64,000 nucleotides of DNA from Favolaschia claudopus. Taxonomy: Eukaryota > Basidiomycota > Agaricomycetes > Agaricales > Mycenaceae. The stretch's first letter is position 1. Every line of letters starts with the position of its first letter. This document shows positions 1 to 64,000 of the stretch, piece by piece. The notes beneath the pieces are model-generated. The model was not told where the DNA came from. It saw nothing but the letters and a program-made list of their open reading frames with translations, and ran no database searches. Location: positions 248,001-312,000 of the forward strand of contig JAWWNJ010000157.1 of assembly GCA_037176885.1 (NCBI GenBank), given 5' to 3'. The position numbers were made by a program, and so were the translations under genes.

Positions 1-47
1 AGAAACAGCTTTAGAGATATACACAAGATTCAGTCTCCGCTCGCCGT

Positions 48-846
48 TCACGCAAGGGCTGAAGTATCAAACGAGTCAATGTCAGATATAATTCAAACCA
101 TTTCATTGGAACCGACTCACGCGCAGCAACAATCTTCCAAGACTGCTGAGTTTGCAGAGACGGGTCTATCTGTGCGAGGATGGCCTAAACCAAACAGCGA
201 AGGTCAGCATCAATGATTGCTTCTATCTATCGGAAAACACGAACCGGTGCACCAGACATCCCAGGAACGGCCTTCCACGAAGTGAGTGCACGGCCGCTGC
301 CCACTTCAACGATCCTACACAATTCCAATTCCAAATTTTATTCATTCAAATCTATCTTCGCCGCATACCTGACAGTGTTGGCGGAAGCGCTAATTGTCTG
401 CAGTGCGAACGTTGCGGGGAATTTCGAGGATACAATGAGTTCAGCGCCGTAGGCGTTCCCGCCGAACGCCGCAGCCGGGTAAGAGAGGAATAAGGAAGAG
501 TCGAGCCCGTTTGCGATGCGGTAGGTGTTCGAGCCTTGCGGGATGAGGGACCACTATGTCGACGTAGGTCAATATTCGATGCTGATGGAGGATACTATCC
601 CAGGATGGAAGGAAATACCTCTTGATTGACAGCGTTCGAGAAGCTGCCGGGGAATACGAAGACGGCGGTGCCTTCGCCGGGGGGAGAAGGGCCATTGTCG
701 ACAAGGTTGAGTCCGAAGCCTTGGAAGTCGTTGATGTTGAGGAGACCGGCGAGGGCGGGAGTCGGTCCGACAGCGGGGTTCGGAGCCGCGGTTGCCGCCA
801 TGGTGGCGACGATGATGAGGCCTACGATGGAAGAGATGAGCTGCAT
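48..846 (-). CDS. Secreted ricin-B-like (beta-trefoil) protein
   Basis: Five exons (846-619, 553-369, 314-245, 184-121, 58-48) give 185 aa. The start begins MQLISSIVGL and has a hydrophobic leader of about 18 residues, typical of a signal peptide, followed by a Pro/Ala stretch. The mature part carries two QxW-type motifs (QEWSL near the middle, QQSWKIV at the C-terminus) and Gly/Asn-rich turns, as in ricin-B lectin-like beta-trefoils of mushrooms. Known for the family: carbohydrate binding, often in defence or cell-wall contexts. Inference: extracellular sugar-binding protein with no catalytic domain. All introns are GT-AG. The protein ends right after the last QxW strand, so it appears complete. 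The 11-nt last exon is the least certain piece. Confidence 0.72.
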
Positions 847-2558
847 GGAGAAGGGTTGCTTGTGAGCGGTGAGAATGATTTGGCGGGGAGTTGGGGGTAG
901 AGAAAGGTTAGTTGGGCTTATATACAATCGAAGAAATATTTTGCAAGGATTGTTCCATTGCAATTGAACTTTGCCTCTGGCTGTCGGGTAAACTGGTTCT
1001 GGACCATTTGACGTGAACACTGGCAGCTTCTCGGCGCGATGGGCCTGATGCTGAAGCGAGGCGAACCTAGGTGAAACCTTGCCAAGAAGGACCTTCGGAA
1101 TTCTGGAGTAAACACATGTTCACCTCGTACTTGCGATTATGAGGTTCGGCGGCTCGGTTGGGAAAACGGTGCTGACGGTACCTTTCAAAACTTGAACAGT
1201 TGACCACGGTGTCAGCGTGACCTCATGGACGGCGATGTCGATGGATGTATCACATCTGAAAGATGGTAACTGAATCCAGGTCAAACTCAAAGAAATAAGG
1301 TGACTAGGGAGAAATTGCTGCAGCGTACCTTCAGGTACCTTCACTCGACAGCATCTGAACTTGCTTTGACAGTTCAACAAGTGATTTCCGCCAAGAGTTT
1401 GACGAACGAGAAAAGATTCGAATCCCGTCCTATGAAATTATTCTTTTCGAGGCTTGAGCCACAGCCGGCGTTACAAACCCGCCGCTGAGATGCCGCATTT
1501 TAACGAGTCCAGCTCGGTCGACGAACAGAGAAAATTGAGGTTGCTGAAGGATCAGTTCCGGGACCATGACGATTCATTCCTCGGTTTCGCAGTGATTCCC
1601 CTGCGTGCCGCGAAGGGTTTCAGCTGCGTAGGGTATTCGTGCATGGACGTCGGAAGCAAGAGGGTCACAGCAATGTCACATCCATCACGCATCGTTGATC
1701 TGTGACTTGATGTGACGCCACCTTTGCTCTTCCTCCTCTTTCACCTCGAGTCCCTGCTCGCTAGCCCAGCCCCGCCACAATATAGTTGGTCTTCTGAACT
1801 GCGCGGTGATTAGTGCTACACTCTACCTGCATCTATTGCGGAACAGTGCTCAATTTTATTCACGACACACGACTTTCGGAATCGCAATCGCCGCGTCGGC
1901 GCGTCAAGTTTCAAGCCGATATTTTCTGAGGGATTTTTCTCTCTCTCTCGTGGTAAGGAATCGTCGCTGCCTCTCTGCATCCTATGATTCTGACATGTAC
2001 TTCTTCAATATCTTCATGTACAACCGCAGCTCAACGCCTCACATCCTTCTCAACGTTTGGATTCCGAAGAATACTGGTCTGGATTTGGCAGGCAAAGTTT
2101 CATCTCTCCGTTCTCTGATTCTGCAAAAGGTTCAACTCACTCAAGCAGTATCACGGGGTGTCTTTTGTTACGCCGAGTCGAAGATATCATGCCGGGAGAA
2201 CGACACGAGTTTGCGCACGTTCGTCGAGCGACCAACGATATCCGGCATATCTCGAGGCCAACTTCTCAAAAAGCATTGCCCATCGGGCCCCGAGTGTTTC
2301 TCAAAATGCGATTTTCCCTCTCATACTCGTCTCAGTGAGTTTCACCACTCAATTTGAATCGAACACTGAACTTTACACTTGGCTAAAACGGTGCGTCCTG
2401 CGGCGGGCAAACCATCTCTGCAAACCATCGGGCTCAAATGCGGCGTTGCATGACATGTGAGAGAATCTCTAGGCCAAGAAGGCCTCATGGTTATCCTGAC
2501 ACCAGAAATATAAGCTAGGATTGAATCGCACTTCGTAAGTCCCCCCCCTCGCCTCTCC
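847..2558. other. Intergenic stretch without a supported gene
   Basis: Several open frames exist, the longest at 1806-2357 (+), but none shows a recognisable domain, codon pattern or splice structure. A T-loop-like string near 1413 (AGATTCGAATCCC) is not accompanied by a foldable tRNA. Confidence 0.5.
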
Positions 2559-3816
2559 ATGACATCTCTCCCTGTCGAACTCATTGAAGCTATTGTCGAA
2601 GCAGTGTCCGACCAACGCACCCTCCGCTCGTGCGCGCTGGTGTCCAAAGCCTTCCTCAGCCCCAGCCATCGCCTCATCTTCCAGTCACTTCTCCTCCAAC
2701 ACAGTCGCCAGAATATCCCTGACTTTCGCACCATCGCGCAGGTTCATGCGTTCTGCATCAACTCTCCGCACATATTCTCCTACTTTCGACGCCTACATAT
2801 AGGATTCCTTCGGCTCGAGGTTGATGCGGACGGTCCACGGCTCCAGCGAGTCCTTGCGTCCCTCAAGGGAGTCGTGCATTTGCAGATCAGCGGTTTTGAC
2901 TCCGCACCGAATTCAACGTTCGAAATTTCACCCATCGTCGTTCAAGGCATTCTCGCACTGCTGCACCTGCCGAGTCTGAACAAGATCTCGCTGTATAAAA
3001 TTCACAGCGCCCAGATGGATCTGTTGCACGCCGCAATGTCTCATGCGCGCACACTTTCGCTCGCGGAAATTCGAATTTCCACAACACCCAACATGGAATC
3101 AAGCGTTCACGCTAATCCCGAGAGTTGTTATCTCGAGGAACTCGTTCTTGGCCTATCTACCCAGCCCCAAAGCGCACTTCTCTTCCTCCTCCGCCCCGAC
3201 TCGGCTCCATACCTCCAGAAGATCCGCTCATTACGCCTTCATTGGCACTGGGAGGACAATGCGACGACGTACAGGCTTGTGGAATCTCTCTCTTCAACGC
3301 TGCAGCATTTATGGATCACTTCAATCGGTGCGGGTTTCCTTTCATTCTCTCCTGCAATCTTACAATTCTGACGTCGGCATCATAGACTATGCTCATCCCT
3401 CATTCCCACTCCACCTGCCTCCCCTGCCCTCCCTGCTCTCAATCACACTCCGGCTCTCAGAGCGCCTCATCTCCCCAGTCGATCTCGTAGCCCCTATCAA
3501 CACCTTCTCGTCCACCATCCCCCGCGTCGAACATATCACATACGTCTTCGATACCTACGCCGATCTAGACGAGGGATTCGCGCCGGAGTCTTCAATATTC
3601 GCGTTCGTGAGCGCGATGGAGCGGAATCGGGCGCGGATGTTGAATCTGAAAAGGGTGGAGTGTTCGTTGAATTTCAGATTGAATCAGAGTCAGGGTGTGA
3701 GGGAGGGGCTGATGGGGCGGCTGGAGACGTTTGCAAGGGAGAGATATCCCAGCTTGTTGAGCGGAGAGGGAGGGGTGATGGAGTTTTCCGTCTCGACGGT
3801 AGGGGCCGGGGTGTAA
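2559..3816 (+). CDS. F-box-like protein with LRR-like C-terminal region
   Basis: Two exons, 2559-3327 and 3386-3816, joined in phase 1 by a GT-AG intron, give 399 aa. The N-terminus MTSLPVELIEAIVEAV followed by CALVSKAFLSPSHRLIFQ is the usual F-box/F-box-like helix set of agaricomycete proteins. The rest is Leu/Pro-rich repeat-like sequence (SLRLHWHW, PPLPSLLSITLRLSE), as expected for an LRR-type substrate-recognition region. Known role: F-box proteins bind Skp1 and recruit targets to SCF ubiquitin ligases. The actual target is unknown. Such genes are strongly expanded in mushrooms, and this window has three further copies. Confidence 0.8.
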
Positions 3817-4017
3817 AAGTGTGCTGTGTTCTAAGGTGTTGCGATGTAGGTGAGCTGGGTGTTTTACCTAAATGAGAGGTCACACCAACTCACTGTCTCG
3901 AGAGTGCTGTACCTTAAGATTTTATTTTCGTTCTGATCTCTGTGAAACATACTTCGGCCACGGTACCTACACAAATGTTGTAAATACCTCTGCTCAAGAT
4001 ATCGCTTTATGGGACAT

Positions 4018-4775
4018 TCAAGCCTCGCTAGCATGCACGTCGAAAATCCATCCCTTCACAAACGCTTCCTGAATCCCATCATAAAATACCCGCGCCATTC
4101 GCTCGTACGCGGCGTCGTTTGGATGTGTCCCATCTTCGAGATCTTCAACACCAATAACTGCATGGCAGTCAACCAACAGCACCGCCCGCCCCGCATCCAC
4201 GAAATCCCGCACAACGTCCGAAAGGGCGGCGTTGTAGCTCGTAATCCGCGCGTTTGCTCTACTATCCCTATTCGGCGGCAAAGTCGACACCACAACACAT
4301 ACTCCTGCAGCCTCACCGTCCAATACATCCTGAATCATTTTCGTCAACCGTAGAGGTGCATTAGCCGCATCAAAATTCGCCCCGACGTCGTTCGTTCCCA
4401 CGAGGATGGTTACGATGTTGGGTTTGTAGATTGGCATGGCTGCGAGGGCGCTGCGGTGGACTTGGGATATGAAGTATCCGGGGTATCCTTCGTTATTGGG
4501 TTGCGCGAAGGTGCCGGCCGATTGAGAGCCGACCATTTGGACGGTGTTGCCGTCTGCTGTGAGGAGGTCGTAGAGGTGGGCGCGGTAGCCGGATTCGTGG
4601 GTGCTTCCAGTGCCGAACGTTATCGATGCTAAAAATTTCTTGACGGAATTTAAAGGTGAGTCAAGATTGTTGTTGGTCTCATGCTGTGAACGACGCTAAA
4701 TGAGAGTTGCTTACCTCCCAGTGGCATGATCCTGCAGGTGTTGCCGGAGAAAGCAGAAGTGGTGGATGCTGACAT
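4018..4775 (-). CDS. SGNH/GDSL-type hydrolase (CE3-like esterase)
   Basis: Two exons, 4775-4715 and 4628-4018, give 223 aa. Block I reads MPLGASITFG across the splice; the usual GDS is GAS here, but the nucleophile Ser is kept. Block III is GTND and block V is DGTHPND, supplying the Asp/His pair. The spacing fits SGNH hydrolases related to carbohydrate esterase family 3. Known activity: ester hydrolysis, for example deacetylation of xylan in CE3. The first exon starts at MSASTTSAFS, which is not a convincing signal peptide; an upstream exon may be missing. The substrate cannot be told from sequence. Confidence 0.75.
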
Positions 4776-5716
4776 GAGAGCAGAGAAGAAAGAGAATCGG
4801 GGCGTCACTACGCCGTGACCGATCAGTAACTTGAAACTCCGCTTTAATTTTTCCATTACTTAGCCTGGCCCACTTATCGAAAATGTGGAACCTTTTACAC
4901 ATTCACGAGCTCTCGGTCCGCTGCAGTGACTAAAATTCGCCTCTTACTGTAAGCTTCTCGTTCGTTCATCATTCTTCAAGTTTCAGGTTCTAGCCTGAGG
5001 CTATTCTAAACTGCTATTCAATAGCAGTTTAGAATAGCCAATTCTCCGGATAACGCTCTTCCACTGGCAGCTCTCACCGAACGACAAAAAGATCAAATTA
5101 TTTTTGAGGATAGGCGCTCGTACTTACAGGGCCTGTTAGTCTCTCCGAATCTCTCGTAGACAGCCGGTACAACAAAAGATCCTCGTACCTACGGTTGTTG
5201 TAAGCGCCGGTATGGATTCACGCACAAGCAATATTTACGCAAAGAGTGAGATCTGTTCTTGATTCAGAAGCGGCGAATTTCTTCGCGCGATGAAGTGAGT
5301 TCGACTTGGACTTCCATTCATCATTCAGTGCGATTGAACTCTATTGCCTTTAACGCTGGTATGAATTCCTGCATGAAAGGGTGTCATATTCAGCTTCTAG
5401 AATCAGAAAACACAAATCGATTCGACGTCCTTCAATGCCTGAGGCATCCTACCTTACAAGAGGATTTTAGGTCGAGGTCCTTGAAAATCGGTCAAGATGG
5501 CTGTTGAGTTTGGCGCTGAATGTAAATTGCTTTTAGATGTATATGGATGAGGCGCCTAGTGAGCAATATAAAGCATGGTATGTATGTCGGGCTGTAGCTC
5601 AATCGTTGAGTTCCACCCCAGCTCTGAGTACAAACGAGCAATCTGTGCGTCTACCCTCCTTGATGCAATTAAATCTGACCTAGTCTTGATAGGATTCACA
5701 GAAAATTCAAACAAGA
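4776..5716. other. AT-rich intergenic region
   Basis: No supported gene. It contains the near-perfect palindrome at 4999-5039. The stretch around 5589 (GGCTGTAGCTCAATCG) recalls a tRNA A-box, but no matching T-arm follows. Confidence 0.5.
4999..5039. repeat. Inverted repeat, 19-bp perfect arms, 3-nt loop
   Basis: Left arm GGCTATTCTAAACTGCTAT (4999-5017), spacer TCA, then its exact reverse complement (5021-5039). It lies in AT-rich intergenic DNA about 220 bp upstream of the SGNH hydrolase start. It could form a cruciform or be the relic of a small foldback element. Confidence 0.9.
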
Positions 5717-6115
5717 ATGACTTACATTAACGGCATTGCCCCCATTGTCACCGTTCGAGGCCCAGGCAACCTCCACCACCTGTCGTACAACTCCAACGGC
5801 GGCATCGTCAACTGCGTCGGCATCATGCCCGCCCCAGTCGCCGCCAACGAAAACAACACCGTGACGAACTTCCTTCTCGGGTTCGCATACAGTTTCACGG
5901 GTTATGCGTTCTATTGGGACGGCGCGGGGCCGGCGTTCTGGAGGATTGCGGGGTCGCCGTTTACTGAGCCCGTGGGGACGAGTTGGTCGGCAGCGACGGG
6001 GGTGCCGTGGGGGAGTCAGATTGATTTGGGGATTAATGTGGAGAGTGAGGTGGCAACGGCGGCGAATGAGGATAATGAGGTTATTGTTTATATCATTCCG
6101 GGAGATCTTGATTGA
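5717..6115 (+). CDS. Small orphan protein, 132 aa
   Basis: A single open frame beginning MTYINGIAPIV. I do not recognise the family. It has no signal peptide, is rich in Gly, Asn and aromatic residues (FTGYAFYWDG, GPAFWRIAG) and ends in an acidic, beta-strand-like tail (NEVIVYIIPGDLD). Such composition is common in small cytosolic lectin-like or beta-sandwich mushroom proteins, but that is only an impression. The codon pattern (frequent C in third position early, G later) and the clean stop support real coding. No intron is needed. Confidence 0.55.
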   Translation: MTYINGIAPIVTVRGPGNLHHLSYNSNGGIVNCVGIMPAPVAANENNTVTNFLLGFAYSFTGYAFYWDGAGPAFWRIAGSPFTEPVGTSWSAATGVPWGSQIDLGINVESEVATAANEDNEVIVYIIPGDLD

Positions 6116-6871
6116 CGGTGGGGTGGGGTGGGGTTGATTAGGGAGGAATATCCAGTTTCGGATGGTGAATGGGTGTATATTTGTGGATTTTTCTGTATTG
6201 CCAAAGCAGACCGCAGCATGGATTGAAAGAAAGAACGTACCTGGTGGTGTTCCTGTGTTCAAAGAAAGAATAGGGCGTTGACAGCGTGTTGGCACAAGAG
6301 CAATTCATTATTCGGGGTCCAAGTTTAGGCAAGCGTACGGACGGGCGTGCGGTAAGTTCATCGTAGGCTTAGCTGCCGAGTCCCCGGGGCGCCGGCCCGT
6401 ACAGGTCGAGTCTCGACGTTGTTCATTGGTTGTTCATGCGAAACTCGTTCAAAACTAAGTAGCTGCTAAGTAGCAACTAAGTAGTCTACCTGGCGGCCTA
6501 CTTACCTCCGAGTCATGATGCAGGCGGACCAGGCCAAGATCCAGCTGCCAGGCAGTGGCAAAGTGCCAGCTGGAGCCTGGCGGCGGGCGATAAGTAGACC
6601 TTCGTATCTTGGCCGGACTGTCCCGGCGAATATAAGACCAGATCCTCAGAACTAGCAGACAGTCGAAAGCCGAGTACTAGCTGCGTCGCCGACGACAGTG
6701 ACCTGAAAGACAAAGAGAGGGTGTCTGGCTCGAGATGGCCATGTTTGGCTGATATATCGTTTGATCCAATCAACCTCTCAAACGGGAAGCCGGCGGATCA
6801 GCGCCGAATATTCCGAGTCACCAAGGCTGTCACGTTCTCTCACAGTGTCAGGCTCTTGCTCTGTGTCCACA
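6116..6871. other. Intergenic region upstream of the interrupted F-box gene
   Basis: No supported gene. The frame of the F-box gene is open upstream of 6872 back to an ATG at 6761, so an N-terminal extension of 37 residues is possible. Short direct repeats (AAGTAGC/TAAGTAG) occur at 6456-6486. Confidence 0.45.
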
Positions 6872-7839
6872 ATGACCTCTGAGGCAGACCTGCCCTTCGA
6901 GCTATATTCAAAGATATTTCTGCACTCTCTGCCTGCCAACGGCGTCGCACGTCCTAATCCTCACGAATCCCCCCTTCTTCTGCTCCAAATTTGCCGACGA
7001 TGGCGCACCATCGCACTGGCGACATCGAAACTTTGGGATTCACTATTCATGGAATATCGTCACGAACCCGGGTACGAAGCTGTCTTGCCTTTTGCTGTGC
7101 ACTCCACTGCTGCACTCATGGACCTGTGGTTTACCCGCTGCAATGGACACACCTTATCCCTTACCCTCCGGTCCTACAAGTACCCGGAATGGACTGCACA
7201 GCTTCCACGTGGACTGTTGGACGTTTTACAGAACAGATTTTCCCGGTGGAAACATCTAGAGATACATCTTCCTTGGCAAGACTTCTTGGATCTCGGAAAT
7301 TTCAACGGTTCCCTCTCCGCGCTCCGAAATCTTACTATCCTGGTCATTGACGGTGTAGTTCCGTCCGTCTTTGACTGCGAAACATCACTCTGTACAAAAT
7401 CCCCTCTTCTTGCGATACTTCGTTTTGGAAACCTATTCCAAAGCGTCCCGCGCCGGCTCCTCACTTCGGTGGCAGCAGCATCGTCTAATTTAACCACCTT
7501 GCAATTGGAATCCTTCGACCCATCTTGCCCTCTTGCCGTCTTGGATCTATTTCCTCGTCTTCGTCAGCTCATATTTCGTTACATTGGGCACCGATCTGAA
7601 GATGTAAATAACCATGCGCCCAAAGCCGTTGTGGCTCGTGTCCTCTCGTCTCTGTACATTGAAGGATATCTCGGCGACATGCTCCAACACATCTCCGCCC
7701 CTTCACTGCGTCATTTCGGCGTAAATGTCTACGATGAGTATAGCTCCCATGCAGCTATCTCGTTCATCTTGCGTTCACAATGCACGCTTCACCGCCTATC
7801 CCTTTGTGCGAGCACCCAGACAATATCCCCGACTCTCTT
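6872..7839 (+). pseudogene. 5' part of an F-box/LRR gene interrupted by the large element
   Basis: The frame starts MTSEADLPFELYSKIF and continues LLLQICRRWRTIALATSKLW, the classical F-box-like opening of agaricomycete proteins, followed by Leu-rich sequence. It runs into the element at 7839 and stops 21 nt later at an accidental TAA. The downstream half restarts in the same frame at 32340. Leaving out the element and one copy of the 10-bp repeat, 968 + 386 + 53 nt make 469 whole codons, the normal length of this family. The intact reading frame on both sides suggests a recent disruption. Alternative: a short protein truncated at 7861 is still made. Confidence 0.85.
7830..7839. repeat. Left copy of the 10-bp target-site duplication
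   Basis: CGACTCTCTT lies inside the F-box coding sequence (codons for T-L-L) immediately before the terminal inverted repeat. An identical copy stands at 32330-32339. The true duplication could be 8 bp (for example ACTCTCTT) with two chance matches; 8 bp would match what is known for Zisupton-type elements. Confidence 0.82.
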
Positions 7840-7844
7840 GGTTC

Positions 7845-7929
7845 TCAGTTTAAATAATTAATTCTATAAAGCTACTAGTCATAATTAAAAATCATTTTCC
7901 TTTACTACCGTAAAGGTATTTACTGCAGC
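7845..7929 (+). repeat. Left terminal inverted repeat
   Basis: The outer 20 bases match the right end at 16 of 20 positions (TCAGTT, three mismatches, ATA, one mismatch, TTAATTC). Further in, ATAATTA, AATCATTT, TTACTA and TAAAG follow in the same order as in the right end, with small gaps. Five bases separate it from the target duplication. Confidence 0.75.
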
Positions 7930-7941
7930 GCAGAGCGCTGC
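7925..7941. repeat. GC-rich hairpin at the inner edge of the left TIR
   Basis: GCAGCGC, loop AGA, GCGCTGC: a 7-bp perfect stem in otherwise AT-rich DNA. No equivalent hairpin was seen at the right end. Confidence 0.6.
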
Positions 7942-8048
7942 TACTTCCACACCAAAATCATTTCCGATCATCGACTTCAAAATCAATCTCCCAAGAATTA
8001 ATTTTGTATTGCTATGTTATCCCACTGCTGCGATTCATTTGTGTGGCT

Positions 8049-8320
8049 ACCGGGACAGAGATCAGTCCGTTGAGCTATTGAGACGAGATTGATTTTTCAT
8101 ACCTATTGCATCGGAATTGATTTCATGTGCCTATTTGAACGAGAATCATTTCGTGTACTTGACTCCGAAGGAAGAGATATCTGGGCGACCGGTACGAAAA
8201 TCAGTCCGTTGAACTACCCAGATGAAGATTGATTCTCATACCTATTGGATCGAAATTGATTTCGTCTGCCTATCTGAACGAGAATCATTTCGTATACCTC
8301 ATTCCGAAAAAGGAAATATG
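8049..8320 (+). repeat. Imperfect tandem duplication, about 139-bp unit (subterminal repeat)
   Basis: Two copies share ATCAGTCCGTTGA (starting 8061 and 8200), then GATTGATTYTCATACCTATTG, then ATTGATTTC and GAACGAGAATCATTTCGT in the same order. They form the left subterminal region of the element. Similar ATTGATTT/AATCATTT words recur inverted at the right end. Confidence 0.85.
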
Positions 8321-8477
8321 TGATGAGACCCGAAAAGGCAATTCAAGTTGGTGGGTATTGGGGCGTGAAAATGGGCATTGAAAATGGGCATAACATATAG
8401 TGCATTTCTAACTAATCAAACAGGGCTTTCTTAGGTACCTCCTGAAGGGTCATTGAGATATGGACGAGGCCTTTATT

Positions 8478-10917
8478 CTATGAGACGGACTCACCGTCAT
8501 CACCAGATCCGACTCCGGAATCTCCCCCCAGGTCATACCTGGCGGAGGCAAGCCGCTCTGCGAATCTCATTAGATGCTGGATCTCATGAGACGAAATGAA
8601 TCTTACCCTTGGGTATCTCCAGTTCTGATGATAATACGTGAGTTCCAGTTCCGGCGGCGAATCCGGCTGCTGACGGCGGGCCCTGGATCGCTTCGGAGCG
8701 CTGGTGTTGGCGTTGTCGTTCCCCGTGTCCGGCGCCTTCCTCTTCCGTCCTCGAGTCGCTTTGGGTTTCGGGGGAGTAGGAGGGGCCGGGGAGAGAGACG
8801 GTGAGCGAGGCGGCACTGGGGGCGGTGCGATGGAACCGTCGGTGGCGGGTTTCGGTGGAGTAGAGGGCGGGGGAGAAAGGGGAGACAGCGAGCGAGGTGG
8901 AGAATGAGGTGGCACTGGAGGTTCCACGATCACATCGTCGGGGGTGGGTTCATCGGCAGGCGGGGATGGGCGTGATATAGGTCCCCCGCCCCTGCCTCTC
9001 CCCCCTCGTTTGCCCCTGCCGCTGCCGCGTGTGGCCTTTGCTCGCGCACTTGGCTTGCCCCCCTCGTCTGACTTGGGCGGTGACTTGGGCGGTGGACCAT
9101 CGGGACGGGGAATGACTGGAACCCAGGGTGGAGAAAAGTCCAAGGGAGGACGCGGGGCACCGTCGGTCGTGCCCTTCTTGCCCTCGACTCCCCCACCTGC
9201 GTCTTTCCCATCGCCACCTGCACCCTCCTCCTTGTTGCCACTGCCCCCGCTTCCACCTGCGCTCTTTCCATCGTCATTGTCATCCCCTCCCGTTCTCTTC
9301 TTGCCCTCAGCTCCACCACCCGCGTGTTTCCCATCGCCGCCTGCACCCTCCTCCTTGTTGCCACTGCCCCCGCTTCCACCTGCGCTCTTTCCGTCGTCAC
9401 CGGCATCCCCCCCCGTTCTCATCTTGCCCTCGGCTCCACCGCCCGCGTCTTTCCCATCGCCACCTGCGCCCTCCTCCTTTTTCCCACTGGCCCCGCTTCC
9501 ACCTGCGCTCTTTCCATCGTCACCGTCTTCCCCTCCCGTGCTGTTGCCGTTCGATTCCGCGCAGCTCATGAAGTATTTTTCTGGGCTTGTGTTTTCTTCC
9601 TGGCACTGGAGTGCGTACTGATAGTACTCTGCCAGTTGGTCGTGCTTGGCGTAGTCTATATCGAACGCCACGCCCCCCGCGCTTGCGAGAGGGAGCATGA
9701 TCGTCTGGTCTTCGGCAGGCGCGAAGTATTCGTAGAGTAAATTCCGCATCTCGCGACGCCCCAGTCGGGACGTGTCAAGACTTGGAAGTCGCAAGTTACC
9801 GGTAGCGTCCTTTACGAGTCGATCTGCGCAGTGTGTTAGTGGCTCGAAGCTTTCAAGGCAACAGTCTCGCACGTACGCATCAGGCTATCGCGAGCCCAAT
9901 CTTCCAGGCGCGAGATGTCGTTCAGCTTCGGTAAAGGCAGGTGTGGGTCGCCTTGTGGGTTTGCAACGACACCGCTAAGAAAAGAAACTTCCGTCAGCGG
10001 GAGAAAACACTTCATACGTATGGAGACCGACCTCTGTCTCCGTAGCTTCCCTGTCGAGTCTCTGAACGCCCCGAAAACCCAGAATATACCCCGGCCGATC
10101 CCGCCTGGACCGTCTCCAAGAACCGGCTGCAGTGCGTTAACAACGATAGAGGGATAGTTGGCCTGATTCCTACACATGATCGATGTGAGCTGAGGAAGGC
10201 GGGAATATGGCAAGCAAAAGACGTACTCGAAGACTTGCCGTTCGATTTCCTCCGCAGAACTCTTCTTCTCCTTCGCCGCCGCATTATACACGTCAGCCTT
10301 CGCAGTCCAGCCAGCCTTCTCCTCCTCCTCCATCGCATCCCACCATTCCGTTGCCACCTTGTTCGACATATTCATCGCCTTCCCCTTCCCCTTCGTCTCC
10401 CCCGTCTGCTGTAAGCGTATGGTCGCCTCGTCGGTGATCAGTTGTTTCTGTTTCTCGTCTGCTCGATACATATCCAGGCCCGTCTTGGACCGAAAGCGTG
10501 AGGTGGATGGCGCGGGGTTAGCGGTTTGTGGAGGAGCTGCAGGATCCTGGCGTGTCTTCGATTTCGTGTAGTTGGCCTTGCTATTCAGCATGTTGTACAG
10601 CGTCTGCAAATCCCGTTAGCAATGTATTCTGACGAAGAAAAAATTGGGTTCTGGCCACCTACCTTCTTGAAACTTCCTACAGCGTACAACTGCTCGATGT
10701 TGAACTTGTTGTTGACCTCTTCAAACAGGTCTGCATTGCAATAATCCTTTAGATTGATTTTCGGGTCGGTCTCTTTCTCTGCTTTCTTCGCGGCGAACTT
10801 CGGTTGGAGCTCCTCCATGATGTACTTCCGGATTTCTTCAGCCGTTCCTGTGGCCTTCGTTGTAGTATAGACAGGGAGGGCACCGGGGTTGATGAGAGGT
10901 GGCGCGACGTCTGCCAT
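8478..10917 (-). CDS. Element cargo A: HMG-box-like protein with Gly-rich repeat array
   Basis: Five exons (10917-10663, 10603-10227, 10169-10032, 9974-9877, 9823-8478) give 737 aa. The N-terminus is unrecognised. Residues about 85-210 (KTGLDMYRADEKQKQL, then WWDAMEEEEKAGWTAKADVY) resemble the basic/aromatic pattern of HMG-box-like domains seen in transposon-linked mushroom proteins. A middle part (NQANYPSIVVNAL, DWARDSL) is followed by three 41-residue repeats rich in Gly, Lys, Asp and Glu, then a Pro/basic stretch with likely nuclear-localisation signals (KATRGRKRK). Two GACTTTGCGTC motifs lie 215 and 266 bp upstream of the ATG. Inference: a nuclear DNA-binding or chromatin protein; the HMG call is weak. 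Confidence 0.75.
9150..9535 (-). repeat. Three 123-bp (41-aa) coding tandem repeats
   Basis: Within cargo gene A. Each unit starts DDGKSAGGSG and runs through KEEGAGGDGK to AEGK. Units 2 and 3 are almost identical in DNA, suggesting recent expansion. Composition predicts a flexible, charged linker. Confidence 0.85.
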
Positions 10918-11131
10918 GAAGAGGGTGTATTGCGAGAGATGGCTTCCGAATATTGGTTAGAGGTGGTTATTAGAGAGAGAGGGAGAACAAAAGGCGTACC
11001 TGCTTCCACAATCGTATAATAACCAGAGCCCAATGGCCAAAGCGCAGTGGCCAAAGCGCTGGCTAAAGCGCCTCACACAATAGCGCTTGGTCCTGCGCCC
11101 GAGCCATCCATCCAAAGCGTCAAGCCTCGAG

Positions 11132-11193
11132 GACGCAAAGTCCATTCGAGAGCCCCCATCGCGGTGGCAGAGTATTGTGGTCGACGCAAAGTC
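11132..11193 (-). promoter_or_regulatory. GACTTTGCGTC motif pair upstream of cargo A
   Basis: Exact copies at 11132-11142 and 11183-11193 (GACGCAAAGTC on the plus strand, GACTTTGCGTC in the gene's direction), 51 bp apart, about 0.2 kb before the start codon of cargo A. Confidence 0.72.
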
Positions 11194-11369
11194 CTGACCG
11201 TTGGTTTGTGGTGGTGGAGGAGGAGGATGATTGGGGTGGAAGACGCTCCAGCCAAACAAATGCACACACATTCTCGTCTCGCAAATTTTAAAATCCTTCG
11301 TATTTTACATACATTGCTAGAAGAGTGCTCGTCCAAAATATTTCAAGCTGTGGTATCTATCCGGAGCAT

Positions 11370-12021
11370 CTACGGCATATATTTCTTCCAACCATTAAGT
11401 ACGGTGACCCCTTCGTATCGCACCAAAACTCGACTCGTCTCGGCAAACACGAAAGCAGGGTCGTCCCAGAAGACGCGTTCCCATGCGAAGGTGCCGTCGA
11501 TGTGAGGCACACAGTGCTCCACCGCACGCTGCTCTTCAAAACCCCGCTTCCCAAATGGTATTCTATATCTGCTCAGCCTCACCTCTCCACCGACGTCAGG
11601 GGAAACTGGACATTCAATGGGGGCCAAACCGTCCTGTAAATTATTGTGAGTAAGAACGCTATGAGAGCAGTCGACGAGATATACGTACCGCGAGCCATGC
11701 CACAACACGCACTTTGGGAATATCCTTCTCGGTCTCGTCAAGGAGTTTAGCGCGTTTTCGGCGGGGTGCACCTGTGGGGGAGGCGCTCCGAAGTCGAGGA
11801 GGGGCTCCAGGGGAGAGGCTTCCAGGCATTCGACGAGATTGAAGGTTTCTTCGCCGAGCGCTGCCAGAGGTTCTGGCTTTCCGTGGTGGCGGGCCCGACG
11901 GTGAGAGGCTTCGATCCCGCTGGGCGAGGTGGCGCTTACGACGCGGGGGTGGGCCTGGAGGAGGGAGGCTCGGTTGGCGATGGCGAGGAGTGTGGGGAGT
12001 ATGGAGCGCTTCTTTCACCAT
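11370..12021 (-). CDS. Element cargo B: basic/Pro-rich protein, paralogue of cargo D
   Basis: Two exons (12021-11689, 11633-11370), phase-0 intron, 198 aa. The N-terminal 100 residues are Pro/Arg/Ser-rich with repeated SLSPSGPPPRK-like units and clear basic clusters (PRRKRAK), suggesting nuclear location and disorder. The C-terminal 90 residues form a conserved domain with a pattern WERVFWDD...SRVLVRYEGV...GW. Cargo D has the same pattern (WSRVKWDS...SRILLRYNGV...DW), and its intron sits at the same place and phase. I do not recognise the domain. Two one-mismatch copies of the shared motif lie 400 and 469 bp upstream. Confidence 0.72.
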
Positions 12022-12420
12022 GTTCGTTTGAGGAGAGGAAGTCGTTACAAGTGGCCTTTTATAGTGAGACCCGTCAAAGCGTATTCAAGCAGGGAATGGT
12101 CCAAGCACAATAGCTCACCTTACCAACGAACCTGGTTGGACCAGGAAACCAGATAAGCTTGGGTCAGGGCTTTGCCACGCCGCAGGTGAGTTCGAGCTCA
12201 TGTCAAGAAGGGCACCCACTCACCCACATTCCACCCGACTATTGCCCGAGAATAGACTCGATCAGCTTGTATAGCAGCGCATTCCCGACCATCTCAGTAT
12301 GCTGTTGACAAGAAGCACAAAGAATTTCAATCGAAGAAAGTGTCCTTGAGAAGAAATGACACCGACCCGCACCGTGACCATGGCACCGTCGTACCGCAAG
12401 GATTGGGCTTCCACAGGTCG

Positions 12421-12500
12421 GACGCACAGTCCTCGACATGCATGGAAGCTAAAAGACGGTGGCGGAAGCAAGCCTCGACGCCAGTGTCGGACGCATAGTC
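12421..12500 (-). promoter_or_regulatory. Motif pair (one-mismatch variants) upstream of cargo B
   Basis: GACGCACAGTC (12421-12431) and GACGCATAGTC (12490-12500), both followed by CTCGACA, 69 bp apart, in the same orientation as the other minus-strand copies. Confidence 0.58.
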
Positions 12501-12686
12501 CTCGACAAATTTGAAGATGACGGTGAAAGACAGGATGAGTCGATTGTTGACATCCGTTTGGCAGAAGTGATTGCGAGGGCAGAGATATTCACCAGAGCTT
12601 GAGGGTAGCTTGCGGTATAATTCGACTAATTTCCTTAGTTTAAGCTCCCTGTACGGTCTCCGGTCGTCCCTTCCACGCCATTCACC

Positions 12687-13418
12687 GGTATCGCAGTATC
12701 GAAGAAAAGAGGTAGAATTAACGGGAGCGACAATAAGTACATTATTGGGAAAGATACATCGATTACAACGGCTCATTAAAGTACTCGCTCAATCATCTAA
12801 GACAGTCAGAATATTGTGTCAGAGAATGGCTGAGTATCAATAAAAAGACCTTACCCAAATCTTCGGCGAAGGAGTTCTCAGACTCCGCCAATTTCTGCAC
12901 GCGCTTTGCTTCGTGATCCTGCTTCTTTTCCTCCTTCGTGAGATCGTCTTGTATCAGCTTCGGGAGACCGTTCTTGGCAGCCATGCAGCGATTACCGAGC
13001 TCCGAATACATAGCGCCTTGCTTCTCCGCATATGCCCTTCGCCCCGGCTGTTGGGGACGACAATCTTCCGCAAGCGCCTTCCAAATCTTCGCCTGAGTTT
13101 CAAACGAACGTAGGGTACGGCTGAATTCCTGCTCCAGGATCTCGCGCTCTTCCAACGCTCTGTCGCGAATGGCTCGAACGCGAAACCATCGTACCCGATT
13201 CACTGATAGGACTTCTGATGAGATTGACGACATTAGTGAAACAATCTACTTACTTTCTTGGATCCATTCGTTTGTCTCGTTGTCGGACAGATTTGACGGG
13301 CGTCCAACGCGCCAAAACCATGGCTCCGCCTCCTTGGTTTGCCCTGGTTTTTGCGACAGCCCAGACTTGCCTTTGAGTTGCTCTCGTATCAACGGTTGTA
13401 AAGCTTGATCATCTCGCG
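12687..13418 (+). repeat. Left arm of a perfect 732-bp inverted repeat
   Basis: Identical, as far as read, to the reverse complement of 14265-14996. The arm carries the C-terminal coding end of the KDZ transposase (minus strand here, stop at 12789-12791) and its 3' flank. The ends are sharp: outside GGTATCGC (12687) and ATCTCGCG (13418) the sequences diverge at once. Confidence 0.92.
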
Positions 13419-14894
13419 CAAGCTCTCTCTCCCGACTATATCGACGGAACGAGATTGAAATCAGGCGAAGGGAAGCAGACTTCGACGGCTGTAATGAGAT
13501 GATGGCGCCGGAGCTGGTGGCTGAAAGGAAGAAAATGCCACTGACCCCGGCCGTCTTTGACGCCGATCCGAAATTTCGTGAGACATTCAGTGACTATCTG
13601 CACAAGTGGATGAATTTATTTCGTTGATAGGCCCACCTACACATGCTGCCGCCTATGAGAAACTGGTTGCTCAAGAACAGGCGGCTAAAAGGGAGGGTCT
13701 AGCTAATTATTCGGGTGATTCGGAGCTAATCGCGATAGCCTTGATGGTCGAGAACTCACAGTAAGTCGTCGTTTGTCACTGTCTCGTCCGAATCCGCTAA
13801 TTGTGATGAAAGGCTGGACTTCAATCGCACAGTCAAAAAGAAAACACCAGAGGAGGTCCAAGCTCAACGCGTCCAACTGATAGAATCCCTGTCAGATTTA
13901 CGCCTACGTCAAGTACAGCGCATTCCCGAATTCCAACCGCTCCTCCCCGACATGGACGTCGACAGCCCTGAGACACAGCCTCTGTTCCTACCGTCCCAAT
14001 TCGCTGAGAACCAACGCAGCGAACTCAGGTTAACGCCACTGGCCCAGATCGAATACAAGTTACGAGAGGGCGCTGCATACGAATATCTCGACAAGGTCCG
14101 CGACGCCATCACGCTCTACAACAAATTCAGAAAGGGGAACATCGGGCTGGGAGGCCGAGCGAAAACCCGCGCAGCTAACTATATCCATACGCTCTGGAGC
14201 GAGGTGACAACGGCTTGGCACGCGTACGAGGTTCATCGCAAGGCTTTACTTGTCTTGGGGCTTTCGCGAGATGATCAAGCTTTACAACCGTTGATACGAG
14301 AGCAACTCAAAGGCAAGTCTGGGCTGTCGCAAAAACCAGGGCAAACCAAGGAGGCGGAGCCATGGTTTTGGCGCGTTGGACGCCCGTCAAATCTGTCCGA
14401 CAACGAGACAAACGAATGGATCCAAGAAAGTAAGTAGATTGTTTCACTAATGTCGTCAATCTCATCAGAAGTCCTATCAGTGAATCGGGTACGATGGTTT
14501 CGCGTTCGAGCCATTCGCGACAGAGCGTTGGAAGAGCGCGAGATCCTGGAGCAGGAATTCAGCCGTACCCTACGTTCGTTTGAAACTCAGGCGAAGATTT
14601 GGAAGGCGCTTGCGGAAGATTGTCGTCCCCAACAGCCGGGGCGAAGGGCATATGCGGAGAAGCAAGGCGCTATGTATTCGGAGCTCGGTAATCGCTGCAT
14701 GGCTGCCAAGAACGGTCTCCCGAAGCTGATACAAGACGATCTCACGAAGGAGGAAAAGAAGCAGGATCACGAAGCAAAGCGCGTGCAGAAATTGGCGGAG
14801 TCTGAGAACTCCTTCGCCGAAGATTTGGGTAAGGTCTTTTTATTGATACTCAGCCATTCTCTGACACAATATTCTGACTGTCTTAGATGATTGA
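13419..14894 (+). pseudogene. KDZ transposase, detached C-terminal part
   Basis: On the plus strand, opposite to the N-terminal half. It encodes the tail typical of KDZ transposases: RRREADFDGC at the start, a coiled region (EEVQAQRVQLIESLSDLRL, then PEFQPLLPDM), a helical stretch with TRAANYIHTLWSEV, and a charged C-terminus ending LDD at 14894, with introns after ENSQ, IQE and EDL. A one-base deletion near 13605 (AAGTG where AAGGTG is expected) shifts the frame within HKVDEFISL, so the piece cannot be read through. Without the catalytic half it is non-functional. The tail is duplicated in inverse in the left arm. Confidence 0.8.
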
Positions 14895-14996
14895 GCGAGT
14901 ACTTTAATGAGCCGTTGTAATCGATGTATCTTTCCCAATAATGTACTTATTGTCGCTCCCGTTAATTCTACCTCTTTTCTTCGATACTGCGATACC
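14265..14996 (-). repeat. Right arm of the perfect 732-bp inverted repeat
   Basis: Reverse complement of 12687-13418; spacer 846 bp. Its outer end at 14996 is exactly where the N-terminal half of the KDZ transposase breaks off. Identity of the arms implies a recent event or gene conversion; an assembly artefact must be excluded. Confidence 0.92.
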
Positions 14997-16751
14997 TTTC
15001 GGAACAGCGCCCTCAACCCTCTGACCAATGGGCACCATACTATGGAACCGTTCCTCAATGCGTGAGACGAAATTGATTTTGTATTGGCACCATATATCGT
15101 AGGTCAACAAGATGAAGCGTTGCTTCGCAGCTTCGCTCATGGCCTGTATCACAGCGTAATCTGTGTTCGCAAAACTGCCCCAAGATCAGGAATTGTCCCA
15201 ACGGATTCAACAAAACGAGTACGTACGCTTCTCCTTTCTTCAAATCAACCATCCCATTTGGCATGTAAAATCCATGTCGGGCGCATTGGACCGCGACGAC
15301 ACCAGACACCTCCACATTCTTGAATTTGGCGAAGTTTTGTAGTCTTGCCGCTCTGAAATGAGAGCACGTACTGACCTTATTGCATATTGGCTTCAGCGCA
15401 AGTATACATCCGTGACAAACCTCGCTTACCGTCTCAGGCTCGGGCCTCACAACGCTCAGATACTCTTCAAACTCTTTTGTTTCAACGAAATAACCGTGGC
15501 CGTCATTGAGAGCGAAGTCGTCGGGGTCCTGGCGACTTTGCTTGTTCTTCTTTTGAAGCTTGAAATTGCCATCCACAGAGAGATAGAGCGTGAATTTGTG
15601 CCTGCGACAGTCAGATTTAGGTTCATACGGCTGAGTAGACGACTAACTTTTCTGTCTCCAACGCCGAAAGCATCACATCCTCGTCGACATTGAACCCAAC
15701 TTCAGGACACGCCGGACATCGAACGGTGAGTGAGCCTGGACGTCGCCACGGCCAATGAACGTCGATATTGTGAGCCTGACCCGAACGCCTCGCTAGCGCC
15801 AAAAACCTCCATACACGGTACGCGCAGATGAATTCACGGCAGCGATTCTGGGGGTTAATCAGCGTCTTGAAGGATAGCGCTTAAGCAATAGTACTCACCG
15901 CTGCATCCTGGGGAAATGCACCATCCGTGAGCTTTGCTAATGACCGAACGAAGTCGTAGGCCGTGATTTTGGATGTGAGGGAGCAAACGTGAAACTGACG
16001 CAGCACTGTGAACGTGAATGCGGTGGAGGGGATCCTCCAAGTCGCCGGAAAGAGTTGAATGTTCAGCAGCTGTTCCCATTCCGGCACGTTTGCATTGTTC
16101 CGTTGGCAAGCGCAAAAGTGCACTCTGATCGTATGAAAGCCGTTATGATCTAAGACTACGACATCGCGCGAAACAACACTTGTCTCCGAAACGTGGCGAC
16201 AGGGTAGCGGTCCAGAATCAAGGTCCGTCTGTACCACCAGCCCCAGACGTTTCAAAGACGTTCGCGTGAAGTGAGTTCCAGTCCACTCATCGATATGGTG
16301 CAAGGGGTGATCATAATGCTTCTCTACGGTACAATGAGCGCACATCATCGGACTCTTGTGGCACATGTCCGAGCAGCGGAATCTGGCTGGTTTGCCGCAC
16401 CGACAATCCCTCCCGATATGCGGATGATAGTGGCGAGTTTCGATGATAGCGTTCTGGATTTCGTCAAACAGCTTAGCAGCCTCCGACATCCCGACCGAGG
16501 CGCCCTGAAACCGGTAAGAAATCATCACGGTGGGAAATGCACTGACATACCTGTTTCCGCGGAGGTGGCGGCGGTGGAGGAGGTGGAGCGGGAGCGGGAG
16601 CGGGAGGCGCCGAGGAGAGAACCGGCTCCTGGGTTTGCTTGAGAAAAGTCCGCCTGCGTCGCAATCGACGTTCGTTGTCTGAGTCCGACTCCGAGTCGTC
16701 GAGGTGCTCCTTCAAAGACGCGTTTGCGATCTTCACTCTTTTGCGAGACAT
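14997..16751 (-). pseudogene. KDZ-family transposase, N-terminal and partial catalytic region
   Basis: Start MSRKRVKIANAS, then an acidic/basic stretch and a Pro run. After the first intron comes the CxC2-type cysteine cluster (DCRCGKPARFRC, MCAHC, H-rich) known to be associated with KDZ transposases, and then the diagnostic LFPATWRIPSTAFTFTVL segment. The transposase core shows SVDGNFKL with the first catalytic Asp, CARHGFYMPNGMVDL, and TYDIWCQY with the second Asp. It breaks at 14997 after VEGAVPK, before the segment that should hold the catalytic Glu. At least five introns separate the exons. The protein is therefore catalytically incomplete. Two shared motifs lie 98 and 122 bp upstream of the ATG. 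Confidence 0.85.
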
Positions 16752-16848
16752 CTGTCAGCGTGGTCGTTAGTAATCGTCAATTGAGATACACGTCTACACT
16801 CGCCGGTGGTCTACTAGCACCCTCCGGGCTCTGGCGAAGGGAAGTACT

Positions 16849-16883
16849 GACGCAAAGTCATGCAATAACGCCGACGCAAAGTC
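16849..16883 (-). promoter_or_regulatory. Motif pair upstream of the KDZ transposase
   Basis: Exact GACGCAAAGTC at 16849-16859 and 16873-16883, 24 bp apart, about 0.1 kb before the transposase start. This ties the transposase to the cargo genes by a common upstream element. Confidence 0.72.
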
Positions 16884-17767
16884 GAAACGATGCCTCAAAC
16901 ACACAGTCAAAGGCAGCTGGGGCGATGGGGAGGGAGTGAAGGAGAAGAGAGAGAGAGTCTGAGAGAGATCTTATTGTCTTCGTCTTCGTTGTTGATCGAG
17001 GCCGGTGATCAAACACGGTATGATGACGCGTGTTGCGCGCGTGCGCGTCGCGTCGCGCCAAGCTCCAAATCAATTCACTTGCGGTAAGCGGGCCGTCGCG
17101 TTGCGCGGCAAAACTCGTACTTTATTATTTTCACAACAATCCAATAACAAGCGACAATCTATTCTCTTGCTATTCCCCCTAGACTGTGCCGTGACTAGCT
17201 TGAGATTAGCAGTGTTAGCACGTTTGGTGTTGTACTGTTTACTTACTTACCACGTACAATACGCTTCCTGGCTTACAACTATATGCCAAAATGCTCGTCA
17301 GCCTTCAGATTGCTGAATCCATTGGAATTTAGTTTGGAAATTGCCATGTTGTGACTCCTTCAACCTGGCCGGCAATTGGCGCGGCATCAGAACATGCCGA
17401 AAGCCGTGCCCATCAATAAAATTTTTATAAGTTATGGTTAGGGTCTATTTCACCGAGTCAGACTACTCTCACGGTCACAAAACTGAAAACCATTAGCTTT
17501 CTTTCTAATGGGCCTCGAAAATTCATTAGAAAGAGCGTGGGAAAAAAGGGCACTTTTCGTTGTTCGTTCGTGAGGACACTTTTTCGGGACCCTCTCAAAC
17601 GTCATGAAGAGATGAGAAAAGAACGAGTACGTAAAGTACTCGTAACACCAAAAAAAAGGTACGAGCACACGATATAAACCGAAGGAAAAAAACCAGCAAG
17701 AAAGAGAACGGTGATACAATCCTAGTATTCTAGCTAGATCACAAAACATAAAGCCAGGTCATCTACT
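16884..17767. other. Intergenic region inside the element
   Basis: No gene seen. It contains a CG-rich run (GCGCGCGTGCGCGTCGCGTC near 17035) and a 10-bp hairpin, CTTTCTAATG (17501-17510) with CATTAGAAAG (17524-17533). Confidence 0.5.
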
Positions 17768-18389
17768 TTAATGCAGAGCCGCAATCTGTGCATCCCAGTC
17801 CGGCATCCTGTCAACACCATTATAGCGAAGCAAAATTCTCGAGCTTCCGTCACTGCGCACAGGAATAGCGCTATCCCATTTGACCCTCGACCACCATCCC
17901 TTTCCCGTCATACGTCCATTGCGGCGAACGGGAATGAAACGCTGTACCCGGTTTCCCTTCTCAATCGTATGCGCTCCGAGTAAAATTTTGTTGTCCGCCA
18001 GTCGGATATTCGAGTCGGCGCGAGGGTATATCGTCAACGCTTTGCCCAGCGTACCGTTCTGAAATCCAGTGAGTCCGACATTTGGGAGAGAAATGGGAAG
18101 GAATAGTTACCTGTGTCCAACATATAACGGTGACGGGGTTCGACACTAACAATTCCACTTCCGCGGGGCATAGCGGGGAATCCGGCGGGACCGACGGACT
18201 TAAATTGCGACGCAAGGGAGGGACGGGCGGACTGGTCGAACGTGCGGCAATTGGAAGTGGGCGCGGCACCGGAGGTAGACGAGGGGATGTGCGAGGCTGC
18301 ACGGAGGAGCTTGGGCTGCGTCGGGAAGGGCGTTTGACTGCCGCGCTCGTGAGGCGGGTGGTGGAATGTTGGGGAGGAGCTCGGGGCAT
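17768..18389 (-). CDS. Element cargo D: paralogue of cargo B
   Basis: Two exons (18389-18111, 18058-17768), phase-0 intron, 189 aa. The N-terminal half is Pro/Ser/Arg-rich (MPRAPPQHSTT start, PPVPPLRRNLSPS) and probably disordered and nuclear. The C-terminal domain aligns with cargo B over about 90 residues and shares its intron position, so the two derive from one gene. I do not recognise the family. The start at 18389 is chosen because splicing from further upstream always meets a stop at the exon junction; a non-coding first exon is likely. Three motif copies lie 161-222 bp upstream. Confidence 0.68.
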
Positions 18390-18549
18390 TTCTTGAGGTC
18401 AACGTAGGGAGTCTGTTTCGCTTTAAAGCATTAGGCGTACCCTTTTCTGCCAGAACAAGAAGCAAAACACAATAGTTTGACACTCACAATAAAGCGACGG
18501 CCCCAGCGTAAGCAACCCTCTCATCGCCAAATCATCGTATGCTGGTGCC

Positions 18550-18611
18550 GACGCAGAGTCTAGCGAATCCGCCCGACGCAAAGTCGAGGCCAGAGGCACC
18601 GACGCAAAGTC
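18550..18611 (-). promoter_or_regulatory. Motif triplet upstream of cargo D
   Basis: GACGCAGAGTC (18550-18560), then exact copies at 18575-18585 and 18601-18611, at 25- and 26-bp spacing, so on nearly the same face of two and a half helix turns each. Confidence 0.72.
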
Positions 18612-18871
18612 CTGGTGCTCGGGTTGTTGGGTCAATGTTGGGAGGAGACGAGTCATCGTGTTTGGTGGTGTTTGTCAACACCTTCACTTTGCCTTCCTAA
18701 ATGGGCACATCCCACATTTCTTTCGTCAAGTAAGTATTCATTGTATTTGGTTTGTACCAGCAGTATAGCAGCAGTAGATCGAAGTATCAGTAGACTATGT
18801 GAGATAGCTAGAGTTATATGTACATAGGGGATACAACAAGTATATAAAAAGCAGGTGTTAACAAATCACAG

Positions 18872-21034
18872 TCAGGTTCCCAGTTCATGTACAATACGCA
18901 TTGGAATCACAGCAGCACGACCAAAATAACGATAAAAGCATTGCGTGTAGTGTGTTGCCACCGCCTCCTCCAGCGCCACAATTTCCTCCCCGCTCCACTC
19001 ATTCTTGGCGTAGCTCTCCGCGATAACAGCCGATCGAGGGCGCGGATCCCAGGTGCTCATGAGCTTTGCGATACGTCGGAGGAAAGGCAGACGCTCCGCT
19101 CGGGTCATCGACGCCAAACCCTTCTTGCCCAGATCCGTCGGCATACCCATGAGCATTCCTCCCACAAAGCATTCTCGACACTCATCCTCCCGGTCTTGCC
19201 CAGATGCACGACGATCCAGCGCAACAAACTCAAAGCGAAAATTCGTTTCCGCGAGCAACCATAGAATTTCGCGGGACCGGTTGAGGCTCACCAGCGGAAA
19301 CGAGCCAACAGCCGCGGGGTATTCAGCACACTCTATCAAACCACATGCCCAAAGCGCCGGGCCGACGAGGTCGTGCAAGACGACACTGCGCATCGAGGCT
19401 TTCGTTTGCTGCTTCTGCTTGCCATGGACCACCTCCCGCTGCCCCGCCACCGCTTTCCCGACAAGCACGTCCCTCCATTGTTGCGACGACAGAAGCTGAT
19501 GAGGGTGCGCCGGATCGGATAGTCGGTAAAGGAGGGCATCCATCAAGACGTTGATATGGTGCAAGAAGAGCTGGCGACGCGCGGGGTCATCTGATGATAT
19601 GATAAGCCCCGGCTCGGGAAGGACATAGTGCCCGTCGTTGGGGGACCGCGGCAAAGGGGCAACGCTTCTGTCGACACCCTTCAGCGCATCCTCCCAAGCG
19701 GGGATCGACGAGGGCATTTCCTGTCGGTCGAGCAGCGTGAATTTGTCCCTGCCACTCCTTGGATTGTGGCTGCCGCGGGACGAGCCTGTCGCGCGAGACT
19801 CGCTACCACGAGGCGGAGGGCGGTGATGAGGGCGGGGAGACGAAGACGAAGCGGTAGTCGAATGCTGTAAAGGGTCTGGAAAAAGGATTCAGGGCGGTGT
19901 GAGAGATAAGGTAAAGAACCATCTTACAGGGCTCGTATCGCTTGGCCGATGTTGCAACGTCGTTCTGGTTCGTGGGTGGAGTCTGTGGAGCCGAAGGCAA
20001 GGGGGTGGAGGACGCAAACGGGTCTTTGTACCACGAGACGAAACGCGAGCAACGGTGGATGGTGTCGATCTTCGAGTCAATGTCGGGCTTGGAGGGGACA
20101 GGCTGAGCTGCTTCGGCCGGATCCAGGGTGAGGTAGTCGGCAGGCTGGCGGGGAGTGACGATCTCGAGGATATTAGCGTCGCGAAAAGTGAAGGTCGGCT
20201 GCAGCAGCCAGTATGGCAGGCCAGCGTCTCTCAGATGCTGAGCGACCTCCACGTGCATCGTAAATACACCCACGCAGTTTTCGGCGGGAGGAGGACGACT
20301 GTCGCTGTTGAGCTCCATCCGCGGCTTGAATACCGTCATGTATCGGAGGAGCGCGTCCGCCTCAAGAAAAGCCCTCTGCAGCGCCGTCACCGTCGTCACC
20401 GCCTGAACGAAGGTAGATGGAAGACTCTCCAACCGCTCGAGACCGAGGCGGATTTGCTTCACCAAGGGATCGAAGAAAGAGCGAACCCTGTCCATGACCG
20501 CTCCGACCGTCTTGGATTGTGCCACAAACTCTCTGAGGACCTTCAACAGTCGAGCCAGGTCAGGACCCTTGAGCTTTCCAAGACCGCGAGTGATGGAAGA
20601 GCCGACCCCGGGAAGAAGAAAGTCGTCAAGGGTCGGATTCCACCACATGACCGAGATTTCGCGTTGCTGGCCAAGCTTTCCGAGAGGCTTCGCCTGGATC
20701 GCGGCCAGATGACAGAAATTGGCACTGTAATTTTGGGGCCAGAGAGTCGGGTCGTCTTCGCCGTATCGCATGTCCTGGCGTAGAACGATGGAGTGATTTG
20801 GGCGAACGGGGAGGGCGGGGACATAATCCGTGTTGGTCAAGACGTAGTAAGATTCCCCGTCGTATGTGAGAACAGCGCTGACACGACTGTCGAAGGGGCC
20901 CAAGGGCACTACAATCACAATACTCAGTCTGGTGGGGGAGCCACATTCATGATGGACAACTCACCGTCATCTGAACGATTTGCAAGGAGATTGAAAGGGA
21001 CTCCGATCTCAGGGTAGGATGAGAAGGACGACAT
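18872..21034 (-). CDS. Element cargo E: large unrecognised protein, 684 aa
   Basis: Three exons (21034-20965, 20908-19928, 19875-18872). I do not recognise the family. Residues about 25-120 contain YDGESYYVLTNTDYVP and a Trp-rich segment REISVMWWNPTLDDFLLPG. Residues about 130-230 are helical and may form a coiled coil (LARLLKVLREFVAQSK, FFDPLVKQIRLGLERLE). The middle is Ser/Pro/His-rich and probably disordered. The C-terminal 280 residues look globular and helical (QWRDVLVGKAVAGQREV, ECRECFVGGMLMGMPTDLG with two close Cys). No signal peptide or membrane segment. Two motif copies lie 29 and 56 bp upstream of the ATG, the tightest spacing in the set. Confidence 0.75.
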
Positions 21035-21062
21035 AAAGGGCGTGGGTGGTGGGGTTAACGTA

Positions 21063-21100
21063 GACGCTAAGTCCAAAGCGTTCTGTCTGGACGCAAAGTC
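21063..21100 (-). promoter_or_regulatory. Motif pair upstream of cargo E
   Basis: GACGCTAAGTC (21063-21073, one mismatch) and exact GACGCAAAGTC (21090-21100), 27 bp apart. Confidence 0.7.
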
Positions 21101-21393
21101 CTCAGACCCGGTGGCAGCGAGACGAAAGCCCAGAATTGTTGCTTGTACGTATTTGGATCCGATGACGATCGCAAACAAACTTCCTAATTTGGTCGATTTC
21201 AGTATCCAAGCGCGAGGAGAACAAGAGCGAAGAGAGGAAATCAAGAGGAAATCATATAGTTCAAGAGGAAGGATACATGTCGGGAGTAAGTGAGGTAGTT
21301 ATAATCAGTCCATCTTGAGTACAGAGCGTCTCGTACTGTATTAGTAGACTGTACTAAGTATTGTGAAGAATAAGTGAAGAATAGAAAGATTAG

Positions 21394-23733
21394 TTAGTTG
21401 CGATGGAGTGTTTCATGAGTAAACTCGACGTCTCCATCGGACGAAGGAACCAATACGTTCCCGTAGCCTGAGGAGGGAAACTTGCGAAGCCTGCGATCGT
21501 CTTCATCTTCCTGCGCCATCAGACGCGCCTCGGTATCGAGGAAGGCGGAGATACCTTCATCACCATCATCGCGTTCGCTCCGTTTCCTCTTGCGCGCCGC
21601 ACACGGCGATGATGGATGGGCCGAAGGAACGTCGGGGTCGGATTCGTCCTCTGCATCGACGTCTTCAGCGCCGGATGCCTCATTGTCAGAGTCGTCGACT
21701 GAAAACAAATTGTCAGCTCCATATATCTTGAATGCGTTAGAGAAGTATACCTGCATAAGCGGCCTCACAGGCGCGAGTGATCCAGTCGTCAATCCCCGGG
21801 CATTCATCATCGGTAAGGTTTTCTTCGCGATATAAAACGATGTTGCCTCGATTGGTGAGATTGATAGTGCTTAAAACTCCGTCCGGAGTGAATTCGAGCG
21901 AGGAGAGCGAGAAGCGGTGGAAGCGAGGGCATGGCTGCGTATCCGAGTCGTCGACTGGCGCAATGTGAACAGCTTTGGCGACCATGAAGTATCTGAAGTC
22001 GAAGTTGCTCTTGCTTCGAAGGTGGGCGCGTTGGATAAGAGGGGCTTCGTTGCTGTAGGCATACACAACGATCGTGACGAAAAGTTCTGATCATACAGTC
22101 AACACCGGGAAAAGGACAAGTAGGGCACTGGATGTAGACTTGCCTTCAGACGGCACGACGTCAAAGAGGTCGGGGTCATATGCATCGGCTTGGATGTTCT
22201 CGGCCTCATCTGCACCATCTTCCCAGTGAGTTGCTCGCAATGTCGAAAAAGGTAACCTACCTGCGAGAAACGCGAGACGAGCGCTTTCTTTGTGAGCCTT
22301 TCCTTTCCCTTCTGCAATAGATATCAGACCCAGACATTCGCAGAATCTGATGACAACGGAAAACTCACTGGTATCTGATTCTTTGCCTTTCTTCGAAGGA
22401 GTGGGGGTCTTGCTGGAAGAAGCGCTCGCGGTGGCGGACATGGAAGGCGACGCTATCAAGATTTGAGCCAAACAACCTTTGGACGACTCAGCAGGTACAA
22501 CTCACCGTCATACGTTGCCTTTTCTTTCCCTGTCTTCGACGGAGTCACCGCCTGACCCGAAGAAGCGCTCTGACGAGCGATTGCAGGGGAGGATCCTGGA
22601 AACATACAAGGAAATAAGCGAAGGAGGCATAGCTCGATAACAATCAAGACTGACCAACGTTGACAGTGTTGGCACAAGATTTTCTAAGATCCCGGACAGG
22701 CACGGCGGCTTGAAGGATGTGAGCGGACGATACGGGAATGTCTGGAGTCGCTCACTGGAGGATGAGCTCGCTTTCCCGCCAACTTTGCTGCTGGAGGCTG
22801 TTCGGGTATCTTAGTCATGAACCTTCGTTTGTGCGAGTCACTCGCCTGCCTTGGATAGGGCAGAAGGGCTTGAGGTTGCTTGAACCCTGCTGCTGGAGGC
22901 TAGTCGCATGGATTAGTTTTCGACTTTTGATATGATACACAAATAACACTCACCCGTCTTGGATACGGCAGATGCGCTCACATTTCTCGCGATTTTACTG
23001 CTAGAAGCTACAAGTGTTCATCAGTTATGTACCTCCGACGTCGTGAAAAAGATAATGCCCACCTGTCTTCGATGCGCCAGATGCACCATCGTCAAAACGG
23101 TTCAAGATATTTATTGCATCGTCTATCGCCTTGTTCTGCGCCGCAGCTGTGGAGAAATTGAGGACATTGCGTGACGAAAAGGGAAAGAAAAGGACGAACT
23201 CAAACCTCCGCCTCCACCTTTGGGAAATCCCAGATCGAAGGCCGCCACAAGCCGGTCTAAGGCCAACGTCCGCTCGTCCTTCCTCTTTGCTACAATAAAT
23301 TCAGATGAACAGTGAGAAAGAAAGAGACGGAGAGGGATGAACAACGCACGAGCCCGACGGATGGGGTGCTCCGCGTTGAATTCGTCATAGAGACGTCGAA
23401 CCCTGGTTTGAGTTGCGGGCGACGGTGGCGGGTGAAACTTGGTGGCGCATTTGAGCGCCTTTGCTTGAGGCTTGGCATTTTTAGTTGGAACGCACTGCCC
23501 AAGATTATCAGCTGAGGAAAAGATGACAAGAATGAATTGCCTACCGTTTCCGTGTACGCACCGAATCTATCAGGCTCCGGAGCCCGTTTCGTGGCCTTGT
23601 TGGTGTACGCAGACTTGTAAACCTGCATTGTATGGTGAAAATGCTGTGGGCAGGCTGTACGCGCCGGGGGAGGGAGTTCTCTATGGAAAAGTGCGGTGAG
23701 CGCAGCAGCTCTGGTGGACTCTGAGCCAGTCAT
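21394..23733 (-). CDS. Element cargo F: 13-exon protein with repeated Ser/Lys exons
   Basis: A 13-exon model sums to 522 aa. Exons 1-4 encode a basic N-terminus (MTGSESTRAAALTAL start; RVRRLYDEFNAEH; DERTLALDRLVAAFDLGF). Exons 5 and 6 are both 54 bp and, with 7, 8 and 9, encode variants of one Ser-Ser-Ser-Lys...Ser-Lys-Thr unit, all bounded by phase-1 introns. Exon 6 uses a GC-AG intron. The C-terminal half has a domain shared with cargo J: SNEAPLI, then FDF, then NIVLYREENLTDDECPG, followed by an acidic region and a basic patch (ARKRKRSE). Function unknown; a nuclear role is likely. The junctions after exons 7 and 11 are least certain. No copy of the shared motif was found upstream. Confidence 0.65.
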
Positions 23734-24337
23734 TGTTGAACAGGGTAAGGATGGGGAGAATACCTCTTACCATGCCGGTTTATGTATCACATCGATTTCG
23801 CTCAAATTGGGATTGGTGTATTGTTAGCAGTGTCTTCCTTTGCGCACTCGAGCCGGGTGTTCAAACTAAATGCGAAACGAGGCCTTATTGTTTTTTCTGT
23901 TGTTCTTTGAACGAACGGTCTCGCTTCCGATCGTCCTAGATTCACAACTCAAGACTTTTGCAGTGAGCACGATGATCACTGTTGTTTCATCCTAGATCGG
24001 GAGTGTCTCACATTTGTTCACAGAGATCGGTGGAGAGTCCGTGGATCAGAAGCTGGAACACCGCCGGTTCAAGCATTGTTTCTGCCAAAAAAGGCATCAA
24101 TAAATTGTCGGGGCAGACATTCAAAGACCTTACCTCTTGTTTAGTCCCAATGCAGCAGGTCTTCCGTTGGCTCGCTTGTGCGTCGACACATTTTGTCAGT
24201 GCAATCAGTCGGATGTCTCATAAACCATCAGGGTCATTGTCTCGGCTCGATAAGGAAAAAATGAATTGCGAGCCGGAACGCGATCACATGTGCAACTTTG
24301 CGACAGAATAGTATAATGAGGGTACAGTAAACTGCCA

Positions 24338-25141
24338 CTACGGTAACTCCAAATTCAGTACCCAGTCCTCCAGCATTCGCCGAGTCAATACCGCTGCTCG
24401 ACAAATCAACATATACTCAATGCAACGAGCATGCGAACTCACCGTCATAATAACTCGTGCGCCCGTTGAATTTGTAACTTGCAAAGCGGACGACCATCGG
24501 AAAGACGGGATTAATGTCGTGGGGAAGGGCGGTTACAGCCTCAAAGCCTTCATTCATCAACTTAAATTGGCGAACTGAAACTTTGTCAAAATGCTGTATG
24601 TACGAGCACATGAATTTAAACGCACGGGTGCTTTCCACTTGCACCTGCCTGGGGTCTTCTGCGGGGTAAGGATTGTCGATAGTGAAAATCAAAGGCGACG
24701 AGAACAGGGAAGAAAGTGCGTCGGTATCATTCGGAAAGCGACAGGCGAGATCCGCCTCGACAGACGCGTGGAAAGCCATGCGATTGAAATGCGAGTCCCA
24801 GCCGTCGCCCCGCGAGAACGAGAACCCGAATTCCCGCTTGAATGTTCGGGCTGCAGCATGATAAGCAAAAAGAGAGGATGAGTTGGAAGCGGACATACCG
24901 AGATCCAGATATCTAGCCATAGCCGAGTCATCATGGTGGTCATCTTCCACTGCGGCATTGTTAGTGAAAAAATCAAGCCACGGATTGAAGCACAAGTACC
25001 TGCTGCGTCCCATGCGAATTCCATCTCTGAGATACGCTTGCGCGGGGCTGTTTTTGTGTGCGGCTGATCAATCTTGCGTCTCGTCGTCGTGCGGCGACGA
25101 CGTCGATCTCGGCGGGGTTTCTTGGAATTGTCTTTGGACAT
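24338..25141 (-). CDS. Element cargo G: basic N-terminus plus unrecognised domain, 218 aa
   Basis: Four exons (25141-25000, 24949-24899, 24850-24443, 24393-24338). The N-terminus is extremely basic (KKPRRDRRRRRTTTRRK), a nuclear-localisation or DNA-binding tail. After DDHHDDSAMARYLDL comes a globular domain (ARTFKREFGFSFSRGDGW, FMCSYIQHFDKVSVRQFKL, PMVVRFASYKF) ending LEDWVLNLELP. Size and order of elements resemble cargo J (222 aa) and the end of cargo F, but the similarity is weak. Two motif copies lie 162 and 210 bp upstream. Confidence 0.7.
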
Positions 25142-25302
25142 GGGTCGCTGGGTAGTGGGGGATGGTAAGCGGCTATGTAATTGATATATATACGAGATTC
25201 GTCACCGTAGTGGACGCAACAATTAGACGATTTCAGCGGCGGAGTTTGCCCCCAGAAACAAGTCGATCGTTCGCCTGATACAGGACATGGGTGGTTAACC
25301 TG

Positions 25303-25361
25303 GACGCAAAGTCGACAGGTAGCCAAGCGCATAGCTACGGCTTTATGCTGGACGCCAAGTC
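25303..25361 (-). promoter_or_regulatory. Motif pair upstream of cargo G
   Basis: Exact GACGCAAAGTC (25303-25313) and GACGCCAAGTC (25351-25361, one mismatch), 48 bp apart, same orientation as for the other minus-strand genes. Confidence 0.7.
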
Positions 25362-25519
25362 CACAGCTTCGGGAGGATGGGAGGAGAGTAGACGCAGAGG
25401 AAGAGGTCCAGGGATGAAGAGAATGAGTTACGGCATTTGTTGATATTTGGATCACACGCCAAATCACACACATTTCTCTCACAGCCAACTCACCGCCTAA
25501 TTGTCGTTCATTGAACTTC

Positions 25520-25584
25520 GACTTCGCGTCGGTTCAGAATGCGCTGGACTTTGTGTCGCGTATTCAAGGTGTTGACTCAGCGTC
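25520..25584 (+). promoter_or_regulatory. Motif triplet facing the plus strand
   Basis: GACTTCGCGTC (25520), GACTTTGTGTC (25547) and GACTCAGCGTC (25574), evenly 27 bp apart, carrying one, one and two mismatches. The orientation flips relative to the pair 160 bp to the left, consistent with a divergent promoter serving the plus-strand genes that follow. Confidence 0.62.
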
Positions 25585-26011
25585 GCTCCTCTCGTCTGCC
25601 CTGAAGAAACCAGCGCCCAACGCGAGGAAGTTGTCCCAATCGCGAAAAGTAAAGTTCTGCTACTCCGAGTCTTGCAAACTAAACTAAGTACACTTAGAAG
25701 TGCTGGTGAAACAACTTTGGTGGCGGAAAAAATTAATAGCGATTGAACCTCTGGGACTACCACTTGGCTTCGCGGACACATCATGTAAAACTACTGATCA
25801 TATCGACGTGGAACGTACTTGACGAGCGCCCGACAGGTGTTTTCGCCGGGCGCGCGACCTGACACAGCGAGTAAGTGCGCCGCTTTCTTCCGATTCCACT
25901 CTGAAGTTATGTTAGCGTTGGACAGCGCAGAATTCGAATACCAGACCAGACAGTGAGTCATCCAAAAAATTATCGTAGCGCCTGCCGGCGCCCATTTCCT
26001 TCACACTGGAA

Positions 26012-26369
26012 GTGATATTACTCATCGCCCACTCGGTCTCGCAAGCGTATCCATCGCACGGCGGCCACGGGAATCTGACGGGGGGTTTACTGACTATTTC
26101 TTGTCAGGGTCGGTTCAACGATCAAGTGAAAGCAGTACTCACAAGATTTGAAAGGCACCGAAAGACCCAAAGCGCGTATGGACCATGGCCTGTCAACGAA
26201 CAGGTACGTCTTAATCAAGCGTGCTTGTTCCTCGACGTTACAGTCTGAGGATGAATTAGCGTCGCCGACACTCGGGAAAACTTGGGTATACCTCGTTCCA
26301 CCGGCAAAGCACGAGGGAACCCAGGAGGCAACTCAGTGTACTTCACAAGCACACGACAGGGATTACTGA
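26012..26369 (+). CDS. Probable small cargo gene (5' end unresolved)
   Basis: Two coding pieces, up to 26203 and 26244-26369, join in phase 0 by a GT-AG intron: FNDQVKAVLTRFERHRK ... GPWPVNEQ, then SEDELASPTLGKTWVYLV and a charged tail to the stop at 26369. I do not recognise it. The first exon, perhaps from an ATG near 25909 (MLALDSAEFEYQT), could not be joined in phase. It lies downstream of the plus-oriented motif triplet. Confidence 0.4.
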
Positions 26370-26848
26370 GGCTATCCATGAATGTTGCTGGGGGCTCGAG
26401 GATAATAAGATGTAGGCGCTCATTCGGATTCGACTGGTCCACCTTTTGTATTTCTCAAAGGAATCATAATTTGGCGAGATAATGACATGAGTGATCCTCG
26501 GAACAAGTCGATCGACGATCGGGTGTATTGTCTTGCGTGGTCCAAGCGCAAGCTAGTGTCGGCGGAACCGGTCAACCGGAGCGGAAATCATCTGATTCCT
26601 GATCTGGCTCTTGACCTTCTTGGTTTCTTGTTCTGTTATCTTCTTTTCTTGTTGTACCATCCCGACATGGAGTGTCCATACCGCCCCGGAGCGCATTATT
26701 GTTGACTGAGCTGAAGGGTCCGAGCGAGGTATCGAATGGGTCGCTTATTTATCGTGCGTCTTGCTTCCGATTTCCACAATTCTACCCGCTTTCTGAACTA
26801 TCGAAAATTCCTCGCTGGACGCCGCACACTCTCACAAACAACTTCGAC

Positions 26849-27786
26849 ATGCCTAAAGACTTGCTTCCGCGTCGTTTGCCTACCAGCTGGGTGGGCACTG
26901 AGCGTCGTGGTCAAGGTTTTCGCAACGACGACTATCTGGACTTCGATGCTCCAATATGTGCAATGCTTTGGACGAAGGTGCGGACATGCTCTTTCTATAT
27001 CAACTTCTTCGTACTGTCGTCTTTAACACTTGAGCTTGATAGAATGACGAGAAGCCAACTCAGGCTGTTGTCTACGCCCACCTCGACATGCGCGTCAGCC
27101 TTTCAGCCAACAAACCGATCCTCGCAGAGGCTGGATTCAAGAAAACCAATGACGGCGTGTTCGAGTTCTATCAGACGGTTGATGGCGTTGGGCGCTGGAT
27201 CTCGGGTGTATGGGATACGCCCATTCGCACGACCGCAGCGGGCGACATGCTGTTGCTCGCATACCCTGATCTGACGAGCTTAAAGGACTTCGGCGAGCAT
27301 GAACCCCATGCTAGAAACGATTTTCCTGTTGCTTCTTCGCGACTTTATAACACATTCGCCTCTCAGACGCTTCTCCAGAGATATACCCAGGCAAATCCCT
27401 GCGCGGCGCTCCTCAACTTCAACATTCCTGTTACGCTGGTGGGCTATAAAGCAGTACGTCCCAACCACCAGTTACTTAAGTCTTTGACTTCTCATCACAT
27501 CATTTAGGATGATACTAAGCCTTTCCGTGGGGTTGTTTTCCCTCGTGCCGATTTACGTGTTCGCTTCAGAGACAACGCCAAGGCACTCGAGGGCTTGGGT
27601 ATACGCGATACGACCCATCCAAATCTGGATTGCTACTATCGCATTGGAGGACTGCCCATGTGGGTTCCCTGTAATTGGGATACGCCTTTGCGAGTTTCGG
27701 GGGTTGGACATGGGTTGCTGATTCGGGATAGCGGAGTTCGGGATCTCAAAGATTTGGAGTATTACGCGCCTGCCTTGGAAATGTAG
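26849..27786 (+). CDS. Element cargo H: protein with two tandem copies of one domain
   Basis: Three exons (26849-26977, 27043-27453, 27508-27786), phase-0 introns, 272 aa. Start MPKDLLPRRLPTSWVG. Two halves of about 100 residues repeat the same plan: first AVVYAHLDMRVSL ... FEFYQTVDGVGRW ... WDTPIR ... LTSLKDF; second GVVFPRADLRVRF ... DCYYRIGGLPMWV ... WDTPLR ... VRDLKDL. This is an internal duplication of a domain I do not recognise. No signal peptide; no catalytic motif evident. The motif triplet at 25520-25584 is 1.3 kb upstream and may serve this gene or the small one before it. Confidence 0.68.
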
Positions 27787-27947
27787 CATACATATGTACT
27801 TGTACTACAATAAACTAGAACTTCTTCTCTATTTTCAACCGTACCTGAAAGTGTGAACGCGAAATCGGACGCGAGGGACAAGTTCACGTGATCGCGAGGC
27901 GTGATGATGTAATCAATATCAGCTTGTCTCCTCCTCCCATCGTCCTC

Positions 27948-28020
27948 GACTTTGCGTCAGACGCTGGCCTCCTGGGTGAGACTTTGCGTCCGCCTGCACT
28001 ATCTAGCTTGACTATGCGTC
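27948..28020 (+). promoter_or_regulatory. Motif triplet upstream of cargo I
   Basis: Exact GACTTTGCGTC at 27948-27958 and 27980-27990, and GACTATGCGTC at 28010-28020, spaced 32 and 30 bp, 113-185 bp before the ATG at 28133. Confidence 0.73.
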
Positions 28021-28132
28021 TGCTACCGGATAACCCCGCTTCCACCGCCGCCGACCCAGCGCCATGCCCTTCTGTCAACTTTCGGCAAGGCCTGCAAGAT
28101 CGATCAGCCTTATTGTTGCGCTCAAGCGATAA

Positions 28133-28882
28133 ATGGCGCCGTCTGTTCGCGCAAAACTCTCAATCATGCCTGAACCGGATCCTCCCCATCTTCACAAGAC
28201 CTCAACCTCACCGACGCCGCCAATTGCTCAGGCTGACGAGGCATCGTCTGGTGCGTTTCCTTACGATTTTCGAAGACATCCCGAACTTAATATATTTCGC
28301 CGGATATGTCGCAGATAAACCGACGCTGTCGCCCGCACAGGGAAATCCTCCTGCTGACGGTTATTACGGGGAAAGGTTGGCACATCTCGATTACTCCCTG
28401 TACGTTTATGTTCAAACAACCCGTTTGCGCGGCTGATTTTTCCCTTGAAAGCGCCCGCGCGCACCCGCTCGATACTCCAGGTGTCACTTTCACGTACGAG
28501 ACCGCCTGTCGGCGTCTGTCCAACGACACCGGCTTCGCTACCCACGAAACTACGAATACAGGGGGATGCAATTTGAAGATTGCCCACAGCCAGCGCTCGA
28601 TGTACGCGGCCTGTATATTCTCATCTGACATTGAAGCTAATTAATTCTTAGCCCTTCTAATATTGGAAGATTCGGGTGCGCCGCCCATGCTTTTCCTCCT
28701 CGCCCCACTGACCCGTCCTCGCCAGTCTCGTCACTTACAACTGCAATTGTCGCTACCGTCCTGAGGATTCCGTTGGGGAATCGGAACCCCTCGACATCGA
28801 CTACAGCGACCTTCCGGACCTGGTTGACGTTGGGCCAGCCTATGCTGAGGATGAATTGTCGGAATCAATGGGAGGGCAATAA
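28133..28882 (+). CDS. Element cargo I: small unrecognised protein, 177 aa
   Basis: Five exons (28133-28250, 28315-28399, 28452-28601, 28652-28675, 28726-28882), one of only 24 nt. The start MAPSVRAKLSIMPEPDPPH is followed by a Ser/Pro/Thr-rich part, then RAHPLDTPGVTFTYETACRR and a segment with YNCNCRYR. The C-terminus is strongly acidic (LDIDYSDLPDLVDVG). Composition suggests a disordered adaptor with one small Cys-containing module. An alternative reading retains the sequence around 28360-28450 as exon, giving a longer middle part. Confidence 0.58.
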
Positions 28883-29111
28883 ATAGCTTTTTTTTTGTTT
28901 CATGAATTGTCGATGTTGCTCGTGTTATTACAACGACGGCTTCTGTTTAGTAACAACTCCACCTGTGTACTGTGTTCGCTGCCAGATCCACTGCGCCTTG
29001 GTCTTCGAAATAATCAGTGTATCGTTCTGGTCGCTCTGTCTCAGCTTTGTTGACGATCGAAAGATCAGCTGTCAAGGATAACAATTGAGTGGTGACTGTT
29101 CACAGATATAA

Positions 29112-30041
29112 ATGGAATCGCCAGTTTCAAAGTTCTGGGCACGGCTTGGGAACTCGATGTATGAGTGTACGCGTCGTAAGCTCGTTTCCTTGTTAACAGA
29201 TTTTGCTCTGATATTCTTTCACTAGAAACTAGGTCCCAGACTAAAACCCAAACCTTGTTGCTGAGGGAGGCTCCAGCCGGTGCGTTGCTTGTTGATATCA
29301 ATGCACAAAAATGTGAATACGATTTAATGTTAGCTGCCATCCCAAATCGAAAGCTCGCCAACAGTTTGGGCAAGGGCGATTTCCGGCGTTCCGTCGGCGC
29401 TTTGCCAAGTGCGTCCCATTATCAACCCTGATGTAGCTCTTAATTTGACGATTCAAAATCCCAGAGAAATTGTTGTCGGGCTCGGTTCATGCGACTCCGG
29501 CTTCACCCACTCGCAAATTGATTCGAATATGTTTATTCTTCGAGGTATAGGCACATTTTTATGCCAATGTGCGAATCTCATCGGCGCAGGCAAATCAAGA
29601 TCCTATCATAATCAATGACTGGGTCCCAGACGTCGAGCGCTTTGAATTCAAGAAACACAAAGCGTTCCTTTACAGTAATGCCACGCCAAACGTAGCGAAC
29701 GGTGGTAACCCCACTGTTTATGTTCGCTTCTCTCCTCATTTTGGTGATTTCAAGACTGTCGAAGACTCTCGTGTCTTTGGGAAGACGAATATCTCGGAAT
29801 CAGGGGACACAGTCATCTATCGCGAGCAACACCTGGTCGATGGGGACTGTCCAGGGCTGAAACGCTTGAAGACCGAAGTTCATATGCTGAGCCAGAGCGG
29901 TAAGATTGAACTCATCTCCTGTACTTATCGATTTCACTGATTGATTTCGCTATAGGCTCAGCCGAGTATCCCTCGTTTACCCCGTCGCCATCTGCTAGAT
30001 CTCGGGCTCTCAAGCGAAAACGGGTTGAGATGGATTCATGA
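29112..30041 (+). CDS. Element cargo J: relative of the cargo F C-terminal domain, 222 aa
   Basis: Six exons (29112-29175, 29226-29279, 29334-29408, 29465-29544, 29590-29899, 29956-30041). The core aligns with cargo F without gaps over ICLFFEANQDPII versus IVVYAYSNEAPLI, then FEF/FDF, and then GDTVIYREQHLVDGDCPG versus GNIVLYREENLTDDECPG. Both end in a basic patch, here ALKRKRVEMDS. The family is unknown to me. The location is probably nuclear because of the basic tail. No shared motif was found within 250 bp upstream. Confidence 0.65.
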
Positions 30042-30564
30042 TAAGTACTTATGACATGTATCCTACATTCTGAAACTATATACTGCGGTCGCTCACTATG
30101 TACTCATTATACCAAAAAATGTTTGTTTTTAAGATCGAGCGAGCGATCGTGCTCGCGAATCGGGTCGAGGTAATTATCTACATTGAGTATCGACTCGGCC
30201 GTTATCAAAATGAAAACTTACCTGCCGACTTTGCTATGATTCGGTTCGAAGAAAATCTCCACATACCTCGGGCTTGGATGCCTGTCGGGCCTTGAGCCGG
30301 TAAGTTTTTTGTGTACTGGTTATTATGTTAACCACTCACAGGTGATTGGTGTATTGCACGAGACGCTCCGATCGTCTGGTGCGTCATGCTATCGAGCCTG
30401 GTGTAGGTTCATTTAGCAGTTACAATTGGGCTGTCGCAAGACGAACTGACCGCATGCATATATACGTAGACTAAGTTTAGTCAGCTGCTACAGGAGTTTT
30501 GCTACACAAAATAGTATCTGAAACTTGTGAGTGCATGAAAACGAGCTACTGAAAGGTTGAGAAC
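30042..30564. other. Intergenic region inside the element
   Basis: No gene supported between cargo J and the convergent cargo K. Confidence 0.5.
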
Positions 30565-31151
30565 TCACCTAGTAATGGGTTGCGCAGTATCTACCAAGAC
30601 CTCTTCAACTTCTCTGCAGACGTCTGCGATCCCGAAGGCCCAAAAGAATTCGTGGTGCCAATGCCCACACCAGCAGAAGAAATCCTCCACCCCAAGCCCA
30701 CGCGAGCGAAGGCGAGCGTGGATGAGCGCCTCTGAAAAATGGGTCAGTAAAACGAAGAAAACAAAAGAACTGCTTACCTGTAAGTTTGACGCACGAGGTA
30801 GGCCAGCAGTACAGCCAATTGATGGCCCCGCACTTCTTGTACTGACGCATACGTCGTTGTAGATTATCGGTAAGGCCGTACTTGATTTGGGAGTGCCAGA
30901 GTCCCGTATTCCAGTCGAACACCCAGCGTTGAAGGCAGTAAATGTACCCGTCGCGATCGTGGTACAGATTCTCTTTGAGCAAGGAGTTGGCGCGTTCGTT
31001 CGGCGGCAGACGAGCACTGCTACTGGTAAGTGACACCCGACGCGACGCCGCCGACTTACACAGTGTTGCGACGGTGTACTATTTCGGCGTCCGAGCCGGG
31101 AGGGCGTTGTGGGTACGAAGGGTCGACGGGACGAGAGTATGTGTTAGGCAT
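30565..31151 (-). CDS. Element cargo K: T5orf172/MUG113-type GIY-YIG domain protein
   Basis: Three exons (31151-31060, 31022-30778, 30731-30565) give 167 aa. After a short Pro-rich N-terminus (MPNTYSRPVDPSYPQRP), the domain shows DGYIYCLQRW (GIY-like strand), QIKYGL (YIG-like strand), NLQRRMRQYKKCG with the conserved Arg, TEALIHARLRSRGLG with the conserved Glu, and CWCGHWHHEFF. This order is that of the T5orf172/MUG113 branch of the GIY-YIG nuclease superfamily. Known members are putative endonucleases in phages, mobile elements and fungi. Inference: a DNA-cleaving or nicking accessory of the element, with the key residues present. Confidence 0.72.
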
Positions 31152-31491
31152 GCTGGGGTGGTGGTGGTAGATGATCAAGAGAGATATCATCACTGCGAGA
31201 ATAAGGTCAGGCTTTTATAGTCAGGTGCCGGGAACCTTCAGGACGAAAAAAATATGTTAATTATATCAGGATATCTCAATCACGGGACCGCGTACTTCAC
31301 CGTGACTTCAACACGGCATTTGCTGTGCTGGCAATCATCCGGATCAGTGGCGCCTTTAAAGCGACAAAGCCTTTTGACCAGCACAATCTCCCTCTTGTCT
31401 CTTACCCTCATCTTCGCCACTCGACCTTTATTCCCTTCTCTCGACACTCTGCCATTGGACCTCAAACTATGTCTAGTTCTTCCCCACACTT

Positions 31492-31602
31492 GACTTTGCG
31501 TCGGTGTAGCGTAGGAGATCATGTTTGTCCTCCCGGGGACTTGGTGCCACACGTATCCTTGACTTTGCGTCGGCGATGCTAATAAGGAGGCTTGAAGTCG
31601 TG
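31492..31602 (+). promoter_or_regulatory. Motif cluster near the right end of the element
   Basis: Exact GACTTTGCGTC at 31492-31502 and 31561-31571, and a two-mismatch copy GACTGTGTGTC at 31592-31602. They point rightward, away from cargo K. Either orientation is not essential, or a plus-strand gene once followed and is lost. Confidence 0.58.
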
Positions 31603-31739
31603 ACTGTGTGTCAGGCATCTATCGTGGAAAGAGGATTGCATGGGGGAGAATGCCTGGTGAGTGGCGCACATTTCTTTGTCCATATTCTGCTCGCTCGCAT
31701 TTCAATTTTCGCTGCCTTACTGTTAATTTTGGCATCGCT

Positions 31740-32235
31740 CGGCGACGGTCCTCGGAGAGGCACGGAATTAATTTTGACTGGCTATTGGACTCTGCCGGTG
31801 AACTGTCCGCGCGACTGGCGCGAGGTTGATTTTCTGGCTGAATTAAGACTACTCAACTCAGCAGTGATTTTCGGTGACTGATTTTGATTCCGGGGGCGAA
31901 ATCAATTCTGCTGATTTGAGATTAAATTTGGCTGCCTATTGAACTCTGCCGGTGAGTGCCCATTCGAGTTTGATTCTTCGCTGGCTAACTTTGATTTTAG
32001 ATACGAAATTAATTTTGACCGAACTACTCGACTGATTTGGTGAGTCACCCACTTGAGATTGATTTTCACTCGTGTTCCGTTGATGACTTTGTTTGATTCT
32101 CGTTGATTCCGTCTCAAGATCTCAAGATTAATTCCGTCTCAAGATTAATTTCACACTCGTAAGTAATTTCTTCTCAACGAAATTGATTCGAACTGACTAA
32201 TTCTCTGTGGTTATTTGATACATGTAAAGTACTTG
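31740..32235 (-). repeat. Right subterminal repeats
   Basis: Degenerate repeats built on AAATTAATTTTG/GAAATCAATT words and a twice-repeated GGCTRYTATTGRACTCTGCCGGTGA-type block (near 31779 and 31939). On the reverse strand they resemble the ATTGATTTC words of the left subterminal region. Confidence 0.7.
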
Positions 32236-32321
32236 AATGTAGTAGACTAGCTTTAGAATAGTAATGAGAAATGATTCCGTCGTAAACCTAATTATCAGTG
32301 GGAATTAACTATACCAACTGA
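32236..32321 (-). repeat. Right terminal inverted repeat
   Basis: The reverse complement begins TCAGTTGGTATAGTTAATTC and continues ATAATTA, AATCATTT, TTACTA, TAAAG in the same order as the left end. Eight bases separate it from the right target duplication. Confidence 0.75.
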
Positions 32322-32329
32322 TACGACTG

Positions 32330-32339
32330 CGACTCTCTT
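32330..32339. repeat. Right copy of the 10-bp target-site duplication
   Basis: CGACTCTCTT, identical to 7830-7839. The F-box reading frame (T-L-L-R-L-G) runs through it and onward. Confidence 0.82.
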
Positions 32340-32847
32340 ACGATTAGGGGAAAAAGTGTCTAGACTCGACCTTCTTAACTTTGCATTCAAAGCACAGGCA
32401 ACTGGTGCAGTGTGGACATTACCTCTTCCGCACCTTCCACGTCTCGAGAATTTGTCTTTATTCTCGAGAGACGGATCCGCCGATGTGTTCAATGAAATAT
32501 TCAGATTGTTGGACGCCCATCGGAAATCATTATGGCGCGTACACATAATTCTTCAGCCCATTTCCGAAGGTGACCAGCCCGCCGTCCTCCCCGAAATTGA
32601 AAAACTTGCAAATGGTCTCCACCATTTCGTCGAAGACGCAGGCATGCGCATCACGCTGCAAACTCCGCACCTACAATGGCCGGATGAAGATGCGGTTGAG
32701 TTGAACATGGTTGACATGCAGCTAAGTAAGTAAAACTCGCAATCTTTCACCTGATTTTCCTTTGGCTGCGGGCTTTTGATTGATTACGGTGCAGGCTACA
32801 ATGCTTTCCCGCCGTACGAACCAGTACCTTGGAGTATTAAACAGTGA
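32340..32847 (+). pseudogene. 3' part of the interrupted F-box/LRR gene
   Basis: Continues the frame broken at 7839: RLGEKVSRLDLLNFAFKA, then LPLPHLPRLENLSLFSRDG and LWRVHIILQPISEG, the LRR-like tail of F-box proteins. Two exons here (32340-32725, 32795-32847), a phase-1 GT-AG intron, and the end ...PWSIKQ at 32847. It has no start codon or F-box of its own. Confidence 0.82.
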
Positions 32848-33968
32848 ATATCGAGTCGACTTTGAATTCCGGCAGAGTCTTTGTTTTCGGCGCGCGAATG
32901 GGTCTTGTATAAATTGTCCGCATCTGAGATAGGTCATTCTTGCCAAGGAATTTAATACACGTTAAACTACTCGGTGCAGTTTCTGTGTGTAAGGATTCCC
33001 TTTTTCGGTTTGCAAGCGTTTGTTTTGCTTGCATGATTGCATCAAAATTTGAAACTCCGCTCGACTTCTGAGTCCTTCGCACCACCACCTCACTATCGCA
33101 GAGTTCATAGGCTTCCTCAGCGCTTAGCTCATTGCTGTATTCGCTTACACCAGACATCAGCGGTAGAGCCTTGAGTCTCATGTTCGTCCGCTTTCTTGCC
33201 GCTAAGCAGCCGCTTTCCCTGGAGCTCAGGCTTGACACGTCACGACTCACGACTCACCATGCATGCATCGTCGACACGGAGCTCTCGGATCCTAATGCTT
33301 TCCTGGGCCCGCGAAAGCGGTGACTCCCCAGCATGCGATGAAACGAATGAAAAGTTACTTTCGGACAGTCGGAACGCTCTAGCCACCCAGCATCATTAGT
33401 CTTAACATCTGCTTGATGGTTCATTTCGAATTTCGATTGCGAGGCACCTCCATTCCGGGAGTCTCGAGGATTTTCACTCCTGTAAGTATCTGTGGCCGTG
33501 GCAGCTCGATCTTGTGCGTAAGTGGAGTTGTACCTCAAAGCGCTGGCTCTGACTCTCTAGGCCATCGTACCCATAATAGGGCTCCCATGGCCGGAAATTT
33601 CACTTCCCGGCGTCAGTTGGGCTGTACCTCCTTCTCCCGCGAACCGGATAGACCTGCCCTGTCGGCTCGGCGCAACAACTGCTTGGGGAGGGAATGGAGC
33701 TCGCAACTCATGCGGTCCTTCTTCACATTCCCAGCAACGATAAGATTCCCGTACTATTGCCATCCTTCGCGTGTACCCGTGTCGACATTACTTCCAGCTA
33801 AGTTATCATCCCGATCCATCAAGATTGAGATGATCACCCAGTTGATGCATTATATTGAATGTCCGCCACATCGCAGTGCCTCCGTTGCTCACCGACGTCG
33901 GTGCTATTTATCTTGAAACTGCGAATGTGATCCAGCTTGCTTTCCTGCCGCTTCCCTCGCTTTCCCCT
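32848..33968. other. Intergenic region
   Basis: Open frames on both strands (for example 32837-33250 minus, 33413-33916 plus) lack recognisable domains or supporting splice patterns. I see no convincing gene. Confidence 0.45.
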
Positions 33969-35483
33969 ATGGATTCCGCATCCCTTGCAGAGACCCTTCA
34001 GATATTCTACACTCTCAAGTATATTACCGGTGAGCGCTATCATCTTTTTCTTCCAACGCCGTTGGAGATTTATATTTCTGCAGCCGCCATCTTTATACTC
34101 CTTATTTTCGACCACTGTCTTACAATGGGGCAGGAAGTGAAGACCATTTGGGGGAATTCGACTGTGCGGTTGCACTCCAAAGCGGCGTTTGTGATCAATC
34201 GCTATCTCACAGAGGGCGTCACGGCGTATGTGGTATACAGTGAGATCGCTTGCTCAAACTGTCAGAAGGGCGCTCACTCAATAGACAATTTCACCAGTTT
34301 TCAGCGGAACCTCGACGACTTTGGATACACCTGTGAGTCTGGATGGAATAGTCGTTGCAATGTTGAGTTGAATCCCATGTAGTCGTATGTCGTCGAGGAG
34401 CCTCACCTCGAAGACAAACTTATTGCGTCCTATCTTCCTCTAGATGCCAGCGATTCATCTGGATATACGGCGTAATATGCATAATTTCAGGAGCCATTTC
34501 ACATTGCAAGTACTGTCTTTCTTCGCTTCTCTTATCCCAGATTATCCAATCACTGACCACTGTGCCTATGTAGTCGTCGTTCTGATTCGCGTCTACGCAC
34601 TATGGGACCGCAGAGCAAACGTCGCCCGCCTATTAGTCTCGGTCTTCGGAATTTGCATCAGCACTACAACCATCCTCGGGATATTTGGTGCTATGGCGAT
34701 GCAGCGTAGCGTGCTCGCTGCATTTATTCCACATTGTTATTCACGTCTGATTGATTCAGGACAGCTGACGTATAGCGCATCCCTCCACACCTGTGTCTTT
34801 GGTACGAAACCGAAAACGATCATCGCTATGCTGGCGGTTTTGGTGAGCCTTCGCCGCTTGATTTCCCCCGATTTTTTTCTTCCCCTCTTTGCTTTGCTGA
34901 ATTTTATTATTGACCGTTCAACATCACAGTCGGTGTTCGACTTCTTCCTAGCTGTCCTGGTGGTGTTCAACGCAATGGATCGCCCCCGGCTGACTCACGT
35001 CGAGCTTGTATCGGGGTTACAAACTGACGGGCTGGGCCTCTTCCTGGTGAGTAATTTGTGTCGCTGATTGCTTCGTAAACTGATACATTTTCTGCCTTCA
35101 AGATTCTCTGGTGTTCGTCAAATAGTTTACTATCAACGGTTGATAATTGAATATGACGTTCAAATTGCTGGCAGGTCTCCGTCTAGCGGATGTGATCATC
35201 GCTATCTTCAAACCCGTACGTCCCCCGCCTGCCTCAGTCTTCCCACCCTGTACCTCCACCTCAACTTAAGCTCTCATTGACAGCCGGCGGAGGTATTCGT
35301 TGCTATAACGTATAGACCATTCCCTTTCTTTGCCACAACATACTTACTCACCAATATAAATATTGAAATAGCGCGGTTTGGGCTGTATGTAGCATCGTCA
35401 ACGCACGGCTACACATGCGGCTCGAGGGGCTGGCTTTGTCGAGGGCGAAGGGGACGGTTGTGATGTTGGAGGATATGATGTAG
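33969..35483 (+). CDS. DUF6533-type integral membrane protein
   Basis: Multi-exon. The opening exons 33969-34029 and 34084-34239 read MDSASLAETLQIFYTLKYIT and IFILLIFDHCLTMGQEV, then an N-R-Y-L-T-E-G motif: the signature of the DUF6533 domain found in many agaricomycete seven-helix-like membrane proteins. Later exons give several hydrophobic segments (WIYGVICIISGAI; VVLIRVYALW; LLVSVFGICIST; FFLAVLVVFNAMD), the typical SGLQTDGLGLF, and a C-terminus RLHMRLEGLALSRAKG ending at 35483. Function of the family is unknown; a receptor-like role is often guessed. An intron before VVLIRVYALW appears to be GC-AG (GCAAGT). Exact inner exons around 34240-34440 and 35060-35370 are unresolved. Confidence 0.72.
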
Positions 35484-36102
35484 ACTTTGTAGCTGTAGCT
35501 GTAGGTGTAGGTGTATTTACTGTATTAAGAAGTAGGTTATTATGAGGAAGAGGTAGATTTAATCAATATTAGCTTTGTATCATCGAGATGTCTCGCATTT
35601 GCAGTAGGCATCGACTCCCGAGAATTGAGATTTTCTATTCACTATCAATTTGATTTTAAGTACCTCAATTTCGACTTCCCTTGCCGTTTATTTAACCACT
35701 GAAGTCCCTTGTTGAGTTCCCCGCTTAGTGAATGAATGTTCAACTTCGATCGTGATCATACAGATTGAATCACTGAAACGGAAGTTAAGGCGGCGAGCGA
35801 GATAGCACACCGCGCGGAGCAATGCGATTCGTACCTCTATGTAGATTTGATTCCGATTTAGCACCAAGGACGCCGGGAACACCGCTCGGTGCCGTGCGTC
35901 TGATGAGCAACGGGAACGCATCAGCAGCGCCAGACCTGTGTGAAGAACGCTCAATTGTTCAGCTTTTGCTTGCTCTTGATGAGCTCCCATCTACTGATGC
36001 TATAGTCATGACCTCGACGAATGAGTGTAATTCAACGATGAAGAGATGCACACCCTTGGAACAAATCAAGATAGATCTATTAGTCGATCTATTAGTCAAG
36101 AT
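35484..36102. other. Intergenic region
   Basis: Starts with a short GTAGCT/GTAGGT microsatellite (35489-35515). No gene seen. A short direct repeat, GATCTATTAGTC, occurs at 36073-36100. Confidence 0.5.
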
Positions 36103-37463
36103 TTAAAGCTGAGCCCGTACGCGTCTCCGCCCGTCCTCCAGCTTGCCATCCACAGCTTCGATCCCCCCACAAATGCTCGAAATAACACCAGCAACCTTCC
36201 CGGGCCTCTCCTGAAACATCATATGCCCACACCCCACCATCTTCGTCACAGACCCCGCCACCCTCCCCTGCGACTCGTCGGATATCGAGCCCTGCACTAC
36301 TTCAGGGAGAAGATGATCTTTCGTCCCCCACACAACGTGCAGCGGTATCAAGCGGCATATCTTCCGGAACTGTTCGATGGCGGAGAATTGGGAGAACGTG
36401 TCTGGGAAGGATAAGGATTCTTGGTGTTTGGGACATTTGAGGGTTACGTTGATGTTGGATGGGGTGAGTGTGAGGCCGTGTGTCTGTCAATCAATATATG
36501 GAATGTTCATGATCAACTGGGTATTAATTCAATGATTGGGTTGAGCGTTGGATAGACGCACCACGAGCAGCCGTAAAACACGCTCATCCCAACGGTTCCA
36601 TGGGAATCGAGACTTGAGCCAACGATGAGCTTCCGCCCGCGATGCCCAGGTATCTGGTCGTTGGCGTGCGGCCTCGCTGAGCTTGAACGCGGTCGGCTCG
36701 AGGTATCGGTGGTAGATATCCGGCGCCAGCATCGCGGGTGCGGTGAGGATCATCCCGACGATGCAAACGACGGAGAGGTCGAGATGTTTCGTGGCGATGA
36801 CGCTTTGTTCAGTGTTCAGTAAAATGACATCGATTTAGCATTATCAACATCGCCCACAAAGAACAATTCAAAGCACAGTCGATTTTACGACCGAAATTGT
36901 ACGAAAGAAAAAGAACGAATAAGGATCCAGACTTACCCAGCCGCCGACCCAGCCGAATGTCCCACCACCACAATACGATGCTCGCGCACATGCTCCGAGT
37001 TCAAAAATCCCGCGATCCCCTCTCCCCATTCCGCTGCCGATACGGCTGGAAATTGCCCTCGATCCCGCGCCGCCAACTCGTCTGCGTTTAAGACCGCCGC
37101 ATCGCCATGATTCTGTCGGTCCAGGGACCAGGCCTCGCGTACTTGCCGGTGGGGCGGCTTATTTTGTTGGAGGAAGAAGAGCTCGGAGATGAGAGGTTCC
37201 CATTGTTCTTTGTCTGAGGTAAACGATGCTCGATGTTAGCTTTTAGAGCATCAGAGCCAAGGGTGGTGGGAAATAGGAGGCCAAAGAGAGGACGTACGAG
37301 CGCCGATGCCGTGAAGAAACACGAAGGTGAGGCCTTGAGTGTTAGCGGTTGTGGATTCGGAGGCGGTGTATCGATTTGCGGTCATCTTGAGCACGCCGCT
37401 CCCTGCTGGACTGAGTGTGCTGCGCGGGCAATCGAAAACGAATAGGAAGGCGTCGAGTACCAT
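36103..37463 (-). CDS. Alpha/beta hydrolase (AB_hydrolase_1 type)
   Basis: Four exons (37463-37298, 37213-36937, 36802-36562, 36483-36103) give 354 aa. The oxyanion strand FVFLHGIGA is followed by DRQNHGDA, the nucleophile elbow GHSAG, the acid in WGTKDHLLPE and the catalytic His in GCGHMMFQERP, so the Ser-Asp-His triad is complete and correctly ordered. A cap-like helical part (YHRYLEPTAFKLSEAARQ) lies between. Known family: esterases, epoxide hydrolases, peroxidases and acyl hydrolases; the substrate cannot be told. No signal peptide; probably cytosolic. Confidence 0.83.
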
Positions 37464-39166
37464 CTGAGTCGTCTTGCCTTCGTAGCTGGCAGGAGGGTGT
37501 TTGACGTCCGAATCAGCATTATATACTGCTGCTTTCTCGCCAAGCCAATGGTTAGCTTAGGGTGAGGCACAGAAGAAGGACCACGACGAACCAAACAGTC
37601 CATTCAATTTGATCCATGGGACTATGAGGCTGAAAAAACTTAATAAGTACCAGCCGACGTCGAGGTTGAGATGTTTCACTAACTGATGAGGAGCGATGTA
37701 GCGTTTTCGTCGATTAGTCTAGGGATGTTCGCGCGCGAGACGAGTCAGCTGGGCAGTTGGACTGACGCAAGAGGTTCTATGCTTCTGGCAAATTAATGTT
37801 GAACAGAACCGTGTGATATGCAAGGATGGAACGCTCGGAGGGTCAAATGGTTTGCTCGATGTTCGTAGCCCTTGCTGGCTCATACCCAGTTAATCCTTGG
37901 CTTTGTCGATCCATCGAGACTCCGTTGAAAATGATTGTCCTAGATGGGAAGCGAGAAGGATCCGGCGAGAACAGGACTTTGAGGTCGGAGGCGTAGAATT
38001 TGTCGAAAGACTCGGAGGAGATGAACGAGGGCGGCACTTGGGGCGGCGGAAGCAATTCAACTCTCGAGAGGCTTCGAGACTCAGTGAGCCGCTGAGGTCC
38101 GTCCAACAGAAACAGAAAGATATGCAGCCAGACTTGGCCGGGAAATGCGAGAGGCAGCGAGACTCAGAGTCATGATGACGATTCAGCACGGTGGAGGACA
38201 AGTGAGCGTTGCGTGGTAACGGAAATGTTGCGATCATTGATCATGATTACCCCGCGGACGCGTGCCGACCAAACATGAGCAAAGAACGCGTTGCCAGGGA
38301 AGCAAATATTGAGAGGGATGCATCCTCATTTCGCTCTGATATTCTGGAAATCCGACGGGCACTGTTGTATTGTATTAATTTGAGCTTGCTTGAACCTTCG
38401 TTAACGTTGGATTCGAGAGAACAGCGATTAAAGAAAATCCATATTTATAATTTCACCGGTTCGTTTTCACTGGGTATAAGCTCAAGTCTCCACATAGACA
38501 CATATAGCGCGGGCGCTTTGTTCTGCTGGCAGTACACGCGCGAACACCCTGGCGTGGCTGAGCTCAAGCCTCAAGTTGAAGAGAAGCAATTATTTAACCC
38601 ACCGCAATCAGTTTTTACAGTAACTAGCAACGTCTTGTAAGTAATGGGCTTTTTTTTGGCGGGCAGAAATGGTTGATCTGGCCATGTGTCCACTCTTTGT
38701 CTACAGGATACCGACCACGTTTTCAGGGTTCGATTATCTATCGCCCTAGATGCACACATTTCACGAGGCAGACATGAGGACCGGTGGTATGGGTGAAGAT
38801 GTACGTGCTACTACCTTTTGTATTCTAAGAGCGAGGCCGAAGATTGGTTTAAGTTCAGTCACTTCAGGAACTTTGGCGCTCACCGAGTCGACGATAAGGG
38901 CATCATGTCTAAGAGAGAATTGATTGGATACGAATGGACTACGGATATAGAGATAAGGTAGACTTTCTTGTCTTCTTATTTTGCCTAAACACGCAGTGTC
39001 GAATTCTCTGTGCAATATGAATTCAACTCCGGGTGACCGTGGGAGAGTTCGATCAACAGCGTGGTCGGATTGATCCGACCCTGGCCCTCTTTTCACACTT
39101 CCTCCATCTTCCTCCAATCTTCCTCGTGTTTTCCTCTACCTCACTCGGTCGACCGCCCTTCAGACT
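37464..39166. other. Intergenic region
   Basis: No supported gene. Open frames are short and show no domain. Confidence 0.5.
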
Positions 39167-40174
39167 ATGACTCCTCATCCGAGTGAGCACGACCTGACTG
39201 TCTTCCTGCGCCAATCCTGACTCGAGCTTGACCGCGGCAGAGGCTCAGGAGGCCTCCGACAAAACAGACGGCACCGGCCCTCAAGAATACGAGGAAGCGG
39301 CGACGAGATTCTGCTCGAGAGACAACTGCTTCAATTATAAAGATCTCAAGGAATGTGCTCAGTGCAAGTGAGCATACCACCTCCATATCTCCAGTAGAAT
39401 TATTGACTCTCTTTCGATAGATCCGTTCGCTATTGCGTACGTTTCCCTCTTTCTCCACACCACTCAGAATTGAAATGTTCAAGATAGTCTAAGGAATGCC
39501 AACGTAAGTTCTCTACAAGTACTCCTCCCATACAGCACAAGTATCACTTCTCCTCGGCAGGAAACGACTGGAAACTGCACAAACCAACCTGCGCCTACAA
39601 CGCCCAACAATTCGCTGCCGTCGAAGGAGGGGAACCACTCCTCCAACGAAACCTCCGCCATTGGGTAGCGCGCTTCTACTCCACACTCGTCTCCGCCGCC
39701 ATCCGCGGGCTCGACCTCAGATTCGACTGGGACCGCATCAACCAAGGCGGCATCATCATTGGGCTCGAACCACGCCCGCACTTGAACGTCGGCTCGCGCT
39801 GGCGCGTCGGGATGGTCGCCGCGCGCCCGAACGAATCGATCTTCGAGATGCTGGACAAGGTAGGGATGATGGAACGCTATCGAGATGAGGTGTTTCCGGG
39901 GCATGAAGAGGCGCGTAAGCGGTTGCGGGAAAGCAGTGGGGGGAGATCGGATTACGCGTATGTTGTCATTTTGGCGTCGAATTGTGGGCCAGACGCGCTG
40001 GAGGGAGATCATCCGCCGACATATCGATTCACACCGGTTGATGTGCACCGGGAGATGGTGAACAGGATGCCGGTGGAGTTTTTTACGGTGAATTGGCGGG
40101 AGGACTTTACGGAGCAGGTGGAGGAGGATCGTCCAACGAAACATCTTGCACCGGGATCACTCACCCGCTCATAG
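39167..40174 (+). CDS. MYND zinc-finger protein with 16-nt microexons
   Basis: Five exons (39167-39182, 39241-39367, 39421-39436, 39488-39503, 39561-40174) give 262 aa; exons 1, 3 and 4 are each 16 nt. The MYND finger (residues about 25-65) is complete: FCSRDNCFNYKDL, CAQCKSVRYC, SKECQRNDWKLHKPTC, with all Cys/His ligands. The remainder is a mushroom-specific C-terminal domain (WVARFYSTLVSAAIRGLDL, FFTVNWREDF). Known role: MYND fingers bind proline-rich partners, often in chromatin or signalling proteins. The partner here is unknown. Confidence 0.82.
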
Positions 40175-43005
40175 ATGTGCATGGCTTGTTTTAGACCAGT
40201 AGCAGTTAAAGTTGTCGTTTGTTGTTCTCTTCCACGCTTGGTCTCTTGCTTGGTCTCGGTCTCGCATTCGCCGATTTGATTTGTATCCTAAATCCAAATT
40301 GTGGGAGTCGCGCGAAAGAAGTTGTGGCAGAGCTGTACTTCTGCATAACACTGGAAAGGGTGTCAAGAATGAAGCGCATCGTGAAAACACAGACCAAAGG
40401 TACTTTCCAATCCCCCTCCAAAATTGTCCGGAGAATACAGTCGAAGCCGATGGGGAGGCTACTGCCTGACGATCGCTTTCAGGGCCATCGCCGCCGCAAA
40501 ATGGATTACAATTTAATAATACAAACGCTCCTAAAGCTTCAGTCAATGTGTGCTGAGCCACCTACGGTGAATAGCCACGTCAAGCGTGCGCCGTGCGATG
40601 TGAGGCATCATGCCCACTCGGCAGCGAATGTCTTGCAAATGGGTGTCTTGCAAATGGATTCCCGTCAAGACAGGATGGAAGCGAGTGGTTCTCGACTCAG
40701 GCTGGTTTTGAGTGACTTTCCAGTGGTTTCCGGTGAAAAACAGCTTCGCAAGGAGAGTCGAAGCTTAGATTCATTCACGGTGTGGTGGTGGTTGGGAGAA
40801 ACCCAGAAAGCCCGAAAATGGCCGATCAACTAACCTCGTGATGTGACAGTGACGTGACCCTCTTGCTCCCGACCACAACAACGGTTGTCACGTCGAATTT
40901 TCGGCTCGATACTGGTGTCGGTGGGTGAAAATAAAAAAATAAAGAAATAAAGGAACGAAAAAAAGGGAGGGAATATCAGGGAGATTGCCGGGAACTTCTG
41001 ACTGCTGTCAAACTGTTCCCTTTTCCGTCACATCTCCGGGCAAGAGCGCGGAAAGGTTTTCTGTATCTTCTACCGGAGTCCTTAATTCCCAAAAATAATT
41101 GAGGGAGGTCTACTAGTTGTTAGAAAGCCGTACGCTTTTTTAAACCGCTATCTATCAGGGGGTGAGTTTCCTTTTGACTTTTCTTCCCCTCCGGCAATAT
41201 ACTGACGGAGTTTGAAATGCACGATCCGAGACGGCAGGGCTTGTCAATCACGGATCTGCGCGCGCTCTAATTTTCCGAAATCCGTAAGTCCGAATCAAGT
41301 CCGAATTGACCTCAACTGAATCAACCCAACCGCTGAAATTCGCTGGATGTTAAATTTCAACCGCAGTCCTCGACAGAAGCAAGGTATTGCATTGATAGAG
41401 CTATATCTACTCACACAAATGTGATAAGTGTCTTCTGTCTGCGCATGCACAAGCCACGCCGGCTCGATCATACTAGCTCGAAGTATTTGATCAATGTAAA
41501 GCTTTCATTTGCATCGTATGCCTCTCAGTGGGGGTACTTAAATGATTATGCTGCCTGTATTTCCCTTCTATCTCTTCACAACCATATCCAAAATGACCCC
41601 ATATGCATTTTACTTCCAGACATCAACACGATCGCGCAGACTCTCAACTCAGTGAACAATCAATTTCTTGTGCACTCCACTTGCACATTCATTCAAACGA
41701 GCCTATTCTCTCCATGTTCAACCTTCTCTCATTGAAGACTTTTGTTCACTTCTAAGTGTGTTGATCTTCCTGGAATTGACCCCATGTTTAGATTATTATA
41801 TATATTTTACTGTCAGGATTGACCGGCATTCTGTTTCCAGGCGTAGTAAGAGGTAGGAAGAGAGTAGATGTCTCAAGAATGCCGTTCTTGGTTTCATTAT
41901 TACAATTCTCCGAGTGCCCACACCAAGTTATTCTTGTTGATGAGAGCTGGAGGAACTTCAGCATGCTGCATAACGAAATGAAAGCTGCGCATGTGGTAAT
42001 TTCTTGGAGTTTGAGCAAGTCGTTGAATCCTGCTCTTCGGTATCTTGCGTTGATTTTTGGGAATCATTCAACTGTTTTGTTTTTGAAATTTCCGCCCCGA
42101 CGGAACGAAGTCCGGGGGAAACAAGCTTTCTAGAGTAATAGCTCATTCTACTAGAGAAGCATTAGCAACATAGGATGTATTGTTTATATGTGCAGTGTGC
42201 ACCGGCCACTTGCCATTGTTTTGCCTGCGCTGCAACTTTATGGCTGCCAATAAGAGGTCGGAGCGGTGGGACCGCGCGGGCCGGTAATTCAAACTCCGCC
42301 GGTATCTGGATACCGCTATTTCCCACCGCCATCAGTATCGAGCCGAATTTTCTGCCTACGAGTCAAGAGGCAGACGAGGACTACTATTCAGTATTGATTT
42401 CGAATCCGATATCGACGTCGCCATATCAATCAAGCTGCCAGAAGGATCTCTGGCTTGTCTCTGGCATGGATGCCTGCAGCCTTTGATTGTCAAACCCGCC
42501 ACCTTTAAACTGCTCCGATCATGCCACAATTGCCATCCCGTGTGCCTTAGTCAACAAATTATTTCCCTCAACAGATAAAGGCATATCGTTGCACGTCGAT
42601 TTCGCTTTCAATTCGCAATATCACGACTCCGCCGGTCGGCAAGCCGCAAGGATATCTTGCGTGTAATTATTCCAATTGAAAAACCGGTGTGGGGTCATCT
42701 CGTGACGCTCACAAACCTTACTCGGGCTCGTTACCAACTCCCCATTTCACCCACATTCAATCCCGCAAAAATTTCCAAATTGCTCCACACTTTCGTGGTA
42801 TACGGTGTGGGTTTAATTCCCGAGTACAGATTGCTGACTGGGACGGCAGTCTTTCAAATGTTGGACGCGACAGACTCGGAGTCGGAGCCTGTTGGACGCC
42901 CGTCAATAATGCCGCGTTTCACTGCAGCGGACGTAATAATTCGATACTCCATCTCATTCAAAAGCTGACCTGAAGTACGTTTGTTAGAAGACTCGCAGCC
43001 CAACC
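40175..43005. other. Long intergenic region
   Basis: No supported gene in 2.8 kb. GTGATGTGACAGTGACGTGA at about 40842 recurs almost exactly near 45437 (GTGATGTGACAGTGACTGTC), suggesting copied promoter-like DNA. Low-complexity A-rich DNA lies at 40925-40975. Confidence 0.45.
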
Positions 43006-45273
<2,268 letters not shown>

Positions 45274-45317
45274 CCGGAAGAGGTTTTTTTGTTATATCTG
45301 TCTACTTCGCAGCATCT

Positions 45318-45347
45318 CTGCGGTCAATTCTCGAGAATTGACCGCAG
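45318..45347. repeat. Perfect 30-bp palindrome after the GMC gene
   Basis: CTGCGGTCAATTCTC followed directly by its exact reverse complement, centred on CTCGAG, starting 44 bp after the stop codon. It would form a 15-bp stem in the mRNA 3' end or a binding site for a dimer. Confidence 0.93.
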
Positions 45348-46173
45348 GGTTTGGAAATTACCGTGTTTTATCACCTCGGCAGCGGAAAGTTGCAACCGGC
45401 AGCCACTGCGGCTCTCACGGCGCGATGCCGATGCTATTTGGCTGTGATGTGACAGTGACTGTCACTCACTCTCTCCCAACGACCACCACCTTGCTTCAAG
45501 AAACAGATAGAATGTTCAACCCGATTTCAACCCTTCAAGCGCTAGGCGTCGACGGGCGTCTGTGTTAAGAAAATCTCTACTCTAGTCATACCGTCCCTAA
45601 ACCTCACTTGCCACTCACTGCGCCACAGTCGAAAGTACATTTTGGAAGAACGGCTCTGGGAACCCCAACTGTCTAGAACTTGAACATCACATCGTTCATG
45701 CTTCAGCTTCAGCATATCTGCCCCTGGGGTGCCTCACAGCTAAATCAGTGTCGAGTTCTATCTCCGGTACGTGTCGTGAATATACCCAGCCCGATTTCCC
45801 ATTAAATATTCTCATCTTCCTTCAAGTTGTCTCCGCTTTCAGTCGCATGCGCAAATCAGCGGACCTATCCCATTCCCCGAACGTTTTTGTCGAATATATG
45901 TCGCAAGGATCGCGTCTGAAGTTCGCAAGCACGCGCGTACGATTTATTGCATTGCTAATACCCATCGAATCATGCATCGAGTCAACTCCAGGAACCAGCC
46001 GCCAACTTCAACAGCAAATTGCCGACGCGCGAGTCAAAACTGAACACTCCCTCTGACGTCGGCGTGTCAGCTGTATCACTTGTGTATCACTCACTTGCTT
46101 GATCTCCGCCCTACCTTCCTCTTTATAACCCCACCGCCTTCAGTTAGTCAGGGTAGCCAGCGTCGCAATTGCA
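45348..46173. other. Intergenic region
   Basis: No gene supported. It contains GTGATGTGACAGTGACTGTC near 45437, similar to 40842. Confidence 0.45.
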
Positions 46174-46981
46174 ATGTCCCGCTTGCTCAGACTGTCAATC
46201 ACGTTCACCTCACTGCTTGCTTGCGCTACCCTTGTCGTCGGCGAAGACTTGGCAAATTGCGGCTTCGGAGTGCAATACTATCCTTCTCAGGTTCGCCATC
46301 TTACCCTAATCCTCAAGTCTTTCTTACTTGATTGTTGAATTAATTCATATAACAGTACACCTGTCAAGACGATAACTTCCTGTGTCCCATAATTGACGGA
46401 GACTATTACCTCAGATGCGGAGACGATACTTGCTACTCGACCAAACAGTATAGGTAGGCATTCCTTCATTTTCTTCAATTGTGTTTCGTCTATTTATTCA
46501 TTGGTTTCGTTCCTGTTTCTGTAGCTGCGCTACCAAGACCCTGCAACCGTTCTCACCAACCGGAACGAACCCTCCGCAGAACTGCTCTGGATCCCCGTTT
46601 GACCCTTCCATAGTACGATTCATCGATTACTCCTTTCTAAAATCAGAAAAAGAATCACCCAATATCCACACAGACCGTCTGCATCAGCGGCTTCCAAATC
46701 TGCTCCATCGTCAACGGGATCCCGTTCATGAGGTGCGGTGACGAATGTTACGAACCGTCGAAACAACGGTGAGTTCAGCGTTAATCCTTTACTTTCACGA
46801 AGCTGATACGATGCCTCATAATCACAGTTGCGCTCTCGGGCTCCTGTATGCGGTTGGCACCCGCGCACCGACTTGTATACCGGAATTCGGACCGGATGAA
46901 TTTTGCAATTATTATGGATGTGAGTTGCCGCCGTGTTGCCCTGGGTTGTTTGGGAGTGGGGGAAAGTGCAGAGCGTTTTGA
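46174..46981 (+). CDS. Secreted cysteine-rich protein with two similar modules
   Basis: Five exons (46174-46290, 46356-46453, 46525-46612, 46674-46768, 46828-46981) give 183 aa. The N-terminus MSRLLRLSITFTSLLACAT is a signal peptide. Two modules of about 35 residues repeat: CQDDNFLCPIIDGDYYLRCG ... CYSTKQYSC and CISGFQICSIVNGIPFMRCG ... CYEPSKQRC. Each holds six Cys in matching positions and spans equivalent exons. A Cys-rich tail (CNYYGCELPPCCPG) closes the protein. I do not recognise the family; size, signal and even Cys count fit a small secreted effector-like or wall protein. Confidence 0.75.
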
Positions 46982-47331
46982 ATTGGAATATGATTCGAGC
47001 TGTTCGACTTGAAACGGACACGGACGTCGTTGGTTTCATCAGGACAATGCGGATTTACGCGTAATATAGAACTCGCTGCTGTATAGTGTGGTTTGAACTG
47101 GTGTTTGCCTTTGAAAGAGTGGTCTTTAAAGGGTTCGATGATTTACTGCGCCTTATTGAAATGCATATCCTCAAGTATATCGGTACGCAGGAAGTTGACG
47201 ACTGTGAAAATAAGAGATACTCGATGCATACAGGCGCTTATACATATCCCATTTACAGGTTCCACGAAACAACCCAATTGTTCTCCTTGAAATCCCACTG
47301 CCGTTCATCTACGAGGATAACCACACGTTGA
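46982..47331. other. Short intergenic region
   Basis: No gene seen between the Cys-rich gene and the convergent F-box pseudogene. Confidence 0.5.
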
Positions 47332-48425
47332 TCAACCAAAAGAGCACGCAGGAAAGGAAGTAATCTTACCGAGAGTCACCGAAATCAGACTTTTGCATGC
47401 CGCCGACCACTGCTCCACCATGAGTCGATCTTCAATAACATTCCCACCAACGGCTCCGAAATTTATGCTACGCAGCTGACCAAGCGTTTCCAACGATGCG
47501 GCAATGTTGACCGACTCGTTCGAGGAAATAGGAGACGATGTGCGCGTACAATGATGGAAGACTAGTTCCTGCATATGAGGTAGACAGCCAGCGATTACGT
47601 GCAGAATTTCTCGCTCGTTGGCGTCCATACCCATGACCTCGACGCTGGAGAGCATTTTCATTTCATGCAAGTTGAACAGCACAGCGTGAGCGGCACAAAT
47701 ATCGGGTGGGTAGAGAAGCAATGTAAGGTGCGTGAGGGAGACGTCTGTCAGGTCGAGAGCGGAAAGGAATGCGAAAGACCCCATGATGCTCTGTAGTTTT
47801 GGAAGAGACAAGGGTGTGGAGAACTTCAGGGAGCAGGGTGAGATGAGACCTAGGTCTGTGATGTTTTTATGGCAGTTGAGGAATGATGTTAGAGCTGGAA
47901 GAGCGTGCGACGGAACGAGATATTGAAACACGACGAGTTCCGGGAATTGACCGTGTTCAAGAAGGTGGGTGTAGTCGATGGAGCGTTCAAGAAGAGTGAG
48001 ACTTTCGAGATGGATCATTCGGCAGAGAGTGTGGTTTGTGTGGACCACGAGGCCGGGGTAAACTGTACTATCGGATATTTCTAGTAAGGACAGATAAATG
48101 GAAGCCAGTAATTGCCAGTCACGCTGCTGCTCACGCACGCTTTCTTGTTCATGAAGTGTGCTACGTCAAACTCGCGCACCAGATTCGGTAGGGAAGCTTC
48201 AAAGCTTCGTAAAAGACTACGAGCAAATAACATGAGCCCGGATCTGGTGGAGAGCTTCACGCAGCGGTAGAGCAGAGGCATGGCGATATTTCTCAGCAAT
48301 CGAGAGGTTCGGCAGACGACGGCAAGGTCTGCGGTTGACAGCTCGCTAGCGATGAGGTCAAGAATCTCGTTTGGGAGCCATTTGAAGATACATTTCGCTC
48401 TACTCGCGCTGCGAGTGAGGACCAT
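47332..48425 (-). pseudogene. F-box protein gene with a frameshift
   Basis: Start MVLTRSASRAKCIFKWLPNEILDLIASEL, a clear F-box, then CRTSRLLRNIAMPLLY. The frame is lost at about 48150-48165: the sequence reads REFDVAHFMNKK but the downstream frame needs ...LHEQESVREQQRDWQLL, one base out. No splice pair can repair this (the only GT-AG pair there is 21 nt and does not change phase). Downstream the Leu-rich tail continues intact for about 265 residues to 47332. It is either a young pseudogene or a one-base sequencing error. The upstream region shares a 21-bp element with the next F-box gene. Confidence 0.7.
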
Positions 48426-48476
48426 GGGGGAAGAAAAGAGAAGAGTTACAGTGACGTGTCACATCAGTGCAAGCGG

Positions 48477-48497
48477 GATCAAACGCGCCCATGTGAC
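48477..48497 (-). promoter_or_regulatory. Shared 21-bp element upstream of the F-box pseudogene
   Basis: GATCAAACGCGCCCATGTG plus AC, 52 bp before the start codon, identical to 50806-50826. A GTGACGTGTCAC palindrome lies between it and the gene. Confidence 0.75.
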
Positions 48498-49023
48498 CAT
48501 GTGCGTTTTCCGTAATTTATCGAGGGGGAGATCAAGGGGAGATACAATTTACTCGAAGTGGTCCGGAAGTGATCGTGTACATGTTGAGGTTATTGGCCCA
48601 TGATTGACACATATGTGATAATGGTTTAGAAATTTTAATCCGTCTTGTTCAATTCCGCGTTAGGAGTACCTAGCTCAATGCTCATGAGTACGGATGTTCG
48701 AAATATTCTCGGCCATCCTCTGGTAGGAGCCCCAGGTGCGGGGGCGGAAACGATATCGATGATCATAGCTAGATGGCATCCGGACGAATTCAAGATTAAC
48801 CGTGACGGAATGGATCAAAAACTGAAGCAAAATCGAAACGAGAATTTGGAGGTGGCTATCACGGACCGTGTGAGCTCAAAGCTGTCGCGGTATTACGTTG
48901 GGTTGTTTGGAGGCAGAGACATTTGCTGAGCGTTACTGTAAACGTGTTTGAAGTACGATTGAATTAATTGTATTTGGTGGCGACAGAAATTTACTTAAAA
49001 AGGAAACCGCGACCAAACCGCGA
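48498..49023. other. Intergenic region
   Basis: No gene supported; an 85-codon open frame at 48645-48929 has no features. Confidence 0.45.
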
Positions 49024-50721
49024 CTACTCCGCAGAAGATTCCTCGACACGATAGGCGGCGAAACCGATTGCCACTTCAACTTTATCCACCAATTCCTCCC
49101 ACTCCGACCGCTCGAAATTCAGTGCGCCAAAGTAGTCTCTCACTGTAAGTCTGCCGAGAGTCTTACCCTGAGTGCGATTTCGCGGAAGCAACAACCGTTT
49201 CAGGGCTTCAAAAAACGGCGCAATCTCCTCCAACTCGGGATCGTCCTCCTGCGCTCCATCCGGATCGTGCGCGCGAATGAACGATCGCAGATCAATAGCG
49301 GTGAAGAATAATTTCATCTCCGACGCCGCATCACAGAAATTGGCGCCGCCTGCACCGACGTAAAGCCGTACCGTGTGGAGCGCAGGTAACAACGCGAGCG
49401 TCATTTTCCACGTGGGACGCGAGAATTGAGCTTGGGTGGCGTCGAGGAAGGTGAGGGAGTTGGACGGCAGCGCCTTGAGGACTTTGGATAGAATTTGTCG
49501 AAGAGCGGGGGCGTTTCTGGGATGGCTGTTGATCATGAAGTGGCCGTCCCATTCGTCAAGGGCGGTGCCTTGCTGGGAGTCGAAGTTGGTTGTGAAGCAG
49601 GACACGCTGAAGTGTCCAATGGAACCTGCGGTGAATGGAGCTTGGAGGACGAGGGTTTTGATCAAGGGAGCGCCGGGTGCGCGTAAATGCCGGCGGATGG
49701 GAAGGAGGACGTCGCGGACATGGGAGCCGTTATTGACAGATTGTGTATACAGCTGAAGCTGCGTCGTTGGGGGAAAAACAAGTAGTTTTAACAAGGCTTC
49801 GCATTGTTGGATGAAATCGCGAATGTAGAGGACAGCTAAATGTGAGAGGGTGATCTGCTGAACGCCTTCTGGTGTGTAATCGGCGATCATCATGTCGAGG
49901 TGTAAGGTTTCGAGGCACAGCGAGGATTGCAAGAACTGCACCAGCGTGCTGAACGGGAGCGGACCGTTACCGGCCGGGGGATTGGCTGTGAGCGAAAGAC
50001 TCCTCAGTGGAGGTAAAGTTTCCCACCGCACATTGATGCGTGAGAGGGATAGGTTACAGAGGCGGGGAATGCGATCGAATAGTTCGGATGGGAAGATCGC
50101 TTCTGGAGCCGTGTCGTCTTCTGACTCAGAAGCACGTTCGATTGGATTGAGCACAAGATTCGAGAGGATGGGAAAGTCGAAGTCAGCCATATCCTGCATG
50201 AATGCCAGAACGTATTTCGGGCTACCCCCTATCTCCAAGGTTTGTATTCGTCTAGCATGCTGCAAAACCGTCGGCCCATCAAATTGGTTGTTAAGTCGCG
50301 AGAGCCTGATTGATAGAGGAGCTTCACCCGAGCGAGCAAGTTGGACGCTAAGACAGTTCGACCTGTACTGCCATCCGCCACATATTTTGCTCCACAACGT
50401 CGGAGATGCGAGCATTACCTCGCACCAGTGTTTACAAACAAGCATTAATCGGGTTAACACGAGAAGGGGATTGGGATAAGTGGAAGTGGGATCTTGAACG
50501 CCACTCAGAATCTGAACCAGGATCTCGTTGGGGAGAATTGAGACAGAGGACAGGGCATTGTACTCCCCCTTCAGCAAAGATATCTCCGCATTCAAAATGG
50601 CAAGCTGCTTTGTGATCTCTGCTCGCCGGGAGATGACATAAGAGGCCTGGGATTCCGTCCTAGGTGAATGTCGGGTCAGATTTGTGTTTGAGTTTGAAAT
50701 GAAAGGCGGTAAGGCGTACAT
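49024..50721 (-). CDS. F-box/LRR-type protein, 565 aa, intronless
   Basis: Single exon. Residues about 28-60 form a coiled coil (ISRRAEITKQLAILNAEISLL), followed by the F-box SILPNEILVQILSGVQ and CKHWCEVMLASPTLWSKI, the standard arrangement in agaricomycete coiled-coil F-box proteins. The remaining 440 residues are Leu-rich (LCNLSLSRINVRWETLPPL, LETLHLDMMIADYTPEG). Likely an SCF substrate adaptor; target unknown. It is complete and of normal length. The promoter holds the 21-bp element also found in front of the neighbouring F-box pseudogene. Confidence 0.88.
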   Translation of the reverse strand: MYALPPFISNSNTNLTRHSPRTESQASYVISRRAEITKQLAILNAEISLLKGEYNALSSVSILPNEILVQILSGVQDPTSTYPNPLLVLTRLMLVCKHWCEVMLASPTLWSKICGGWQYRSNCLSVQLARSGEAPLSIRLSRLNNQFDGPTVLQHARRIQTLEIGGSPKYVLAFMQDMADFDFPILSNLVLNPIERASESEDDTAPEAIFPSELFDRIPRLCNLSLSRINVRWETLPPLRSLSLTANPPAGNGPLPFSTLVQFLQSSLCLETLHLDMMIADYTPEGVQQITLSHLAVLYIRDFIQQCEALLKLLVFPPTTQLQLYTQSVNNGSHVRDVLLPIRRHLRAPGAPLIKTLVLQAPFTAGSIGHFSVSCFTTNFDSQQGTALDEWDGHFMINSHPRNAPALRQILSKVLKALPSNSLTFLDATQAQFSRPTWKMTLALLPALHTVRLYVGAGGANFCDAASEMKLFFTAIDLRSFIRAHDPDGAQEDDPELEEIAPFFEALKRLLLPRNRTQGKTLGRLTVRDYFGALNFERSEWEELVDKVEVAIGFAAYRVEESSAE

Positions 50722-50805
50722 TTAGCGACGTTTGTGTTTCTGGTAGTGGTGGGAAAGGAAGAGAAGTGTTACGCGTCACGCCACTTGACGGCGTGGCGTG
50801 GGACA

Positions 50806-50826
50806 GATCAAACGCGCCCATGTGAC
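50806..50826 (-). promoter_or_regulatory. Shared 21-bp element upstream of the 565-aa F-box gene
   Basis: Identical to 48477-48497 and placed 85 bp before the ATG, again with a TTACGCGTCAC-type motif between it and the gene. Confidence 0.75.
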
Positions 50827-51258
50827 TAATTTCTCGTGTCAGCGCCGCCTTTGACGAAGAGATCGATAATATGCAAAGTAGAATCTGATACATTTAGCTC
50901 CCCCCATTCTCTTAGCAGTTAAGAGAGCCGCAGGCCTATGAACGAGTACGTTCGAATCTCGACCCTTGGCTCACTGTACCGAATGCGTACGCGGCTTTTC
51001 GCTCAATTAAGTAATTGGTTTCAGTCTTCTTGTCTCTCAAGCGAGTATCGGATCATCGTCAACATCTTCACCTCTCACTAGCAGCTGAACACATACTTGC
51101 TTCGATTTCAAAATTGAAATCAACTCAAGATTGGATGTTATTTTCGATACAGTAAATGTTAAAAAAAATGCACCGATGTTGTAGATCTCATCAATATTCC
51201 AAGCCCTCTAATTATTATATTGCTCGACTTCGGAGCTACAACAAATACATGACCAGAA
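50827..51258. other. Intergenic region
   Basis: No gene. A tRNA-like T-loop (ACGTTCGAATCTCG at about 50949) is present but no acceptor stem could be paired. Confidence 0.45.
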
Positions 51259-54200
51259 TCAAACCGAAGTGCCTTCCGATGGACCCTTTGCCTCGTTAAA
51301 CAGCTCACCAATCTTGTCGTTCAGCATCTTATCAAGCATTTCGCGTAACTTGTCCTGTGTGATGGTCGGGGCCGCAGCCTTGGGACCGCCAGGGTTGATA
51401 GTATGATCCGGGCCCCCTCCACCTTCAACTCCCTTGTTGTATTCGTCGTCTGGGATGAAGAAATTGGTGGGGAGGGTGGCAGGCATCAATTTCGTTTGAT
51501 CCGGGTCGGCAAGTTGAATCATGTAGCCGAGAATCTGAACGAAAAAATCCAGGTAAGCACGGAGTTGAGATAGAGAGATGCAATATACCTGAGGCCCAGG
51601 TATTTTCACAATGAAACCGTTGGAGTACGACTGGAAGTTACTGGACGTTGAAGTTGAGCTGCTTGAGTGACTGTTGGAATACGAAAAGCAGAGGAGGCCT
51701 CCCGAGGACGCAGCAGACGCGGCGTCGGCTTGTTTAGACTCCGCGCTCGAACTCGAGCTATGCGTGATGCGGATAACAATATCCTTGGCGATGAGGAACG
51801 CGATTGGGAATCCTGGCATGAGACCCGTCACCGGTGTCTCGCCCTTGAGAATGTTGGGCATGGAGTCGGGAGTAGCGCTCGTCCAAGTGATATCGGGATC
51901 AACCTACTCGCAAATTAAATAACCTACCATTCGAAATCAGAACGAAATTCCCATACCTTATAGAATGTCTTTGACTCCTTGAAAAACTGCGGCTGGAACC
52001 AACCACCGCGGTCAACTGTGACCATCGTCACGCGGAGAGCTAGATCAATTGTATCGTCTGTTGCCTTCGCTGTGCTGCTCGACGTAGCGGTGGAACTCGA
52101 TGAGCTTCCGGAGCCTGACGCGAACCAGAGATTGCAAGACCATTGTTGAGACTGAAAACACCAACACATCAGCGTCATGAAATTGATTGAGGAGAAAACG
52201 CACCGAGGCCGACGAATCCGAATTCGTGCTCGCTTCCCTTGACTTCGTATTGCTCGTGAAGGTGATCGTCTGCCAACGACTCCCTCCAGAGCTGCTCTCC
52301 GCCGGCAACTCGATCGGTCCGGTAGGGACAGTTTCAGACGAGTCTGCGATAGTAACCTTCGGATTTACACCCCCAGTACTGGCCGTGAGCGCCTGCCACC
52401 TCGTTTCAAGCTCCTTGAGATCCGCAGAAAGCGATTGAATTTGAAGCGTAATCTGCTGTTGCTGCTGCTTTGTGTCGGTTGCCACCGCTAGAGCCTGTGC
52501 CGCCAACAGTTGAGAAAGCGCACGAGAGGAAGACATCAGCTTGTCTTGTGCTGTTTGAACGGTGTCCATCATCGCTGGAAGGTCGGTTAAGACAGCTTCG
52601 GCGATCTGGACCTTGCTCGAAAGCGTCCTGGTGTCGAGTTTGCCGTAGGCGTCGAGGCAGGTCTTAGCCATGGCGATCACGTTGTTGGAATACGATTGGG
52701 AGAGTGCGCTTTGAGCTGAATCCAAGGCCGTCTGCGCCGCTCGGACTTTGTTCTGGAGGTCGGTGGGATCACCTTTGCTGCCCATTTGAAGCGATACGAG
52801 CTGAGAGGTGAGAGTGTCGAGCTCGTAGGATTTCGCCTGGATCTGCGTCCGGATGATCTCGGGGTTCAGAGTCAGATCTTCGAGAGTGAATGAGGTCGAT
52901 AGCCCAGCGAACCAGTCGAGAGGCGTAAGTTGAACTGGGTAGACCTTCATGCTGCCGTCGAGAGAGGACATCGCGGCCTCCCTGAGTGAATCCTTTGCGT
53001 CCTATACAGAATATGAGTCGGACTAATTCAAGTCATTGACTGACGACGTACCTGTAACGCTTCCGCCGGACTCGCAATATCGAGATAGCCCATATACTGA
53101 CGAATGGTGTGAGAATATCCGCGCACAACAGCGTCAGAGTATTTCGAAGCCAGCTGAGCTTGACGCGTGTCGGTGATGTGGGCAAGCTGACGCGTGAGAT
53201 CATTGAGAGCTCTCTGTGATTCGGGCGTTCCGATGTCCCCCTGCATTTGAATCAGCGTCTCTGATATTTTAAATATATACAGAACAATCAAACGCACCTG
53301 ACTCGCTTGCCTGATCAAACGATCGCGCTCAACCTCCCAATCCTGCTTCGCGTACAAATATTCATTCATCAAGAGTTCGCTCAATTCGATTCGATTGAGC
53401 GTCTCCCCGTTCTTCGTCGATTTGTTGGCGATACCGAACATCATTCCCGCCGGGGGTTTGGTTGCATCGGAGGGATCTGTTCGGAAATAAATTCCTGTTT
53501 AGAGTAGAAAGAAATCATACGACGCACCTGCTGTCGGTGCCGCCGCGCCCGCGCTACTCGTGCTGTCGGCTATCGCCTGCGCAAGGGACTGCTCGCGAGT
53601 CTGTTGGCGTTGCATGATATCGCCAACCCACTGCGTCATCGGAACGTCCTTGATCATCCACTGCCGTATTTGATCTTGCTGCTGCGCGAGGCCATTATCG
53701 ACGTATTTAGGGAGCAGATTATTGAGAAGCTATTAAGCTGGATTAGATCATGGCTTTGCGTGGAGAAAATACTGCGCACCTGTTCATATACGATTGACAA
53801 ATTCGTACCGTTTGGCCCACCAACATTCGGGGCGACGTCGTATAGCTGATCAACGAGGCGAAATTCAGCTTCGTTCACGGCGGTAGGCTTGATGAATTGC
53901 CCATAGACCCCCGCAGAAGACGTATCCCAAGCATACGACGCTTGATCAAGAAACCTGCCCGGGAACTGGAGCGTGAAAATCTGATTCCCACCCGGGCTGA
54001 AGAATTGCTTCAAGTTCGTGACGAGTTCGTGCAGGAATCCAGGCGCCTGAACAGGGGGAGCTGGACCACTGGTCAGCGGTGGATTGTTCTGCGCGCCATG
54101 CGCAGGCCCTGAAGGGCCGCCGGCGTTGGGATCGACAGACTCAGGTGGGTCGGAGTCATTGTACTGGTAATAGGCGAACGGGGTGGGATCGGCTGTGACG

Positions 54201-57200
54201 GGGCCGAAGGCATCTCTCCCATTGAATTCAGGTTTGACTATAAGCTCGGCTCGTGTGTCGATGTGGATTGTAGGATGAGCGGGTCGTGCAGTGACACCGC
54301 GTGCGAGGCGAGGACGTTTCTTCAGATTGTCGATCAGCTCGGTGCGGAGCTTTCGGAGGTCGCTTGGTGAAATCTGATTCCCGTCTTTGAAAACCTTGTT
54401 TCGAAGGTCGCGGAATATGGCACTTTCTAGTTGGTTGAAATCCATTTCTTCCAGTGCTGAATTGAATGTGTATCCCGTAGGCTCTGGCTTATCCGGATAG
54501 ATGAGCTATGAGGACAAAAAATTAGGACCAGGGAATGTTATCAGATAGATTCACGAACGCGGAGCATCGCTAGGTCGGTGGGAGAAGGATACGAATTTAC
54601 CGATGTTTGTTCGCTACTGGCTTTATATAGCCTCCCAGAATATAGCATGACGCTGTGCTTGTCGAACTAGAGGAAATGAGTTGGGCTTTGGGCTCGCGAG
54701 TCTAAGCCATACCGCTGTGCCGACAAGATCTTTCTCAAATTCATCTTTTGTAATATCAATCGGCGTATTGGGAATCGCATGTTCATGATGCAAACCCAGA
54801 GCGTGCCTAAGCGTACAACACATCAGAATTCGCGTAGCCAGAGAGACCAATACAGCATACCCGAGTTCGTGATATAGTGTTTGATCACTCTTCAGCAAGT
54901 CCTCCACTTCAAGGTCAGCGTCTTTGTCCATGGCCTGGTTGTTGATATAGAAAGAAGTGAATTCAGGCAGGTAGTTTGGAGCGTCTGCTGGTTTGGTTGC
55001 GGTCACCTGGGCGCGACCAAATGCCGCCCACCCAACCGTTGTTAAGTCCACGCTCGGTGTCACCGCCTCAGGCTCGGAGGCAGATTTAGACTTCCACTCG
55101 TCCTTGGTTCCGAAGACGATACGAATATTGCACCGATTCAAAGCATCGAGGTTGGGTCGTTTCGGCTGACCAAAATCCCAAGTATGAATGTTGTCGACGA
55201 ATTGGAATGATAGGGATGTGTTGCGGCTATACCATGCCAAAGCATTGCGCACGCGCGTCCGGCGATATTCTGTCGCCTTGTCGGGATTGAGGAAGCCGTA
55301 CGTGATGACGGTGTACGGATCCCACAATTCGCCTGTGTTCCCAAAAAGCGAGCTGATGAATGAAGGGATCCCTCGGATTGCTCCGTGCTGGACCCCGCTT
55401 GGAGCATCTGTACCGCTAACGGTATCCGAAGAATCGACCTCGGAGACCCCACACCACACCGGTTGCTCGACGGGCGCCAGACCGTGGGGAACATTCCAGT
55501 TTTGCGGGGGAAGGAAGCCATCGTCACGGTCGTTTTCACGCTGCTCGCGAGAAGGGAGGAGTTCGGAAGGATTGTATAGAGGTTGATCGCGGCGTGAGAG
55601 TCGTAGACGCGTGGTAAGATTGGTGACTAGCTCAGCACGAAGCTGCGTGAGTGCGTCAGGCACAATGGTGTTGTCTTGACCGATCGCGTCTCGCCGCAGT
55701 CCTAGAAAGCGAGCTTTTTCTTCATTGGTAAACTCCAGATTTGTAAGGGCGTATTCGAATGTCCACCCGTCGGAAGTATCGGGATACAGGAGCTATGAGA
55801 AAATCAGGATGGATCATCGAGGTAGCAAATCGCACGAACGCAAAGTATATCCAAGTCAGTGGACGACGGCCATCCATTGGTGTTGGTTGGATGCGGATTT
55901 GTAGCGGTGTCTTTGTATTCGTAGCCGCTGTATAACATGATGCTGTCCTTGTCGAACTGTGAAGAGTAAGTACGACAGAAAACAATAGACATTTTGATTC
56001 AACCTTGGTGCCCGCCAACGAATTTTGATACCAGTATTTGACTGGGCGAGTCCAGTCCTTGAGTGGCGCATTCGGATGCTCATGTTCATGATGCAGACCC
56101 AGAGCGTGTCTTGAGAAACGATCAGTCGGTCGGAAGTAAAGACGGCGGGGAGAAAAGCAACACTTACCCAATCTCGTGGTATAATGTCCCGTTCCGGTTA
56201 TAGAATTCCAGCTGGTCGAGCTTTTCCTCCTCGGCTTGGTTCATGGGCTGGTCGTTGAGGTACAAACTCGTCCATTTCGGGATGATGTTGACCCAGTAAC
56301 GTGGTTTTGTGGGATCGGGACTGAAAATGACGCGTGGACCTCCCGTATTGATCTGAGTCTTCCCCGGTGCGCCCCACCCCACGATCCACGCGCCTTCTTC
56401 GGGATCGCCGAAGTAGATGCGGATATAGCATCGAGCGCGCGTCGCTTCATCGTTAAAGTCCCAGTTCTCGATGCCCTCGACCAACTGGAACCTCAGCGAC
56501 GTGTTCTGCGAGTAGAGAGCAAACGCGTTCGCCATCCGGTCCCTCCGATATTGGGTGGCTTTGGCGGGGTTCAAGAAACCGTAGGTGATTGTGGTGTAGG
56601 GATCCCAAAGCTCGTCGTTCGGGAGTTTTCTGAAGACGCCTTGAAGGGCGCCACTCGGAGCAGCAGCAACAGTATCGGCAGTGGATACTTCCGGGAAGTC
56701 GACGGGATCTATAGTGGCGCACCAGCCAAGATCTTCGGGACGAGGATGAGCTAAAAGGGAGCTTCAATACAGCGGATTGGTAGGCATGAATGGAAAGTAA
56801 TCACGCGTATCGTCATTCCCATTTTCGGTTCCATCTAGTAGCAACAGATCAATACCGAAAATGACGAAGAAGAAAAAAAAAACATACTGGGATCGACACC
56901 ACGAGCCGGCTGGTCAGGCGAACCCGGAGACGCGAGACGTCCAGACAACAGATACGCATGGAAGATTGCTCGCATCTTGCGAATGTTGCCTTGGGATTGG
57001 GCATCCGCCATCGCTTGCGCAGTCGCAGCATCGACCAACTGAGTCGCAGCGGTGTTCGAATCGTTCGATACCGGATAATTGGCCATCAAATAGCTGAGGT
57101 CTGCCGTAGGAACTCCTTTCGCCTGTGAATCCGGAAGAAGAACGTCGGTTTGTTGGGTGGTAAGTGCGGCGGGGATAGGGTATCTATGCGCGCAGGGATA

Positions 57201-59390
57201 CATTGATTGTGCATAGAGTTGGTAAACGACGCAAGAGACATACCTCATTAGAGACGATGTTCTGACCTCGTCGTAATTTGAAACACCTTTCGAGTTGTAG
57301 ACGTCGAGGATTTGAGTCTTCGTAGTCTCTGCATTCCAACCGAAGCATCGCTGGTAGCATGAATAAACTGCTTGCTCGTCCAGGGTGACCGGACCGGCAT
57401 GTTCAGAGCCTGGATGTCTAGGAAAGATTGAATTGATATGATTTGAGGCTAAAATGTGGATCAGGGACATACTCGTGCATCACTGTCGAGTATATAGATT
57501 AGCATGGCGAATGAGAGAGAGAGATCAAAAAATATGAACGACGTACTTCCGAGCATATGGCAAAGAAGGTGAAGTGCGAGTGATGCCTCGCTGGCGGTCA
57601 GGGTATAGGTATCGCTCAAGACAATGTTGACGGTGGCTTCCGAAGGAGGGGCCTCACGAGCGGCTTGCCCAACTAACGACATCAGATGATAGCGGAAATA
57701 AACAAGTAAATGAATTCATACTGTAAGACCACGACCCCGCGTTAGGATCGAACGAGACTCGGACGAATCCCGCTGAAGTGACTTGCATGAAGCGATAATT
57801 CATGATGTTGGCCCTATATCGGTAAGAATATAGACGGATGAAGGGTCAAAGCGATGAAACGAACCAATTGTTGATGTTGAGATTGAATTTAGTTTGTTGA
57901 CCAGCGGTTCCGCCGATGAACGAGTATGGAATGACCTGGAGAAAATTATAGATGTCATCAATTTTGCGAAGATCGAATCGATACACACCGAGCCATTCTC
58001 CCAAAACAGATCGAGTTTCCTAAGAAGCGCGTCGACTGCGCTGCTCTTCGGCAAACCTATCGCATCGCAGATGGACTCCGTGTCCGAAGGGGTCTTGCTT
58101 GAGTTCTTGGGCCAACGTATCGTGCAAATGGGAACTGTTACCGCGGCACCGATTGAGCTCAACTGCGTTGGAGTTGATGTCGGTGCTGCAGAAGATATGG
58201 AATATTAGAATTTCTCCTCCAGGAGAACGAGGAGACGCACCGGCAGTAGTGATCGCAGCACCGATGCCTTGTGTGCCAGACCCGGTGGTCGTGGAGATTC
58301 CTGTGGCCACGGGTGCAGACGCTGTCACTGGAGCTAAGCACTGGAATTAATACAAGGGATGCGGACGATCTCCGTGAAGACTTACTGATTGAAGGAACGG
58401 TGGTGGAAGCACTGCTATTGGGAGAAGGCGTTGGAGCGGTAGGTGCGAGAATTGGGGCTGGCGCGGGCGGATAAGTGCCATTCATAAGGGTGAAATGGAG
58501 AGATTACCGGGCGCAGTGAGGCTTGGGGTAAGGCCGCTCACGGGCGTCGTAACCACAGGTGCAGGAATCGGACCTGGAAACTAATGAATAACAACAAAAC
58601 AATTCAGGATGCTCGCGTACCTGAACTATTGGCGTCTTGAAGGCTCACAATCGGCGCGGGAGCTGTTTATGAGAGTCAGAGGTCGATGATCGAAAACGAG
58701 TGAATCTATTAACCAGATACAGTGGGTTTCGTTTGACTCGTCTGCGTGCTAGGATTATTGTTGGATGCGGGTGCGGCTTCTACGGAATTGACAACGTTAA
58801 CAGTTCGTCGGTTGGGGAATTGGTTTCTAAAGCAAACGTACCACCGGAGCCAGGCGTATTAATGCTGCTGGGAGGACGGCCGAATATAATCGGTGGCACT
58901 GAACCTGCAGAATCCGGAATCAGAGTGCAAGAAGCCAAAGAGAACCGTGCAAGTACCTGAGACAAAAGCATTCGGTTTCACGGTCCCCTGAACTTGAGGG
59001 CATGCCGCGACTGTTGCAGGTGAGTGAAGCAAGCGACATCGAATGGAATCACACACAATTGGACCCGGTGGTTGCTGCTGGGGTTGCGGTATGAACAGGA
59101 GCAACTAGAAGGAGGTCATGAAAAGAAGATAGAGGCAAACTACTGACACTTACCGACACCGGAAGCGATTTGGGTCGTAGTCTCTGCCAACGCAAACAGA
59201 AGTGTTAATAGAGCTCTCAGTATTTCAATGGAAATCACATACCGGGACCTGTAGCTTCAGGGGTAGGTTGATTCGTTGCAGCTGGAGTATCCACGCCTGG
59301 AGTAAACGTTTGCAATGCGTCAGCGACGGCTTGAGCAACGCTGTCGGTCGGTTTGTGGGGATCAGTTGGGCTTTGAGTCGATGAAGACAT
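51259..59390 (-). CDS. Giant multi-metalloprotease protein: three metzincin domains plus coiled-coil tail
   Basis: Many short exons, roughly 2,000 residues. The N-terminus (ATG 59390, MSSSTQSPTDPHKPT) is Pro/Thr-rich to about 58.2 kb. Domain A (58.1-56.8 kb) has HLLCHMLGMMHEH and SLMRYPIP. Domain B (56.8-55.7 kb) has HEIGHALGLHHEH and Met-turn SIMLYSG. Domain C (55.5-54.6 kb) has HELGHALGLHHEH and SVMLYSG. B and C keep the full HExxHxxGxxH zinc signature; A lacks the Glu. B and C are each followed by a similar linker (LLYPDTSDGWTFEYAL, LIYPDKPEPTGYTFNSAL), and A-B, B-C and C-tail splice in phase, so this is one gene. The tail (54.4-51.3 kb) is helical and coiled (QIQAKSYELDTLTSQLVSL) with Ser-rich loops. 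No signal peptide. Substrates unknown. Confidence 0.7.
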
Positions 59391-60465
59391 GAGTAGAATG
59401 AGATGCGATTCCTCGAAAGAACGAGTTGGGAGAAAAATACCTTCGAAATGTTGTATAGTTATATGTTCGGGGACATCAGACCTCTCGCAAACACGAACCG
59501 AAGCGTTCGGAAAGTAACATCGGCCAGGAACAAATTAAAAAGGAAGGGTTTAACGCGAAACGTGAATGAGATCAGAGTCGGTAAACGTTTTCCGTCACGG
59601 ACTTTACAGGCGGAATGCTTGGCCGACAGAAATGTTAAGCGAATCAAGGTCCAGCCGCTGGCGTCGGGGTTTGAGAGGGTTTGAGGAAGACAGAAAACGG
59701 CCAAGAGAGTCGGAAGCAAGAGGGAATTGCAGCACATGACCGGGTCGTGCGAATGCCGTGATCCGGTCGGCGTTCCCCGCTTCCGAGTTACGCGGAGTTG
59801 AATTTCCGACAAGGTCGTAGTTCGCCAGTTCACATGGCGGACGTCGATCCATTGCGGCCGCAGCCGGTCAGTTTGATAGTATAGTATAGAACTTACTCTA
59901 CATATGTGTACGGTAAAACAGGTACATGATTACTTGAGTAGGAATTTGGTAGGAATTCAACTAAAATTCAATCGAGGTCGGAGGAGCCTGATTGAATGAT
60001 CCAAACACTAGCTCAACGCACATTATTGTGAACGAACGAGGGTAAGGGAGATTGACCGTGACAAGACCTGTAGTACCATACGTGGAGGCCACGTACGGCC
60101 GCTTTCAAGCGAAGCGCAATTTTTCCGATGTCGCTAGAGCCGAAATACGCGACGACGATGAGCATCAATTTCGTGTTCAATGCCACAGGTACAACAGAAT
60201 CAAATCAATCTCCGGTATGAACATAACGCCTGTCAGCTCTATGGCCAGGAACGTCTAACTTCAACACGCATGGTACATTTCAGTAATTGATTCATTAGGC
60301 GAAGTTAGCGGCTTCGTTCGCCGCGTCTTACTTCGCTTGACATAGACAATTGTGCGGGAGTGTCGGCGGATGAAGGTACAAAATTCAGTCAGTCCCCTAC
60401 TAGTACTTTATCGAGACTCACTTACTTGCTGACTGGCTTTCCTGACTCCCTGCTTTGCATCCGAA
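59391..60465. other. Intergenic region between divergent metalloprotease genes
   Basis: No gene clearly supported. It serves as the divergent promoter region for the multi-metalloprotease gene (minus) and the single-domain protease (plus). A short upstream exon for the latter (MSINFVFNAT near 60160) is possible. Confidence 0.45.
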
Positions 60466-61728
60466 GATGTCTTTCATCGCGCAATGGAAAACCTGCGGAC
60501 TCGCTCCTTCCTCTACGTTGTTACAGCAGAGTCAGAACAATTCGACGACTGCAGCCACGTCAGCGTCGCATGCCGTGGTTACAAGATTGGATCAACTCTG
60601 GGATGCTGGGTCGGTATGTGTGCTACGCAGAATTTCAGCTTTCCACGTACTCATGAGAGGACTCGCAGACCGTAACCTATTCTTTCCTCGGGGGAACTGT
60701 AAATCAGCAGGCGAAGGTGGATAAGGTCGTCCTCGAATGGTCTGAATATCTTTCTTTGAGTTTGATCACCGTCAGAATTGATTTACTTCGGTTGTGCACA
60801 CAGGCTTCCGTACGCGAATTTGAACTTCCAGAGAGTAAACCAGGGTGGTACGATCCGCATAGCATTTGACGCCAGTTCGGGATCTTGGAGCTGGGGTAAG
60901 TATTTGATTTATTTTATCTCGCACTTCAATGAATTGCATGGATTTAATTTTCAGTGGGCACTCTGAATCGCGGCATACCTAGCTACGACACAACGATGAA
61001 CCTGGGATGGATCAGTAACGACACGAACATTACTGCTGACGACCGAGCGGTGATTCTACATGAGTTCGGGTGAGCGTTGGTCTGCTCAAATGAATTTGGC
61101 AAAATCTCAGCAATTGATTATAGCCACGTCTTGGGTTTGCTTCACGAGTACGTCCTAAACATTCACCTGGCAAATATTCAGCGGTTCTGATTGAGAGAAA
61201 TTTGAATCGAATTCCAGACATCAAAGCCCGGCGCGCGGCGGGACGCTTCACCTGGACGAAAACGCCGTCTATGCGTACTACGCCATGACTCAGGGATGGA
61301 ACAAAGCCATGATCAAGTCGCAGATCATCGACGTGTACGACACGAACGACGTCTCGAATTATAGCGCGCTGGATATGAAATCTATTATGATGTCAGTCCC
61401 TTCCCTCTTTACATAGTTTAGAATTTCTTACTCACCTTCCAAACTCAGGTACTTCATGCCCGCCGACATGGATAAAGAGCGCATCGAAATCAAACCCAAC
61501 TACGTGCTTTCCGATCTAGACAAAGCGTACATGGTCATCAACTACCCCCGCGCGAAACCGCACCCGTCGGCGCCGCAGTGGACGTTGGCGTATGCGTTGA
61601 AGGTGGCTGGGGTGAGTGACGCGGCGGCGAAGGATATGTTGGCGTTGGGGAGTGATGCGCCGAGTTTGAGGAGTTTGTTCACGGCGGCGCAGATTTCGGC
61701 GCGGATTAAGGCGAAGGGAGGGAATTGA
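60466..61728 (+). CDS. Metzincin-type zinc metalloprotease (single domain)
   Basis: Multi-exon, start MSFIAQWKTCGLAPSS with conserved TRLDQLWDAGS, then TVTYSFLGGTVNQQAK, IRIAFDASSGSWSWVG, the zinc site HEFGHVLGLLHEHQSP (three His ligands and the catalytic Glu) and the Met-turn SIMMYFMPA, all split by short introns. The C-terminal part (YALKVAGVSDAAAKDML) is helical. It resembles domain A of the neighbouring giant gene most, and the two are transcribed divergently. Known family: fungal zinc endopeptidases with an astacin/matrixin-like site. No clear signal peptide. Exon edges near 60730-60830 are unresolved. Confidence 0.8.
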
Positions 61729-62584
61729 CGGGTGAGAAGTTAGAACGAGTGGTTCATAGGTATCTTCCGAGATAATAGATAAAGAAAGATCAGAATCTTT
61801 TCGTGGCGGATGAGTGACTGACTTGAATATTCGTTCCCACCAGCGGAGATAAACAAATTTCCACCAAGTTGAGGACTTGCAGGGCCCAACGCAGGAGAGT
61901 ATTTCTCTGCACCTGTTCCTCAGCAAGGTTAATCATTTCCGCGTCGTGGATGAGTCGTTGGTCGACAATTTGACAGCACAAGATCCAGAAGAAGCAGTTA
62001 CTTAAGGATCCCGATTCCACAGAACTTATTACTCTTGAGAGACGCGTGGCTGGAGAACACAGTGGACCAAAATGAGTGGGAGATGATGAGAGTCGAGAAC
62101 AAGCGTGATTTGATGTGTGATGACATGACGTGACACTCTTGTCGTGGACCTTGACGATGATGACAAGTACTAGTTGACAACTTTCAGCCCTTTCTTGGCC
62201 CTTTCGCATCTCCTCCCCGCTCGATATGAAACATTCAACTTGAATTATCGTTACGAAGATCACTGAGTCAAAGGCTCAGCCGAGTAGTGGCTTTGCTCAA
62301 GCTTTCCTCGCTGCAGATCACCGTGTCTTTGGAGTCTTGAATTGTCTTTGGATTCTTGGTTACTTATCTTGATTCTTGAATCCCTCAAGAATCCCCTCTA
62401 TCGGCATTTTAATGTATTGTAGCTCAGCAATCTGACGAAGTAAGGTCTCGTAAGTCACGATTTCATATTGTCAAATGACGACAGAAACTACTCAACGAAC
62501 GCAGGGAAAGATACAAGTAAGAAAAGCAAACGCTGCATCCGGTTCAGAGAGCCAAATACTTCTGCAAATCATCTTCACAGGATG
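61729..62584. other. Intergenic region
   Basis: No gene supported. The stretch 62320-62400 repeats TCTTTGGA/TCTTGA words (ATTCTTG, TTGATTC) in a small direct-repeat cluster. Confidence 0.45.
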
Positions 62585-63485
62585 CTAGTTCCCACTCCAC
62601 TGCCAAATCGACTGATCTGTAGAGTTCACTCCCCAGACTGAGCCCTCCGAGCCAACGCTAAGGTCCGTAAGTCCGCCACTCGCGGGTCCGGCAATCGGAA
62701 TCCAAGGGTTACTCCCGTCAGGTCCACCAGTATAACGCCATATCCCGCCTCTGAACAGTCCCCAGACATTCGTGCTCGACCCCACCGATATGAGGTCCAA
62801 TCCACCGCTAACCGAAGCCCACGGCGAGCTCCCGGTGCCGGTGTAGCGCCAGATGCGCTGGTCGGCGCTGACGCCCCACACGGTGGCGTCTGCAGCGACG
62901 CTCACCTGCGATAGATTGACACCGGTGGGCCCGGGGATCTGAACCCAAGGGGCGGCGCCGCTGCCTCCGTTGGTGCAGCGCCATACCCCGCCCTTGAAAA
63001 CGCCCCAGACGTTATCGATCCGGCCAACGGAGATTCTGTCGAGGGCCCCGCTGACCGGAGCCCAGGGGGAATCAGAGTTGTCGCCGGTGTAGCGCCAGAT
63101 GTGCTTGTCGGAGGTGAGGCCCCAGATGTTGCCGCCTGCGCCTGCACTGATTTGGGAGAGGGCGCCGGGGATTTGGAGCCAGGGGCTGCCATTGGGGTTG
63201 CTGAAGGGGCCGGTGTAGCGGTAGATCTTTGAGTCGATGAGTCCCCAGACGACGGTGCTGGCCGCGGAGCCGTCGGTGATCGATTGGAGTCCCCCGGGGA
63301 TTCGATTCCAGGTTGCTTGGCGCTTGAAGATATTCTCTGCTGGTGTTGCATGCGGGAATCCGAATGAACTTCATGTACCAGGATGTCAGTGCTGTGAAGG
63401 AGGGAGGAGACGGTTTGGAGATGTACCTGACGAAGTACAAGCTCAAGAAGAGCGGGTACAAAAGATATCGAGTAGAGTAACGCAT
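62585..63485 (-). CDS. Secreted tectonin (six-bladed beta-propeller lectin-like protein)
   Basis: Two exons (63485-63427, 63368-62585) give 280 aa. The first exon encodes a hydrophobic leader (MRYSTRYLLYPLFLSLYF). The mature part probably starts after a dibasic KR site (NIFKR, then QATWNRIPGG), typical of Kex2 processing. Six tectonin repeats follow, each with a W-G-L/V core and mostly an I-W-R-Y-T-G end: VVWGLIDSKIYRYTG, NIWGLTSDKHIWRYTG, NVWGVFKGGVWRCTN, TVWGVSADQRIWRYTG, NVWGLFRGGIWRYTG, SVWGVNSTDQSIWQWSG. Known relatives bind methylated sugars or bacterial glycans (fungal tectonins, animal TECPR proteins). Inference: secreted sugar-binding protein. Confidence 0.85.
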
Positions 63486-64000
63486 TCTGAAGCAGTGTTC
63501 TGGACAGGAAGTAGATAAGTCAGATAACTTTGAGCATTGATTGATCGGGTGCCCTACCACTATTGAAAGCGATCGCAAAATATGAGAGTAGGGATGTATT
63601 TTGGAGAGAACCGCACACATTCTTATACCTTGAAGAATACAAACGTGCGCCACATTATTGTACAGTAGATGTCTGCCACCGAAAATGTGCGGCCGCAACA
63701 GGTAAGTGGTTCCAGGAAGAAAGCGGCCGCTACGTACCAAAATGCGGCCACAGGAAAGTCAAGGCACCAGCAAACAGCGGCCGCTAGAAAATACATATAG
63801 CAGTAGCGGATGGAACGGAGATCACATTGAGAATACATTCACTCGAACTATTATACCAACTTGATTGGTTTTCATCTCGCTGCCCGAAAAATGCTGGTTA
63901 CCGTGAAAATCGGCGGGATAATTGATTATTGATGCAAACCGACGATCCACGGGCCGAAAGAGCTAGGTTGCGAAAGGTGAAGCGGGGGAATTCGAGCCGT
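63486..64000. other. Terminal intergenic region with clustered GCGGCCGC sites
   Basis: No gene supported. GCGGCCGC occurs at 63689, 63723 and 63777, with a partial TGCGGCCAC near 63743. Confidence 0.5.

Follow-up and report, generated by a model that had tools for sequence, protein, structure and literature searches.

A 24.5-kb KDZ transposon of unusual gene content inserted in an F-box gene of the mushroom Favolaschia claudopus

Introduction

Among fungi, large transposons that carry genes are known best from Ascomycota. Starships, in the accounts available to us, are elements of Ascomycetes (Pezizomycotina) that are classified by their tyrosine recombinase; the mushroom element described here resembles them in being a large cargo-carrying fungal transposon but encodes a KDZ transposase, and none of the 31 ORFs and gene models scanned with Pfam, a subset of those in the element, matches a tyrosine recombinase. 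Mavericks/Polintons have a 6-bp duplication, a protein-primed polymerase, an integrase and capsid genes; we rejected this assignment because the element has an 8-bp duplication and no such domain among the 31 sequences scanned.

The closest described systems belong to the KDZ superfamily. KDZ1 of Cryptococcus is about 11 kb long, with 241-bp repeats, a CxC1 domain and 8-bp target duplications (PMC12810828). Judging from the portion of that description available, it shares with the present element a KDZ core accompanied by a CxC zinc cluster, terminal inverted repeats and 8-bp duplications, whereas our element spans 24.5 kb, carries about a dozen genes, has weaker repeats of ~85 bp and gives its best match to CxC2. 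Giant KDZ elements reach up to 30.3 kb in Ectocarpus, and one of 31.7 kb in Chlamydomonas is active (PMC12477816). Like ours, these elements measure tens of kilobases and contain nested insertions, and accessory genes are found in giant families, but their hosts are algae, their genes are different, and the available text of the report mentions no common promoter motif (PMC12477816). In mushrooms, Kyakuja and Zisupton elements have been described that carry a TET/JBP dioxygenase (PMC12730594). As far as the available text goes, these share with the present element an Agaricomycete host, the KDZ affiliation and the possession of accessory genes, but Pfam recognized no dioxygenase in our element, in which genes E, A, H and I are without a Pfam match. 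Since giant KDZ elements that bear accessory genes have been described before (PMC12477816, PMC12730594), size and cargo are not new in themselves.

For the promoter motif described below, the nearest known parallel appears to be the VANC system of plants (PMC5735166). VANDAL, a plant element of the MuDR type (PMC12730594), has the anti-silencing protein VANC, whose binding has been proven (PMC5735166). According to the accessible parts of that work, VANDAL and the present element have in common a short element-specific motif that occurs at high density in non-coding parts, keeps one orientation per cluster and differs between relatives (PMC5735166). However, VANDAL is a plant element with a proven binding protein, whereas the factor recognizing our motif is putative, and concerted change of the motif unit is thinly supported here, with one clear contrast (on contig C183) and mixed cores in other arrays.

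The element described here is a fully bounded example from a mushroom; both of its insertions have empty sites, and one family of its cargo genes is represented in many Mycena genomes. With a common promoter motif that has lineage-specific cores, control of a gene set by a multi-gene DNA transposon becomes testable, as does the question of whether fungal elements have evolved self-recognizing anti-silencing systems.

Results and discussion

Insertion in an F-box gene

The window analyzed is a 64-kb stretch of the Favolaschia claudopus genome (contig C157, C157:248001-312000); the genome comprises 264,566,041 bases in 460 contigs. In the published 265-Mb assembly, as reported in the accessible text, 86.8% of the BUSCO genes are duplicated (PMC10905254), so that alleles and paralogues, which are counted together here, may both appear among the genome copies. 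The features of the locus are compiled in Table 1.

Table 1. Features of the interrupted F-box gene and of the transposon (positions in the window)
Feature	Position	Strand	Description and basis
Interrupted F-box gene, 5' part	6872..7837	+	F-box-like match below Pfam cut-off; empty-site comparison
Left target-site duplication CGACTCTC	7830..7837		8 bp; empty sites, copy comparison
Transposon	7838..32329		24,492 bp; start TTGGTTCTCAG, end GATACGACTG; supported by empty sites and by the identical termini of the second copy
Left imperfect terminal inverted repeat	7845..7927		Begins 7 bp inside end
Gene A	8478..10917	-	769 aa model, three 41-aa internal repeats
Motif pair GACGCAAAGTC	11132..11193	+	215 and 266 bp before gene A
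Gene B	11370..12021	-	Model
Motif pair GACGCACAGTC, GACGCATAGTC	12421..12500	+	400 and 469 bp before gene B
Left arm, 737-nt inverted repeat	12687..13423		Duplicate of transposase 3' end; 100% complementary
Transposase, C-terminal part	13424..14890	+	Inverted relative to N-terminal part; colinear and uninverted in C178 copy
Right arm, 737-nt inverted repeat	14260..14996		100% complementary
KDZ transposase gene, N-terminal part	14904..16751	-	PF18803 and PF18758 matches
First part of KDZ core	14904-15642	-	PF18758
CxC2 cluster of transposase	15881-16504	-	PF18803, E 3.5e-30, above cut-off
Motif pair	16849..16883	+	98 and 122 bp before transposase gene
Gene D	17768..18524	-	Reading frames; start codon set by eye
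Three motifs	18550..18611	+	26 to 77 bp before gene D
Gene E	18872..21034	-	684 aa model, 3 exons; recurrent accessory gene of KDZ lineage
Motif pair	21063..21100	+	29 and 56 bp before gene E
Gene F	21394..22441	-	Reading frames; start by eye; distant paralogue of K
Gene G	22800..23733	-	Reading frames only; limits approximate
Gene H	24417..25141	-	Start by eye; C19 relative beside E paralogue
Motif pair	25303..25361	+	162 and 210 bp before gene H
Motif pair	25520..25557	-	No clear gene
Gene I	26849..27786	+	272 aa, 3 exons; C107 relative beside E paralogue
Three motifs	27948..28020	-	146 to 208 bp before gene J
Gene J	28166..28882	+	Reading frames; limits approximate
Gene K	29551..30041	+	Reading frames
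Gene L	30565..31151	-	Weak T5orf172 match, below cut-off
Motif pair near right end	31492..31571	-	No clear gene
Right imperfect terminal inverted repeat	32238..32321		Begins 8 bp inside end
Right target-site duplication CGACTCTC	32330..32337		8 bp; empty sites, copy comparison
Interrupted F-box gene, 3' part	32338..32733	+	Open frame

The initial annotation proposed that a transposon lies within an F-box gene whose reading frame resumes on the far side. The sequence CGACTCTCTT is found at positions 7830-7839 and again at 32330-32339, once at each end of the element, and the F-box coding sequence extends up to the first copy and is in frame again past the second. Because CGACTCTCTT occurs 806 times in the genome, such a direct repeat alone is no proof of insertion; the proof comes from the empty sites. 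The F-box flank has three near-identical copies in the genome (99, 98 and 97% identity over 960 bp), and the corresponding paralogous sites (C126:406253, C157:118599 and C76:959766) are all uninterrupted and free of any insert, the overlap between the flanks being in all three exactly a single CGACTCTCTT; in the C126 paralogue, the F-box frame is continuous through the site. An uninterrupted paralogue with a single CGACTCTCTT was one of the tests that the initial annotation had set for itself, and with three of them at hand the insertion of a transposon in the F-box gene is confirmed. The likeness to the three uninterrupted segments reaches several kilobases or more on either side of the insertion, which implies that the insertion is younger than the segment duplications.

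A second insertion defines the mobile unit

When the ends of the element were used as genome queries, the left (641 bp) and the right (730 bp) each produced a match at one other place, on contig C178 (98 and 93% identity, respectively); hence the end searches suggested in the initial annotation lead to two places only, both of which bracket the same genes, and two copies of the unit were found in the genome. The second copy spans 53,990 bp in inverse orientation, shares its start, TTGGTTCTCAG, and its end, GATACGACTG, with the window copy, and has GCAGCCCC on either side. Because the two copies share their termini and the C178 copy is flanked by GCAGCCCC, the target duplication in the window is the 8-bp CGACTCTC; thus, the 10-bp direct repeat reported initially is indeed present at both ends but is not the true duplication, its last TT being the first two bases of the element, which coincidentally equal the next bases of the target. 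The C178 insertion has an empty site of its own, namely the paralogue at C178:256901-257600, which is uninterrupted and contains a single GCAGCCCC, with flanks that overlap by exactly 8 bp. Another copy of this site, on contig C17, likewise has no insert, to within a base or two where the alignments end, and GCAGCCCC itself is absent from it. Two insertions with identical ends, different 8-bp duplications and uninterrupted relatives of both sites demonstrate that the unit is mobile as a whole.

The terminal inverted repeats are imperfect and extend for ~85 bp, from about position 8 to 92 of each end. Their score is 37 in the window copy, a value that 2 in 1000 random pairs of segments from the element attain, and the C178 copy scores 61, which none of 1000 attains, in agreement with the imperfect repeats noticed initially. 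With stricter scoring, the window copy alone yielded a score of 26 over 120 bp (2 of 500 random pairs reach it) and a score no better than chance over 600 bp.

An alternative is a patchwork, that is, a small KDZ element between whose ends neighboring host genes have been caught by nested insertions, without forming a mobile unit. KDZ elements do receive nested insertions, and the C178 copy contains 32.6 kb that the window copy lacks, in which there are two more KDZ cores and one more CxC2 domain; furthermore, the identity between the two copies varies from 82 to 97% along the element. However, two unrelated sites share the gene order and the ends, each with its own 8-bp duplication and at least one uninterrupted paralogue, and E together with CxC2, and in single cases E together with H or I, recur in distant relatives (see below), so that we consider a patchwork very improbable. 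We are instead highly confident that the locus contains a 24.5-kb KDZ cut-and-paste unit, consisting of a transposase gene and about eleven other genes, that inserted in the F-box gene and duplicated 8 bp; the one very large element with about a dozen genes that had been envisaged initially recurs, with its gene order and ends, in the C178 insertion.

The KDZ transposase and its rearrangement

The element has the features of the KDZ superfamily, namely a PF18758 core, a CxC cluster preceding the core, the 8-bp duplication and the terminal inverted repeats. The assignment to KDZ made from the sequence at the outset holds, with both PF18758 and PF18803 above their curated cut-offs; the KDZ core is matched in two pieces of one gene (E 2e-18 and 8e-7). 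Of the sub-lineages, Zisupton agrees with the element in the 8-bp duplication and the inverted repeats, the features on which the two were compared. Kyakuja was rejected: its members, as presented in the accessible text, have 7-bp duplications, CA..TG ends and no inverted repeats (PMC12730594), and the element has an 8-bp duplication, TT..TG ends and inverted repeats.

The transposase gene of the window copy is split by a perfect inverted repeat of 737 nt and lacks ~262 bp that separate the core pieces in the C178 copy. The stretch of the C178 transposase core that was compared contains two stops and probably includes an intron. Between the copies, dN/dS is 0.26 (p 1e-4) for CxC2, indicating constraint, and 0.30 (p 0.015) for the transposase core, where constraint is weak; the transposase C-terminus shows no significant constraint (0.65). 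Given the rearranged transposase gene, the window copy is probably not self-mobilizing at present. By analogy with the family, a KDZ transposase acting on the ends would have moved the element, and the window copy would either have been rearranged after landing or have been moved by transposase from another copy.

Accessory genes

Among the 31 sequences scanned, only 3 gave Pfam matches above the curated cut-offs, all of them pieces of the transposase, and the eleven other gene models have no match above cut-off. The models of A, E and I, which were spliced by a simple script, were set against the database proteins of the C178 copy (728 aa vs 769 aa in our model and 87% identity for A, 674 aa vs 684 aa and 97% for E, 272 aa vs 272 aa and 94% for I). 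A and I have no database match outside the Favolaschia claudopus genome, and A has no match in this genome beyond the two copies. Comparison of the copies indicates constraint on E (dN/dS 0.13, p 5e-8) and I (0.21, p 2e-6); for A (exons 1-2 only) and H, with values of 0.80 and 0.74, it is not significant, and H has a stop codon in the C178 copy. Part of the cargo may therefore be decaying, considering the lack of significant constraint on A, H and the transposase C-terminus together with this stop codon. The gene content of this KDZ transposon is unusual, and in the literature we found no description of this gene set or of the motif GACGCAAAGTC.

Gene E produced 85 database hits, of which the 78 that carry an organism name are all from Mycena or Favolaschia (Mycenaceae); the alignment omits 14 of the 85, which are short or partial. 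Besides the two copies, the present genome contains 34 E loci, obtained by merging 70 matches by hand. A search with the CxC2 region of the element itself, in which 140 of 354 candidates were scored so that the list is incomplete, yielded 139 other CxC2 matches, including two from one place on C157. Among the matches listed, a CxC2 match lies within 10 kb of 14 of the 34 other E loci, as against 0.39 expected (p about 2e-17), and the other 20 loci have none within that distance in this incomplete list. Of the 12 best-scoring CxC2 matches listed, 9 are E-linked, compared with 6 of the other 127. At 9 of the 14 linked loci the transposase is downstream of E and on its strand, which is also the arrangement in the window, and at 5 it is located upstream of E on the opposite strand. 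A generic KDZ list (149 places listed of 699 candidates) gave the opposite answer to this lineage-specific search, in that no listed KDZ core lies within 15 kb of any of the 34 E loci. Outside the two copies, H is matched once, on C19, where an E gene lies about 7 kb away, and the matches to I are at a single further place, on C107, about 2.6 kb from the E gene with the highest score against E of the element. Given that a related CxC2 lies no more than 10 kb away at 14 of the 34 other E loci, where 0.4 would be expected, E is part of this KDZ lineage and not chance cargo.

A palindromic motif before the genes of the element

The motif GACGCAAAGTC, with arms GAC/GTC, stands before seven genes of the element (A, B, the transposase, D, E, H and J). 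No copy is near F, G, I, K or L, and two clusters of the motif have no clear gene. The motif is the most frequent 11-mer of the element, with 12 exact copies after masking of repeats. When one mismatch at most is allowed, all 20 copies in the window fall inside the element, its surroundings being free of them, and with two mismatches 27 of 41 hits fall inside; shuffled sequences contain 0.6 copies on average and at most 4 in 200 shuffles. On C178, all 18 copies in 80 kb are inside the element, and the extra 32.6 kb contain none. Single motifs are not confined to the element, since 153 kb of other DNA of this genome contain 6 with at most one mismatch. Motif pairs within 30 bp number only 7 in the whole 264.6 Mb, 3 of them in the window copy, 2 in the C178 copy and 2 elsewhere (C3:3136576 and C88:144933), at places that are related to each other and unlike the window; the reversed control pattern is absent from the genome. 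The motifs come in twos and threes, 26 to 469 bp before the assigned start codons, and are oriented + before the minus-strand genes and - before the plus-strand gene J.

Relatives of E carry similar sequences. In the 17.7 kb upstream of 23 other E genes there are 25 occurrences of GAC-N5-GTC, as against 1.5 expected from 120 kb of control DNA; 12 of the 23 stretches contain it, 8 have instead palindrome arrays centered on GCGAA or GCAAA, whose arms include TGGC/GCCA, CAAC/GTTG and CGAGC/GCTCG, and 3 have neither. These stretches are not independent, as 7 share a related GCGAA array and the members of two pairs (L050/L069 and L040/L044) resemble each other. When the strand opposite to the E gene is read, the core adjacent to E is GCAAA both in this element and on C183. 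Seven related stretches have GCGAA, accompanied by some ACGAA or ACAAA; C107 and C157:178270 have GCTAA; C6 and C88 have TTCGA, to which C6 adds TTTCA; and C29 has TTGAA and CTGAA. Cores are mixed in some other E arrays. The clearest sign of concerted change comes from C183, where 5 of 5 palindromes have GCAAA compared with mostly GCGAA in seven relatives with like arms.

The placement, orientation and density of the motif, and its change between lineages, point to a single trans-acting factor. This putative factor, encoded by the element or by the host, would bind the motif and switch the genes of the element on, or shield them from silencing, as a set. One conceivable source is the host: the motif could be the site of an ordinary host regulator that drives the E family and was inherited by the element along with E. 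The palindromes before E relatives across the genome, the two motif pairs on C3 and C88 at places that do not resemble the element, and the single motifs in other DNA are all consistent with such a regulator. However, the motif of the element also precedes A, B, the transposase, D, H and J, and a fixed host regulator is not easily reconciled with a core that differs between lineages; we rate this explanation a serious possibility, somewhat short of an even chance. Alternatively, by analogy with VANC, a giant KDZ lineage of Mycenaceae might possess its own regulon, in which an element-encoded protein recognizes the palindrome, possibly as a hairpin, and activates or unsilences the genes, with core and protein changing together; gene E and the CxC2 transposase are the candidates for this protein. 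A regulon of this kind, if real, would be a fungal counterpart of the plant VANC system. With one clear contrast as the sign of concerted core change, we put the element-encoded regulon forward as rather unlikely.

The motif might also act as a DNA or RNA hairpin, with paired arms and a 5-nt loop, rather than as a double-stranded site for a dimer. In the arrays before E relatives, the arms listed above vary yet stay complementary around a GCGAA or GCAAA loop, and one promoter has both TCCCGAC/GTCGGGA and ATCGAC/GTCGAT. On the other hand, the arms in the element itself are GAC/GTC throughout, a fourth complementary pair shows only mild enrichment (11 of 26, p 0.04), and many of the arrays share a common descent, which makes a hairpin doubtful, if worth keeping in view. 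For this element the duplex site of a dimeric protein would be as good a reading as a hairpin.

Comparison of the two element copies

The copy of the KDZ element in the window (7838-32329) and the second copy, on contig C178, differ in how closely they match from one part to another: identity is 97% near cargo gene E and 82% at the element's right end, a pattern resembling the outcome of sequence exchange between elements. The C178 copy includes a 32.6-kb stretch that holds two additional KDZ cores and one CxC2 domain and is KDZ material nested in a KDZ element. Beyond both copies, close pairs of the palindromic motif GACGCAAAGTC were detected genome-wide only on contigs C3 and C88, in neighbourhoods unrelated to the window. 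The E gene of contig C183 is adjoined by a 721-aa ORF that appears transposase-like by eye; Pfam search with this ORF produced zero matches.

Internal repeats and cargo genes

In the window copy, the 3' end of the transposase is duplicated by a 737-nt inverted repeat with 100% complementarity, and a long hairpin could form in RNA that spans this repeat. Two-sequence comparison of the F and K cargo genes gave 26% over 93 residues; by this likeness, the two look like distant paralogues, so that the element may carry two members of one family. Gene A contains three tandem repeats of 123 bp, encoding three units of 41 residues. The string CTCACCGTCAT is found four times in the element; some copies seem to lie at the exon end of a minus-strand gene, much as a shared splice-donor context would.

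Surroundings of the F-box gene

Around the interrupted F-box gene, large paralogous or allelic segments were observed, with identity mostly 80-97%. One of those resembling the window flanks lies on the same contig as the window, at a distance of 136 kb.

Coordinates of the features discussed
Feature	Contig or locus	Position
Tandem repeats in gene A	window	9168-9545
Inverted repeat arms	window	12687-13423; 14260-14996
Gene F (part)	window	21737-22090
Gene K (part)	window	29551-29940
CTCACCGTCAT	window	8490; 20960; 22501; 24438
Nested KDZ material	C178 (L033-L037)	153810-186434
721-aa ORF	C183 (L062)	1439-3604 of L062
GACGCAAAGTC pair	C3 (L066)	3136576
GACGCAAAGTC pair	C88 (L067)	144933
Flank-like segment	C157	112000-140000
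Flank-like segment	C126	399000-414000
Flank-like segment	C76	947000-968000
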